NCBI GenBank assembly: GCA_037447655.1
Contig: JBBHKE010001956.1
Coordinates: 329,257-393,256 of the forward strand
Source: Zygnema cylindricum
Lineage: Eukaryota > Streptophyta > Zygnematophyceae > Zygnematales > Zygnemataceae
Direction: 5' to 3'
DNA: 64,000 nt
The translations under genes were made by a program, and so were the position numbers. The notes below the pieces were generated by a model. It was given only the letters and a program-made list of their open reading frames with translations. It made no database searches and had not been told where the DNA came from. Positions 1 to 64,000 of the stretch are shown here, piece by piece. Within the stretch, counting starts at the first letter, position 1; every line of letters begins with the position of its first letter.

Positions 1-469
1 GGGAGGGGGAGGGAGGTGTGGGAGGATGGGCAGCGGGGGGGGAGGGAGGGGTGTCCTCTAGGGCTCTAGGAACCAAAAATAAAGTAAAATTTAAAATTCC
101 GTGCGTACGTATATTTTCGCACTAAATATTTATGCAGATCCCGCATTTGTCGCACTGAAAAACGCACTAATTAAAATGAGAGAGCGAGAAATTCGCACGA
201 AATGATACCGGCATTGGGACGAAAAGTCTCCAACTATCGCACTAAAAATCGCACTAAATATAATGGCAAGGAGTCGCACGAAATGGACAGTGCAAAATTA
301 GCGCTAAACGGCCTTAGCTAAAATTTAACACTTTTCAGTTATCACATAACGTTAAACAATCGTACATTTCGTACTTTATATTAAAGACAAAAAAGCACTA
401 TTGCCCTTTAACCACTCACCATCCTTAACAAACCTCGACGAACATGGCTCTCCCTCGCATTCGTTCCAC
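1..469. other. Non-genic DNA with short dispersed words
   Basis: The first 60 bases are G-rich. From about 115 to 300 the words TCGCACTAAA and TCGCACGAAAT recur several times at irregular spacing. No coding frame with family resemblance was seen on either strand. Confidence 0.4.
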
Positions 470-691
470 TACACCGTGTATCGCTATTCGTGTTAATAAT
501 TTGTTCGCCTCTTAAAACATCTTTTCTCCGTACACACTTAGTCCGATTTTCAATTTGAGACCGCCAATCGGAAGTTGAGAATCTTAACTTTCAATCGCAA
601 CAGTCAGATCCATAATCCGACAAGTGTGTACGGAGATAAGATGTTTTAAGTGGCGAAAAAAATATTAACACTAATAGCGATACACGGTGTA
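470..691. mobile_element. Fold-back MITE, family A copy 1 (TA-flanked)
   Basis: A 222-bp inverted-repeat element. The left end reads TACACCGTGTATCGCTATT and the right end is its complement, ending GATACACGGTGTA. Inside the ends a second inverted pair (TTAAAACATCTTTTCTCCGT and its complement) extends the fold, so most of the element can form one hairpin. There is no coding capacity. The TA dinucleotide at both ends fits the TA target duplication seen in related elements in this window. Other copies lie at 24460, 28414, 49973 and 51684. Confidence 0.85.
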
Positions 692-3480
692 ACACCAATG
701 GCTGACAAGGCCTACTAGCCTTGCAGATGAACACACAAACAAAGAAAAAAAAACAGATAGGTAAATTGACAAATAGACAGATAGGTTTATTCACAACCAT
801 AAACCTAAACAAAGACGCAAAGGGCAATCAAACACACATTCACGCATGGATACGAACAAAAGTATAAACGCAAACTCGTCCCTAAGGACAATCGACCCTT
901 CAAAGGCCATGTCCTTGTCTTCTACTAACCTAGATGTCAAATCACATCATCCTCTTTCCTATGCAGTCATTTTCGCTTCCAAGCCAGTGTCCATTTTTGC
1001 ACCCAATTTGAGTCTGTTTGGGTCTGTCTAGGGTCCCTTGCCAGGGTCCCTTGCCCTAACAGAGGAAAGTCGTTTGCTGGCAAAGCATGTTCCAATATAT
1101 ATCCAAAGGCTTGTCCAATTGCCCAAACAAGGACTTTGAGACATAATGTTGGACACACAACCATGGTGGTTGTTCATCGACAACCATCCTTAAGAAAATT
1201 GGCATTTTAAATAAACCCTTAAAGCCAGTGGTCTTATCAACCTATTTATCGTCTTTTACGCCTTAAAGATCAGGTCACAAATCACCATCACGACCAATCC
1301 AAACGTTTTCTCGACTTTCATTAGCCATGTTTTTCGACGACATCACCAGTGTTGGGGTTGGCCATTTACTTTTCATGTTTCCACTTCAAATGTTTGTCTA
1401 GTCATCCAACAAAAGTGTAAGTGATGCTTGTGAGCCTAAGTTTCGTTGTCAAAGCTTTTACCAAAAGATTGCGACCCTTTGAACTAAAAACACACAACCT
1501 AATTAGTAGCCTTTCAATGTCAACCCCTCAACTTCTTGCCCCATTACTAAACTCTAAGACCGCAGTGCAACCTACCGCCTATCCTAGTTGTTGTGAGAAA
1601 GATTTTAAATTGACCAAGTTCTTCAACCTTTTGCCGTATCTCCTCTTTGGTAGCCATTGGTAAAGCTCTTCATTTTGTACATCATCCACAACTTGGTGAC
1701 GTACTGCTATTCGCTGGATTCTATGATCCTCGTAATACGTTTTAATGGGTCAAGAGCATTTATCAAACAATTTTTTTCTCTTTTCCATACGCGGAGTGTC
1801 TATTTAGAACGACCCACCAGGTTTTTGAGGTGTATTTCCTATCGATGCCATATCTAAAGGTTGTTTTCTTTTAAAGTGGCTTTTAGGTTGACATGGAATG
1901 AGTAACTTATTGTAACATTTAACATAGTCTCGTTGTTATTACAAAACGAAAGAGGAATTTCCCAAACAATATTGCGAGAGGTCGACCACTGGTGGGCGGT
2001 TTGTCTTATTTGTTTGCCAGATGGTGATTACGTCACCCAAAAAGGTTAAAGGGAGCAAGTGAAAGGTGGGCAAAAAAGAATTTGATCAACATGCACCTTT
2101 GTTGTTTACGGAGATTATTGAATGAACCTTTGCTTCAACTGACCTACATTCGTGATAAGGTCGCTTATGTTCGGGACGTACGACGAAAGGAGGTATTTAA
2201 ATTTAAAAAAATGAGATGCATGGCATGATCATGTCGTGTGCAAAATAAACAAAATAAGAATGAGTCCAATTGCTTGGTTTATAACTTAAGAGGGGCAGAT
2301 TTGATGAGGTGACTCAAAAGGTGTACTAAAAGATGCATGCACATAGGGAGAGAGGGAAATTCTCACCCCCCCACACCTTTCATGTTTCACTTAAACCCCT
2401 AATGCAAAACCATTACACTTGTAGCAGCTTCACAACAAGTTATGCGTACAAGCACCCAAAACACGAGTGAAACAACCCACAAATTGTTGATGATACGCGA
2501 AGCGGATGCACGTTCGATACGGTACAGGTAAGATTTTTTTTTTTTTATGAACCCCCTTAGCGATCTTAGTGACGGGTCTTCAAATCCCTCTGATTGACTT
2601 AGTTTTCTCTCAACATCGTTCCAAAAACCTTACCTCTGCGCCACTGCCTAAAGGTATTTGAAGCTCTTAAGCTGACTTGGTTTTTTGTACCCGACAATGG
2701 AAGGACCCTTGCATTGTATACCCTGCTTTCAATAACAGTTAACAAGCTTCTTATCAGGCGTCATTGCATACGAGCGTGGTTATTCCCAACTTGCAAGGAA
2801 CGAGGTAATGCTCATTGAGATCCAACGCTTAAATAATTTCCTATTGTTAATCGAGATTTTTAAATCATTGGCCAAGTCCTTCGATTACTTCCTTCGAGAA
2901 TGTGCACATTTTTTCATTTTGTAATACAAGAGAGCATGGGATGAGTAGACGGAGCCGCCTGAATTACTGTTACTGCTAATGCGTATCGATGACATTCACG
3001 CTTGTGGGCCTTAGCTTGACAGGTTAGTGAGTAGTTAGTTAGTGTGGATTTTTTGTTAGAGTGGTTAATGTGCTACGTATGTTTTAGTTAGTGTTGTATA
3101 ATTCGCGTTATCTTATAAGGTTAAGCAATTATCCTTCGACTCTTATGGTCTTTTAGATGTTTTTTTCCTTTTCTCCATATATCCTAATGGTTTGTCCATC
3201 ACTTCAATAGTTTAGCAATAAAGTTCTTCGCAACTTTTGCTATTTAAGTTAATGAAGACTGAATGCTATTTTATGAAAAATATCCACACTAAACTATGTC
3301 TCTCATCTCATTATTAACCGCAAATGTAAATAAAGCCATTTACAAAGTTTTTCTGATTTGAGTAAATAACAAATTCGAAATTTCAAATGAGAATTGATTT
3401 AGAAAAAAAATGATTTACAGTGCGCCTTAATCCGGAATCAGTGTGTTGGTACTGCATCTTCACAATGTACGGATATAGAA
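692..3480. other. Intergenic DNA, no gene recognised
   Basis: About 2.8 kb of moderately AT-rich sequence. Short open frames (for example 846-1031 + and 967-1164 -) show no recognisable domain, no splice-site context and no consistent codon pattern. A perfect 12-bp direct repeat (GGGTCCCTTGCC) lies at 1031-1054. Confidence 0.4.
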
Positions 3481-3676
3481 GGTTTTTTTTTTTATAGTAC
3501 GATTTTTTTTTTATAGTACGATTTTTTTTTTATAGTACGAAGTTTCACACTGGGTGTATATAGTTATTTATATGCTGTTCGCGCAGGAAATCCCAATTCA
3601 AAATTTGAAAAGTTCTGCAAAAAGTCAAAAGCTAAAAATTCAAAAGCTAAAAATTCAAAAGCTAAAAATTCAAAAG
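3481..3676. repeat. Two short tandem arrays (18 bp x3; about 15 bp x4)
   Basis: From 3484 to 3540 a unit of poly-T followed by ATAGTACGA repeats three times. From 3622 to 3676 the unit AAAAGCTAAAAATTC repeats about four times with decay. Confidence 0.7.
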
Positions 3677-3849
3677 GATAAATTTTAAAAAGTAAAAAAA
3701 AGTAAAAAAACCTGCGACAGTATCGAAACAAGGAATGAAAAAGTCATCCGTACTTTTGGTTTGTACGGAATTCGTATTATATACCTTCTCATCCGCACTT
3801 ATAAATAGTTTAAACCCCACGTTACGGTTTTGAGATTTTCACTTCCTAG

Positions 3850-5480
3850 GTTTTGGCGGGAGAGGGAGAGAGGGAGGGAGAGAGAGAGAGAGAGAGAGAG
3901 AGGGAAAGAGAGAGGAGAGAGTAGAGAAGGGATAGAGGGAGAGAGTTTTTAGATGTGGGATTGACAAGGAGATAGAGCGAAGGTTCATTCCAAGGTACGT
4001 GGCTTAAGATTTTTTTGTACTTTTTGGATTTTTTTGTACTTTTTTGACTTTTTTGTACTTTTTTTTTATATTCTAGGGTACTTTTTTGTCTGTTTGTTAG
4101 CTCTATAGGTCAATTTTGTCGTTTAGTGATTGTGGAGGGGAGGTGTGGGTGTGTTTCGAGGGACACGTGGCAGAAGGAGGGACATTGAGGAGTTGGAGAG
4201 AGGGGGAGGAGGAGTGGTTGGGATGAGGAAGGGGAGGGAGAGAGAGGGGGAGGGAGAGGAAGTAAAGTGAGGAGGAGAGGGGGTTATCGGGGGAGAGGGA
4301 GAGGGAGGCGAAGTGGAGGAGGGAGGAGGAGGAAAAGGGAAGAGGGAAGAGGGAAGAGGGAAGAGGGAAGAGGGAAGAGGGAAGAGGGGAGAGGGAAGGA
4401 GGGGAGAAGGAGGGGAGAAGGAGGGGAGAGGGAAGGGAGAAGGATGGGAGAAGGAGGGGAGAGGTAAGGGAGAAGGAGGGGAGAAGGAGGGGAGAGGGAA
4501 GGGAGAGGGAAGGGAGAAGGAGGGGAGAAGGAGGGGAGGAGGGGAGGAGGGGAGGAGGAGGGGAGAGGGAAGGGAGGGAAGGGGGGGGGGGGGGGGGGGG
4601 GGGGGGGAGGGGGGGGGGAGGGGGGAGGGGGGGGAGAGGGGGGGGAGAGGAGGGGAGAAGGAAGAGGGAGAAGGGTGGAGTAAAAGGTGGAGGGGAGAGA
4701 TAGAGGAGGTGAGATTGAGGAGGGAGATGGAGATGGAGGGAGTAATGAGAGAGATTGAAGTAGAGAGAGTGAGAAGAGAGATAGAAAGAGAGAGAGCGAG
4801 GAGGGAGATGGAGGAGGAGAGAACAAGGAGAGTGTTGGGGGAGAGGAGAGTGTTACAAGAGATAGAGGAGGAGAGAGTGAGGATAGAAATGGAGGAGGAG
4901 AGAGTGTTGGGAGATATGAGAGAGGAGAGAGTGAGGAGAGAGATGGAGAGGGAGAGACTGTGGAGGGAGATGGAGAGAGAGAGATTGGAGAGAGAGATGG
5001 AAGAAGAGTTAGTGAAAGGGATATTGGAGGAGGAGAGGGTGTGGAGAGAGATAGAGGAGGAGAGAGTGATATGGGAGATTGGAATGGAGAGGGTGAGGAG
5101 AGAGGTGGAGGGAAGGAGGGTGAGGAGGGATATGTTAGAGGAGAGAGTGAGGAGGGAGATGGAGGACGAGAGAATGAGGAGGGAGATGGAAGAGGAGGAG
5201 GTGTGGAGAGAGATGGAGGAGGAGAGAGTGAGATGGGAGATAGACAGAGGGAGATGGTGGAGGTAACCGGAGGAGGGAGGAGAGAGGGGAGGGGGAAAGG
5301 AGAGGTTAGAGAGGAGGGAGGAGGAAGCAGAGGGGAGAGAGGAGGGAAGAGGAAGGAGAGAAGAGAGAGGAGGGAGTGGGTTGAGAGATGGAGATATAGA
5401 AAGGGGGGACGGGAAAAGGGAGAAGGAGAGGGAGAAGGAGAGGGAGAAGGAGAGGGAGAAGGATTTTGGGTTGTGTTTAT
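3850..5480. repeat. Purine tract (GA/GGA/G-run), about 1.4 kb
   Basis: GA-rich DNA at 3850-3945 and then almost uninterrupted from 4130 to 5480, including variants of GGGAGA, AGGAGGGGAG and a G-run of about 30 at 4580-4610. T-rich copies of a GTACTTTTT motif separate the two parts (4005-4066). Open frames of 317 to 462 codons here are Glu/Gly/Arg or Ser/Pro/Leu repeats produced by composition and are not genes. Mirror symmetry and G-runs make triplex or quadruplex structure possible. Confidence 0.85.
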
Positions 5481-5649
5481 GTAAATCCATTTTTTCTGTT
5501 ATTAGGACCAATTAATTGTACTCGGATTCTTCACACTGATTTTTTAGAGGGTGGAGTTATAAATAACTTGTCAAATTTTTGTCGAGCGTTTTTTTTTTTT
5601 TTTTCTTTTCATGGATCCATTATTTTTAGTTTTGAAAGGAGGAAAGCTG

Positions 5650-5757
5650 GAAGCTGCTGTTGTTCCTTTCTGAGGCTCCGCTCTCTCCTTCTCTTTGTCT
5701 CTCCCTCTCTCTCTCTCTCCCCTCTCTCTGTCTCTCTTTCTCTCTCTCTCTCTCCCA

Positions 5758-5789
<32 letters not shown>

Positions 5790-6560
5790 GTCTCTCCTCT
5801 CTCTCTTTCTCACTTCAATTTCAGGTGAAGCATTAGAGAGATTATAATTTCCATTTCTATTTCGCTCCAGGTTTTATATCCACTTCCATTTTAGTTTTTC
5901 TTTCTGTTTCCGTTTGAAATTCTGCTTCAGTTTCCGTTCTCTTTCCGTTTTATACCTCTTTTCTGTTCAATTTTTTTTCTACTTCAATCCCCATCTTCAT
6001 TTCAAAGAATTTATTAATCTTTCCAATTCAAATCTTCTTTCTGTTTCTGTTTTATATCCCGTTTCCGTTCCTGTTCCCGTTTCCGTTACGATTCCCATTT
6101 TTTATCTAATTTCAGTTTCCGTTTTTTATTCCGATTTTTATAGTGATTTCCATTTCCATTTTATTTTATTTTTGGTGTCATTTTCATTCGCAATTCCAAT
6201 TCTTTTACCTTTTTGAATATCAACTCCATTTCTGTTTTAACTCCCATTTTTGATCCCATTTTAGTACCCAGTCTGTTTAAATTTCAGTTTTGGTGTCAGT
6301 TTCCGTTTTAGTTCCCATTTCTATTTCCATGTGTGTCTAAATTCCCATTCCCATTTCCATTTCCGGTCAAATACACATTTCTGATTCCGTCCTCATTTCT
6401 GTTTAAACACCCATTTCCGTTTTCTTCTCCGTCTAAATACCCATTTCTGTTTCCTTTTCCGATAAATACCCTTTTCTATTTCCGTTTCTGTTTCAATTCC
6501 CATTTCCGTTTGTCTCCTTTCCATTTCTGTCACAGTTTTTCTTCCGTCTTCGTTTCCGTA
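5650..6560 (+). repeat. Pyrimidine-rich leader and TTCCGTTTC minisatellite before NAA50
   Basis: CT microsatellite at 5690-5815 is followed by about 700 bp of irregular repeats of words such as TTCCATTTCTG, TTCCGTTT and AATTCCC up to the NAA50 start codon. It is probably the promoter, 5' UTR or a 5' UTR intron of NAA50. No TATA box stands out. Confidence 0.55.
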
Positions 6561-6563
6561 AAA

Positions 6564-8348
6564 ATGTCGTCCGTCAGTTTCGACAGTGTGAGAGAGAAGA
6601 ATGTCATGCAGCTCCGAAAAATCAACAGCTCTATCTTTCCGGTCCGATACCAGGAAAAGTTTTATAAGGACGCTATCAACTCCGGGGAATTCACCAAATT
6701 AGGTGCGACTCTCTCTCCCTCTCTCTCTCTCTCTTTCTCTGTGTCTGTCTCTTTCTCTCTCTGTCTTTGCCTCTCTATCTTTCTCTCTCTGTCAATGCCT
6801 CTCTCTCCCTCTCTCTCTCACACTACCTCCCTCCCTCCCTTTTTTTTCTCTCTCTCTCTCTCCCTCTCCCTCGTTATTTATGTCGATCAGGTTCTTTAAA
6901 CAGCCCCAAAAAAGAAATACTGGAAAACCACTTGTTTTTTTTCTATTTTTATTTTTATTTTTTTTCATTGCAATTTAATTCCGCTTTTAATCCGCATAAA
7001 GCAATCGAAAAGAATTAATTTTTTAGCGGATTTCATCTGTATTTCTTTTTTTTTCCCCCTTTTTTTTTCACAGCTTTTTACAGATTTTTTTCTATTCGCA
7101 CATTCTCAAAAAATCCCAAAATCTTCTCAAAAATATCCCAAAAAAATCCCAAAATATTCCATAAAATCGCCAAAAATCACCAAAAAATCCTCGGAAATCA
7201 CCGGAAAAATTCAAATTTTCATTCTGTTTCATCTTTATTTATTCGTTTACTTACCCACTTCATTTTTCTTTACTTTTCTTTAAATTTTTTCGCAGTTTTT
7301 TATGGAGATATATATGTGGGGGCGGTGGCCTGTCGGTTGGAAAAAAGGCTTTCGGGGGGACAGCGTTTATATATTATGACTTTGGGGGTTTTGGCGCCCT
7401 ATAGGAGGAGAGGAATTGGTAAGAAAACCCTATTTTTTTAATTCATTATTGTTACTATTATTTATTTGTTTTTACATGCTTTTTTTTTTGGGTTTACTAT
7501 TTTGGCGGTTTTGGCGCTGCCAAGGAGGAGAGGAATAGGGAAGAAAACCCTACTTGTTTGTTTTTTTTTTTTTTATTTTTTTTTATAGGTAATTTTTTGG
7601 TTGTTTGTGAGGATAATTTTTTTAGACGAAAATTGTGAGAGTTTGTCAACGACAAAGGGAGAATTTGAGGGTGTAATGTTAAAGGAGTGTTTTAGGGTTT
7701 TTTTTTTTTTCCGGGCGTAATGTTAAAGTAGGGTTTTAGGGTATTATGTTGAAAGTTGACGGTTTTTTTGTTACCTTCACTCTTTTTTTTACTGAATTGC
7801 TTTTTTTTTACTAAATTGCTTTTTTTTTTCAAGTTCATACTATTTTGGCAAATTGTACAACATATATATATATATTGTTGGAATTCACTTAAAGCATCTT
7901 TTAGTATTTATTTAGGTTCTACACTATTTTAGTGTCTTACTCGCTACGCTATTAGTCTTGTACTACGGTTTAGTGATTTTGTACTTTATTTAGTGGAATG
8001 TACATACCTTTGTTAGTATTGATTATTCTTACGTAGGAATCTTCTTAGACTTAGATTCCTTTTAGCATACCTAGATGTACCTTCCTAGGTTTCACTTGTT
8101 TAGTTGTACCTTCTAGAGCTTTTTCGGTTACCCTTTCTTTTCTGTCTTACTATAAGACTCCCATGTGTCTCATTGTAAATTCATCTAATCTAAAAGACAC
8201 TCAAACGACAAAACCTCTCACTTGTCATCTTGTTTTGTCGTTACACTCTTGTCTCTCTCTCTCTCTTGGACTTTTCTTTCTTTTGGCCTCTCCGAGCTAC
8301 CTTGTCCTATTAGCTTTTTCGGCCTCTTATGTCGTCACATTCAATAGG

Positions 8349-8438
<90 letters not shown>

Positions 8439-9154
8439 TTTTTTCGGATTGTTTTTTGATTTTTTCTTTTTTTCATCTTCAATTTTTTTTATATAACGTG
8501 TTGGGGATTTTTTTAGGATCAAAACTTCTCCATCACTCCCTCTCCCCTTCCCTCCCTCCCTCCTCCCTCCTCCCTCCTACTCCCTTTTTTGAATAGATAT
8601 GAATGTAATATATTATGCATATTTTTTGTTTTCGGTTCTTTCTAAGGATCAAAACTCCTCCAACACACTATATCCTCTCCCTCCCTCCCTTCCTTGTCCT
8701 CTCTCTCTCTCCCCCCCTCGCCCTCTCCCTGTTGTTTATATTTTGAACATATTCTTTATATTTTATGTAGTACAAACAAATTTTGTGTTGGGGATTCTTA
8801 GGATCAAAACTTCTCCTACATACTATCGACCTCCCGGCCAACCTTTCTCCCTCTCTCTCCCTCTCCCTCTCTCTCTTCCTATTAAATATATGCTGTATGT
8901 ATTATATGTATATCTTATAAACTGTTTTGGGATTTTCAGGATCAAAACTTCTCCAGCATGTTATCGACCTTTGTCAACAAGATTCTTCGATTCACGAAAT
9001 CTATCTTCACGTCCAAACCAATAACGAGGAGGCGATCGAGTTTTACGGAAAATTTGATTTTAAAATTACGGGAACCGTAACCAATTACTATCGGAGGATA
9101 GAACCGCCCGACTGTCATATTCTCGCAAAGGAGATAGTACATTCGAATGAATGA
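6564..9154 (+). CDS. NAA50: N-alpha-acetyltransferase 50 (NatE catalytic subunit), 3 exons
   Basis: GNAT-fold enzyme that acetylates protein N-termini using acetyl-CoA and is known as the NatE partner of NatA on ribosomes. Exons are 6564-6702, 7296-7418 and 8940-9154. Junctions are GT-AG and phase 1 at both introns, giving 158 aa, close to the Arabidopsis protein (about 164). The substrate loop FPVRY is at residues 25-29, the YIMTLG strand carries Tyr72, the acetyl-CoA loop RRRGIG is at 83-88, and IYLHVQ carries His111; Tyr72 and His111 match the catalytic pair described for human NAA50. The C-terminus holds the conserved NYYRRIEP stretch. The family FGF motif reads FDF here. The ATG at 6564 follows a pyrimidine-rich leader and opens a family-like N-terminus. 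Edges of exons 2 and 3 are duplicated in flanking DNA (see echo entries). Confidence 0.93.
7503..7553 (+). repeat. Echo of NAA50 exon 2 3' edge (dead donor)
   Basis: About 50 bp repeating 7383-7433, which spans the exon 2/intron 2 junction, 120 bp downstream. Shared words include GGTTTTGGCGC, AGGAGGAGAGGAAT and AAGAAAACCCTA. The donor GGTAAG has become GGGAAG, so the copy cannot act as a GT donor. Confidence 0.8.
7554..8345. other. NAA50 intron 2, AT-rich part
   Basis: T-rich intron sequence with words such as TTTTAGGGTTTT. A short 98-codon frame at 8163-8459 runs into the AT microsatellite and is not supported as coding. Confidence 0.4.
8349..8434. repeat. (AT)n microsatellite, about 86 bp
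   Basis: Uninterrupted alternating TA in NAA50 intron 2. It is likely to be length-polymorphic and cruciform-prone. Confidence 0.95.
8500..8838 (+). repeat. Three echoes of the NAA50 intron 2/exon 3 acceptor
   Basis: The true acceptor is AG at 8938-8939 followed by GATCAAAACTTCTCC. Copies of the same junction occur with AG at 8515-8516, 8645-8646 and 8800-8801, spaced about 130-155 bp and separated by CT microsatellite. All three keep the AG. The third also keeps TACTATCGACCT, matching TGTTATCGACCT in the exon. The frame decays after the shared part, so they look like decoy acceptors rather than exons. Confidence 0.85.
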
Positions 9155-9840
9155 GAGACGGAGAGGGAGAGGGAGAGAGGGGAAGAGAGGGAGATGGAGT
9201 CAATACATTCCTAACGAACTTATTATCGTTGGGAAAAACCGCCTAACTGTCTCGTCCTTGCGAGAGAGAGAGAGAGAGTGAGAGTGAGAAAGAGAGGGAG
9301 AGATAGAGAGAGAGAGAGAGAGTACATTTTGAGTAGCAAAGAAAAATAAAGAGAGGAAGTGGGGGAGGGGGAGTGAGAGAGCGAGAGAGGGAGAGGGAGG
9401 AGGAGAGGGAGTTACCGCATTCTTAACAGATAATTATCAAAGAATAAACTGTCCAACTGTCACGTCCCCACAAGAGATTGTAGATTTCGAGTAACAAGCA
9501 AAAAAAAAATTGAGCGAGGAAGAGAGAAAGGGAGGGAGAGGAATAGCGGGAGGCGCAGGCGGAGAGGGAGAGTGAGATGGAGAGGGAGAGGGAGATGAAG
9601 AGGGAGAGGGAGATGACGAGGGAGAGGGATTTGGTACATTCTTTGTACCATCCAAAAAAAGCAGAGACATACACAGAAGAGAGTGGAGGGAAAGGGAGAG
9701 AGGTTGGAGGTAGAGGGAGAGGGAGAGAGAGGGAGAGAGATGAAATGTGGCAAGTTAATGTGCGGCAACAATTTTTTGGTAGATTAGATTTCACTAATAA
9801 TTACGTTCGATAGAAAGTTCCTAATTCTCACATATGACAT
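9155..9840 (+). repeat. GA-rich NAA50 3' flank with degenerate exon 3 copies
   Basis: GA microsatellite is interrupted by decayed copies of the NAA50 exon 3 end. They lie at about 9205-9245 (CCGCCTAACTGTC against CCGCCCGACTGTC), 9425-9500 (AACTGTCACGTCCC and GAGATTGTAGATTTCGAGTAA against GAGATAGTACATTCGAATGA), and 9770-9840 (a longer decayed match to the segment encoding the last strand). Part of this is probably 3' UTR. Confidence 0.65.
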
Positions 9841-9981
9841 TTTTTTCGAATCATTTTTTTTTTTTTTTTTGGCTCATTGGAGAGATAGGGACAATTTTTA
9901 TTTTCCTGACCGGAAAAATAACCTGGTTGCTAATCAACCTTTTTTGCATCTATTTCTTTTCTTTTTTATTTTTTTTTTTTT

Positions 9982-10013
<32 letters not shown>

Positions 10014-10209
10014 TTTTTATAGAAGCTTTGGAGTTTTGTTTTCGCAAAATAAAATTTGAGTTTTTTTAGTGAATAAGTCGAAAAAGTGAACTGTACATTC
10101 TTGACCTCAAAATAAAACTTATCAAAAATGTTTAAATTTCAATTAGTGTTGGAAAAATTACGGACTTCGATGTGTCGAGGTTTTTTTTTTTTGTGGTATT
10201 AAAGTTTAA
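9841..10209. other. T-rich spacer with long poly-T runs
   Basis: Poly-T runs occur at about 9855-9870 and 9968-10018. No coding signal was seen. Confidence 0.5.
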
Positions 10210-13200
10210 ATGTTGTTATTAGTCAAGTTTTAAAAAAGGGGCCAGATAAATTAAAAATTACGATGGTAAACCATCTGAGTCCGGGGTTATAAAAAGGGTG
10301 GCATGGCCAAAACTGAAAAACTACCAGCAGGGGAATAAAAAAAAAAACGAGAACACAAAACGAAAAGAAAACATCAAGGAAAATAAAAGCACCCAAACTC
10401 AAAATGAAAAGCATGGCAATTGACAAAACCATAACTACAACCCCAACCCCAACTCAATTAAATAACTACGAAAAGCAACCCCGTAAGTCTCCCTGGCCCA
10501 GGGGAGCACGTTGAGGGAGTTCCGGAACACAGCGACGATCCATAACCGCAATAGCCGATCGAAGGAGTATAGAAGCCTGCACTCCTTGTAAAGCCACAGA
10601 TAAGCGTTGCATTGCAACACCCAGACAACCAAAGATCTCCACCGCCATCGGAATAAAGTCATCCATAGGGTCTTGGTGGGCATAATTAGGGAGGCCAAGG
10701 CGAAACCGAAGGGCGGTGGTGAACTGAGCAGGTGAGAATCGGAGAGTGGACAAAATAGGTGTAGCGAAAAGCCAAGACCCAGAACCAGGTCCACCACAAG
10801 AGAGAAGACGGGCACGCGAAGAATCAGAGGGAAGCGCCTTGAGAAGCTTGGATTTAATGGCAGCGACAACCTGATCGGAACTAGATTCCTGGACAGGCTC
10901 AATGGATTTTGTAACAAGGGTGGAGAGAATCGGCACATCCATTAGGGCATGGGGAGGAAGAGAATCGGCACATCCATTAGGGCATGGGGAGGAAGAGAAC
11001 GTGACGCGTCCAATAGAGACCGCTAGAAGGTGAACACATCGTGTGAAACCCGGGGGACAACGGTAGCTAGAACGGGGGTGTCTCCACCCAAGAAACGTGA
11101 AACAAGAGTAGAGGCAATAAGGCACCAACTTCCCAAATAGACAGCGAGAGCAACACGAGCAGTCCATAATAGACCCAACCCCCCAGTAGAGACAGGGAGG
11201 ATGCCTGAATGCGGACCGAGGGCCCAGACTCGCTATCGAAAGCCCCACGACCTAAGAGAGTGTGGAGGATATCCATGAGGCGATCGTCAAAAGCCAGAGA
11301 GGGAGGAGACAAACGTTGAGGTAGGAGGGGAAGTACGAGTAAAGTAAGAAGGGCGGTGGGGAAAACACCTAGTTAACATAGCAAAATCCACTTGGGGATC
11401 GGGAAGGTGAGAAAGGTCGTCCACTCGGGCCAGATCAGTCTGTAAAACATCGTGAAGGAATTGGGTCACGAAAGTATCCGAACCAAGGGGGCAACCAAGC
11501 ACACGAATGCCATCGGAGGGAGAAGGGGTTTGAAAACCAGGAGTAAAAGCAAGTGGAATATCTTGAGGAGACCAAATAACACACTTCGAAGCCTGGACTG
11601 AAAGTTTGAGTTCCGCTAAATGTTCCTTGAAAAAATCATATGCCAATACGACGTGTTCTCTAGGCCCAATAATATGCGTATCATCTGCAACCGAAGGGAA
11701 AAGGCAAAAAGGGAAGGTGGTTGCGGAAGCACGAAGGGCCCAATAATGGGCGAGGGCGAACAAAGGTCTGACGAGAGGGTTGCCTTGGCGAGTGCCAGTC
11801 GCAGAGGAGGGAGGAATGAGATCACCGTCGGCCGAGAAGGAAAGTGTGCTTGTCAAAGAAAAGAAAGCCCCAACAAAGGGGAATAATTGGACAATTGGAG
11901 CTGGAGCCGCCATAAGCTCTGAAAAAATCATGTTTCGATCCACCTAATTGAACGCATTGGAAACATCGACCCGAAGGACCAACCAATCCGGATGTACATC
12001 CAACAAAGCCCTAATCCCGTGGACCACGGCCTCACAACCTCCTCTCGTGGCCACTCCAAACTGATGAGGAGAGAAATAGTCATGGAAAGCTGGTGAGAGC
12101 TGGAGACATATCACACGAGCCACCAATCTATATAAAACCTCTCCCACGACAATAGGGCGGATCCCACCATTAGGTTTGGCGACTGCCACAAGACGAGACG
12201 CCGTGAGAAGATCACAAATCTAAGGGGGCACATCCTCACTAGCAATAAGAGAACGGACTCGAAAAAACGCATCGAACCCTCGGGCACCCGATTCAAGGGG
12301 CAAAACATTGCGAAACAACTCATACACATTGCCCGAGCCCCCCCCCCCGCTAAAAAGTGAGGAGAAGAGCTAAGGGCCTTAATAAAAACCTCCTGATCTA
12401 AAGTAAAACTCTCAAAAGGCTCAAATGCGTGGATGGAAGGGGTTAAAGGGGAAGGTGCAGGGGGGTGGAGAGCTCGAAGGACCTCAATAGTGGAAGAATA
12501 TCGGGGGGTAGGGGTGAATGGCTGTAGGGCCCGAACCGCTTAAGAAAGCTCACCAACACTGCCCAAGTGAATTGCTCGACGATAAGAGGCCGGGACATGT
12601 GATGGCCTAGGTGGGCGACGTGGTATGAAAGAGGTGCTCGATACCCGATCCTCATGCTCGGCGTGGAGGGCCTTCCAGTAACCACGAAGGAATCGGCGAC
12701 AACGCGCCATAGTTTCTCTAGCCCCACTGCCTCCGCCAGGACCTGGAAGGACTAGGTACCAGAGAGAGAACATAAGAAGAAGGTGTCAAGAAGCAATGTC
12801 CGCCGGGTTTGAAGAAATGTGGGACATGGGGAGGTGGAGGGCATCTTATACTATTGTCCTCACGGCCATAGGAATACGGGTGTACAATCGCGGGCGGGTG
12901 GCTCCCAAATCATAAGCCCCCAAAACATCTAACTCACGGAGGAAATTCCAGAATTCTAGTCCTCATGTGTGGGGCCGGACTGGAGTGTGGTTGATGACGA
13001 TTGGGGAGAGGTGATAGACGAAGGACCACCCAGGGATATACAATGTCGACAACTCCGTGTATGAAGGGAAATACCGGCCCCAACGCAAAAAGGTTGTGAC
13101 ACCCAAGACATTCTAAACGCCTAGAGGCTGGTTTACGAGGTTTGGGTGGAGGTGGGGGAGGGAGAAGGGAAAAAAAAGGGCTTCCAGACATGGTCAATAT

Positions 13201-13227
13201 GTCAAAGAAGCCATGGGAAGAAGCCAT
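10210..13227 (-). pseudogene. Non-LTR-type reverse-transcriptase relic, copy 1
   Basis: Read on the minus strand. An N-terminal part at 13227-12934 holds a CLGC-type cysteine pair after a proline run. A linker follows at 12773-12200. The RT fingers/palm lie at 12189-11290 with AKPNGGIRPI, HQFGVATRGG and LRVDVSNAFN, then SVADDTHIIG in place of the usual YADD box. The C-terminal region runs from 11250 to 10435. The frame is broken by a stop just after VDVSNAFN (11943), by several frameshifts, and by a 36-bp tandem duplication at about 10930-11000 (GGCACATCCATTAGGGCATG occurs twice). The coding part and the 3' UTR (10210-10430) match the plus-strand copy at 47222-48860. The protein class resembles LINE-like RTs of algae and early plants; the exact clade is not determined. 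Confidence 0.8.
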
Positions 13228-13315
13228 ACTAACATCTATCAGTATATAAATAAGGGAACGTTGATCGCCCCTCTGCGAAGCCTTATATAGGTGATAGGCG
13301 GTGTGTCTGTCATCG
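13228..13315. other. Short spacer between RT relic and 50-bp array
   Basis: Contains TATATAAATAAG and TTATATAG motifs next to the RT relic's 5' end. This could be leftover promoter sequence, but nothing decisive is visible. Confidence 0.25.
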
Positions 13316-14466
13316 ATTTTTTCCGTCCGTCCGCAGTATGGACAGCTGTACGGCTAGCACAATGTAACGGTACCGTCCGTACCGCCATACGGATTGCATA
13401 ATCTTACATTGCCAGTTGTCGGTGTGCAGACCACCGTACGGTTGACATACTCTAACATTGCCAACCGTCGGTGTGCAGAGCGCCATACGGTTGGCGAAAC
13501 CTAACATTGCCACCCGTCGGTGGCAGACAGCCGTACGGATGGCGTAATTTAACTCTGCCGTTCGTCGCTGTGTAGAACGCCGTACGGATGGCGTAATTTA
13601 ACGTTGACGTGCGTCGTGTGCAAACCGCCGTACGGATGGCGTAATGTATTATTGCCAACCGTCGTTGTGCAGACCGCGCACGGTTGGCACAATGTAAAGT
13701 TGCCAACCGTCGAAGGCCGCCGTGCCGCTGGCAGAATGTACACCGCGAATCGTTATTAGAGTATATAAATCTAATTTGGGTTCCTAAAATTTGAGTTTTT
13801 TTCCTAAATAGGATACATGGTTTTATTTTTTCCTTCACGTTAATTAAGGTAGCGTATTGAATAACGTAAAAAATGAAAGTACAATAAGATCTAAATAGTG
13901 TGGTGTACGGTCGATGTCAGACCGTACATAAATGTACCTTTTAAAGTGAAAATTTAACAAAAAATGAATTAAATCAGATGCGCAAGCATAGGAACGTGCA
14001 CTCAAAAAACGGAATTAGTCTGACAAGTAAATTAGTCTGACATGTACGGAAAAATAAATTTCACGACGGCGTACGATTTCTAATATTTGTACGAATACAT
14101 ATGTTAATGTATATAATCGTACGGAGAATATTTAATTTCTGTTTTTCCCAAATTAGCATTAAGCCGAAATTAAAATACACCTTTTAAAAAAAAAAAAAAT
14201 CTTAATTAGCATCAATTACAGTAAATTACCTTCAACCCTATTTAAACTTTGACACTATTAACGATTCGCGGTGTAACGTTGTCTTGCGATCGTCCGCAGT
14301 ACGGACCGCTTTACCGCTGGCACAACGTGACGCTGCCGTGCGTCAGCGGTACAGACCGCCGAACCGCTAGCACAACTGACGTTGCCATGCGTCACGTGAC
14401 GTTGCCATGCGTCAGCGGTACAGACCGCCGTACTGCTGGCACAACGTGACGTTGCCGTACGTCCGG
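13316..14466. repeat. 50-bp tandem array interrupted by a MITE
   Basis: About seven degenerate units from 13316 to 13738 and about four more from 14276 to 14466. A unit begins TGCCAACCGTCGGTGTGCAG and ends near GTACGGATGGCGTAATGTAAC. The two blocks are one array split by the element at 13739-14275. Confidence 0.85.
13739..14275. mobile_element. TIR element, family C copy 1, inserted in the 50-bp array
   Basis: A 537-bp element with ends TACACCGCGAATCGTTATTA and the complement, finishing GATTCGCGGTGTA. Its interior is non-coding and AT-rich and carries GTGTGGTGTACGG near the middle. Removing it while keeping one TA restores a normal array unit (GCAGAATG-TA-ACGTTG), which shows a TA target-site duplication. 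Confidence 0.88.
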
Positions 14467-14491
14467 GGTACGGGCATGATAAACTTGACAG

Positions 14492-14850
14492 TAGTGTTGG
14501 GTATCGGGTAAATTCATATCGCGATAATCGATCGAGCAGAATCCTCAATATATCGTACCGGGACCAACATAAATTATCGCGATATACATCGCGAAAAATG
14601 GGTGTTCGTACAGCTGAAGAACAAAAATCGTGCGGAAAATCGACAGAAAATCGTACGGACCCCCCCCCCCCCCCCCCCCCCACTGAGGGGGGGGAAGGGG
14701 TTGAGAAAAAAATCGGGAAGAAAAGAAAAAAATCGCGTGAATATCCTGATATTTAGCTTCTATGTACATGGATTCGATATATTGATTATCGGATCCCTAA
14801 AAGGCGATATATATCGAATATCGGCAATAGGTCCTCGATACCCAACACTA
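14492..14850. mobile_element. hAT-like MITE with nested neighbour
   Basis: A 359-bp element with terminal inverted repeats TAGTGTTGGGTATCG and CGATACCCAACACTA and subterminal ATATCGCGATA-type words. The 8 bases before it are CTTGACAG. After removal of the element at 14849-15407 the next 8 bases are GTTGACAC, a 6/8 match that fits a decayed 8-bp hAT-type target duplication. A run of 22 C followed by ACTGA and 8 G lies at about 14661-14695. Confidence 0.75.
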
Positions 14851-15407
14851 CACCGCCAATCGCTATTAGCGTAGTGTACGCTAATTCCACCCCGCTTTTT
14901 TTTTTTTTCTCCATTAGCGTAGTTCATTCTATTTTTTTCTTTACTCTATTTAGGGTTAATTTGTTAGTACCGTACAAAACCTAAGTACTTCATCATTTAA
15001 TTAGTGTGGTGTACGGACAGTGTCAGACCGTACAAAATTGTATTTTTTTAAGTGAAAAAGCATAATTAATGAGTTTTAGTAACCGCGGACGCATGAGAAT
15101 GTGCGCTCTAAAAAGGGGATATAATCGGGTTGTCAAATATCACGCTCGCACATATTCGTCCAGCAACCACGTTTCGATTGTGTGAACATACGATTTGTGT
15201 ACGATTTGTCAGATTTTGTACAAATACCTATATTAGTGTAAGCATGTTTGCGACCGACTATTTTTTTCAAAGACCCAAATTAGAATTATTAAAAATTTAC
15301 AATGTATGTTTTTTATTCAAGATTTTCAAATTCTTAATTAGCATAAGCAGCGGTAATTATTCATATATGCTAAATAAACTTCTACGCTAATAGCGATTGG
15401 CGATGTA
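14849..15407. mobile_element. TIR element, family C copy 2
   Basis: A 559-bp element with ends TACACCGCCAATCGCTATTA and the complement, finishing GCGATTGGCGATGTA. The interior resembles family C copy 1 (GTGTGGTGTACGG, GTCAGACCGTAC) and the partial copy at 33822-34167. It shares its first TA with the end of the hAT-like MITE. Confidence 0.82.
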
Positions 15408-17380
15408 GTTGACACGGTACATGCCCGTGTAACGGGTGTTGATTTACTAGTTAGTATTAAAAATTCGGAAATCTAATTAGTATTCGTAAACAGAACTCAG
15501 ATCCAATCGATGTTTTTTTAACGTTTTAAGTCGTGTGAAACAATTTTTACATTCTGGAAACTAATTTAGTATACAATGTTTACATTTAAACTGTATATAT
15601 TATGTGTATGGAGAAAAGATGATTTAAGTGCTGAAAAATTACCAACACCAATAGTGGTATGTGGTGTAATTTAGGTAAAAGTGGTAAAATTTAGGATTGC
15701 CGATATAACGTCATCAACACTAAAGTTATACTGCTAATTTTCATTATTTTTGTTAAATATTTTTCGGGCAGTTATTTTTCTGCATATATATATATATTTT
15801 TCAATTTTGAGGGAAGTCGCGTTACAGACTATGTAGTATTTTTTGCAGAAAATTTAAGAAATTTTTGTGGTTAAAAAGTCCAGAAAAGTTAAGATTTTTC
15901 GTTTCACAAGATTTTCTCCACTCCCTTTGGTCGCCAATCAATGTACTATTATCTCTATGGGTCTTTCTAATACAAATTTCAAAAATGTTTTTTTTTTTAT
16001 TGTTTTTCATAATAAGCGCATTTGGTGACATTCCCACGTGCTTCGACTGGTAAAATGGTTGATAACAACGTTTAAACCCTCTTCAATCGTTTTTTGCAAT
16101 CTTTCTCTAGTTTGAAATAGTTGATAAAAGACAAAGGCACCATTTGACAATATTCTATTACCACATAATAGAAAAAATATATTAATATATATATATAAAA
16201 TAATATATAATATACACCTACTTCACCAGTACTCCATGTCAACCATATCATAAAACAAAATAAACAAAATGTTCTCCAAATAGATTCCCAAAGATTTCTC
16301 AAAGATTTCCCAAGATTCCCAAAAATTTCCAAGATTTCCCAAGATTCCCAAAAGTTTCCAAGATTTCCCAAAGGTTTCCCATTGCTTCAAAAGGATTTTG
16401 GAAACCTTAAGTATCAAGAAAAAAACAGGATTTTTTTTTGTAAGTTTCAAAACATCCACATTAATTTCAGCCACTACGACGTGACGATCAATAATCCAGT
16501 ACAATTTTTTTTTATAAAATTTGTCGAGATCGTAGGATTAAATTGTAAATACTGTTGGAAACACTCTAAATTGTTGCCCATTTAGTACGCATTATATACT
16601 GAATTTTTGAGTATAGTACACATATTATAAGAGGTAACAATATATAGTGTTTCCAATCGTTTTTGCACATTAAACCTAGAGTTAAAATTGTCAAAATCTG
16701 GAGGAACTATTGCTACAAAAAAAACACTTTTTGAGTTTCATACATATTTTTTATACTATTATTTTTTATAAAAATCTAACAAAGTCAAATCAAATCCAGA
16801 GTAAAACGAGAGAACGAGTGAAACTTTTATGTAGCAACAAAAAACACAAACCAACATAAAAAAAAAGAAAAAAGAAAAAAAAAGAAAAAGATGTACACAT
16901 TTAAAAAAAGAGAAAAAATATTTGTTTTTTTTACAAAACCAAACACGGTACATCACTTTTTTTATTTTTTACAATTTGAAATAATGCCAAAATGTTTGAT
17001 GCCTATATGACTATATATGTGCATATGTTTCTACTTTCTTATGAAAAATAGCTTAAAAAAAAAAAAGGGAAAAAAAACTTATTTTGAATCTTCTTTCTAT
17101 TCGAGTCAATGACAATTGGATTTCCTGGATGGTGATTATTTGCCTACGCTACATTATGTGTATGGAAATACATACCAAAAATGTGTGGGAGAGAGAGAGA
17201 AAGAGAAAGTAAGAGAGAGAAAGAGAAAGAAAGAGAGAAAGAGAGAAATAAATCGATTTTTGTTTTGTGGGAATTTTAGAAAGCTCAAAGCCCTAAAGGG
17301 AATATGTTGATATAAATATCTTACTAGAGGTCAAAAACCGAACAACCCCGAGATTGTGAAAAAAAAATATTCGAAACAAC
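15408..17380. other. AT-rich intergenic DNA
   Basis: A right-end fragment of a family A MITE is visible at 15606-15671 (GGAGAAAAGATGATTTAAGT, then CCAATAGTGGTATGTGGTGTA). A minisatellite of TTTCCCAAGATTCCCAAAA lies at 16265-16385. GA-rich sequence begins near 17190. No gene was recognised. Confidence 0.45.
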
Positions 17381-17384
17381 AGAG

Positions 17385-17422
17385 AAATGGAGAGAAACGG
17401 AGAGAGGGACGAAGAGAGAACG

Positions 17423-17474
<52 letters not shown>

Positions 17475-17480
17475 GAGATA
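17385..17480. repeat. (GA)n microsatellite downstream of the hydrolase gene
   Basis: Alternating GA from about 17425 to 17470 within a GA-rich block, just 3' of the minus-strand hydrolase stop codon. Confidence 0.85.
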
Positions 17481-17532
17481 TGGAGAGAAAGCCCACAAAG
17501 GCCCGAATAAATGTGAAAAAAAAAATAGAAAA

Positions 17533-20500
17533 TCAAAGGTCCTTGAAAAAATTCATCATCATCTCACTCACTTGTACTGGTTCTTCTACATGTGGATAAT
17601 GACCGACTTTTGCGATAATTTCGTACTTTACGGTTCGAGTCGATTTCAAACATCTCGCTAACTCGTGAGCTTCTTCCAAAGGATTCGCAAAATCGGGATC
17701 TTTTTCGCCAAAAATAAAAAGGACAGGACAAGCTACATCGGCCGCAGCCTGAGAAAAGAAAAACGAAGAAAAAGAAATGAGTAAAACAGCTAAAAAATGC
17801 ATAAAACAGATAAGAAATGAGTAAAAACGGATAAAAAATGAGTAAAAACGGGAAAAAATGAGTAAAAATGATAGAAAAATTGACAGAAAATGAGCAAAAT
17901 GAATAAAACGAAGAGTAAAATGAGTGATATGAAAGAATAAACCGACATGTAATCCAAAGTAGGCAAAACCATCTAATAAAGAGTCTACACGGTCTAAACC
18001 ATCCAAAAAACGGTTAAATCCTCCAAAAAACGGTTAAAATTAGGAAAAAATTTCACCGAAATGGAAAGGACAGGACAAGTGACATCTGACGCAGCCTGAA
18101 AAAAAAAAATAATGATAAATAAATGAGTAAACGGATACAAACTATGCAAAAACGATAAAATATGATAAAAAAATGAGCACAATGAGTTAAAAACGAGTAA
18201 AATGAGCGAAATGATACAAAAAATCTGACAGAAAATCCAAAGTCCAAAGGCAAAACCACCCAAAAAACGGTTATATCCTCAAGAAAACAAGTAAATCCTC
18301 CAAAAAATGATTAAAATTGGAATCCACCTCGCAAAAATAAGAGGCCAGGAGAAGTCACATCTGATGCAGCTTGGAAACTAACAAAATGCTTAAGAAAAAA
18401 ATGAGTAAAATTGATAAAACATGACTAAAAAAGTAAAATGACAAAAAACGAGGAAAAGGATAAACAAATGCCATCAGAAATCCGAAACTTCAAACTGTCT
18501 GAAAAAAGGGCCAAAACCATCCAAAACCAGTCAAAATGATTCAAAAACTGGACAAACCAACTCAAGAACCAGTCAAAGCTTTCAAACTTCCCTCCAAAAA
18601 CAGTCAAATATTACCTCAAAACAGTCAAATTTCTACCTCGAAAACACCCAAATCCTACCCAGAAACACCCAACGTCTTTTGAAGCCACACATTCCTCTGT
18701 ATACTTCTTTCCATTTTCATTTCCCTTCCTTTATATACCTCGAAAACGGGTTTTTTGCTCCCTCGACCAAATTCTGCGACGGCCCACAATCGACCGTTTT
18801 CATGTAAAGAAGCTCTCATTGCCGACTCATATTCCAAAATATCTTCCGGAGGTTTCGATTTAAAAAGAGATTTAAAATAAGTAATCCAAGCGGAAAGTCC
18901 CCACGGCCAGGCGAATAGAATATAACTGAGAGGTCTAAACCAAAAGTCCTGAGGAAAAAAGGAAAAAGGAGAAAGAAAAAAAGAAAAAAAAAATCCCTGT
19001 TCAAAACCCTGAAACAATTCTAGAAAAATCTCAAAAAAAGGACCATAAGGCGAATAAAATGTAACTAAGCAGTCTGAACCAAAAGTCCTGAGAAAAAAAG
19101 GAAGAGAAAAAAAGAAAAGGAAAGGGAAAAATGAGGAAGGAGAAGGAGAAACGAGAAAGGAGAAAAAAAAAGAAAAAAGAAGAAAGACGAAAAAAGTGAA
19201 AGAAAAACGAGACACAATTTCTGTCTAAATCGTTTTTGATTTCTCTTTCAAATTTCCCTGTTCAAAACCCTGAAAAAAAACCCCAGAAAGGAGCCCTTAT
19301 AGGAAGAAGCGAGGGAGCAAGTGAGTGAGGGAAAGGGGAAGAGAGGGAGAGAAAAAGAGAGGGAGAGGGGGAGAGGGGAAGAGAGGGAGAGAGCGGGAGA
19401 TGGAAAAGGAGAGAGCAGGAGAGGGAGAGGGAGCGGGAGCGAGAGCGGGAGCGAGAGCGGGAGCGTGAGCAGGAGTAGGAGGGGGAGCTGGACAGGGAGC
19501 GAGAGAGGGAGAGGGAGAGAGAGAGGAAGAGGAAGTGGGAGAGGGAGAGGGAGAGGGAGAGGGAGAGGGAGAGGGAGAGAGAGCGGGAGAGGGGAGGGAG
19601 GGGGAGGGAGGGGGAGGGAGGGAGAGGGAGAGGGAGGGGGAGGGAGGGAGAAGGAGAGGGAAAGAAAGCGGGAGCGGGAGCGGGAGCGGGAGAGGGAGAG
19701 GGAGAGGGAGCAGGAGAGGGAGAGGGAGAGGGAGGAGGGGGAGGGAGAGGGAGAGGGAGAGGGAGCGGGAGAGGGAGAGGGAGAAGGAGAAGGAGAAGGA
19801 GAAGGAGAGGGAGGGGGAGGGGGAGAAAGAGAGGGAGGGGGAGTGGGGGGAGAGAGAGGGAGGGAGAGAGGGAGGGGGGGAGAGGGAGGGGGGAGAGGGA
19901 GGGAGGGAGAGGGGGAGGGAGGGAGGGAGGGGAGAGGGGAGAGGGGAGAGGGGAGAGGGGAGAGGGGGAGAGGTGGAGGGAGGGGGAGGGAGGGGGAGGG
20001 AGGGAGAGGGAGAGGGAGGGAGAGGGAGAGGGAGAGGGAGCAGGAGCGGGAGCGGGAGAAGGAGAGGGAGAGGGAGCAGGAGCGGGAGAGGGAGGGGGAG
20101 AGGGAGAAGGAAGGGGAGGGGGAGTGGGGGAGAGAGAGGGAGGGAGAGAGGGATGGAGGGAGGGAGGGAGGGGAGAAGAAGGGAGGGAGGGAGTGAGGGA
20201 GAGGGAGGGAGGGAGGGAGGGAGGGGGGGGAAGGGGGAGAGGGAGGGAGGGAGAGGGGGAGGGAGGGAGGCAGGGAGGGGAGAGGGAGAGGGAGAGGGAG
20301 AGGGAGAGGGAGAGGGAGAGGGAGAGAGAGGGGGAGAGAGAGGGAGAGGGAGAGGGAGAGGGAGAGGGAGAGGGAGAGGGAGAGGGAGAGGGGGGAGGGG
20401 AGGGGGGGGAAGGGGGGGGAGGGGAGGGAGAGGGAGAAGGAGAGGGAGAGGGAGAGGGAGAGGGAGAGGGAGAGGGAACTGAAAAAAATGTAGAAATAAG

Positions 20501-21108
20501 TAAGTCACTAAGTAAAACCAAAATATGAAAAGAGACAGTACCGTGGGTAAATCTCGAGCGACCGGAGCGAGTCCTATCACCGCCTTCACGAGAGCCGGTT
20601 GCATCGCGGCAACTTTCAGTAAAGATCCTCTGGTTATTAAAAAACAAAAATAAAAAAGATTTAAAAATCTAAACAAGATTTAAAAAATCTAAAGCATAAA
20701 AGTAACGTTCAAAAGTAATCAAGAAAGTCAAAATCAAAATTAATCATGAAGTTTCCAATCAATCAACAAGTTTATGACTAAGGATAGAGTTCACTTCTGA
20801 CTATAATAAAGTAAACAGAGACGCGAAATACCCTGAAAGAGAGTTCCCGACGAGAACCACCGGTTTCCCAACTCCTAAATACTTCAAAATTACAGCCACG
20901 TCATTGGCCACGTCTAACGGAGTATAAGATGGAAAACCGGCGGAAGACTCTCCTTGACCTCGAAGGTCAGCCAAAAGAACTCGGTGTCCCTGTAACAAAT
21001 AAACAAGTAAACATATCAATAAGTGAAACTCTATATACATATACATATAAAATACATATAATATAATATATATTTATATGCAACATTAGCGTGAGTATTT
21101 CATATATA

Positions 21109-21164
<56 letters not shown>

Positions 21165-22923
21165 CATAAAACTACATAAATGTGTGCTGATAAATACACA
21201 TTAAAATTAAAGTCCTGCATATAAATTCAGTAAAAAGTATATCTATATATTTTTCAAAAATCCCATTTGTCCAAAAGATAACAATTAGTAAGCGTGAAAA
21301 TCACAACTGGAGACGAAAGAAATGAAGAGGCCTAACATGCGTACCGAACTTCCGAGGAAGCCACATAAAAAAAGAGAAGGATAAAAAAAGAGTTTCTCAA
21401 GCTTCCATTAGAAAAATAAAACACACAATTGCTGAAAAAACACCACAGAGCCTTGCCCAGTTCATTAACCAGAATAAGCTTACCAGGAAAAAACTTGGAA
21501 AAGATGTTAAGAAGCTCGAAAATCATAGAGGAGAACAACATCGTATATTGATATTAGGATTAGTGTTTTTTTGCCTCTTCAACTTGTATTTCTCCATGAA
21601 CGATTGTCAAATTTTAGTTCAGAACAAACCAACCAAACGGAATAACTCTCACCTTCAAATCGTTATATTACAAAGAAAAATCCAAGGTAAAATAATGAGT
21701 TTTAGAGGCAAAAAAAAATCACGGTTCAAAGAACGAAGGAGTCGAGAGAAACCAAATATCATTCTAAAGATATAGCTTCCTGCTTGTCAGGCTAAGATTT
21801 ATTAAAAAATATATCTACATATATATATACACGTTATGGAACAGCAACCTATGGAACAGTACGGTATGGTACGGTATGGAACAGCATGGTATGGACCGGT
21901 ACGGTACGGCATGGTACGGTACAGAAGGATACAATATGACACGGTCAAAGAGACACGTGTTACTCACAGCAGCATGGAGAAGTGGCGCAAGAAAGCGATA
22001 AGTTTGGCGAAAATCGCCCATTCCCGGGACCATAAGGATGGTTTCCGAAGCTCCGGAGGGGTTTCTGGGAACTCCACTATCCTCCACTGCTATGGCTCCG
22101 GCAGAGTGGATAGCCACATCCTGGAAATAGAAAAATAGCAAAATTAGGGTTTTGAAGAGAGGAGAAAGGGAAAGGAAGTTTTGCAAAGAATAGCAAAATT
22201 AGGGTTTGAAGAAAGTGAAGTGGAAGAAAAGAAAGGTTTTGAAGGACAGAAAGAAAGATGGAAAGGAAATCTTGTGAAAACTAGCAAAAAAAGGTTTTTT
22301 CAAGAAGGAAAAAAGAAAGGAGAGCAGATAAGGGAGAAAAAAAAATAGCAAGAATACGAGTTTAAGAGAAAAAAACAAGTAAGGAAAAAACAAAAGAAAG
22401 GGCGAGAAAAAAGAAAGGAAAGCAAAGAAAACGAAGGGAAATCCTGTAAAAAATAACAAAATATAGGACTTTGAAGAAAAAGAAGAAAGAGCAAAAAAAG
22501 GAAAGAAAAAAAGACAGAAGAAAAAAGAAAAAAGGAAAAGGAGAGAAGGAAAAAGAAAAAAAAAATCGCCTTTTGAAACTAAAACACTTTTTTGGAAAGA
22601 TTTGCACATCGTGCAAACAAAAAAAAAAAATTTGAAAAAAAAATAAAAAAAAATTAACTGCTTTTGCAAGTAAATCTTTCCTCTGACAGATCTTGCAGAT
22701 TTTTTCTGAAAAAGTAAAGATTGTGAAATGATCGACGGGGTTATTTTCTCTTTTCATTTGTCTATTTTTTTTTCTTCTTTTTGTCTATTTTTTGTCCGTT
22801 TCTGTCTTCTAAGTTTTGTTTATTTTGTCTGTTTCATCTGTTTTGTGTGTCTTTTTCTTTATTTTGTCTGATCCAGTTTTTTGTCGTCTAGCAATGAATC
22901 TTCAATCAGAAAAAAAAGAGAAG

Positions 22924-22972
<49 letters not shown>

Positions 22973-23034
22973 GGAGAAAGAGAATTTTGGACCTTCATAG
23001 TGCCATCTTTAAAAACAGGAGGCAATTTCGCCAT
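17533..23034 (-). CDS. Alpha/beta-hydrolase fold protein, 6 exons (bacterial-type)
   Basis: Exons on the minus strand are 23034-22993, 22120-21968, 20989-20832, 20629-20542, 18948-18739 and 17748-17533. All use GT-AG; the phases agree and give 288 aa. The first exon encodes 14 residues (MAKLPPVFKDGTMK) and ends at a GTCC donor. Family marks are VPGMGDFRQTYRF (oxyanion region, about 45-57), ADLRGQGESS (72-81), the nucleophile elbow GNSLSGG with Ser115, an acid in GEKDPDF (Asp234 or Asp236) and VGHYPH with His267. The lid segment is rich in Trp and aromatics. The substrate cannot be inferred. The style is that of bacterial single-domain hydrolases, so an ancient transfer is possible. Introns contain copies of the 5' edges of exons 5 and 6. 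The gene is divergent from the CMD-like gene. Confidence 0.88.
18058..18374 (-). repeat. Two echoes of the hydrolase exon 6 acceptor
   Basis: The exon 6 start (minus strand, TTTCTCAG then GCTGCGGCCGATG) recurs at 18097-18058 and 18372-18332. The nearer copy keeps CAG, encodes AASDVTCPVLSIS against AAADVACPVLFIF, and is followed 39 nt later by GTGAAA, a possible donor. The farther copy has lost the AG (CCAA). Confidence 0.85.
19028..19310 (-). repeat. Echo of the hydrolase exon 5 acceptor
   Basis: Exon 5 begins (minus strand) CTCAG then GACTTTTGGTTTAGACC. The same junction recurs with exon-side base 19087, 139 bp upstream in sense, keeping CAG and about 45 nt of exon-like sequence (GACTTTTGGTTCAGACTGC). 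A flanking word, TTCAAAACCCTGAAA, recurs again at about 19262. Confidence 0.8.
19320..20480. repeat. Purine tract in a hydrolase intron (sense strand CT), about 1.16 kb
   Basis: GGGAGA, GGGAGC and GGAGGG repeats fill the intron between exons 4 and 5 of the hydrolase. Frames of up to 461 codons on either strand are compositional (Pro/Ser/Leu or Gly/Glu/Arg) and are not genes. Confidence 0.9.
21112..21161. repeat. (TG)n microsatellite
   Basis: Alternating TG of about 50 bp in the hydrolase intron between exons 2 and 3. Confidence 0.95.
21836..21945. repeat. TACGGTATGG minisatellite next to the exon 2 donor
   Basis: Irregular repeats of ACGGTATGGT, GGTACGGTAC and GGAACAG begin about 20 bp inside the intron after hydrolase exon 2. 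Confidence 0.75.
22923..22964. repeat. Poly-A run followed by G run
   Basis: About 42 A followed by 10 G in plus orientation, inside hydrolase intron 1, within 30 bp of the first-exon donor. Confidence 0.9.
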
Positions 23035-24459
23035 GGTATCAGATACGGACAAATTATTTTTGTCCTTTTCCTTCTTTCCGTCCCCAAAGCACTCCCAAAG
23101 CATAGGATCTCCACACTATTTTAAGTGCCAAAAATGGCCTAGACTTTCTTTTAGTTTTTTTTTTTTTTTTTGAATATTTAAAGGGCAATATTAAAAAAAA
23201 GGAAGGAATAGGTTTCAAAAAAAACACTAGAATAACTCCACAAAAACTTGAAAAGGAATGGGATTATGAATTTTTTTTTTGATGCAAAAAAAAAAATGTG
23301 ATAGATGAAGATTGTGTTAGCCTATACAATTGCTTTCAATTTTTTAACAAAACAGCTATGGACGGGGAGAAAAAAAAATGGAGGAGAAAAAGGGATGCAA
23401 GATGATGAAAAAAGAGAAGAGGTATTTTTTTAGGGTTTTTTAGGGAGAGAAGGGAGAGGGAGAGAGGAGGTAAGAGGAAGGGAGAGGGAGAGAGAGGACC
23501 TTTGCTGTACTGTACTTGTCTTGAACGAAAGTACACATACTGTACTAATAATTTTCATACCAATCGTACTTTAAAACGTACTTTACTATTTTTATCTGTA
23601 CGATATTCTGGCTTGTACGAAGTCAATGATGCTTTCAGAGACCCCGTTGCGGTTCGTCATCGTACGGTCTGAAATGATCGTACGGCTTAAAATAGTCGTA
23701 CGGTCTGCAACTGTCCAGTAGTTCAAAACTGAAACGGAACGGAGTTGATGAAACATCAACTTTCGGCACGATTTGATTCATGCCTAAAAAAGTCGGAATT
23801 CGTGCGTACTTTATACCTGTTGAGATCGTAATATATCTCGTAGCATACGCGTTTTTTGGCTGTGGTATGCCTATAATACGAAGGGATTTCCAGATATAGC
23901 GTTCGCACGTTATTTCACACTTTTGATCCAACGGATGGGATTGAATATAGTGACGCTTTCTGGACGGTTCGATTAGGTCACTGCGGAGATCGACACAACT
24001 TCACAAAAACTGCTAGCACATAGAAAACTGTCAGGTTCTGACACATGGAAGTGTATTGCAGTGCCACGGCGGCACGGTACTTTATACACTACAGTACAGT
24101 ACTGTCCGTACTTGTGGCATAAATTTGTACAAAGTCAGAGGCTCACAAGCCCCATGATTGGCTGTTTCTTGTCGCAGGGAATACCGGTAGGCGAAAACAA
24201 ATAACAAAGAAATATCTGTCGCATTTTTATTGGATCAAAAAATGCTGACGTGTCTATAATTATTTGTCCAAAAAAAGACCCTCCGTTAGAATTGGACACT
24301 TGTCGAAACAGAATAGGATTTGATTGGCAGTTTTCGTCGAGCTGCTCTCCGCAAATCAGAGGACTCCACGGCGTCAAAACAAAATCAAATATTTTAAACG
24401 CGCCACGTCTTTTTTTTTTCCCGAAACGAAGCGGTGCTGACTTCGCAAGCTAAGTACAG
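23035..24459. promoter_or_regulatory. Divergent intergenic region, hydrolase (-) / CMD-like (+), left part
   Basis: About 1.4 kb upstream of the hydrolase start. It contains several CGTACGG and GTAC words (23560-23720, 24085-24110). No defined promoter element could be assigned. The open frames at 23635-23931 and 24135-24377 (minus) have no family resemblance. Confidence 0.35.
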
Positions 24460-24680
24460 TACGCCGTGAATCGCTATTAGTGTAAATGTATATTTCGTCA
24501 CTTAAAACATCTTTTCTCCGTACACAAATGTCGGTTTTGAGATCTGACGGTCGCGATTGAAAGGTAACATTCTCAGCTTCCGATTGGCGGTTTCAAATTG
24601 AAAATAGGACAAGTGTGTACGGAGAAAAGATGTTTTGAGTGGCGAAATTAACATCTACACTAATAACGATTCTCGGTGTA
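24460..24680. mobile_element. Fold-back MITE, family A copy 2
   Basis: A 221-bp element with ends TACGCCGTGAATCGCTATTA and ACGATTCTCGGTGTA and the inner inverted pair around ACATCTTTTCTCCGTACAC. Confidence 0.85.
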
Positions 24681-25033
24681 CTTCCCTTTAGCAAAAAGAC
24701 ACAAATATTTGGAACCGTCGACGTGTCAGGAATTGAAGGGTGAAAAATCTCCCTAATCTATCTCCTTCTGATCCCTTCCCAGCGCACTGGCACATGTTTT
24801 CATGTTTACCGTTCATTCTCCTTGTCCATACCCCTCCTGTCATATCTTTTCACCTTCTCTGTTGTCCCTTCCCTTCCCATCCTCCCCGCCCACTTTCTAA
24901 ACGACCCAATCCAAAAAAAAACCTTAAAATAAAACCAACCTCGAAAGACTGCTCGCATGTAGACGTTCATCCTCGCCTCGGGTTCGCAGTACGCATGCAT
25001 CTCTTCGCCCATTCGTCCTCTGTAGATTCTTAA

Positions 25034-25459
25034 CTACTCTCCGCCGCAAATAATTTTGGCGTATTCGCGAGATACGATTCGATTTTGCCGCCCAAAATTT
25101 CCGAACTAATAATTTTAATAACTGCCCGAGAATGGACACAACAAGTAGAGTGGGCGATCCACGAGCCAATCGCGTTGAAGAACGGAATCTCAACGGAAAC
25201 AGTTTCCGCTATCGCTAACGGAGAACGGCCGAAAAACATGGATACGGTAACGGAGGCAGTTTGGGAGTTTTCCGTTGAAATTCAAAAATTTAAAAAGGTG
25301 AAGGATGAGACGTATGAGAAAGCTTTGGAGGTTTTTGGGGAGGAGGGAGTGATGGATATTTTGGGTATAAATGGGTATTATACTTTTTTAGCGATGGTTA
25401 TGAATGCGGCGAGGACGGAGAGACCGGAAAGTTCGGCGAGTCCTTTAAAACCCATTTAA
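25034..25459 (+). pseudogene. Carboxymuconolactone-decarboxylase-family exon, possibly disabled
   Basis: The frame encodes 141 aa ending at TAA 25457-25459. It shows the CMD-family pattern: LPPKISELIILITAREW (19-35), VEWAIHEP (38-45), GISTETVSAIANGERP (51-66), then FGEEGVMDILGINGYYTFLAMVMNAAR as two helices. Known relatives include 4-carboxymuconolactone decarboxylase and AhpD-like proteins. The CxxC pair of AhpD is absent, so a peroxidase role is unlikely. The frame is closed on the left by TAA at 25031-25033 with no AG after it, and the first Met is residue 69. The same frame upstream reads MHLFAHSSSVDS from 24995 directly into that TAA, which resembles the usual family N-terminus. It may therefore be a nonsense-interrupted gene, or the TAA may be an error. 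Confidence 0.7.
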
Positions 25460-25479
25460 AGATTAAAGATTTAAAACCC

Positions 25480-25855
25480 TTTTTTGAAGTTTTTTTAATA
25501 GTTTTTAAAACTTTTTTACCCTTTTTTTAGACCTTTTAAACTTTTTTAAAACTTGTAAAACTTTTTTAGACCTTTTTTAACTTTTTTCAACCTTTTTAAA
25601 CTTTTTTAAACCCTTTTACAGTCTTTTGAAACCGTTAAAACTTTTGAAACCTTTTAAAACTTTTATAGACCTTTTTTTAACTTTTCTTTTAAACTCTTTT
25701 TTTTAACTTTTTTAAACCTTCGAAACTTTTTTGACACCTTTCAAACATTTTTGAAATCTTGAAAACTTTTTTAAACTTTTTTAAACAATTTTAAACATTT
25801 CTAAAGCTTTGTACAACCCTTTTAAACTTTTGAAACCCGTTTAAGCCCACTGTAA
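25480..25855. repeat. CTTTTTTAAA minisatellite downstream of CMD-like exon
   Basis: Irregular repeats of AAACTTTTTTAAACC and variants over about 370 bp, starting about 20 bp after the stop codon. Confidence 0.8.
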
Positions 25856-26195
25856 AATCGACATTTGTAGATTGGAAAATTAAAAAATGTAGATGGAAAT
25901 TCAAAATTGTGGATTGAAAGAAAAAGAAAATGTTAAAATTAAAAAATGTAAATTGCGAGGGTGAGAGTTTATTTTATTAATGATTTTGCAATTTACAGAG
26001 AGATACCCAAATCAAAATTGTATACTGAAAGGGAAAAATAATGCTAAGTGAGATAGGTGCAAATTAAAAGTTTTGAAAGATTTTTTTTTTTTTTTTTTTT
26101 TAATGTTTAGGGTTTTTGAACTTTTAGATATACCCAAATCAAAATTTGGTTCCAATGTAAAAAATAATGAGATGTCTGCGTAATATTGAAACATT

Positions 26196-26231
<36 letters not shown>

Positions 26232-28038
26232 TTCCTCTCCTCTTCCTCTTCTCTCTCCTCCTCCCTCCTCCTCCTCCCTCCCTCCCCCCTCCCCTCCCCT
26301 CCCCTCCCTCCCTCCCCTCCCTTCTCCCCTCCCTCCCCTCCCTCCTCCCTCCTCCTCTCCTCTCCCTCTATCTTGTTTGTCTGTGTGTCTATGTTTTATT
26401 TGGTTTGTTTTCTCCAATTTTGTATAAAACTTTCTTTTACAATGTTTTTTGTTTTCTTCTTCCCCTTGAAGAAATTTTTTCCTTCTATTAGTCAGTTTAA
26501 GTGCTTTTCTTAATTTTTTACTTTTTTGAGTTTTCCTCCTGTAATATGTTTTGTTTTTATTCCATATTTATTTTCCTTTCTTTTTATTCTATCTGTTTGT
26601 TGATTATTTGTGTATTATTATTTATTTTTCATATTTGTTTATTTCTATTAACAGTTTTAATTACAGTAAAACCTTATCCAATCAAAAAGGGCAAATATGG
26701 GAAAATGTGTTTTGCTTTTAAGCCCAATTTTTTTGGTTTTTTTTTCTTTTTTTTATTATTATTGGAAAAAATGGTTTTTCCGAAACATAAAAAAAATAGT
26801 CAATTGGTCGACAGAATATACCCCAAAAATAAATTCAATTCAATTATTTTCGGTGATGGCATATCTTCTATTTTTCTTTTTCTAAAACAATGAAAAAAAA
26901 AAAAAAAAACAAAAAAAAAAACCAAAAAAAAACCCCAAAAAAATCAGAAAAAAACCAAATAAAAAGCAAAATCCCTATGCACAATCCCTTTAATCCTCTC
27001 TATTATCATTTTTAACTTCGCAAAACCGTAAATTACTCGATTTTTTTTATTTCCCTCGTACCATTTATTTTCCTTTATACCCTAATTTGTACAGTTTCTT
27101 TTTTTTCGTCTCATTTATTATATTCCTACCTCTCCTCATTTCCTCCTTTGTATCTTTCTTCCCTGTTTTTACAACCAGATTTTTACATTTCCCTTTTTTT
27201 TCACTTCTTTATCTTTTCTCCTCGTATTATTTTTTACCACTTTTATCAATTTACAAGCTTCTCTCCCTACCCCTTTCTTTCCTCCGGTGCCCTTTTTAAC
27301 ATCCTTATTAAATGAATTCTTCCGTCGGTATTTAAATTCATTATTTACACACTTTAATTTTTTTTGCTCGTGTCATTTGCTACGCTCTCCATATTCCGTT
27401 TACGTTCGTTTTAATTCCGTTTTAATTCCATCTTCATTTTGTTTTAGTTCCGTTTTAATTCCGTTTTAGTTTCGTTTAAGTTCCGTTTTAGCTCCACTTT
27501 TGTACAATTGCGGGAGTCAAATGTCCTCGATTCCTCCTTTCCTCTCTTTCTATCCCTTTTTTTGTTGTATCCACTGTCATATTTTTTACATATTTATACT
27601 TAATTTTTTTCATTCTTGTCGTTTTTTAAAGACCCATCCACTGGTTTTGCTCCTCACAATACCATCTTAAAAAAAGTAGTTCCACAAAGTATCTCCTCCT
27701 TTTCAAGTTTTTTATGTTGACCATTTATTTTTTCTCTCCCTCTCTCTCTTCCTCCCTCCCTTCCTCTTTCCCTCTTTCCCTCCCTCCCTCTTCCCCTTTA
27801 GTTTTTTATGTACACCATTTATTTTTGGGCCCTAATCTATGCATTTTTTTCTCCACTCGTGTAATTTTACATCTCCTCCGTTTTACTGTTTCAAACTCTT
27901 TTATCATTTTCTTACTTCTCTATTTACATTTTTTTTTTCTGTTGTTGTTTTATCCGCTTTTTTTTTCCGGACTTTTTGCGTGTTTTTAGGTGCTTTTTCC
28001 CAGGATAAAATACCATTGTCTTTTTTTTTTTTTGTGCG
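25856..28038. other. Pyrimidine- and AT-rich spacer
   Basis: Contains a poly-T run at 26083-26101, a CT/CCT microsatellite at 26195-26370, runs of T and A (26885-26950), and a TTCCGTTTTAATTCC minisatellite at 27400-27490. No gene was recognised. The minus-strand PLAC8 gene ends at 28039. Confidence 0.45.
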
Positions 28039-30027
28039 TCATTTCTTATGTCCTCCGATTACTGTTTTCGCTCCTCCGGGGACAATTTCCAACGAAATAT
28101 CTCTTCCCATTCTTTGTTCCTTCAAGTATTTTAGGGGGTCTTCCGGCCCTCGATCAATCGTCGCTATTTGCGATCCACAAACCAACTCTATATGCATTTG
28201 TCGAAGTTGTCGGTATTCCTGCAAAAACAAAAACAAAAACAAAAGAGACACGAAGGAGAACAACAGAAATCAGTTTTATTTTTTCTTACTGTTTTTCCAG
28301 TGCAAAGAAAAGCAAAGACCCTAAAATGCATTTGCAAAAGATTTTGGATTTAAAAGCACAAAACAAAAGTGGAAACACCGTTATAATCACAGGGCAAACA
28401 AAACATTTACAACTACCCTTGTATCGCTATTAAAGTAAATGTTTTTTTCGCCACTTAAAACATCCTTTCTCCGTACAAATTTGTCAAATTGTTGATCTGA
28501 CAGTTGCAATTGAAAGGTAAGATTCTCAGCTCCCAATCGGCAGTCTCAAATTGAAAATCGGACAAGTGTGTACGGAGAAAAGATGTTTTAAGTGGCGGAA
28601 AAAAAACATTAACACTAATAGCGATACACAGTGTAACTTTAGTTGTTTTAATGATAAATGTCAACAAAAAGTCACAACAACCATAAAATAACTGTTAACA
28701 ATAAACATAGAACAAGAAACAAGAAATAACAATCAACAAACAACAACCACGAACTACAAATGACAAACAACAAAGGAAAAACAAGAAGCATTCGACAACA
28801 ACCGAGAAAGAAAAACCTATAAACAATAACAGATAAACAATAAGCGATAGACAATAACCGAAAAATAGTAGTTGAAAACAATAATTGATAAATAATATAG
28901 ATAAGCAATAATCGATAAACAACGACCGATAAATATTAACCGATAAATAATAAGATTACAAACACCAATACCAAACCGCAACCACAACAACAAAAACCAA
29001 AGAAATAAACGATTAAATATAACAAATTAGAAAAATTGAAAAGCATACTTGACAAATAGCAAATGGATGGCAACAAAAATGAGCACAAAAATCGTTTCCT
29101 CGAGTCAAATATATTTTTTCTTTCTCTCGATTTTTTTTCCGATAATAAGCTCCGAGACAAGGGACACATGTCGGCCAATAGGCGATCGGACCGAGAATTA
29201 GACTCTCTATTCCTCCGCAAAACCCTCCTAACAATCCATGGGTGCAAAATGCCCTAGAGAAAAAAAAAATGGAACATCAAAACGAATTGATAAGGGACAC
29301 ATGTCGGCCAATTGGCGATCGGACCGAGAATTCGACTCGCTATTCTTTTGTAAAATCCTTCCAATAATCCATGGGTACAAAATGCTCCAGGAAAACAAAA
29401 AAAGAAAGGAAAAAAAAAAGAATATGTTGGTTTTATCCAAATAAAAAAAAAAACCGACTCGTAAAAAAATGGCAAGATAATGAAGGTTATGTGAAAACGT
29501 CGCAACATTCCAAAGGGCCTTGGAAGTTTTAGAAGAAAAAAATAAAAAAAGACATCATAAAAAACTAGCAACAATTCAAACGAAGATTATACGAAGTCGA
29601 AAAGAAAGAAATGCCAAGAAAAATTAAAATAAAAATCGACATCGTAATAAATTGACAATGTTCCAAAAAGAGATTCTACATAAAAACCTCCTAGCATCCC
29701 ATGGGTAAAAAAACCCTAAAAAAAAACCACCCAAGAAATTGAACTAAAAAAAAGAAAAAAACAATAAAAAAAAGTACAAAAAATACTATCACAAAAAAAA
29801 AAAAAAAAATCCTAAAAAAAGAAAAACTATATTACAAAATGAAAAAAAATATATATATATATATATCCAAACCTCATAAAAGACACTTCGTTGTCAGTCA
29901 GTCGAAAAATATTTTGTCCAAAAACCAAAGAGGGACAAATCCAGCCAATAAGAGTCGAGCGATGGTCCTCCCAACACCCAAAGAGGGGAGTTTCCCAGGG
30001 ATGGATATGACCCACCCGGGAACCCAT
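28039..30027 (-). CDS. PLAC8-family cysteine-rich protein, 3 exons
   Basis: Exons on the minus strand are 30027-29873, 29253-29049 and 28218-28039. Introns are GT-AG (donors GTTTGG and GTATGC) with phases 2 and 0, giving 179 aa. PLAC8 proteins are small membrane-associated Cys-rich proteins linked in plants to organ-size control and cadmium resistance. The family start HPWETPLFGCWED is at 9-21 and the CP-x-x-x-FGQN motif at 31-38. A hydrophobic Gly-rich segment lies around 56-85, and the hallmark DFCAHFCCHPFAICQEYRQL crosses the exon 2/3 junction, matching the CC-x-x-CALCQEYREL signature. Exon 1 is cysteine-poor compared with typical members. A C-terminal tail of about 45 residues is unmatched. 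The ATG at 30027 sits directly after an AT-rich stretch; an upstream exon cannot be excluded. Confidence 0.82.
28414..28635. mobile_element. Fold-back MITE, family A copy 3, inside PLAC8 intron 2
   Basis: A 222-bp element with left end TACCCTTGTATCGCTATTA and right end GCGATACACAGTGTA, with the usual ACATCYTTTCTCCGTACA inner arms. It lies in the intron between exons 2 and 3. Confidence 0.85.
28650..28985. repeat. ACAATAACCGATAAACA-type minisatellite
   Basis: Degenerate repeats of AACAATAACCGATAAAC over about 300 bp in PLAC8 intron 2. No coding signal. Confidence 0.6.
29288..29725 (-). repeat. Echoes of PLAC8 exon 2 5' edge
   Basis: Exon 2 begins (minus strand) CTCTAG then GGCATTTTGCACCCATGG. 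A copy of about 105 bp lies at 29394-29290, covering the acceptor (CTGGAG), the CATTTTGTACCCATGG start and exon sequence as far as GCCGACATGTGTCCCTT. A shorter, more decayed copy (ACCCATGGGATGCTAGGAGG) lies at 29722-29680. Confidence 0.82.
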
Positions 30028-30450
30028 GCTTTTTTTTATTTTTATTATTATTATTATTATTTTTTAATTTTGGGAAGGATTTTGTGGGTTTTTTTTGGGG
30101 TTTTTCTTAGGAGTTTTTTGGGTGTTTTTTCTTGGGTGTTTTTTTTGGGGGGTTTTTGGGGTTTTTTGGATGTTTTTTTGGGGTTTTTTTGGGTGCTTTA
30201 TTTGGGCTTTTCGGGGCCTTCTCGGCTTTTTTAGGGGTTTTCTTGGGTTTGTTGGTGTTTTTTTTGGGGTTTTTTTATTTTTATTTTGGGCTTTTTAGTG
30301 GCGTTTGTTTGGGTTTTTATTTTGGGCTTTTTGGGAGCCTTTTATTAAGTTTTTTTTGTTTTTTTTTTTTTGGCTTTTCTTTTTATTTTAGGTGAGGGCT
30401 ATTTTTAGGTCTTTTTAGGATTGTTTTTTTGGGTTTATTGTTATTTTGTG
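30028..30450. repeat. TTTTTGGGG-type array 5' of PLAC8
   Basis: ATT repeats at 30033-30062 are followed by about 300 bp of irregular TTTTTTGGGG, TTTTTGGGTG and TTTTTAGGGG words on the plus strand, immediately upstream of the minus-strand PLAC8 start. The G-runs could form quadruplexes. Its long Phe/Gly frame is compositional. Confidence 0.75.
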
Positions 30451-32090
30451 ACATGGGGTTTTCAGAATTAGGAATAAAAATTCCATGGGACTTTTTTTTG
30501 AAGATTTTTTGATTATTTTTTGATTGTTTTGTGCATTTATTGTGAATTTTTGTATTGTTTTTGTTATTATTTTGTGATTTTTTTTTTTTGTTGGTTCTGT
30601 AGCTCTTTTTAGTGGATTTGGGGAGTTTTAGAGGTGTATTTACAAAAAGGGACAATTTATTTTATTTTTATATTTTAAAGAAAGGTTCCCAAGATATTAT
30701 TCTGTTACTTTTGCAAGTCATCAATTTTCATTTTTTTTTTTTTTTAACCATTATTCGAAATTACTTCTCAAAATACACTAAATTTTTCAACACTTCGGTT
30801 TGTAAGATTTTTTAAATTTGAGAAGTTGTGATTAAGTTTTTTTCAAAAAATATTTTAGACAGAAGGAAATATATATATATATATATATTGTTTTTTTTGA
30901 AAAACAAAAATTGATATAAGTTGTAAGAGTTGACACGTGTCAAAAAAAAAAAAGGGTAAATTAAAACTGATCCTCAAATTCGGTAAATTCATCGAAATAT
31001 ATTTTGTTTTCAGTTACAATTAATCGAAAATTAAAAAAAAAAATGTCCGTACAACTATGTTTAAATATATCAAAATTTTATAAGGAAATTGATAAATCTA
31101 CCGCGGTCAGATCTTATATGTACAGCAGCCTGAGTCGCGACAAAAAACCTACACCTGTCGTACCTACAAATCTTCGGAGAAGTACAGTTTTCGAAAAGTA
31201 CAGTTGTTGAAAAGTACAGTTTTGAAGAAGTACAGTTTTGCCACGATTGCAAATGAAAGTACGGTGATCAGCTATTTTGCACCATTCGACTGGTCCGTAC
31301 AGATTGAAATGCTGACCCACGTGTCCATCTCTCATTCGTTCAAAACAAAAGAACGTTTTCAACTTTTTCGTCTCCTAGCGCCATAATTTTAACCAATGGG
31401 CGTGCGATTTGCCGTACGAAAAATATCGTGCGCATTAAATAGCCTTCTGACGTGTTGATTTCTCATTCGTGCGAATCCAAAGATAAAACGTTTTTACTTA
31501 TTCGTCTCCACGCGCCAGAATCTTAACCAATGCGGGTGCAGTATTCCGTACCACAAAAGATAGAATCATTTTGCGGATTTCACGGGATCGTACAGATTAA
31601 ACAGCTCTTACACCTGTCAAAATTTCGTCGGTCAGAAGCAAAAAATATTCGGTTATATTCTCCAAGAGCCAGAATCTTGTCTCTCGAATCGTACAGTAAT
31701 GTACCTTTCGGGTGGACGTACGGAAAACTCTACGCGCATTGGTTAAGATTCTGCATTGCCCTGACAGGTGTGACAGCTGTCTAATGTACGGCTGTGCTTT
31801 TTCTGTCACGCCTCTGGCTAAGATAGATATGAGATAGGTCGGCGGTAGGCTGTGCGCATATTCCGTACTTAAGTATTTATGATGCTTCCAAAAATTTGAA
31901 TTTCAACATTTGCTTTGTTGTGAATTTATCAATTACTGCATGTTTCGTTTTCTCTGAATAGTCCACAAAAGGCCAAAAAGAATATAGAGTATGTACGGAC
32001 TCCTGCTCGATCTACTACGTTGCTGACTGGCTTGACTCCACGAGACTTACGGATTTCCCAATGTCGGACCTTTCTGTACGGAATCACACG
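30451..32090. other. Intergenic DNA with GTACAG and CGTACGG words
   Basis: Contains T-rich sequence to 30900, an (AT)n tract at 30870-30890 and an AAGTACAGTTTTGAA tandem repeat at 31184-31242 (about four copies). Dispersed GTACGG words follow. No gene was recognised. Confidence 0.4.
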
Positions 32091-32293
32091 TACACCGTGA
32101 ATCGTTATTAGTCTTATGTACGCTATATCGGCACCCCAAAATTTTGACATTGATGCCTTAAATATAATAAATTACACTATGTAAGGACGTGGACCATAAT
32201 CTGCCACGTCTCCTGGAACTAAATTAGAATGAAGGACGCTAATTTTTTCTTTACACTAATAATTTCTATACGCTAATAACGTTTCAAGGTGTA
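32091..32293. mobile_element. TIR element, family D
   Basis: A 203-bp element with ends TACACCGTGAATCGTTATTA and CTAATAACGTTTCAAGGTGTA. It shares the terminal motif of families A to C but has a different interior. Confidence 0.75.
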
Positions 32294-33821
32294 CAGTACA
32301 GTAGTTGCAAAGTGCCAGAAGTCCAAAACGAATGGACATACCGTACGTTTACACGCTTACTATAAGACTTTCAATAAAATACGCGCTAGACCTGTTATAA
32401 TTTTCATTAATTTGAGTTTCTGACTTTTTCCACGTCAGATGATCAACATAATTTGTCGTATCTTCACATCGTCGAATCTAGGGAGTGGTTGCGGATTCAG
32501 CTTTGCCCTGGGGGACGCGTATCTACGTGGTTTCGCAGAAATTAGCCAAATGTACGGTCTATAAAGGGCCGCCAAGTGTCACCAGTCGTCAGGGCTATTC
32601 GGCATGGAATCATGTAATCAGGAAGGCCATTAAACATCTTTTCCGTACACTTGTCGGATTGTGGATCTGACAGTTGCGATTGAAATTTAGGTTCTCAGCT
32701 TCGATTGGCGGTCTCGAAAATCTAGGGCATGGGAAAAATGTTTAAGACCAGCGCATATGAATTGGGTCATAGTAATGTACGGTCGGTTTGTGGAATGCTA
32801 TGACGCGCAAAAATACCGTAGACTTCGCGAAAAAAAAAATGATTGCGATAGCCACGGAAAGTCAAATATTTTGTACGCGTGTCATATACGGGCAAGAATA
32901 AGAAAACGAGTTCACAAAAACTGCCCGTGAAAAAATAAAAATAAAACTTTTTCGTCGTCAAAAAAAGAAAAATTGGCCAAGCCGATCTGAAAATTGATAC
33001 GTGTCAAACGAATGCTGAAGTGTCGTTAAAATATTTTTTTCCAGCAATTTTTGTTCTTCCCGTATTTTTTTCTTTTCGTTGCATACTGCCACTAAATGGC
33101 TGTAAACATGACGCGTGGCATACAATCGCGTCAATTGTGTTGTACGGCCGGGCTTTTGACCCGAAAAGTTGCCTGACGGCGGCTAGCCCACGTTACAGTA
33201 CTGTACGGCTTTCCAGGAACTGCTACGTGGCACCAAACCGCCAATTGCGGTGGAACGTGGTTTTAGGGTTGTCCAACCAAAACCCTGTCAGAAAATATGC
33301 GTCCGTACTGACGGCCGCTAACACCATCTCTGACTGCGCGCGTTGCGACACCGTCAACCGCTGGGAAGTACAGAAGTTTTCATTGTCCGTTTGGCACGTG
33401 TCATCGAGCATGTATCAATTTCTCCAACGTGGACTAATCGAATCAAGGCTACATCACTAAAAACAACCTCCCAAGAATACAGGAAAGCAGGCAGCGGATT
33501 GCAAGAACCAGTGAATGAGTACGTACAAAAATAAAGTACGGAATTGACGGCTAATAAGCCAGCACTACAGTAATGTACTGTACAGTACATACAGTACATT
33601 ACAGTACAGTACTAGAGCCAGTAATGCAAAGTAGGTACTGAAAAATAAAGTGCGGACATAACCTAATAATAAAGCATAGTTTCAAAAGTAGGTTTTTTTA
33701 TGGTAGGCCTTTGGTAGGCGCACAAAACTTTGCACAAAACTCGCGCAACGTAGGCATACTGTATGTGTGTGCATCGTGCACACTCCTGTACGAACGTCCG
33801 AATCTGAGGTAAGATCAAAGT
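32294..33821. other. Intergenic DNA with a family A fragment and a GTAC cluster
   Basis: 32630-32720 carries the interior of a family A MITE without its terminal repeats (ACATCTTTTCCGTACAC, CAGTTGCGATTGAAA). At 33565-33615 the words GTACTGTACAGTAC repeat. The open frame at 33020-33460 has no recognisable domain. Confidence 0.4.
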
Positions 33822-34167
33822 ACAATAAATTAGTTTTAGTAACCGCGGACGCATGAGAATGTGCGTTTTAAAAAGGAAAAAAAACCAGGTCGTTAAAAAT
33901 CCCGCTCGCACATATTCGTCCGACACCCGCGTGTCGACCGTGTGAATGTACGATTTGTGTACGATTTGTCAAATTTTGTACGAAGACCTATATTAGTGTA
34001 AGCATATTTGCGACCGACATTTTTTTTTCAAAGATCCAAATTACCATAACCAAACAATTAGAATGTATGATTTTTTCCAAAATTTTCAAATTCTTAAATA
34101 GCGTACACCACGGTAATTATTTTTATACGCTAAAAAAACTTACACGCTAATAACGATTGGCGGTGTA
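33822..34167. mobile_element. TIR element, family C copy 3, left-truncated
   Basis: Matches the right two-thirds of the element at 14849-15407 (AACCGCGGACGCATGAGAAT, GCTCGCACATATTCGTCC) and ends GATTGGCGGTGTA. The left end is missing. Confidence 0.8.
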
Positions 34168-35370
34168 CAGTACTGTAGCCAATAGCCAGTAAATGCAAAA
34201 GTAGGTACTAAAAAATAAAGTGCGGACATTCAAATAAAGCCTTGGCAGTTGCCACCAAATACAGACGGTTGCCGTCCAGGCTGAAGAATGACACGTGGCC
34301 GACCGTACAAAATAAACTGTACCTTTCCAGTCACACCCCCTGGTCTACATCTCAAACCGTACAATACTGTACTGTAGCGCCTTAGCGGCCAGCCGTACGG
34401 ACTCAAATTTGTTGACGGGGTTGGTTGGTCACCTCTCAAAAGTAAAAACTCAATAGGGTCCCCTGAAATCGTACACTTTCGTACGGATTCTTTTCGGGCT
34501 GCCCGTAGCAGTTTGGCGTGTCCAAAGTACAAAACGAAACGAAACGACAAAACAGAAAACAAAAAAACAGAGAAAAGACTTCCACGGACCGTGTTGAGTC
34601 TTCCTACTATCTTTTTTCCTATCTTTTTTTTTTTTTTTTTTGTTTTTCCTTTTTTTTTGTTTTTTCTTTTTTTTTGTTTTTTGTTTTTTTTTGTTTTTTT
34701 TTTTTTTTTTCTTTTTTCTTTTTTTTTGTATGTACATATTATTGATACCATTTTAGGTTATCTTTCACTCGTGAATCGCCATCCTTCACAGCGTTTTATT
34801 ATTATAAGATAATAAAAACGTTTTTATTAAGAGTTTAAACAAGAGATTTTGACAAAACTTTTTAATATATTTTCTTCTCAACAAGTCTACAGTGGCTGTA
34901 AAAACTAAGACGGGTACGTTTACTTTTTTTTTTTTTTTTTGTCGTTTCTGATGGTTCTCTGTCTTCCTCTCTCCCTCTCTCCCCCCCCCCCCTGTCTCCC
35001 TCCCTCTTTCTCTTTCTCCTCTCCCTCTCTCTCCTCTCTCTCTCTCTCCCTCCTCTCTCCGGTTTTGTTAACCGTCAGAATTGTAATTTTAGACATGGAA
35101 ACTTGATACATTAAAAATATAAACTTTTTTGTTAATTTGTAGAAATATTTTGAAAAGGTGATCCTCTTTTTTGTTCCTTTTTTTTTTTTTTTTTTTTTAG
35201 GGTTAGAATTCTCGTACACCTTTTTCTTTTTTCTTAGGGCTTGTCACTGGCTTTCTGCCTAAGGTTTTTAGGTCTTTTTATCGTTTTTTAGTGTTTTTTA
35301 GGTCTTTTTTTGGCGTTTTTAATCGCTTCGCAGAAAACTGTGCGTTTGTTTTTTTGATGTGCGATTAACA
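34168..35370. other. Spacer with poly-T and CT tracts
   Basis: Poly-T with scattered G at 34622-34728, a CT/C-run tract at 34960-35060 and poly-T at 35175-35200. No gene was recognised. Confidence 0.45.
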
Positions 35371-35590
35371 AAATTGCATTGTTTTTTTTTTTGCAGACAA
35401 AAGATTCTCCGATTCGCCGATTCTCTGACGCCTTCCATTCTCCGAGTTTTCGGATTCAGAAACTCTGCAGATTCTGCAATTCGGAGATTCTGCAGATTTT
35501 GAGATTCTGCAGATTCTGAGATTCTCCGATTCTGCGGATTTTTCTGCAATTTTGCGATTCTGCAAAAAAGCAAGTGCTCCGCAATTTTTT
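35371..35590. repeat. GATTCTGCAGATTCTG minisatellite
   Basis: Repeats of about 15 bp based on GATTCTGCAGATTTT and GATTCTCCGATT, introduced by a poly-T-TGCAG that looks like a splice acceptor. Many units carry TTCTGCAG. No family-like protein is encoded. Confidence 0.75.
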
Positions 35591-35739
35591 GCGTTTTTGC
35601 CGATTTAATCGAAGGGACGAGGCTGGAAGCAGGAGCAAAAGAAGGTACGAAAGCGCACAAATGGATATAATTTTCACTCGGTTCATGAAAAAAATAAAAC
35701 CACACAGTGAATGAAAGAAAAACATTCTATTTTTGACAA

Positions 35740-36110
35740 AAAACCACACTATTGAAGACAAAAAACGTCACTATTGAAGACGAATAATCAGCTGATGGAG
35801 CCATATTATTTTTTGACAAAAAACCAACGATGAATGACAAATGTCGCACGATTAATAGCAGAAAGCCACGGATATGAATGACCTAAAACCATACTGTTAA
35901 AAACATAAATTTACATCGTTAGCGACAAAAAACAATATTGTTAACAGCAAAAAACCACACTATCAATGTCAGAAACCACACTGCTAACGACAAAAAACCA
36001 CACTACTAACAACAAAAAACCACACTACTAACGACAAAAAATCCACGTTATTAATGACAAAAAACCACACTACTAACGACAAAAAACCACACAATTATTG
36101 AAAGTCAATC
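35740..36110. repeat. GACAAAAAACCACACTA minisatellite
   Basis: About 15 units of 18-22 bp based on AACGACAAAAAACCACACTA, most regular from 35930 to 36095. There are no spacers of unique sequence, so this is not a CRISPR array. Confidence 0.85.
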
Positions 36111-37250
36111 ACAAGCAAAAATAAAAATCAGAGCGATGAAAAAGAAAGCAGAGGGAAAAGTGAAAATACGTACGAAAGCAAATGGGAAATACAAGGGGAA
36201 AAAGTAAAAAACAAGAATAAATAAAAAAAAAAAACCAACAAGAAACAATTTTTATTGAAACATTTGTATTTATAACCAGTTTTCCACTCAACTTTTTTGT
36301 AGTATTGAATTTTTACAGCTTGTTAGGGTTTTTATATACATGGACTATAAATATTCAATTTTTTAGGTTAAAGTGTCATTTAATTGGATATAAAGTTGAA
36401 AAAAACTGAACTGCTGGAAATTTAAAAATATAAGTTGCAAAAAATATACCACAAAATGTACATTTTATACATAAAATTATAACTTTTCTTCTCTCTGTAC
36501 TCCTTTTTCCTTTTCTTTTTCCTTTTCATTTCCAGATCCATTTAATTTTTTTCATCATTAGGTTTTTCACTTTCGAAAATGGTCGTTATAATACCTTTTT
36601 TGTACATTATATATAAAAAAAAAAAACAACAACCAGATGAAAATTATTATTCTAATTATTATTTCAATTTGGTTTTGTTTCGACATTCATTCACTTCATT
36701 CACTTTTGCAAAAAATAAGTGCTAGACTTCCGTAGATTTTTTTTTTTTTTTCCTTTACTTTTCCATAACATGTTTTTCACTGTCGCAGTAGTATTCACAT
36801 CACAGAAAATATCACATTTTTTTGAAAAACTCTGAACTGTTTATTTTTATTAACATGTACAAAACCCACTCGACACTTTCTTTTTTTTTCTTAACTTTTC
36901 AATAACTTTTTCTTTTTCTGTTTTGCAGGGATATTCGCAATCTAACGAGAAATCGAGATCTATTCTTTTTTGATTTTTTTTTTTTTTTTTTAACTTAAAG
37001 TTACATAAATTTTCACATTCTAGGAGATATCTACGCCAATAAAAGTTGGAGGAAGAGCAAATCAAAATTAGGTGGTTAAAAAAACTGGAAAGGACAAAAA
37101 TATTAGTTGTCTCTGGAAATACAAAAAAGTAAAATACAGTAGGTGAATCACAAAAAAAAATAAAAAAAAATAAATAAAAAATGGGTGTGGGAGAAGGAAA
37201 CGGATATATTACTGTTGGGGAGCCCTCCTTTTCTGAATATCTCGGTAAAA
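36111..37250. other. AT-rich spacer
   Basis: No coding region was recognised. CTGTTTTGCAG at 36917-36927 looks like an acceptor, but the following sequence gives no recognisable peptide. Confidence 0.35.
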
Positions 37251-37254
37251 CTCC

Positions 37255-38690
37255 CTAACTCCCTTCCTTCTCCCTCCCTCCCTCCCTCTCTTCCCTCCCT
37301 CTCTTCCCTCCCTCCCTCCCCTTGCCCTGCTCCCTCCCTCCCCCTCACCCCCTCCTTCCCGCTCCCCCATCCCCTCCTTCTCTGCCCCTGCCCCGCTCCC
37401 TCCCTCTCCCTCCCGCCTCCCTCCTCTCCCCCCCTCCCTCCCTCTCCTTGGCCCACCTCCCTGTCCCTCCCTCCCTGCCCCTTCCTCCCTCCCCCTCCCC
37501 GACCTCCCTCCCTCCCCCCCCCTCCCTCCCCCCCTCCCTCCCTCTCCCTCCCCCCCCTCCCTCCCTCTCCCTCCCCCCCCCTCCCTCTCTCCCCCTCCCC
37601 CCCCCCCTTGGCCTCTCTCCCTCCCCCCCCTCCCTCCCTCCCTCCCTCTCCCCTCCCCCCCCTCCCTTCCCCTCCCCCCTCCCCCTCCCCCCCTCCCTCC
37701 CTCCCCCCTCCCCCTCCCCCCTCCCCCCTCCCTCCCTCCCCCCTCCCTCCCTCCCCCTCCCCCCCTCCCTCTCCCTCCCCCCCCCCTCCCTCCCTCTCCC
37801 TCCCCCCCCTCCTCCCTCTCCCTCCCCCCCTCCCCCCCCTCCCCCCCCCTCCCTCCCTCTCCCTCCCCCCCCTCCCCCCCCTCCCTCCCTCTCCCTCCCC
37901 CCCTCCCCCCCTCCCTCCCTCTCCCTCCCCCCCCTCCCTCCCTCTCCCTCCCCCCCCCTCCCTCTCTCTCCCTCCCCCCCTCCCTCTCTCTCCCTCCCCC
38001 CCTCCCTCCCTCCCCCCTCCCTCCCTCCCCCCTCTCTCCCTCCCCCCCCTCCCTCCCTCCCCCCTCCCTCCCTCCCCCCTCCCTCCCTCCCTCCTCCCTC
38101 CTCCCTCCTCCCTCCTCCCCTCCTCCCTCCTCCCTCCTCCCTCCTCCCTCCTCCCTCCTCCCTCCTCCCTCCTCCCTCCTCCCTCCTCCCTCCTCCCTCC
38201 TCCCTCCTCCCTCCTCCCTCCTCCCTCCTCCCTCCCTCCTCCCTCCTCCCTCCTCCCTCCCTCCTCCCTCCTCCCTCCTCCCTCCTCCCTCCTCCCTCCT
38301 CCCTCCTCCCTCCTCCCTCCTCCCTCCTCCCTCCTCCCTCCTCCCTCCTCCCTCCTCCCTCCTCCCTCCTCCCTCCTCCCTCCTCCCTCCTCCCTCCTCC
38401 CTCCTCCCTCCCTCCTCCCTCCTCCCTCCTCCCTCCTCCCTCCTCCCTCCTCCCTCCTCCCTCCTCCCTCCTCCCTCCTCCCTCCTCCCTCCTCCCTCCT
38501 CCCTCCTCCCTCCTCCCTCCTCCCTCCTCCCTCCTCCCTCCTCCCTCCTCCCTCCTCCCTCATCCCTCCTCCCTCCTCCCTCCTCCCTCCTCCCTCCTCC
38601 CTCCTCCCTCCTCCCTCCTCCCTCCTCCCTCCTCCCTCCTCCCTCCTCCCTCCTTCCTCTCTCCCCCCCTCCCTTCAGCCCCACCCCATT
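37255..38690. repeat. Pyrimidine tract, about 1.43 kb, with a CTCCCTC heptamer array
   Basis: 37255-38090 is irregular CCCTCC/CTCC sequence. 38090-38655 is a near-perfect tandem array of the 7-bp unit CTCCCTC (about 80 copies) with a few 3-base slips. The complementary strand has regular GGG runs. Frames of 460-520 codons on both strands are compositional. Confidence 0.92.
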
Positions 38691-40219
38691 TTGCCCATTT
38701 TTCCCATTAATTTTGCATGTTTTTTTTCTTTTTTTAGTTTTCAGTCTTTTTGGTGACTTTTTTTTACTACTTTCGAATCTTTATAAACCACTTTTATTGA
38801 TTTATTTGTTTTCTTCAAATTCATTTCGTTTTTTATTCTTTTTTTTTATTCTATTTTTTATTTTATTTTTTATTGTTTTTGGGAAGTTGTCTTTTTGAAA
38901 AAATCATACAATTTTGAAATTTAAAATTTTGAGATTAAAAAAATTGTCAGTTTTTGTCAATAACATACGGAAGTTTTTGGTTTTTTTTTTTTTAGAAACA
39001 AAAAGTTTAAAACAACTTGAAACGTAAGGAAAAATCAAAACACGGGAAACAAAAAAACAAAATGTATCAAAAAGAACGAAAATGTATAGAAAAACAAATC
39101 GAATTGGAAATAACGAATCATACGGAAAAAACAAACAGTATGAAAAAAAGGGAATGTACAAAATGTACAGAATGTGGAGAATGCAACAGAGATTTCGTTG
39201 GGTTTTTTTTTTTGTTTATCTTTTTTTTTGTTGCAGGTGTCTTTTGTCATTTCTTCGGTTTTTTTTTTTTTAAGGTTAAAACACCATACGGTTTCAAAAG
39301 ACAAGTTGACAAAACCTTTTACTTGAGATTGAATCTACAGACCGAAATAATGAAATATTTTGGAAAAAAATAAAATAAAATAATAATTAATAATTATTAT
39401 TATTATTATTATTTTTATTGGTGGAAAAGAAGTAGTTCGTATAGTAAATATAATTCTCGCCTTTTTTTTTCTTGTATTTCATCAGCTTTTTTTTGGTTCT
39501 TTTCTTTATTTTTCTTTGAAATTTTCTTGATATTTTTTCTTTCTTTCTTTCTTTTCTTTTTTGGTGTTGGGGGAGGGGGCGTTAGATGCAAATAATGATT
39601 CTGTTTCAAAGTCTGGGTAAGTGTGGTTTTACCCCTCCCCTCCCTCCCTCCCTTCCCTTCTTTTTCTCCTACTTATTTTTCTGGTAAAGGAGGGGCAATA
39701 GTTGTTCCTACTTTTTTTTATGTATGGTCATATGTTAATTTGTTAATTTATGTATCAATGTTTTAAAAAACCTAAAAAACCCTAAAAACTCCTAAAAAAA
39801 CCCTAGAGAACCCATATGTTATCTGGTAAATTTCATGTGTTCCATGGCTTCATATCATATGTTAATGTTTTGATGTATTGATGTATGAATGTTTTTGTAG
39901 TAATTTGCCAATGTGATTGTGTTTTCTTTTGTGTTCCTCATTTGACCTGTTGTTTTCTATTCCACGTTTGTCATCTCCATTCTTATTTTCCATTCTTATT
40001 TTTTGTTCTTATTTTCTATTCTTATCTTCCATTCTTATCTTCCATTTTTATTTCCCATTCTTATTTCCCATTCTTGTTTTCCCTGCTTATCTTCCATTCT
40101 TATCGTCCATTTTTATTTCCCATTCTTATCTTCCATTTTTTTCTGCTATTCTTATCTTCCATCCTTTTCTGCCATTCTTATCTTCCATTCTTATTTTATT
40201 TTCCTTTCCATTTTCCCAG
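38691..40219. other. T-rich spacer and CTTATTTTCCATT repeats before SSUH2
   Basis: Poly-T and AT-rich sequence extends to 39400. TAAAAAACCCTAAA-type words lie at 39765-39810. From 39975 to 40215 units of TTCCATTCTTATC repeat up to the acceptor at 40219. The missing 5' exon(s) of SSUH2 should lie here or further left but could not be identified. Confidence 0.45.
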
Positions 40220-43200
40220 TGTTCGAGCTTTACAAGAGGAGGAATTGCGGGAAGAACTTATCATTTATGTCGGAGACCGATGTTGTCGAGCCATGCGCCC
40301 GGCCCGGACTTGGAAATTTCGAGAAATAACCGAAAGTCAAGCTCTCGTGGGAAAATTAGAAACGTTTGTCGAAATTCGACGAATTCTTCGGCTTAGAGAA
40401 GTGCACAAAGGACAAAAATTGGACAAATCTTCGTTGTCTAATGGGGCGCCGGATATTTGGGATATTCCGGCGGAAAAAGAGGCTCCATCGACTTTCGAGA
40501 ATCGAGAAACGACGTTTAAAGTACCGAATACGGAGACGTTGGAGGATTGCGAAGGTAAAAATAAAATATAAAAATAGAGGGAGAGGGAGAGGGAGAGGGA
40601 GTTGGAGTACTCATTGCGAAGGTAAAAGCGAAATACAAAAACAGAGGGAGAGGGAGAGGGAGAGGGAGAGGGAGTCGGAGTTTTCATTGCGAAGGTAGAA
40701 GCAAAATACAAATACAAAGGGAGAGAGAGGGAGAGGGAATTGGAGAGGGAGCTGGAGTTTTGAAGGGGAGGGCTGTGATTTTAGAATTTTGATAGGGTTT
40801 TGATTGTTTTAGGTTTCGAATTGGATATTGTACGGTTTTGCTGTTGTTGTTTGAAATTATGTAAAATTCTGGAATTTCGGAATTGAATTTTCACGATTCG
40901 AATTTGATTTTTTTTTTTCGGACTTGAAATTTTACGACTTGAATGAATTTTTATTCGGATTTTTTTTTTTTCTTTTTTTCTCCAGAATGCGACGGAAGAG
41001 GAGGAGTTCCTTGTGGAGCTTGTTTGGGTGGGACTAAAGGGGGTATATGCAAGAAATGTGGAGGATTAGGGCAAGTCTTGGTTAATGGAGAACCTACCAG
41101 GTAATTAGTAAAACCCTGAAAACCCTAATATTTTTCTTCCCTTTTTTTCTGTATATACGATACATATATGTATGTATATATATGTATATATTTAGATGCA
41201 TATATGTATTTATGTCTATATGTACATAGTGATTTGCGGTGTAGTGTTGCTCATCGGGTGGTGAGTCACAGCCGATATGTCAACAACTAACGATTGATTA
41301 TCGACCCATTCAATTACCCATTCTATCGATTGTCGACCGATTCAATTACCAATATTATAGATTATCGAGATCTAGTTACCCATGTTATCGATTATCGACT
41401 GATCCAGTTACACATATTATCCATTATTGAGTGATTCGATTACCCATATTATTGATTATCGATCGATCTGGTTACCCGATATTATTGGCTGTTGATCAGC
41501 AATAAACTACTTCCCGTACCATTGCCAATAATCGATAACTATCGGCGATATAATTATCGGTACACTTGTACTATCGCACTGCGGTATACTAAGTAGCCAC
41601 AAAAGTAATATTTTTAAAGTAATAATTTTAAAAAACGTACCAAGAAAACGACTTCGAAGCCCCTCACCATCGGATTAACGTAAATAGAGACATCAGATTC
41701 ACAAAGAATATACCGAACTGCTCTGTACCGGCAAGGCAGTAACCGTACTTTGACTCACAAACTGTTTTGTAATTACATAGTAGATACCGTTCTCAGTTAC
41801 AAAACAGATACCGTTCTCAGTTACTGTTCAGTAGTAACAGAACAGTTTGCACAACATTTACTGTTGACTTTCTGTAGTTACAGAACAGTTTGAGAGATAG
41901 AGAGAAGGGGGAGGGGGAGGGGGAGGGAGGGAGAGAGGGAGAGAGAGGGAGGGGAGGGAGAGGGGAGGGAGGGAGGGAGAGAGGGAGGGAGAGGGAGAGG
42001 GAGAGGGAGAGAGGGAGAACAACAACAATTATACATTGCATATGGGTTTTGTAAGGTCCTATTATGTATTAAAAAAACAGTTATTATTGACCACTTTGAA
42101 CTTCTTTCTTTCCCTGAACATTTTGTAGAATCAGGAATATATGGCAGATGAAATATAATCTCCAAAATTTGCACTTTTAGGGTTTGTTTGGGTTTTTTGA
42201 GAAGTAAAAGTATATAAAAACTTCCCTAAATACTTGGTAATGTTGAGGAAGCTTTCAATGCTTTTGGATGAAAAAAAAAATATTTAACTATTTAACTATC
42301 TAAGTCTTTTAACTTTTTATTTATTCGAGTATTTACTTTTTAACTAGTGTCATATTTACTAGTGTTATATTCAACTATTCACCTAGTGTTATGTGCTCAC
42401 CACGGACTCCTCTCCCTCTCCCTCCCTGCCCCCCCTTTTCCAGGTGTGAGCTGTGTGAGGGGTCCGGCCAGAAGCTTTGTCCTGTCTGCAGCTCGGTGAA
42501 AGAGGTCCCTTGTTCCTTCTGTGGGGGGGAGGGAACGCTCCTCTCCCGAGAATATGTTGTAATCTCCTGGTGAGAACCGCCTCTGTTAAATTCTCCTGGA
42601 TTTGTTAAATTCGCCTGGATTTGTTAAACTCTCCTGGTTTTGTTGAATTCTCCTGGACAGCGAGTGACCCCATTTTTCTTAGTGGGGGAGAGGGGTGATT
42701 TTATCTTTTCCTGTCCTTTTTTTGTCCTTTTTTTGCACTTACATTCGCTTCTGGTCATCTCATGCTTTTCTCTTCTTCCCGCATCTTCTCCCAGTTTTGA
42801 CCACCAATTTTTCTCCCTCTCGATCTCCTTCTCCCTCACCCTCTCCACTCCCTCTCCCTTTCCCTCTCCCTCTCCCTCTCTGTCTCCCTCTCCCTCTCCC
42901 TCTCCTTCTCCCTCTCCCTCTCCCACTTCGAAGAATTTCTTTAATCTTCGTTTTCGAGGGTGCGTTTTCGGGCAGGATAAACATTGTTCCCAAAAAGTCA
43001 ACCATGAGGACCCTTTGACCATGATTCCTCCTCTCCCTCTCCCTCCTACATCTCCCTCTCTCTCCCTCTCCCTCCTACATCTCCCTCTCTCTCCCTCTCC
43101 CTCCTACATCTCCCTCTCTCTCCCTCTCCCTCCTACATCTCCCTCTCTCTCCCTCTACCTCTCCCTCTCACTCTGCCTCTCTTTCTCCCTCTCCCCCTCC

Positions 43201-43663
43201 TTCTCCCTCCCTCTCCCTCTCCCATTTTGAATAATTTCTCTTATCTTTTTGTGCGTTTTCGGGCAGGATTAACATTGTTTCTCAAAAAGTCAACCATGAG
43301 GACCCTTTGACCACGATTCCGGACGAGAAAATTTTTCGAATGCCTGGAAACGAAGTCCACAAAGGGGAAGATAATATTTTAAGTCCTTTTTACGACTCGG
43401 AGAGACCGGAAATACAAGATTTATCGACGGGATTATTTCAACATCGAGACAAAATAATGCCCTCGAATGCTCGAATCGTGAGAGAGAGACACGTCATTAA
43501 AGAGGTACCGATTATAAAATGTGTACTCGAGGAAAATGACCAATGTTTTTTGTTTTATTTGGTTGGGACGCGACGGTCGGTGTATCTCGAGAATTATCCG
43601 GGAAGGTGTTTACCGATATTTTGCGATTGTTGTAGTTGTTTTTTCGGGAATAAGTTTGTTTGA
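40220..43663 (+). CDS. SSUH2-like cysteine-rich (DnaJ-type zinc-ribbon) protein, 5' end missing
   Basis: Four exons were found: 40220-40554, 40986-41100, 42444-42569 and 43267-43663. Phases agree (2/1/2/2) and all introns are GT-AG, giving 323 aa without the start. The Ssu-2 homologue family is best known from animals, with a proposed chaperone-like role; the exact function is unclear. The first exon carries EEELREELIIYVGDRCC and later FKVPNTETLEDCEG, as in the family. Exons 2 and 3 hold the zinc-ribbon Cys pairs: ECDGRG, CGAC, CKKCGGLG, CELCEGSG, CPVC and CSFCGGEG. Exon 4 has ARIVRERHVIKEVP and then YLVGTRRSVYLENYP, the conserved C-terminal block, and ends CDCCSCFFGNKFV. An upstream exon ending in phase 2 is required. 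AATAAA follows at 43727. Exon edges are echoed in introns 1 and 3. Confidence 0.88.
40605..40755 (+). repeat. Echoes of the SSUH2 donor at 40555, in GA microsatellite
   Basis: The exon ends ATTGCGAAG then GTAAAA. The same junction recurs at 40613-40628 and 40686-40700 (ATTGCGAAGGTAAAA and ATTGCGAAGGTAGAA), each followed by AGAGGGAGAGGG repeats, with a period of about 70 bp. Both keep GT. Using them would read into TAA within 30 bases of the true junction. Confidence 0.88.
41225..41600. repeat. ATTATCGATCGATCNRGTTACCC repeats in SSUH2 intron 2
   Basis: Six or so units of about 50 bp built from ATTATCGAC, ATTCAATTACCCATATT and variants. The left side carries GCGGTGTAGTGTTG, which resembles MITE ends seen elsewhere in this window, so this may be a decayed element. 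Confidence 0.6.
41890..42020. repeat. GA tract in SSUH2 intron 2
   Basis: GGGAGAGAGGGA-type sequence. The same intron ends in a CT tract (42410-42440) before the acceptor, so the two could pair in the transcript. Confidence 0.7.
42575..42665 (+). repeat. Echoes of the SSUH2 exon 3 donor edge, about 20-bp period
   Basis: The exon ends AATCTCCTG before GTGAGA. Four copies of the edge follow: AATTCTCCTGGATTTGTTA, AATTCGCCTGGATTTGTTA, AACTCTCCTGGTTTTGTTG and AATTCTCCTGGACAG. None has a canonical GT directly after CTG. Confidence 0.8.
42930..43230 (+). repeat. Echo of the SSUH2 exon 4 acceptor plus CT repeats
   Basis: At 42950-43027 a near-identical copy of the acceptor and the first 50 bases of exon 4 (TTTTCGGGCAG then GATAAACATTGTT, AAAAAGTCAACCATGAGG) lies 293 bp upstream of the true site. 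AG is intact. The copy ends at CATGATTCC and passes into four units of a roughly 29-bp CT repeat containing CTCCTACATCTCC (43028-43145). Confidence 0.9.
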
Positions 43664-45660
43664 GTGAGGGAGGGAGAGAGAGTGAGGGAGAGAGAGAGAA
43701 AGGAGACCTCCATGTTCTTTATGTAAAATAAATTATAATAAGCACATTAGAAAGAAAAGGGGCATAAATGGGTACTTCTTTTTTTGCAAAGAGATTGAAT
43801 TGAAATAGATGAAACTCGACTTTTTTTCGTATGTCTATATTGAACCGTTTGACGTTGTCTTCGTCTATAACTATGGTAAACTGTCCTTTGCCCTCTCCCT
43901 CTCCCTCGCCCTCTAACTCTCCCTCTCCCTCTCCCACTCCTCCCCCTACCTCTCCCACTCCTCCCCCTCCCTCTCTCCCTTTCTTAGAGGAATATTCATA
44001 GCATCTTGGAGTGAATCTTAAACCTATTTTTAGAAACATTTGAAAGTCAATAATGGTCCATTTTTTTTTTTTTAGTGGTTCAAACGTCTTTTTTGAGTCG
44101 AATTCGTTTTGTTCACATTGCAATGTTGAACGAAAAATTAGCGGGGAAAAAAAAAATGGAATAAAAAATGGTGCACTTTTTGAATCTTTCTTTTCTATGG
44201 ATGTTTAACATTTGGATTGGATTTTTCACCTTGATTTCTATTATACTAAAACATCTTTGTATATTTTCTCAAGTAAACTTCTGTACGATCTAAGGAAAAA
44301 ACTTTTGAAAGAATAGGGATCTTTATATTAGTGACCAAAATTTATATATATAACTTTATGGGTGGTTGTGTGCATTAGGTTTAATATTACTACTCTTACA
44401 TTTCAACCATGTTCCTAAATCATACAATATTTTGTTGTCATAGTTTCCAACAAGGCTTTGAAAACTTATGTTTGATTAAAACTTTGTTAGTTTCACATAT
44501 CAAATCTCGTGTTGTTTGGTAACATGGTAGACCGTTTATTGTTATTAGTATGGAGGTATAATTATTGTGCGTTTTACATTAGTGCTATGTCAAGTTGGAA
44601 TCTTAGAGTCTTGTGGGATGGAATATTGTTTCAAAATTTGAGACGTTGGTCGGGGCTCGGAACATAATAGAGGAATGGAAACGGAGGCATGGAAAGGAGC
44701 TTTTGGGTTCGGATCGTAGTGGCGATGCCGGACATACATCGTGGCTATACGGTCCATAAACTCTATGAAGAAACTAAGGAAAGTGAGGAAATGTAACTAG
44801 TTTACTGAGTAGTTTTTCATGTATGAAAACGTGGCTGGAAAGCGTTAGGTCGGCGAAATAATAGGGACCGCAACAACGTGGCATATTACCAATTAATGAT
44901 GGAAAGTTCGCTTTTAATGTAAACAAAACACTATGTACAAAAGTAAACAATATTATTAACGCTATTTGGGGTTTAGGGAACCAAAGCTGACGAAATGGCA
45001 ACGCTAATCAACACACATAAACACTAATTCGGATATACATTCCCATCATGGTAGCTGTTATAGCATTTGTTAACATAGTCTGACATTTTAATATGTCAAA
45101 ACACGTTAGCATGCTTTTCTCCCATCTAATTTGATGAATCGTATCTTAGTACGCTTTCCAGTGTTTTTCTAACACTTTTTCTACTATTTATAACAAATGA
45201 ATAGGAAGTTACGAGCAGTTTCCGAACGGAATGACATATTTCGTTCACTAAATTGTTTAAATACCTCGCGATTCAAGAGTCATTGACACTACTTAAAAAG
45301 ATGAATATTTTCTTACCAAAAAGACAGTGAGAACCATCAAAGTACAAAACATGATTGTAACTAAAAACTTTTGATGACCCTCTAAAGGTGAAAGACCAAA
45401 ATCCCGAAGAACTAAACGCACAACAAGTGTTAAACAACAATTAGAGCCTAAAAGGGGAAGCAAGTGCAATAGAATGAAAAACAAAATCCAAACCGTACGA
45501 ACACTAAAAACTACCCTATACACTTATTGCAAAGAGAAAGGGGGCCGTTGGCCCAAAGCCTTAGACTACGCCACACTAAAAGTCAAAACTACAAACTTCG
45601 TCTGTATGCGTCGAGTGACGAACTTAAGCCGTAAATCTATTAGCAAAAAGGAAAAAATAG
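43664..45660. other. Intergenic DNA downstream of SSUH2
   Basis: GA-rich sequence to 43705 and a CCCTCTCCCAC tract at 43890-43975, then AT-rich sequence. Minus-strand frames at 44774-45001 and 45293-45523 are hydrophobic but match no family I recognise. Confidence 0.4.
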
Positions 45661-45667
45661 TATTATT

Positions 45668-45880
45668 TGCTTTTCCTCCTGCACTATGCGACAGCTCCTA
45701 CTTCCCGTAGCCATGTACCTCCGGATCTCCTCTATTTCGTCTTTTCCTCTTGCACTACGCGACAGCTCCTACTTCCCGTAGCCATGAACCTCCGAATCTC
45801 CTCTATTTCGTCTTTTCCTCCTGCACTCCGCGACAACTCCTACTTCCCGTAGACATGTACCTCCGGATCTGGCCCGCGGC
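45668..45880. repeat. 71-bp tandem repeat, three copies
   Basis: The unit begins CTTTTCCTCCTGCACTATGC and contains GACAGCTCCTACTTCCCGTA and CCTCCGGATCTCC. It starts near 45670, 45741 and 45812, with the third copy incomplete. Confidence 0.85.
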
Positions 45881-47221
45881 CGCTGCCAACAGCACGCACA
45901 TCGGCGAAACCACAGGTGTGACTTCCCTGGGTCATCACTAGCTCCCCCGCCCTCCCCATGAAACGCTTGATTCCCCATCCCCCAATATAGCGAGTTCCAA
46001 AAATCATACGCACAAACGCGCACACACACACACGCATATAAATACAATCACTTGGAAAAATAAATAAATAAATCAAACATACATTTCTTTACGACCCTCT
46101 CGGTGGACCTTTGTGTTGATATTTGAGTATTTTCTAGGTCTTTATAGAAATAGAGCAAAGGCAGTCTGTCCCTAACTCCCTTCTCCAAGCCCCCCACACT
46201 TGTTGTGGTCACTGGAGGCTTGATAGGGAGCTAGAGCCATGGCTGCCTAAGCTCACTAGAGAAGGCAGGGGGTGGATTAGGTGGATTTACCAAAATATAC
46301 TTGAAGAACCCAGGAGTTGATCCTGGTACCTACTGTCCGTCAAGTCGCCGTAGCCGTTAGCTTCAGCCGTTAAGTCTAGGACTAATACAACGTTGTGGAA
46401 GGTTTGATAAATATATAAATTGTCTTATGTTAATTAATTCGTTTAACGGCAAATAGATACGTCGTGCATAGATACAGTTTGAATTAGTACGCAGTACGGT
46501 ATGGGGACAGAACGGATACCGCGCATTTGTTTCGATATCGAAACAAATACCACGCATCGAATTTCAGCGGCTAGGATTATAGCCGGTTTTGATCGGACGG
46601 CCGCGATAGGCGCCGCGATCACGGAAAAGGTACTTTTGGCGTTTTACGGTCTTTGCCACGTCAAATGACACATGGCGTGATAACATTGGATTACGGGAAT
46701 TCCGGAGATTACAGGAACTAATCCTGATTTGACACGTGTCGACATTTTGGTCATGTCGTACAATGGCCGTACAGAAAGTACACCGGCACCTGTACTTTTC
46801 TGTACCATACAGGGTAGGTAGTCGCCTCTCCCAGAGAGCATCTTGTATAAATGGCAAACTTTGGCCAGCCATAACTATCAATTTACTTGACCTTTTTCAG
46901 TGATTCTTTTTGCTGCGGACTCAAAGGAGTCCAGGCTACACAGGGGTGTAGTCGGTCAGAGTTTTTGTCTGCCAGGGTGGATGCATTTCAAAGGGAAAGT
47001 CAAAGTGGGTGAATGTGTCCAAATCTCATATTCTAACTTTGCATTCTGTGGTGGAACTGACCACACAGAAAGTGTTATTTCACAGGGGTGAATCTATATT
47101 GGGATTGTGACTGTCAAGGGGTCAGTCATTTGGGTTTATATTAAGTTGGAGTCGGCACTATCTAGATAAGCTTCTTTTTGGATCTGCTTACTCTGAGGGC
47201 CAATGGAGGTCTCAGAGTTTC
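45881..47221. other. Intergenic DNA with a 24-bp perfect palindrome
   Basis: No gene was recognised. A short CA repeat lies at 46018-46033. At 46525-46548 a perfect palindrome is centred on GATATC with arms ATTTGTTTCGAT. CTCTGAG direct and inverted words border the RT relic near 47190-47217. Confidence 0.45.
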
Positions 47222-48671
47222 ACTTTGTTTGCCCTCGCCCATTACCGGGCCCTTTGTTCCTCCGCGGCAGCCTTCCCTTCTTGCCTTTTCCCTTCGGTCG
47301 TAGATGATACACACATTATTGGGCCCAGAGAACAAGTCGTGTTGGCATATGATTTTTTCAATGAACGTTTAGCTGAACTCAACCTTTCAGTCCAGCCGTC
47401 GAAGTGTGTTATTTGGTCTCCTCATGATATTCCACTTTCGTTTACTCCCCCTCCTGGTTTTCAAACCCCTTCTCCCTCCGATGGCATTCGAGTGCTTCGT
47501 TGCCCCTTTGGTTCGGATACTTTCGTGACCCAATTCCTTCACGATGCTTTACAGACAGATCTGGCCCAAGTGGACGATCTTCCTCGCCTTCCCGATCCTT
47601 AAGTTGCTTTTGCTATGTTAACCAGGTGTTTTGCCCACCGCCCTTCTTACCTTACTCGTACTTCCCCTCCCAACCCGACATTTATCTCCTCCCTCTGGGA
47701 TTTTGACGATCGCCTCATAGACATCCTCCACACTCTGTTAGGTCGTATGGTTTCAGACTGTGTGTTCGCCTTACCGACCTTCTCAAGGCGCTTCCCTCCG
47801 ATTCTTCGCGTGCCCGTCTCCTCTCTTGTGGTGGACCTGGTTCTGGGTCTTGGCTTTTCGCCACACCTATATTGGCCACTCTCCGATTTTCACCTGCTCA
47901 ATTCACCACTGCCCTCCGATTTCGCCTTGGCCTCCCCCTTCCTCTTTTACTTGGCTCTCTTGTTTGTGCATGTGGTCGTGTCTTGGGGCCCAATGGTTTC
48001 CATTTGCTTCGTTGCTCTTATGGGGGAGATTTGATCCAGGCGCATGACATTATGCGCGACACCATTGCGACTATCTTCGGAAGGGGGCTTTTTCTGTGCG
48101 TCGAGAGGTTTCTCATATCATTCTCTCATGTCGGATGGATGTTGTTTTGCTTTATGGTGCCAGCGCATCTTTGGTGATATTGTTCTGGCAACCCTACTTC
48201 AGCACTTCAGCTACAGTTGTTGGTTGGTCAGGCGGCTCAACATGTTGGGGTGGCAGCTCGTGATGCCGCTAAGGCGAAGGAGCGTGATTATGCCCACCAG
48301 GACCCTCTGAATGACTTTATTCCGATGGCGGTCGAGATCTTTGATTGTTTGGGTGTTGCACTGGACGAGTTTCTCCGTACTGGTGCTCGACGTGCTTTCG
48401 AGCGTCGAGGACCTGGGAGCCCTCTCCTTCGGTCCTTACTTCGTTTTATCGTCAACGTTTATCGGTGGCTTTACAGCGAGTACAGGCTTCTATTATCCTC
48501 CGATCGGCGGTTGGGGTTATGGATTGTCGCCGTGTTTCGGAACTCCCTCAACGTGCTCCCCCAGGCTGCGGGGACTTACGGGGTTGCTTTTCGTGGATAT
48601 TTAATTGATTTGGGGTTGGGGTTGTATTTTTGGTTTTCTGAGTTGTCGTGCTTTTCATTTTGATTTTGGGT

Positions 48672-48724
<53 letters not shown>

Positions 48725-48860
48725 GTTCTTATGGCTCTTTTTGTTTTCTATTGTAGTTTTTCAGTTTTGGGTCATGCCACCTCTTTTGTACCCTGGACTC
48801 AGATGGGTTACCATCGTGCTTCTTAATTTATCATGCTTTTACTTTATTCATTATATGTTA
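47222..48860 (+). pseudogene. Non-LTR-type reverse-transcriptase relic, copy 2 (5'-truncated)
   Basis: Begins inside the RT palm (FALAHYRALC), continues through SVVDDTHIIGP (YADD altered to VVDD) and NLSVQPSKCVIWSP, and is broken by a stop at 47600 and later frameshifts. The C-terminal half preserves a CACGRVLGPNGFHLLRCSYGG zinc-binding pattern (read across 47965-48030) and then AAQHVGVAARDAAKAKERDY and DFIPMAVEIFDCLGVAL, typical of the tail of this RT class. The 3' UTR matches copy 1 (TTTTCAGTTTTGG, GGACTCAGATGGTTTACCATCG-like). A poly-T run of about 54 lies at 48669-48722, where copy 1 has a shorter T/A-rich stretch. Confidence 0.82.
48669..48722. repeat. Poly-T run
   Basis: About 54 consecutive T in the 3' UTR of RT relic copy 2. 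Confidence 0.95.
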
Positions 48861-49403
48861 GATTCAAGGGTCGTAATTTAGGAGCGCTGATAAAGTGTTT
48901 TTTTCAACACTAATAGTGATTTCCGCTGTACCGTCATATTGAAAGTGACGATGCCTTGGTAAGTTACCAAATTAATAAAATATGATAGATGGAAAAATAA
49001 CGTCACGTAAGGACGAGTGACATTGTACGAAGACGGACAAAAAGAAAAGTCGACGTGACCGACTATCACAAAATTGTACTTTAAATGACATGTGGAAAGT
49101 TTTGCGGAAGACCACGTAATCCAATGTTCGTGTGAACAGAATCTAAAGGTGATCGTTTTCTGACGTCATATTTATTTTTTCCTCCATATTACATTACTGT
49201 GCGTTTGACATTAATTGTCTCGATTCCGATGATCGTACGGCCGAATAACAACAAAAATTGTGAGTCAACTATTTCGGTCTTGAAACCAAAATTGGGGAGG
49301 ATTTCTGGAGTTGTGAGCCGCCCTTATGTGAAACATATAAAGTACACAAAAAAACATTATTAGGATCCTTTGATATGGAAAGTATTATATCGTCCTTAAT
49401 TTG
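48861..49403. other. Intergenic DNA with a solo TIR end
   Basis: At 48906-48929 an isolated right-end motif (ACACTAATAGTGATTTCCGC, then TGTA) marks a decayed TIR element. Otherwise no features were seen. Confidence 0.4.
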
Positions 49404-49615
49404 TACACCGCGAATCGCTATTAGCGTTAACAAATATTTTGTGTTAAAAAACATTTAGTGTGATTACCGCTAATCGGGAATTTGGGGATTTTCAAGGAAA
49501 TCAGTCAGTCTAATTTGTTTTTTTAAATAGAATTAATCACTCTATTTAAGAATTTGGGTCAAAATTTTGGGGCGCCGAATTAGCGTGATTAACCCTAATA
49601 GCGATTCGCGGTGTA
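49404..49615. mobile_element. TIR element, family B copy 1
   Basis: A 212-bp element with ends TACACCGCGAATCGCTATTA and AGCGATTCGCGGTGTA. The interior contains AATTTGGGGATTTTCAAGG and GGGGCGCCGAATTAGCG. Confidence 0.88.
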
Positions 49616-49745
49616 GCGTTGTGCATCATCTCTCTGATATCCGATATGTCTATTTCTTTAACATACCGATAACTGATTTATCGTTCTGGTAGGTCAGCGA
49701 GGATAATATCGCAACGCGATAGTGACACATTGCGATCGGCTACAG

Positions 49746-49948
49746 TACACCGCGAATCGCTATTAGGGTTATTCACGCTAATTCGGCGCCCCTAAATTTT
49801 TACCCAAATTCTTAAATAGAGTGATTTAAAAAACCTTAAAAAACAAATTAGAGTGACTGATTTCCTTGAAAATCCCCAAATTCCCAATTAGCGTTAATCA
49901 CACTAATTGTTATTTAATACTATATATTTGTTAACAATTCGCGGTTTA
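49746..49948. mobile_element. TIR element, family B copy 2 (inverted)
   Basis: About 203 bp. The interior is the reverse complement of copy 1 (GCTAATTCGGCGCCCC, CCTTGAAAATCCCCAAATTC). The right end has decayed to AATTCGCGGTTTA. Confidence 0.85.
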
Positions 49949-49972
49949 CCGTGCTGGTAGAGGGTCGATAAC

Positions 49973-50194
49973 TACACCGAGTATCGCTATTAGAGTTAAT
50001 GTTTCTTTTGCCACTTAAAACATCTTTTCTCTGTACACACTTGTCGGATTGTGGATCCGCCGGTTAAGATTGAAAGGTAACATTATCAGCTTCCGATTGG
50101 CGATCTCAAACTGAATATCCGACAAAAGTGTACGGAGAAAATATGTTTTAAGCGGCGAAAAAATACATTAACACTAATAGCGATTCACCGTGTA
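49973..50194. mobile_element. Fold-back MITE, family A copy 4
   Basis: 222 bp with ends TACACCGAGTATCGCTATTA and GCGATTCACCGTGTA and the ACATCTTTTCTCTGTACAC inner arms. It lies 24 bp from family B copy 2. Confidence 0.87.
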
Positions 50195-51683
50195 TCGTGG
50201 TGATTATTTTTTATAAGTATTTTTATTAACCTCGTACGATGGTACGGAATGGATTGTCATTTTTTTTTTAAAAGCCGCTCTCCTCCTCCAACCCCGCGAG
50301 ACACCTGCGTACTTTTTCCGTACTGCAATGCACCCAATATATCGCTATGGTTTTTGCTGGTACAGTACCACAACGATATATCGAGCTTCCTCACCGCCCC
50401 ATACTGTAGTTCTACGTAACGATATTGTTTTTTTTGCGATATGAAATCACCCATTAATCAACACTATTAATGGTTTGGCCTTGTAACGTGATATTTTTGA
50501 AGATCATTTGTTACGTTATTGTCAAAGATAAAAGGATGCCTTACGGCAGAGGTCACAATAGGGCACCTGAATCCGTACAATATCCATACAATATCCGTAC
50601 CTGACCGGTCGCGTCGGATTCGGAGCGAATTCGGATGCCAAATTTTGCGGGCCGGCCGGATTCGGGCGGGTGATTGAAAAATAAAATATATCGGGTACGG
50701 CTGGGTAAACAAAATACGAAAAAAAATGAAGGTTAATTGTACTTTGAACCACAAATTTTGTACTTATTCGGGTACCGTTAGTCGCGAGAAATAGAGTTTC
50801 GGTTAACTTTTTTTCCCGTAAAAGCGTACCGGGTAACAGTTTAGGAGCTTAGGAGGATAATGTCACATGACGCGGCCGGATTTCGGGTGTTCATATTTTG
50901 AAAAAAAATAAAAATGTCGGATTCGGGTATAAATATAATTTTGACTTTTGTGACCTCTGTCTTATGGTTAGGTTGAGCTGTCCCATAAGAAAAAGTACAT
51001 AAGCTAACGTACGACATTTCCCCAAATTCCGCCAGAAATCGCGGGTTGTCGCACTTTTGGAAGCTTCGTTAGATTCGCGCCGCTTCACAATCTTGACCAC
51101 AGTTCAAGTCATACGGTAATTTTGTTTTTTTGTGGACAAGATTGCTGGTCCGTACGCTAGCATTTTTGAAATGGTTGACCCGGGTCCGTTGGCAATTTCT
51201 TATTGGGCCACGATCTTGGTCGTTTCATTTAAGTTTCCAATGATTGGGCTTTTAAAGACTGTCCAGATTAGAATCGTACTAAAAAAATCGTACGAAAATA
51301 AGCTGCCGGTCATTGGAAAGACTTGTTGAAATCTCCACGTAAACGGCCTACTGCGGCGTAGCTCTAACTGATTGCCGGCATTTTTTAGGACCAATGAAAT
51401 TGCAGATCTTAAAAGATCCTCCCACGAGTTTGGAAGCTGGCATGTCAAGCCTGCAAGCTTGACAGTTGTCTAAATTCATAGTAATGGGTGACACGTGGCG
51501 TGAATTTGTTACTTGACCGACAGTAGTGTACACGTCTCGGTGTGATTTATTGTTTTTAGGTAATTATTATTATTACAGGAGGCAGGTTTGCGCTTCAAAA
51601 TATCCGGGCTGTCACATATTTGATGACGGCCAAAAGAACGGCCGTCAGCACGGCCGTTATAGTTCTGGTTATTTTTTCGATAC
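50195..51683. other. Intergenic DNA
   Basis: GC-variable sequence with CGTACGG words and a GATTCGGGC-type word repeated near 50620-50700 and 50878-50935. No gene was recognised. Confidence 0.4.
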
Positions 51684-51903
51684 TACACCCTGAATCGTTA
51701 TTAATGTTGAAGTATTTTTCGCCACTTAAGACATATTTTTTCCGTACACTTTTGTCCGATTTCCAATTTTAAACCGTCAATCGGAAGCTGAGAATCTTAA
51801 CTTTCAATCGCAACCTTCAGATATAGAAACCGACACGCGTGTACGAAGAAAAGTGTTTTAAGAGACTAAAAAAACATCAACACTAATAGCGATACACGGT
51901 GTA
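51684..51903. mobile_element. Fold-back MITE, family A copy 5
   Basis: 220 bp with ends TACACCCTGAATCGTTATTA and GCGATACACGGTGTA and inner arms around ACATATTTTTTCCGTACAC. Confidence 0.87.
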
Positions 51904-52634
51904 GTTTTTTCAATGTTGACGACGATCTTGACGACCTTTATTTCGCTGGACATTTCGACGAGTGATCGGAATCGTCCGATTCGCTCATTTCGATTGGGAC
52001 ATATCGCATGTTTTTGGACGCAAGAATATCCGCTCGTCGTACAATCCCAACTACCGTAGTAGAAATGACCAATCACGTAAAATATAAAGTACCGTACTGT
52101 AATTTTCTGGGATTCTATGGACGAATCGCGTAGAAGCCTATTATCCACGTGTCGCGTCTCATGGTAAGTGAGTTTTTGCGCTTCCCACCTTGAAATTTTC
52201 TCGAAGTCCATTATTGCATAGAGCGACGCACAAGGAACTGTCATACAAAAAAAAAGAACTTGTCGGCGACATTTAACGGTCGATAAAGATAAGCACATAA
52301 AATTTTAGCGGCCGGCAAAATGTCCAACGAAATTCTTACTTAGATACGCATTAGCTGGATGCCGATCCGTACAGATTCGAAAAGTCGAATGAAATTCCAA
52401 CAGGTCTAATCTGCCATCGCTTGTTAAAAGGACAACATCTTTTTTAAATTTCAACCACTCTGGTTCATTCTAAGGCATACTGGAGCCGTACAAAATGTCA
52501 AAATAAAAACCTCTTCTCTAGTTTCAGAGTCAAACCCTAATAGATGTGAATAGCGGATCTCCTTCACCTAAAACTGCCTCCATAGCCTTCGCTAAAAATC
52601 TTTTGTATAGGTGTGACGTGGCGAGTTCCCAGCC
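51904..52634. promoter_or_regulatory. 5' region of the LRR gene
   Basis: About 730 bp between the MITE and the predicted start codon. No core promoter element could be assigned with confidence. The minus-strand frame at 51858-52298 has no recognisable domain. Confidence 0.3.
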
Positions 52635-55600
52635 ATGGCGGCTATCATAGTCATCTCTACTGTTCTAATATTTGCGTGCCACGTGGCGCTCGTATCGGGA
52701 GTTTACAAGGGAGCCATGTCGAAGCCAGACAGTTCGTTTTTCCCTCCTTTACCCTTTTCTTCCCTCGCTATATGCCTGCAATCTTCTTCACACGTGCGAA
52801 ATGTCTTTCCAATTCGCAGGCCAATATTTGTATGCACACATTCTAAATTTCTTTGCAAGTAGGAGACCAATGTTTGTCTTTGCACGTGCTAAACGTCCTT
52901 CGTCTTCACACGCGTGAAATGAAAATGTCTTTTCGATCCGCCGACCAACTTTTGTCTTTACACGTGCGAAACGTGCTTCCTTTTACTCCTTTGACACGTC
53001 TCTCTGACACGCTGCTGTACTGTTGCTGCAGAGACGGCTCTGGAGGCGGTGAAGGCGGCTGCGGAGTACCCGGAAAATTTTCCCGAGATCATATGTGATG
53101 ACTACAATTTTTGGTGTGACAATTCCGGTCGCGTGACGGACATGTGAGCTCTCATCGAAACGTTTTTTTCAAGATTTTTGAGGGTTTTTGTGTCTTAAGG
53201 AGTTTTTTGGTTGTTCTGGGGTGTTTTAGGGTTTACTAGGGAGTTTTAGGGTTCACTAGGGTGTTTTAGGGTTTACTAGGGTATTTTAGGGCTTACTAGG
53301 GTATTTTAGGGCTTACTAGTGAGTTTTAGGGTTTTTAGGGTGTTTTAGGGTTCACTAGGGTGTTTTAGGGTTTACTAGGGTATTTTAGGGTTTTAGGGTT
53401 TTTAGGGGTTTAATTTCAACTATTCAAAAACGTATGGGAGGAGGGTGCAGAAATCTATTTGGTGTATAAAGAGAGAGGGGAGGGGGGAGGAGGGAAGGGG
53501 GTGGATGAGGGAGCTAGTTCAACAAACAATGGGGGAAGGGGGGTGCAGAGGTGCAGGTATCTAATTGGGGTATGTAGGAGGGAGAAGGAGGGGCAGAGGG
53601 GAGGGAAGGGGTGGGAGAGTATGAGGAATTCTGTTAGGAGAAAAAGGGGAGGGCGAATGAGGGGGGTTAGGGAGAAAATGGGGATTTAGTTAGGAAAGGA
53701 GCGGGATAGGTAGGTGGATGCGAAGGTGGAGGAACGAGATATTCAAGAGAGGGAGGCAAAAGGGGGAGAGGGGAGGGAGGATGGAATAAGGTGGTGAGAG
53801 AGAAAAGGAGACCTTATTAGGAGAGCGGGTAGAAATAGGGGAGTGGGGGAGGTGGGGGAAGAAGGTAAATCGTTTGGAGAGGGATGGGGAAGGTTGGAAG
53901 AGGAGGGGAGAGAGTGTGGCATCACATTAGGAGAGGGACGAGGGAAGAGGATGGAGAGAAAGGAGGGGGAGAAGGAAGGATCTCGCTAGGAGGAGATAGG
54001 AGATGCAAGACGAAAGGAGTTAGGGGAATGAGAGAACTTGTTAGGAGAGTGGGGGGGAGGGGGAAAAAAGAGGGTGGAGGGGCTGGATTTGTTAGGAAAA
54101 GGAGGAGGAAGTGAAAGGGGAAAAGGAACGGAGGAGAGGTGAGAGAGAATAGGAGATGATGTTAGGCGAGGGAGGGGAGGGGGGGACGGCGGGATGCAAA
54201 GATTGAGGAATTTTATTAAAGGAGTGATGGTGACGGTTGAGGGGTAGGGAGGGGAGGGAAAAGGGACGAGAGGAGGGAATGAGACACTTTTATAAAGAAG
54301 GGAGAGGGAGGGAGAGGGCGAGGAAGGAGAGGTAGAAGGGGGAAATAAAAGAACTTGATCGGCGAGGAAGTAAGGAAAAAAAAACAAAAAGATCGAGGGA
54401 ACTCGTTCAATGACCTGCAGGGTGGTGCAACCTCTTTGTTAGAGTATATCAATAAAGGAGGGTAGGGGGAGGGGTAAGGGGGGAGAGAGAACGAGCTAAC
54501 TCGTCCACTGGTCAATAGGAGGGCCTCCAAAGATATCTTTGGGAACATAAAATGGGGTTGGGTTGGGGGAGAAAATGAAGGATCTCATTGAATGACGTAT
54601 GCTTAGAGGGTGTAGGGATGTAGGGGGGGAGAGAATGAAGGATCTCATTGAATGACGTATGCTTGGAGGGGTGTAGGGATGTAGGGGGAGAGAATGAAGG
54701 ATCTCATTGAATGACGTATGCTTGGAGGGGTGTAGGGATATAGGGGGAGAGAAGGAAGGATCTCATTGAATGACGTATGCTTGGAGGGGTGGGGAGATTT
54801 AGGGGGAGAGAATGAGAGATCTCATTGAATGACGTATGCTTGTGGGGGTGGAGAGATATAGATGGAGAGAATGAAGGATCTCATTGAATGAGGTATGCTT
54901 GTGGGGGTGCAGAAATATAGGCGAGTTTGCATTTGGTGGGAGGATCGCGGAGGAGATTGGTAACCTTACACAATTGGAATACTTGTGAGTGAAAAAAACG
55001 ATGCAGGACGCATCTCATGCGCGAGAAGCAAAAGAAACGGCATAAATACTTAATTATAAGAGAGAATGGGCTTGCGTATGTTAAAATTTGTTGTTTTGTG
55101 TTTTTTTTTTCCTCTTTTTAAGTGACAAAGTACTCTAATTTTCTAGAGTATTTTTGCCACCACCTGTCAGTTAATAAAATTGGGGGGGGGGAAGAGTCAA
55201 ATGCATTAGTTAATACTTGAATCCAATGTAAACATGTTGATTAATGAGATGTTCGATAACATTTTTTAACATGGGCTTGCTAAACATTCAAGCCCAAATT
55301 TTTCTTTTGGTATAACCTTGTTGTGTACACTATTTAAGAGAACCTTTTGGGGGGGAGGGGGATATGGTGTGTTTGGGATGTCCGGTATCCCAGGGACCTC
55401 AATAAGAACGGGTTGAGTGGAAACATTCCATCGTCCATCGGTCAATTAAAGTTCCTCACATATTTGTAAGACACGTGACACTATGTTTATGTTATGCATC
55501 AACATTGGTCTTAATGGTTATGTTTGTGATGGAGGAAAAGCTGAGGGGGAGGGAAAGGATTGTGAACAAAAGTGCAATAATTATTTGTAATAAAAATACT

Positions 55601-58600
55601 TATTAATAAAAATAACATTAAATGAATATACAATAATAATAATATGTTATAAGGAATATACAATAATAGTAACAAATAACATTTTTAGGTCACACTAAAT
55701 ATTTATGAAAATATGTGAACAATGACATTATATTTTGATTTTTTTCATCAATATATAAGGTTTGGTTATTTAAACGTTTTCTTTTCTCTTGTTAAGTGAC
55801 ACTTTTTTCTCGTTTTTCTTCCTTTTAATTATTTGGAATGGAATGATTGATGTGAAGCAAGGGTGGAAAGCGAAAGGGAGGGGGAAGCGTGAGGACAGAA
55901 ACACACATGTATATTTACTTTTCATGTGGATTAGGTGTAAACGCCTGGATATCGATACCACAAGGGTGATGTAGTGGTTCGATCATGTATCATATCGAGT
56001 GAAAGTTACGGTGGAAGTTGCAAGTTAGAGATATTAGGTTTAGTGCGTGTAACATAAGTGAGTCGTTTAAATGCCTGAATGTTGTTTGTTTTGGCATTTA
56101 GTGTTTGTCGCAAAATTCACAGTTTGGTGTATTTTACGACATATCCTGAATTAGTGAATTGTGTGCGGTATGGTATTGGAAGGTAGTTTTTGTTGTACTC
56201 TGTGTTTTATGACTTTGGAGATTGGCGAGAAGTTTTCTGAGCGATGTTTGTCACAAAGGTCAACAATGTTTCCATCGTTGTAATAACTATTTGATGTCTT
56301 AGCCAACTAGAATGGCGGGAAGGTATTTAACGAAATTGACAAATTAGGGGGACAAGAATATTTCAAATTTACCAAGCCAATTGGAAAATGTTACACCTTA
56401 GACTAGATAATGGCCACTTCACGTCATGTAAACATTTACTATGTATGATGAATGTAATGGCGGTTCAAATAGTTCACGACACATCTATATCACAAACGTT
56501 GATGTCATAGAGGACTTCGGGAGTGAGGTTCGTTCGACTGGATCTTACCTTGTCCTCTGGATACTATGTACGTGGAGGTCACAAGAAAATGCCTATGAGG
56601 TGAAGTGGGTTTTGTCAAACCGCTTTTCTATACCTAGTGGAACTAAAAGACAAGACATCGGACTTATGTGAGTGTGTTTCGTGGCGTATTAGGCCTTGTC
56701 GATGTCGATGTGTACTACGCCCAATGACTTCATTATGGGGTCTATAAGTTTGAATCAAATTTATGAGCTGAAATTTTATTTCAGGAAGCATTTTAAGGTG
56801 ATGGACATGGAGTAGTGATGTATATTTGGGGATGGAAGCGTTAAAATATGTTTTTGGGGAACATCAGGTGAAGTTAAGATCAGTGTTGTAAAAAGGTGCT
56901 AGCAAGATTCTCATCGACAGATGATAAACCGCTTTCGACGCCTTTGGACTCAAATTGAGTATAGCAAGTTCGAGAATGTGGGGATAATGCATGTCCCATA
57001 TAGAGAGGAAATCGGTTGCCTCGTGTACTTGAGTGTTCAAACTTTGGCCAGAACTTTGGCCAGGCATTTTGTTGCACATTTTATTGCACTTTTTGTTGAG
57101 CAGGTATTATAAGGCTCTTGAGAAGATTTATTGGGAAGAACTATTGTAAGGCTCTTGAGAAGATTTATTGGGAAGAATTGCCAGGTTCCAGGTTAGAAGT
57201 AACTTTAGATTGGTGTGTGAGTTGGAGCGTTGAAGTGTTACGGTTGTTGTGAAGCTGATCGGAGCAAAGACTTTAATGTCGAAAATTCTACCTTTAGGTG
57301 TGCCTTATTTGCGATGAAGCGGCTTGTTCGTGGAGTTTTTGTCTCTAGCCGACACGGGCGTGGAGTTCTAAGGAAGTCAAGTACATGGCGACATGGAATG
57401 CTCTGAAGGTTACCGGATGAACAACATGTTAGAAAAGTAAAGAATCAATGTAGGGTGTACGAGTGTTTACCCAAAACATATCGAGTCTATTGCTTTGGTT
57501 TATAATCTTGTGTTTTATTATTATGGACAAAACACATTTGGATAACATGGCATTTTATGAGCGATTAGGTGAGAGGCAAAGAGTTGAGCTTTGTTTTGTT
57601 CTTATAGTCGAGGAAGTTGCTAATATGTTAACCAATGCATCCATGTTTGATGTCTATTGTTAAAGGCAGACCAAAGTTAGGCTTATTGTGACAAGGAGAG
57701 AGCATTTTTACAATGAGAGGGGGAATTATAGGATTTGGCATCGTGCGAATCATCGTATCGACAAAGTCTTCGTGTCCATATGTTGGTTTGGTTCCCTATG
57801 TCTAGTTCAGTATGGTTTCGTGCTTGTTACATTTCGTGGTACTATGCACGCGGTCCGGTCCAACGCAAAATTAGTTTCGACAATGTTTGGCTGAGTACGT
57901 GTAATCGTATTTGTCTCCTTATGTATTTCTTTGGAAGTTTCTTGTGTTAGTGGAAAACGTTTTGTTAGGTAATGTATTGTGTGTTCATATATATGTTAAG
58001 ATTTGAGTTTTGATTATGAGTATTATGTGGTAGAATAAGTGAAGTTCGTAAGAGTGAGAGTGAAGGAAAATGCTTTGGCTTATGTGTGTATTTCGCTCAA
58101 ACTCTCTTACTGGTTATGATTACGTGTGTCTTATTGTGAGTTTTGTGTACATGCTTCCGGCTTGTCAAGTCGGTGTTGTGCAATCTGGTGTTTGAGTACT
58201 ATCCTATCACGTAGTATGAAGGGAACATGTTACAGTTTTACCAAATTGGTTGCACTTTGTAGTCCTGTAAACATACACCTAGTAGACATACACCTAGTAG
58301 AAAGGGTGCAGGGAGAGTTTACGTACAAACGGTGCTGTGGACTGGTAGAATCGTTGTTCACTTGTCACTCGCTAACCATGTATATATTGACGTTAAGTGG
58401 ATGATTGTCCACTGTAGCGTTTAATATACGCCTTTACAGTTGGCTATTGGGAATGTGGAAATGGCCCCATGGTATAATATATCAACTCCATTGAGCTTTA
58501 AAGGATCAAAACCCTTTCGATGTATTTATTAGAAGTGTACAGTGATTTTTTTTTTAACAACCTTGTAGCCAATAGCTTGGCGGCACTTAGTGGATCGGAT

Positions 58601-61600
58601 GGAGGGGAGGGAGGGTCGGGGCCGGGAATGGGAGGGGGAGAGTGCGGAAGTAGATAATAAATGGAAAAATAATATTGGATATTACGTAGTATTAACAATA
58701 ACAAAGAGTAAATAATAATAAGAGTTTATCTTTATATACTATTACTTTGTAACTTATGAATTCATACTTTTAACGTATATATGTATGTTTGTTTTTAAAC
58801 GACTCATTTATAGTGGAAAACTTGTGTGATGGAATTTAGGCAAGTGGGGGAGGACGTGTATGCAAACAAATGCAATCTTGTGTAAGGAAATGATATTTTA
58901 ACATCGTGTTTTTTTCCGTCTGTATTAATCCTTTTGACAACTATTTGTTTTTGATTTTTATATGTTATTCGAAAACATTTGGAACGGAATTTTCTATGTC
59001 AAAGGGTAGGGGGGCATGGCGAGATGCAGTAGTGAGAAAATATGACAACACTTATGTATATATGTTTTTGAAAAGGGGCGAAGTGGGGGGAGGAGGGGGG
59101 GAGCATCGATAAGATAAGTATTTCATGTTCTAAAATCTTATTTTTCTTGAATTTGAAATAGTCATTCGAAAATCTGGGATTGCTTGGTAAGGATAATTCG
59201 GGGTGCTAATTTACTGAGAAGTCTTTTAAGGGTGGTTTTTTTTAGCAATTCCCGTTAGTTACATCTCCAATTTGCATGAAAATAAAATATTCTCCCAAAA
59301 TCGACGTTTAAAAAAAAAACATACTTATTCCATAATAAAAGTACGCTGAACAGGTGCAAATCATTAACTGGATGTTTTGTAAGCAACCAAAACTTATAAA
59401 AAATATGCTTTTCTATTATCCAAGAACACAAAATTGCATAATGGAAGAAGTTTATAGTGTATGTGGTCTAATAATCAAGTAAGTATTATTTCAATTCTTA
59501 TAGCTCGATTGGGTTTGCAAAGACAAAAGATGCCCCGTAATATTGTTTTACACATTTCAATTTGTTAAAGATAAGGTAAAAACTAATCGTTGAAAACAAA
59601 ATCTATTTAAAACTATAATTATCAAAATTTTTTATGAGGGTGATGGTGGTCAAAAACCCTTAAAAGATGTATTGACTTAAAAGTCACACTCAAATCTTGT
59701 GTTTGACAACTTTGGAGCCTATACTGAATTGGAGGCACTTGGTGGGATGGGGGTTTTTTGGTGGGGGAGGAATACCCGGTGTTGCAGATATCTGGACAAC
59801 AACATGTTGAGTGGAAGCATTCCATCGTCTATCGGTCAACTGGAATCCCTCAAAGACTTGTAAGTCACATGACGCTATGGTTATGTTACGAACCAAAAGT
59901 GTACTGTGAACGGTTATGTTCTGTGATGGAGGAACACGAATTTGTAATAAAAATGAGAAATTCTTAAAAATTACAATAATAAAAAAAAACAAAAAACAAA
60001 AAACAAAACAAAAAAAGAAAAACAAAATTACAAAAATAGAAGTAAATAACAAAAGATACAAATACATATAAGAAATTAATAATTCTTAACTTATGTTAAA
60101 CAACAATAATATTTATAAAATTTCATAACAGTGGTTACCAATATTAGTTTTTTTCGTAAGTATAATTATTAAAAGTAAAAAATAAGTACCTAATAACGAC
60201 GAGCTGATTTATAATAAAAAACAGGAAAGAAAATTACTTCCCACTTTTGTTTTTTTATAGTCAATATTTTTCGTTTTACCAAATTAAGCTTCCTTGTTTT
60301 TTTTTTGTTGTGTGAAAAAATCTAATAATGATAAATGAAATGACCTCATGGGAAAAGTGATGGAGGATGAAAACCATTTCGATGTATTAATTATGACTGT
60401 ACACTTAATGTTTTGTTTTTTCCATAACCTTGTAGCCAGCAACTTGGAAGCACTTAGTGGGTAGGTTAGTGGTCGGTGGGGTGGGAATTTCCGGTGTGTT
60501 AGATGGCTATTTGAAAACCAGTTGAGTGGAAGCATTCCGTCGTCCATTGGTCAATTGACATTCCTTCAAACATTGTTAGACACGACACAGTGGTGATGGT
60601 GTGCATCATAAGTGTACTCTAAATGATTATGGTTTGTGATGGAAGAAGAGGGGAGGAGGGGGGGTTGAGGTAGGAAGAAGGATTTGGGGAAAGTGCGGAA
60701 TGGAAATCTAATATCACAAAGTATTAGGGATAGCAAATAGTAAACATTAATAAGAGTTTATCTTTTTATGATAATACTTTGTAACTCATGCATTCATGTT
60801 TACAATATGTATGTTATTGTTAGCAACTCATTTATAGTGGAAACATCATATGACCAATGGACGGAATTGTGAGGGGGGCGGTGTTGTGCATAGAAACAAA
60901 TGGTTTCTTGTATAAGACGATCGTATTTCGATATCATGTTTTTCCCTCTATAGTAAGCTTTTTAATTCTTCTTGACGATAATTTTTTTTTTACTTACAGC
61001 TCTTTTTTTTTTAACATTTGGACCGAAATTATGTATTGGCGAGGGAATCTCTGGTGTCACAGGGATTTTTCAAGCAACCAGTTGAGTGGAAGCGTTCCGT
61101 TGTCAATTGGTCAATTGACATCCCTTCAAACATTGTAAGACACGACACAGTGGTGATGGTGTGCATCAAAAATGTACTCTAAAATATTACGGTTTGTGAT
61201 GGAAAAAGAGGGGAGGAGGTGGGAAGGGTTCGGAGAAAGTACGAAAATAGACGATGAATGGATGTATAATATCACAAAATATTAACAATAACAAATAATA
61301 AATAATATTAAGAGTTTATTTTTTTATGGTAATACTTTGTAACCCATGGATTCATGTTTTAAATATGTATGTTATTGTTAACAACTCATTTATAGTGAAA
61401 AAATTGTGTGACCAATAGAGAGAATTGTGGGGGGGAAAAGGCTATGTATAGGAACAAATGGTTTATGGTCTAAGATGACTGCATCGTGTTGTTTCCCTCT
61501 ATATTAATCTTTTTAATAAGTTTTGATGATAATATTTTTTCTTGATTTATAACCATTTTTTTTAAACATTTTGAATGGAATTATGTATTGGCGAAGTAAG

Positions 61601-63530
61601 AGCACGGTGGAAAAGATAATTTTTTTTATGTGCTTTTTATTTCCAAAGGTGGGTGAGAGGGGGGGGGGAGATATTGGCTGGATAACTAATGTTTTCTCTT
61701 GAGATTTAAATTTTCCTGAATTTGAAAAGTTATTGAAAAATATAGGACTATGTTGTAAAGGTAATTCAAGGTGTTGATTTACTGAGGAATCAAATACTCG
61801 TCCACCTACATTTGAATGTTTATATGGGTCATTCTAAGTTTCCGTGTTGCTCGTGGATTGTAAGATGTATCTCTGACGTTTTCAATTTGGTCGTACGCAA
61901 AACTTTAGAGCTCGCTTAGACAACAGATCGACGAGTGTATTTCTATCAGTGTTACTGTCACACTAAATCTGATACATAAAATACTCAAAATATTTTCTAA
62001 GTCCTGAATCTCTCCCTCTCTCACGAAGGCTTACTGAGAGGTCAGTTTACGAAAAAAAACTCAACCTAAAATTTGGACTCTCAGTTACTTAGTCCACAAG
62101 CTTCCTTACAATAGGCCAACTTAGAAGCAGGTAATGCCTTTGCATGACTTTTATCATTTTGGAATTTGGCTGATAGTGCAATTTTATGACCTTTGAGAAT
62201 AATTTTTCTTTTACAAAATGTAGTCTTGTATCCATATGTTTGCTTTTATAGTGATAACTCGGATTGGAGGCGATCGAGATGGCTACCTGGTTGTCACACC
62301 CGGCAACTTGTGCCCTTGTTTGTAGAAATCCTAGTTCATGCAAATGTGATTTAACCCATAGTAATTCTTTTATTGCAGCACTTGTTGCTTCACACTGGTC
62401 GTATACCATTGGTACACGTGAAAAGGAAAAAAAATATCCACTTCGAACAAGCAATGAGAAGCGTACACGTCGTACAAGCCATGTGCCTTACGCCACGGTG
62501 TATGCAAGTTGACCAAAATATCCTCGCACGCTCCTAATATCCGCTGTCCTTCAAAGTGTGCGGCGCCTTTTTGCAATTACGTTTCGAAATTTTGATTTCC
62601 AATTTCAAAATTAAAATTTGGTCGCAAAATTTTCGTACGAATCATTAACTACCTTCCGCTGGTACAAATATTACCTACAGATACAAACATTACGTACATA
62701 TTTTCATTTTGACGAATATTTTTAGATTTTTAAAATCTGAATACTAACCTACGTGGTATCTATCATGGTTGCAAACGGTTGTTTACTAGCCCGACATAAC
62801 GGAACGCCTTGCCACTAAACACTACAAAATTGAAGTTAGACGTCACACTACAAATAGACGTTAGGCGTCTCCTCATGTTTACTGGGACGGTCTAATGGAA
62901 TAGAGGCTTTATTAGTTGGGTTTGCAAAGACAAAGATGCCCCGTAATTCTGTTTTACACATCTCAATTTGTTAAAGGGAGTGTTAAAACTAATCGCTAAG
63001 TATATAACAAAAGTTACAGATAAATATGCTAAATCACTAATTCGTAATTTATGATAAATAGCAATAATTAATCATAATATTTCATAACAGTTGTTGCCAA
63101 TATTAGTTATTGTCGCAAATATAATTAATAAATGTGAAATATAAGTTCCTAATAATGACTTGTTGAATTATAATAAAAAACAGGAAACAAATGTACCTTC
63201 CTCTTTTGTTTTTTTATATTCAATGTTTTTTGTTTTGAAAGTTAAGCTTCCCAGTTTTTTTTGTTATGTTAAAAAATCTAATAATGATAAATGAAATAAC
63301 GTGATCGGGGAAGTGATAGATGTTGAAAACCATTTCGATGTATTTATTAAGACTGTACACTTTATTTATTGTTTTTTCTATAACCTTGTAGCCAGCAACT
63401 TGGAAGCACTTAGTGGGTGGGTCAGTGGTCGGTGGGGTGGGAATCTCCGGTGACACAGAGTTCTAGCTAACAACCAGTTGAGTGGAAGCATTCCGTCTTC
63501 CATTGGTCAAATGACATCCCTTCAAGCATT
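52635..63530 (+). CDS. Plant-type LRR receptor-like protein, 3' end beyond the window
   Basis: Exon 1 (52635-52731) encodes a signal peptide, MAAIIVISTVLIFACHVALV. Exon 2 (53032-53143) encodes the N-cap, TALEAVKAAAEYPENFPEII then a Cys pair and SGRVTDI. Six LRR exons of exactly 72 nt follow: 54913-54984, 55394-55465, 59788-59859, 60503-60574, 61063-61134 and 63459-63530. All start and end in phase 2, each encoding one 24-residue repeat of the type L-x-L-x-x-N-x-LSG-x-IP-x-x-IG-x-L-x-x-L-x-x-L. The exon 1 donor is GTTCGT and that of the fourth LRR exon is GTTAGA; the others are GTGAG or GTAAG. The kinase or membrane part, if present, is past the right edge. Such proteins act at the cell surface in signalling or defence. 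The ATG is the first in frame and precedes a good signal sequence. Confidence 0.85.
52785..52990 (+). repeat. Tandem repeats in LRR-gene intron 1
   Basis: Four degenerate units of about 50-60 bp share CACACGTGCGAAATGTCTTT and CCGACCAATTTTTGTCTTT-like words, between the signal-peptide and N-cap exons. Confidence 0.7.
53190..53410 (+). repeat. TTTAGGG-containing minisatellite in LRR-gene intron 2
   Basis: Units of about 24 bp, GGGTGTTTTAGGGTTTACTA and variants, repeat about nine times. Each contains the plant telomere word TTTAGGG, but the 24-bp period shows it is not a true telomere tract. Confidence 0.85.
53450..54545. repeat. Degenerate GA-rich repeats in LRR-gene intron 2
   Basis: About 1.1 kb of purine-rich sequence in which GTTAGGAGAG-like words and AGGGGAGGG recur every 60-110 bp. 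Open frames here are compositional. Confidence 0.6.
54548..54912 (+). repeat. 60-bp minisatellite echoing the first LRR exon acceptor
   Basis: About six units share GAGAATGAAGGATCTCATTG, AATGACGTATGCTTGGAGGG and end GTGTAGGGATATAGGGG. The last unit reads GGGGGTGCAG then AAATATAGGCGAG, which is the true acceptor and start of the exon at 54913. Earlier units are therefore degenerate copies of the junction. Confidence 0.88.
54913..54984 (+). CDS. LRR exon 1 of the LRR gene
   Basis: 72 nt in phase 2/2, encoding NIGEFAFGGRIAEEIGNLTQ and then LEY-L. It joins GRVTD-I of the N-cap exon. It lacks the LSG/IP wording of the later repeats, as expected for a first repeat. Confidence 0.85.
55394..55465 (+). 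CDS. LRR exon 2 of the LRR gene
   Basis: 72 nt encoding DLNKNGLSGNIPSSIGQLKF and then LTY-L. The acceptor is TATCCCAG and the donor GTAAGA. The downstream intron begins with the ACACGTGACACTATG word found after later LRR exons. Confidence 0.9.
55466..56400. other. LRR-gene intron, AT-rich part
   Basis: AATAATAATATG-type AT-rich sequence at 55570-55690. No exon was found. Confidence 0.4.
56400..57900 (+). pseudogene. Decayed Ty1/copia pol fragment in an LRR-gene intron
   Basis: Recognisable pieces of the C-terminal RT and RNase H: NVGIMHVPYREEIGCLVYLS at about 56970-57050 (family VPYRxxVGxLMYLS), and KTHLDNMAFYERLG followed by LCFVLIVEEVANMLTNAS at 57530-57640 (family TKHIDIRYHFIRE then ADILTKAL). 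Many stops and shifts are present. GAGAGGGGGAATTATAGG at 57715-57732 resembles a polypurine tract at an LTR edge. No full LTR pair was found. Confidence 0.7.
57901..58514. other. LRR-gene intron, no feature
   Basis: No exon or repeat was recognised. It may belong to the remains of the copia element. The 18-bp word ACATACACCTAGTAGA-CA/AA is doubled near 58269-58300. Confidence 0.3.
58515..58860 (+). repeat. LRR cassette copy without its exon
   Basis: Carries the upstream flank typical of LRR cassettes (TTTCGATGTATTTATTA, CAACCTTGTAGCCAATAGCT, GGCACTTAGTGG) and then passes directly to the downstream flank (GAGAGTGCGGAAGTAGAT, ACTTTGTAACTTATGAATTC). The 72-nt LRR exon that should lie between is missing. 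Confidence 0.8.
59160..59640. other. LRR-gene intron segment duplicated at 61725-63000
   Basis: TTCGAAAATCTGGGATTG and GGTGCTAATTTACTGAG at 59165-59220, and GGGTTTGCAAAGACAAAAGA at 59510-59529, recur at 61735-61790 and 62920-62945. The right copy is split by a copia relic. Confidence 0.7.
59788..59859 (+). CDS. LRR exon 3 of the LRR gene
   Basis: 72 nt encoding YLDNNMLSGSIPSSIGQLES and then LKD-L. The acceptor is GTGTTGCAG and the donor GTAAGT. Confidence 0.9.
60503..60574 (+). CDS. LRR exon 4 of the LRR gene
   Basis: 72 nt encoding WLFENQLSGSIPSSIGQLTF and then LQT-L. The acceptor is GTGTTAG and the donor GTTAGA, weaker than the GTAAGA of its sister cassettes, so use of this exon is less certain. 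Confidence 0.82.
61063..61134 (+). CDS. LRR exon 5 of the LRR gene
   Basis: 72 nt encoding DFSSNQLSGSVPLSIGQLTS and then LQT-L. The acceptor is GTGTCACAG and the donor GTAAGA. Confidence 0.9.
61135..61795 (+). repeat. LRR cassette downstream flank and a second exonless cassette
   Basis: The flank block (GTAATACTTTGTAACCCATG, AACAACTCATTTATAGTG) is followed by an upstream-type block (TGGAATTATGTATTGGCGAA) at 61578-61600. There it should meet an LRR exon but continues into AT-rich sequence instead. Confidence 0.75.
61796..62915 (-). pseudogene. Ty1/copia relic inserted in an LRR-gene intron
   Basis: The minus-strand frame 62454-62089 encodes the copia RNase H end: SAAIKELLWVKSHLHELGF, CDNQVAISIASNPSYHYKSK, HMDTRLHFVKEKLF and then LHYQPNSK. 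A frame change follows and DKSHAKALPASKLAYC appears in another frame, as in the family's ADILTKALP ending. The remains interrupt the intron segment homologous to 59160-59640. No complete LTRs were identified. Confidence 0.78.
62916..63458 (+). repeat. LRR cassette upstream flank
   Basis: TTGGGTTTGCAAAGACAAAG, then AACCATTTCGATGTATTTAT, ATAACCTTGTAGCCAGCAAC and GGTGGGTCAGTGGTCGGTGG match the flank of the 60503 cassette almost base for base. Confidence 0.85.
63459..63530 (+). CDS. LRR exon 6 of the LRR gene
   Basis: 72 nt encoding VLANNQLSGSIPSSIGQMTS and then LQA-L. The acceptor is GTGACACAG and the donor GTAAGA. Confidence 0.9.
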
Positions 63531-64000
63531 GTAAGACGCGACACATTGGTGATGGTGTGCACCAAAAGTGTACTCTAATTGATTATGGTTTGTGATGGAA
63601 GAAGAGGGGAGGAAGCGGGTTAAGGTAGGGGGAAGGATTCGGGGAAAGTGCGGAAATAGATGATGAATAAAAATATAATATCACAAAGTATTAGCGATAG
63701 CAAATAGTAAACATTAATAAGAGTTTATTTTTTTATGATAATACTTTGTAACTCATGGATTCACGTTTAAAATGTGTATGTTATTGTTAACAACTCATTT
63801 ATAGTGGAAAAATCGGGTAACCAATGGAGGAAATTGTGAGGGGGGGGGGGAAGGGTTGTGCATAGAAACAAATGGTTTCTTGTATTAGACGATCAAATTT
63901 CAATATCGTGTTTTTTCCTGTATTAAGCTTTTTAATTCTTCTTGGCGATATTTTTTTTTTGACTTTTAGCTCTTTTTTATTAAACATATGGAACGGAATT
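63531..64000 (+). repeat. LRR cassette downstream flank, cut by the window edge
   Basis: Copies the intron after the exons at 60503 and 61063 up to CATATGGAACGGAATT. In the 61063 cassette the corresponding word lies about 33 bases before the LRR acceptor, so another LRR exon may begin just beyond the window. Confidence 0.75.

What the first reader, a model, noticed from the sequence alone, without database searches (positions are those of the whole stretch)
6564..54984. Exon edges are echoed in neighbouring introns across five unrelated genes
In NAA50, the hydrolase, PLAC8, SSUH2 and the LRR gene, 20-100 bp segments spanning a splice junction recur as degenerate copies on the intron side, one to five times, usually in the same orientation and separated by GA/CT microsatellite. 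Both acceptors and donors are involved. The pattern suggests a genome-wide process in which introns grow by tandem duplication of junction-spanning DNA, followed by microsatellite expansion, leaving arrays of decoy splice sites. I do not know of a named description of this pattern.
Basis: partly seen in the sequence, partly recalled or inferred. Interest (0 to 1): 0.88.

Follow-up and report, generated by a model that had tools for sequence, protein, structure and literature searches.

The report
Tandem copies of exon edges
In this probable green-alga genome, short stretches of DNA are often copied side by side, and when such a stretch crosses the end of an exon it leaves decoy copies of the splice site in the intron, as was described before in amphioxus under the name "mirages".

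Summary
Five of 24 exon ends have strong same-strand copies in the adjacent flank (scores 42-72; best null score 20-25); exon centres have none and opposite-strand scores never exceed 22. A sixth, the SSUH2 donor, repeats 9 exon bases plus the intron start. The LRR array abuts its presumed acceptor without exon content that I can see. I found no PLAC8 gene.

It is not confined to this window: 7 of 82 exon ends in nine chaperonin loci are echoed (4 of the 7 in one locus), against 0 of 42 mid-exon tests. But intron interiors carry such copies too (4.3% of tiles elsewhere, 17.2% in the window's genes), and the NAA50 coding end is echoed in its 3' flank. Edges exceed interiors about 2-fold outside the window; slower decay of the constrained exon copy predicts 1.3-1.9-fold. 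GA/CT tracts are not generally involved.

Best reading: widespread local tandem duplication, conspicuous at exon edges because one copy stays under selection. A named precedent exists: amphioxus "mirages" (PMC3087553). A real preference for splice sites remains possible.

The parts
6564..9154 (+). NAA50 gene; exons 6564-6702, 7296-7418, 8940-9154
   Evidence: open frame across junctions; no gap at either junction against four homologues; Pfam PF00583 E 4e-19
7494..7585 (+). echo of the NAA50 exon 2 donor (45 exon bases plus 56 intron bases); decoy GT changed to GG
   Evidence: 77/103 identical columns; score 43 against null maximum 20
8489..8535 (+). echo 1 of the NAA50 exon 3 acceptor, AG kept
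   Evidence: 40/48 identical columns
8609..8665 (+). echo 2 of the NAA50 exon 3 acceptor, AG kept, followed by CT tract
   Evidence: 46/62 identical columns
8784..8832 (+). echo 3 of the NAA50 exon 3 acceptor, AG kept, followed by CT tract
   Evidence: 41/49 identical columns; best upstream match of the exon start scores 42 against null maximum 22
9212..9310 (+). echo 1 of the NAA50 coding 3' end, in the 3' flank, outside any known intron
   Evidence: 71/103 identical columns; exon part against the flank beats 1000 shuffles in a lenient scheme
9412..9543 (+). echo 2 of the NAA50 coding 3' end, in the 3' flank
   Evidence: 86/135 identical columns
17533..22120 (-). alpha/beta hydrolase gene; exons 22120-21968, 20989-20832, 20629-20542, 18948-18739, 17748-17533 (a first exon upstream not modelled)
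   Evidence: open frame; Pfam PF12697 E 2e-21; a PDB esterase aligned across the exon 4/5 junction
18051..18153 (-). echo 1 of the hydrolase exon 5 acceptor, AG kept
   Evidence: 84/107 identical columns
18305..18430 (-). echo 2 of the hydrolase exon 5 acceptor; AG one base further on
   Evidence: 96/134 identical columns
19048..19132 (-). echo of the hydrolase exon 4 acceptor, AG kept
   Evidence: 72/89 identical columns; score 50 against null maximum 21
40220..43663 (+).
   Evidence: open frame across the three junctions; no Pfam hit
40613..40761 (+). two tandem copies of the SSUH2 exon 1 donor (9 exon bases, intron start, GA tract); decoy GT kept in both
   Evidence: blastn 40546-40684 against 40613-40761, 82%; second copy 52/62 identical columns
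42886..43028 (+). echo of the SSUH2 exon 4 acceptor with 54 exon bases, AG kept, followed by CT tract
   Evidence: 123/144 identical columns; score 72 against null maximum 25
54562..54921 (+). minisatellite of about 60 bp x 6 abutting the presumed LRR acceptor; no exon content seen in the units (by eye)

Best explanation
The genome undergoes frequent local tandem duplication of DNA (copy offsets mostly about 45-400 bp) in non-coding sequence. Duplications wholly inside exons are removed by selection. Those that cross an exon boundary survive, because one intact junction remains next to the rest of the exon; the extra copy decays in the intron, or beyond the stop codon, as a decoy. The exon copy is held by selection, so such pairs stay recognisable longer than pairs of two neutral copies. 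SHOWN: direct tandem copies at edges and inside introns; none found in the mid-exon tests; an echo of a coding end in the 3' flank; recurrence in other genes. INFERRED: uniform placement, neutrality, and the molecular step (replication slippage, unequal exchange or break repair; not resolved here).
For: Same-strand copies (score 26 or more) at 12 of 102 splice edges, 374 of 6150 intron/flank interior tiles and 0 of 56 mid-exon tests; opposite strand 1 of 102, 84 of 6150 and 0 of 56. Outside the window 7 of 82 edges against 227 of 5297 tiles; a simulation that constrains only the exon copy gives a detection advantage of 1.3-1.9. Of 24,620 intron bases in 31 introns, 12.1% lie in direct duplications and none in inverted ones. 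The copies carry from 9 to 89 coding bases, so no fixed breakpoint shows. The NAA50 coding end is echoed in the 3' flank. Local direct-duplication clusters: 17 in the 64-kb window, 20 and 10 in two other 100-kb stretches. Spliced NAA50 aligns without a gap at its junctions to four homologues, so the decoys add nothing to the conserved protein.
Against: Edges exceed locus-matched pseudo-edges: pooled 12 against a mean of 6.4 (P 0.022) and 8 against 2.6 at score 36 (P 0.004); outside the window 7 against 2.95 (P 0.024) and 3 against 1.27 (P 0.13). The outside ratio of 2.0-2.4 is slightly above the simulated range. Against that, the window is where the pattern was noticed, interior copies in low-complexity DNA are masked, and 4 of the 7 outside cases lie in one locus. 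In 200 kb of random genome the opposite-strand rate is also high (95 against 146 of 2400), so the direct excess is clear in genes but weak there.
Confidence: 0.7

Rival explanations
1. Splice junctions, or sequences beside them, are hotspots for tandem duplication (for example through transcription-linked breaks or R-loops), so introns grow mainly from their ends.
Against: Outside the window the excess is 2.0-2.4-fold, close to the 1.3-1.9 that slower decay predicts, 4 of the 7 cases are in one locus, and at score 36 it is not significant (P 0.13). A coding end without a known intron is echoed too.
Confidence: 0.19
2. GA/CT microsatellites drive it: the tracts break or stall replication and the repair duplicates the neighbouring exon edge.
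For: By eye, four of seven window arrays carry GA or CT tracts between copies.
Against: Among interior copy pairs only 4 of 83 have such a run between copies, against 17% of random same-offset pairs; the hydrolase exon 5 array and the NAA50 donor lack them.
Confidence: 0.06
3. Assembly artefact: collapsed or mis-joined reads made the copies.
For: Raw reads and depth were not available to me.
Against: Aligned copies in the window differ from the authentic sequence by 15-36% with indels and different spacers, far beyond read error, and the pattern recurs on other contigs.
Confidence: 0.01
4. Introner-like or transposed elements carrying splice sites.
For: NAA50 intron 2 does hold a dispersed repeat (window 7876-8352).
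Against: The echoes contain the gene's own exon sequence and sit in tandem at that gene. In one search no match from elsewhere fell in the echo array, but only 40 of 294 candidates were scored; the dedicated searches did not complete.
Confidence: 0.03

Closest known systems
Amphioxus 'mirages' (boundary-spanning minisatellites in Adh3 and in globin genes BflGb6 and BflGb9; PMC3087553, passages read; the original Adh paper, PMC117041, is not held)
   Same: Tandem duplications spanning an acceptor or donor, one to several copies, variable unit length, many decoys keeping AG/GT, seen in several genes, proposed to feed intron gain.
   Different: Here in a probable streptophyte alga; aligned copies in the window are 64-85% identical (81-100% in BflGb6 by that paper), several are flanked by GA/CT tracts, and a coding end is echoed too; length polymorphism could not be tested.
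Intron gain by tandem genomic duplication (Rogers model, named in PMC3087553; potato RdRp case PMC4974935, seen only as a search listing with the start of its abstract)
   Same: A duplication that includes splice-site-like sequence.
   Different: Here existing introns grow; I did not show that any intron is new.
Introners (PMC9860276, search listing with the start of its abstract)
   Same: A source of intronic sequence and splice sites.
   Different: Introners are dispersed copies of an element; these units carry each gene's own exon edge.

Membership tests
Mirage minisatellites | Tandem repeat unit spans an exon-intron boundary | tested here: met
   six splice edges in three genes; further cases outside the window, e.g. 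L033 and L034
Mirage minisatellites | Both 5' and 3' boundaries can be involved | tested here: met
   8 of 51 acceptors and 4 of 51 donors at score 26 or more
Mirage minisatellites | Many copies keep AG/GT signals | tested here: met
   Window decoys: 6 of 7 acceptor copies keep AG at the aligned place (the seventh has AG one base on), 2 of 3 donor copies keep GT
Mirage minisatellites | Normal splicing of the mRNA is not disturbed | not testable with these tools
   No RNA reads; only that the spliced NAA50 frame has no gap at its junctions against homologues
Mirage minisatellites | Copy number differs between haplotypes or somatically | not testable with these tools
   One search showed no second place matching the NAA50 exons, with 40 of 294 candidates scored
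Intron gain by tandem genomic duplication | The intron is absent from the orthologous position in relatives | not tested
   No relative's gene structure was available
Introners | Near-identical elements in many unrelated introns | tested here: inconclusive
   One search scored 40 of 294 candidates; matches from elsewhere fell on a dispersed repeat and a TA tract, none on the echo array; dedicated searches unanswered

The most novel reading that the evidence does not exclude
In this alga splice junctions are preferred sites of tandem duplication, so introns lengthen from their ends and accumulate arrays of decoy splice sites; a mirage-type process would then act genome-wide in a lineage far from amphioxus and be a general, convergent route of intron growth and possibly intron birth.
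Probability: 0.19. Interest if true: 0.75.

Novelty: new member of a known kind. Interest (0 to 1): 0.42.

Why it matters
How introns lengthen is seldom visible. Here 12 of 102 sampled exon ends (7 of 82 outside the window) keep a readable copy of themselves in the intron, and in three window introns direct duplications make up 48-71% of the length. That gives a record for measuring intron growth, for studying how the spliceosome ignores near-perfect decoys, and for testing whether such duplications can found new introns. It also carries a pattern described in amphioxus to what is probably the plant lineage.

Tried and rejected
RNA bridging by GA runs near donors and CT runs near acceptors: both occur together in 1 of 30 introns, so rejected as a general device.

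De novo exon calling by codon usage found no more in the window than in its reverse (73 against 76 segments), dropped. A PLAC8 motif scan, motifs from memory, found nothing plausible.

Dropped rows and errors: the first SSUH2 donor copy, and five of eight realignments, returned a trivial self-match and were ignored. At one donor (L034) my edge caller had taken the first decoy (5262) instead of the likelier authentic site (5220); the echo holds for both (39 and 43). One search stopped with an error after its first table; the rest was run. Of 63 chaperonin matches I used 46; 17 lay outside the stretches fetched. Exon ends without an acceptable splice site, or too near the end of a locus, were dropped, leaving 82 of a possible 92. 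Splice-site weights were set by hand from general knowledge. Candidate ORFs of the random 200 kb were listed but not taken to Pfam.

Papers. PMC3087553, PMC11096116 and PMC10407611 were seen as passages only; I read no paper whole. I do not claim that the pattern is unreported in green plants.

Full report
WHERE IT IS. The window lies in a 352.8-Mb assembly of 2,689 contigs, without name. Its NAA50 protein is closest to an unnamed sequence (84%) and then to one labelled jgi/Mesen1 (70%), which I take to be Mesotaenium, so a zygnematophyte alga is likely. Size and contig count are near, not equal, to the published Zygnema cf. cylindricum assembly (359.8 Mb, 3,587 scaffolds; PMC11096116, passages). 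I do not claim identity.

GENE MODELS. Joining the proposed exons gives uninterrupted frames for NAA50 (3 exons), an alpha/beta hydrolase (5 exons, minus strand) and the SSUH2-like gene (4 exons). NAA50 has no gap at either junction against four homologues. A PDB esterase aligns across the hydrolase exon 4/5 junction.

THE ECHOES. Exon-side segments of 45 bases were compared with the adjacent kilobase. Five of 24 exon ends score 42-72, against 20-25 for the best of 28-36 comparisons with the other genes' flanks. None of 14 mid-exon tests exceeds its null on the same strand; two opposite-strand scores (22 and 19) exceed theirs by 1. Alignments show tandem units that run from inside the exon across the junction into the intron, carrying 9-71 exon bases at splice edges and 77-89 coding bases at the NAA50 stop codon. 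Window decoys keep AG in 6 of 7 acceptor copies (the seventh has AG a base further on) and GT in 2 of 3 donor copies; by hand-set weights the scores of those that kept it are close to, sometimes above, the authentic site.

BEYOND SPLICE SITES. The end of the NAA50 coding sequence is echoed twice in its 3' flank; the exon part beats 1000 shuffles in a lenient scheme (39 against 30), but barely in a strict one (27 against 26). Local direct duplications also occur where I know of no exon edge, e.g. 13323-13712, 31319-31557 and 45670-45870. The intron echoes therefore look like part of a wider habit.

ELSEWHERE IN THE GENOME. An independent family, the chaperonins (PF00118), was located and nine loci fetched. 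Of 82 exon ends, 7 are echoed at score 26 or more and 3 at 36 or more; none of 42 mid-exon tests is. The 7 lie in four of the nine loci, 4 of them in L033. Among the 36 edges set by a frame-consistent pair of splice sites, 3 are echoed. A fine case is L034: the exon end is followed by about four diverged units of roughly 43 bp, three of which begin with a donor-like GTGGGT. Of 31 introns, 9 hold direct duplications at blastn level: 6 of the 9 window introns and 3 of the 22 others, so the window is richer than the rest.

IS THE EDGE SPECIAL? Intron and flank tiles well away from exons carry same-strand copies at 4.3% outside and 17.2% inside the window's genes. Pooled edges exceed locus-matched pseudo-edges 12 to 6.4 (P 0.022), and 8 to 2.6 at the stricter threshold (P 0.004). 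Outside the window it is 7 to 2.95 (P 0.024) and 3 to 1.27 (P 0.13). A simulation in which only the exon copy is constrained gives a 1.3-1.9-fold detection advantage. In 200 kb of random sequence the opposite-strand rate is also high (95 against 146 of 2400), so strand bias is clear only in genes.

MICROSATELLITES. By eye, GA/CT tracts separate copies in four of seven window arrays, but a GA/CT run lies between only 4 of 83 interior copy pairs, against 17% of random pairs. I take them to be bystanders or a local feature.

WHAT IS KNOWN. Amphioxus genes carry the same anatomy under the name mirages. [quoted passage not shown] What is added here is a case in a probable plant-lineage alga with a first rate estimate (12 of 102 splice edges) and a comparison with intron interiors.

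LIMITS. No RNA, no second haplotype, no relative's genome. Few edges, and one gene family outside the window. Exon edges outside the window rest on profile matches and simple hand-set splice-site scores; at least one (L034) was first placed a unit too far.

Noticed in passing
7876-8352: NAA50 intron 2 contains a dispersed repeat of about 477 bp (starting TGTTGGAATTC, LTR-like by eye), up to 96% identical to copies on other contigs, with pairs about 5 kb apart on C1634, C917, C244 and C1808; part of this intron's growth is therefore a dispersed repeat, probably a transposable element.
   Followed up: partly
59729-64000: The LRR gene region holds larger (about 0.5-1 kb), diverged direct duplications that seem to carry LRR-like exons with their introns, perhaps the same duplication habit at larger scale.
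   Followed up: no
   Followed up: partly
17748 and its echoes 18051-18153 and 18305-18430 (-): Both hydrolase exon 5 echoes share bases that differ from the authentic exon (the first would read AASDVTCPVL against AAADVACPVL), so the decoys may preserve an older exon sequence.
   Followed up: no
467-691, 24457-24683, 28411-28637, 49970-50194, 51682-51906: A family of about 225-bp self-complementary repeats, hairpin or MITE-like, in both orientations.
   Followed up: no
10245-11765 and 47223-48832: Two related element fragments in opposite orientation, 80-94% identical in pieces, with reverse-transcriptase-like open frames by eye; 40 places in the genome were scored for a piece of it, itself included.
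   Followed up: no
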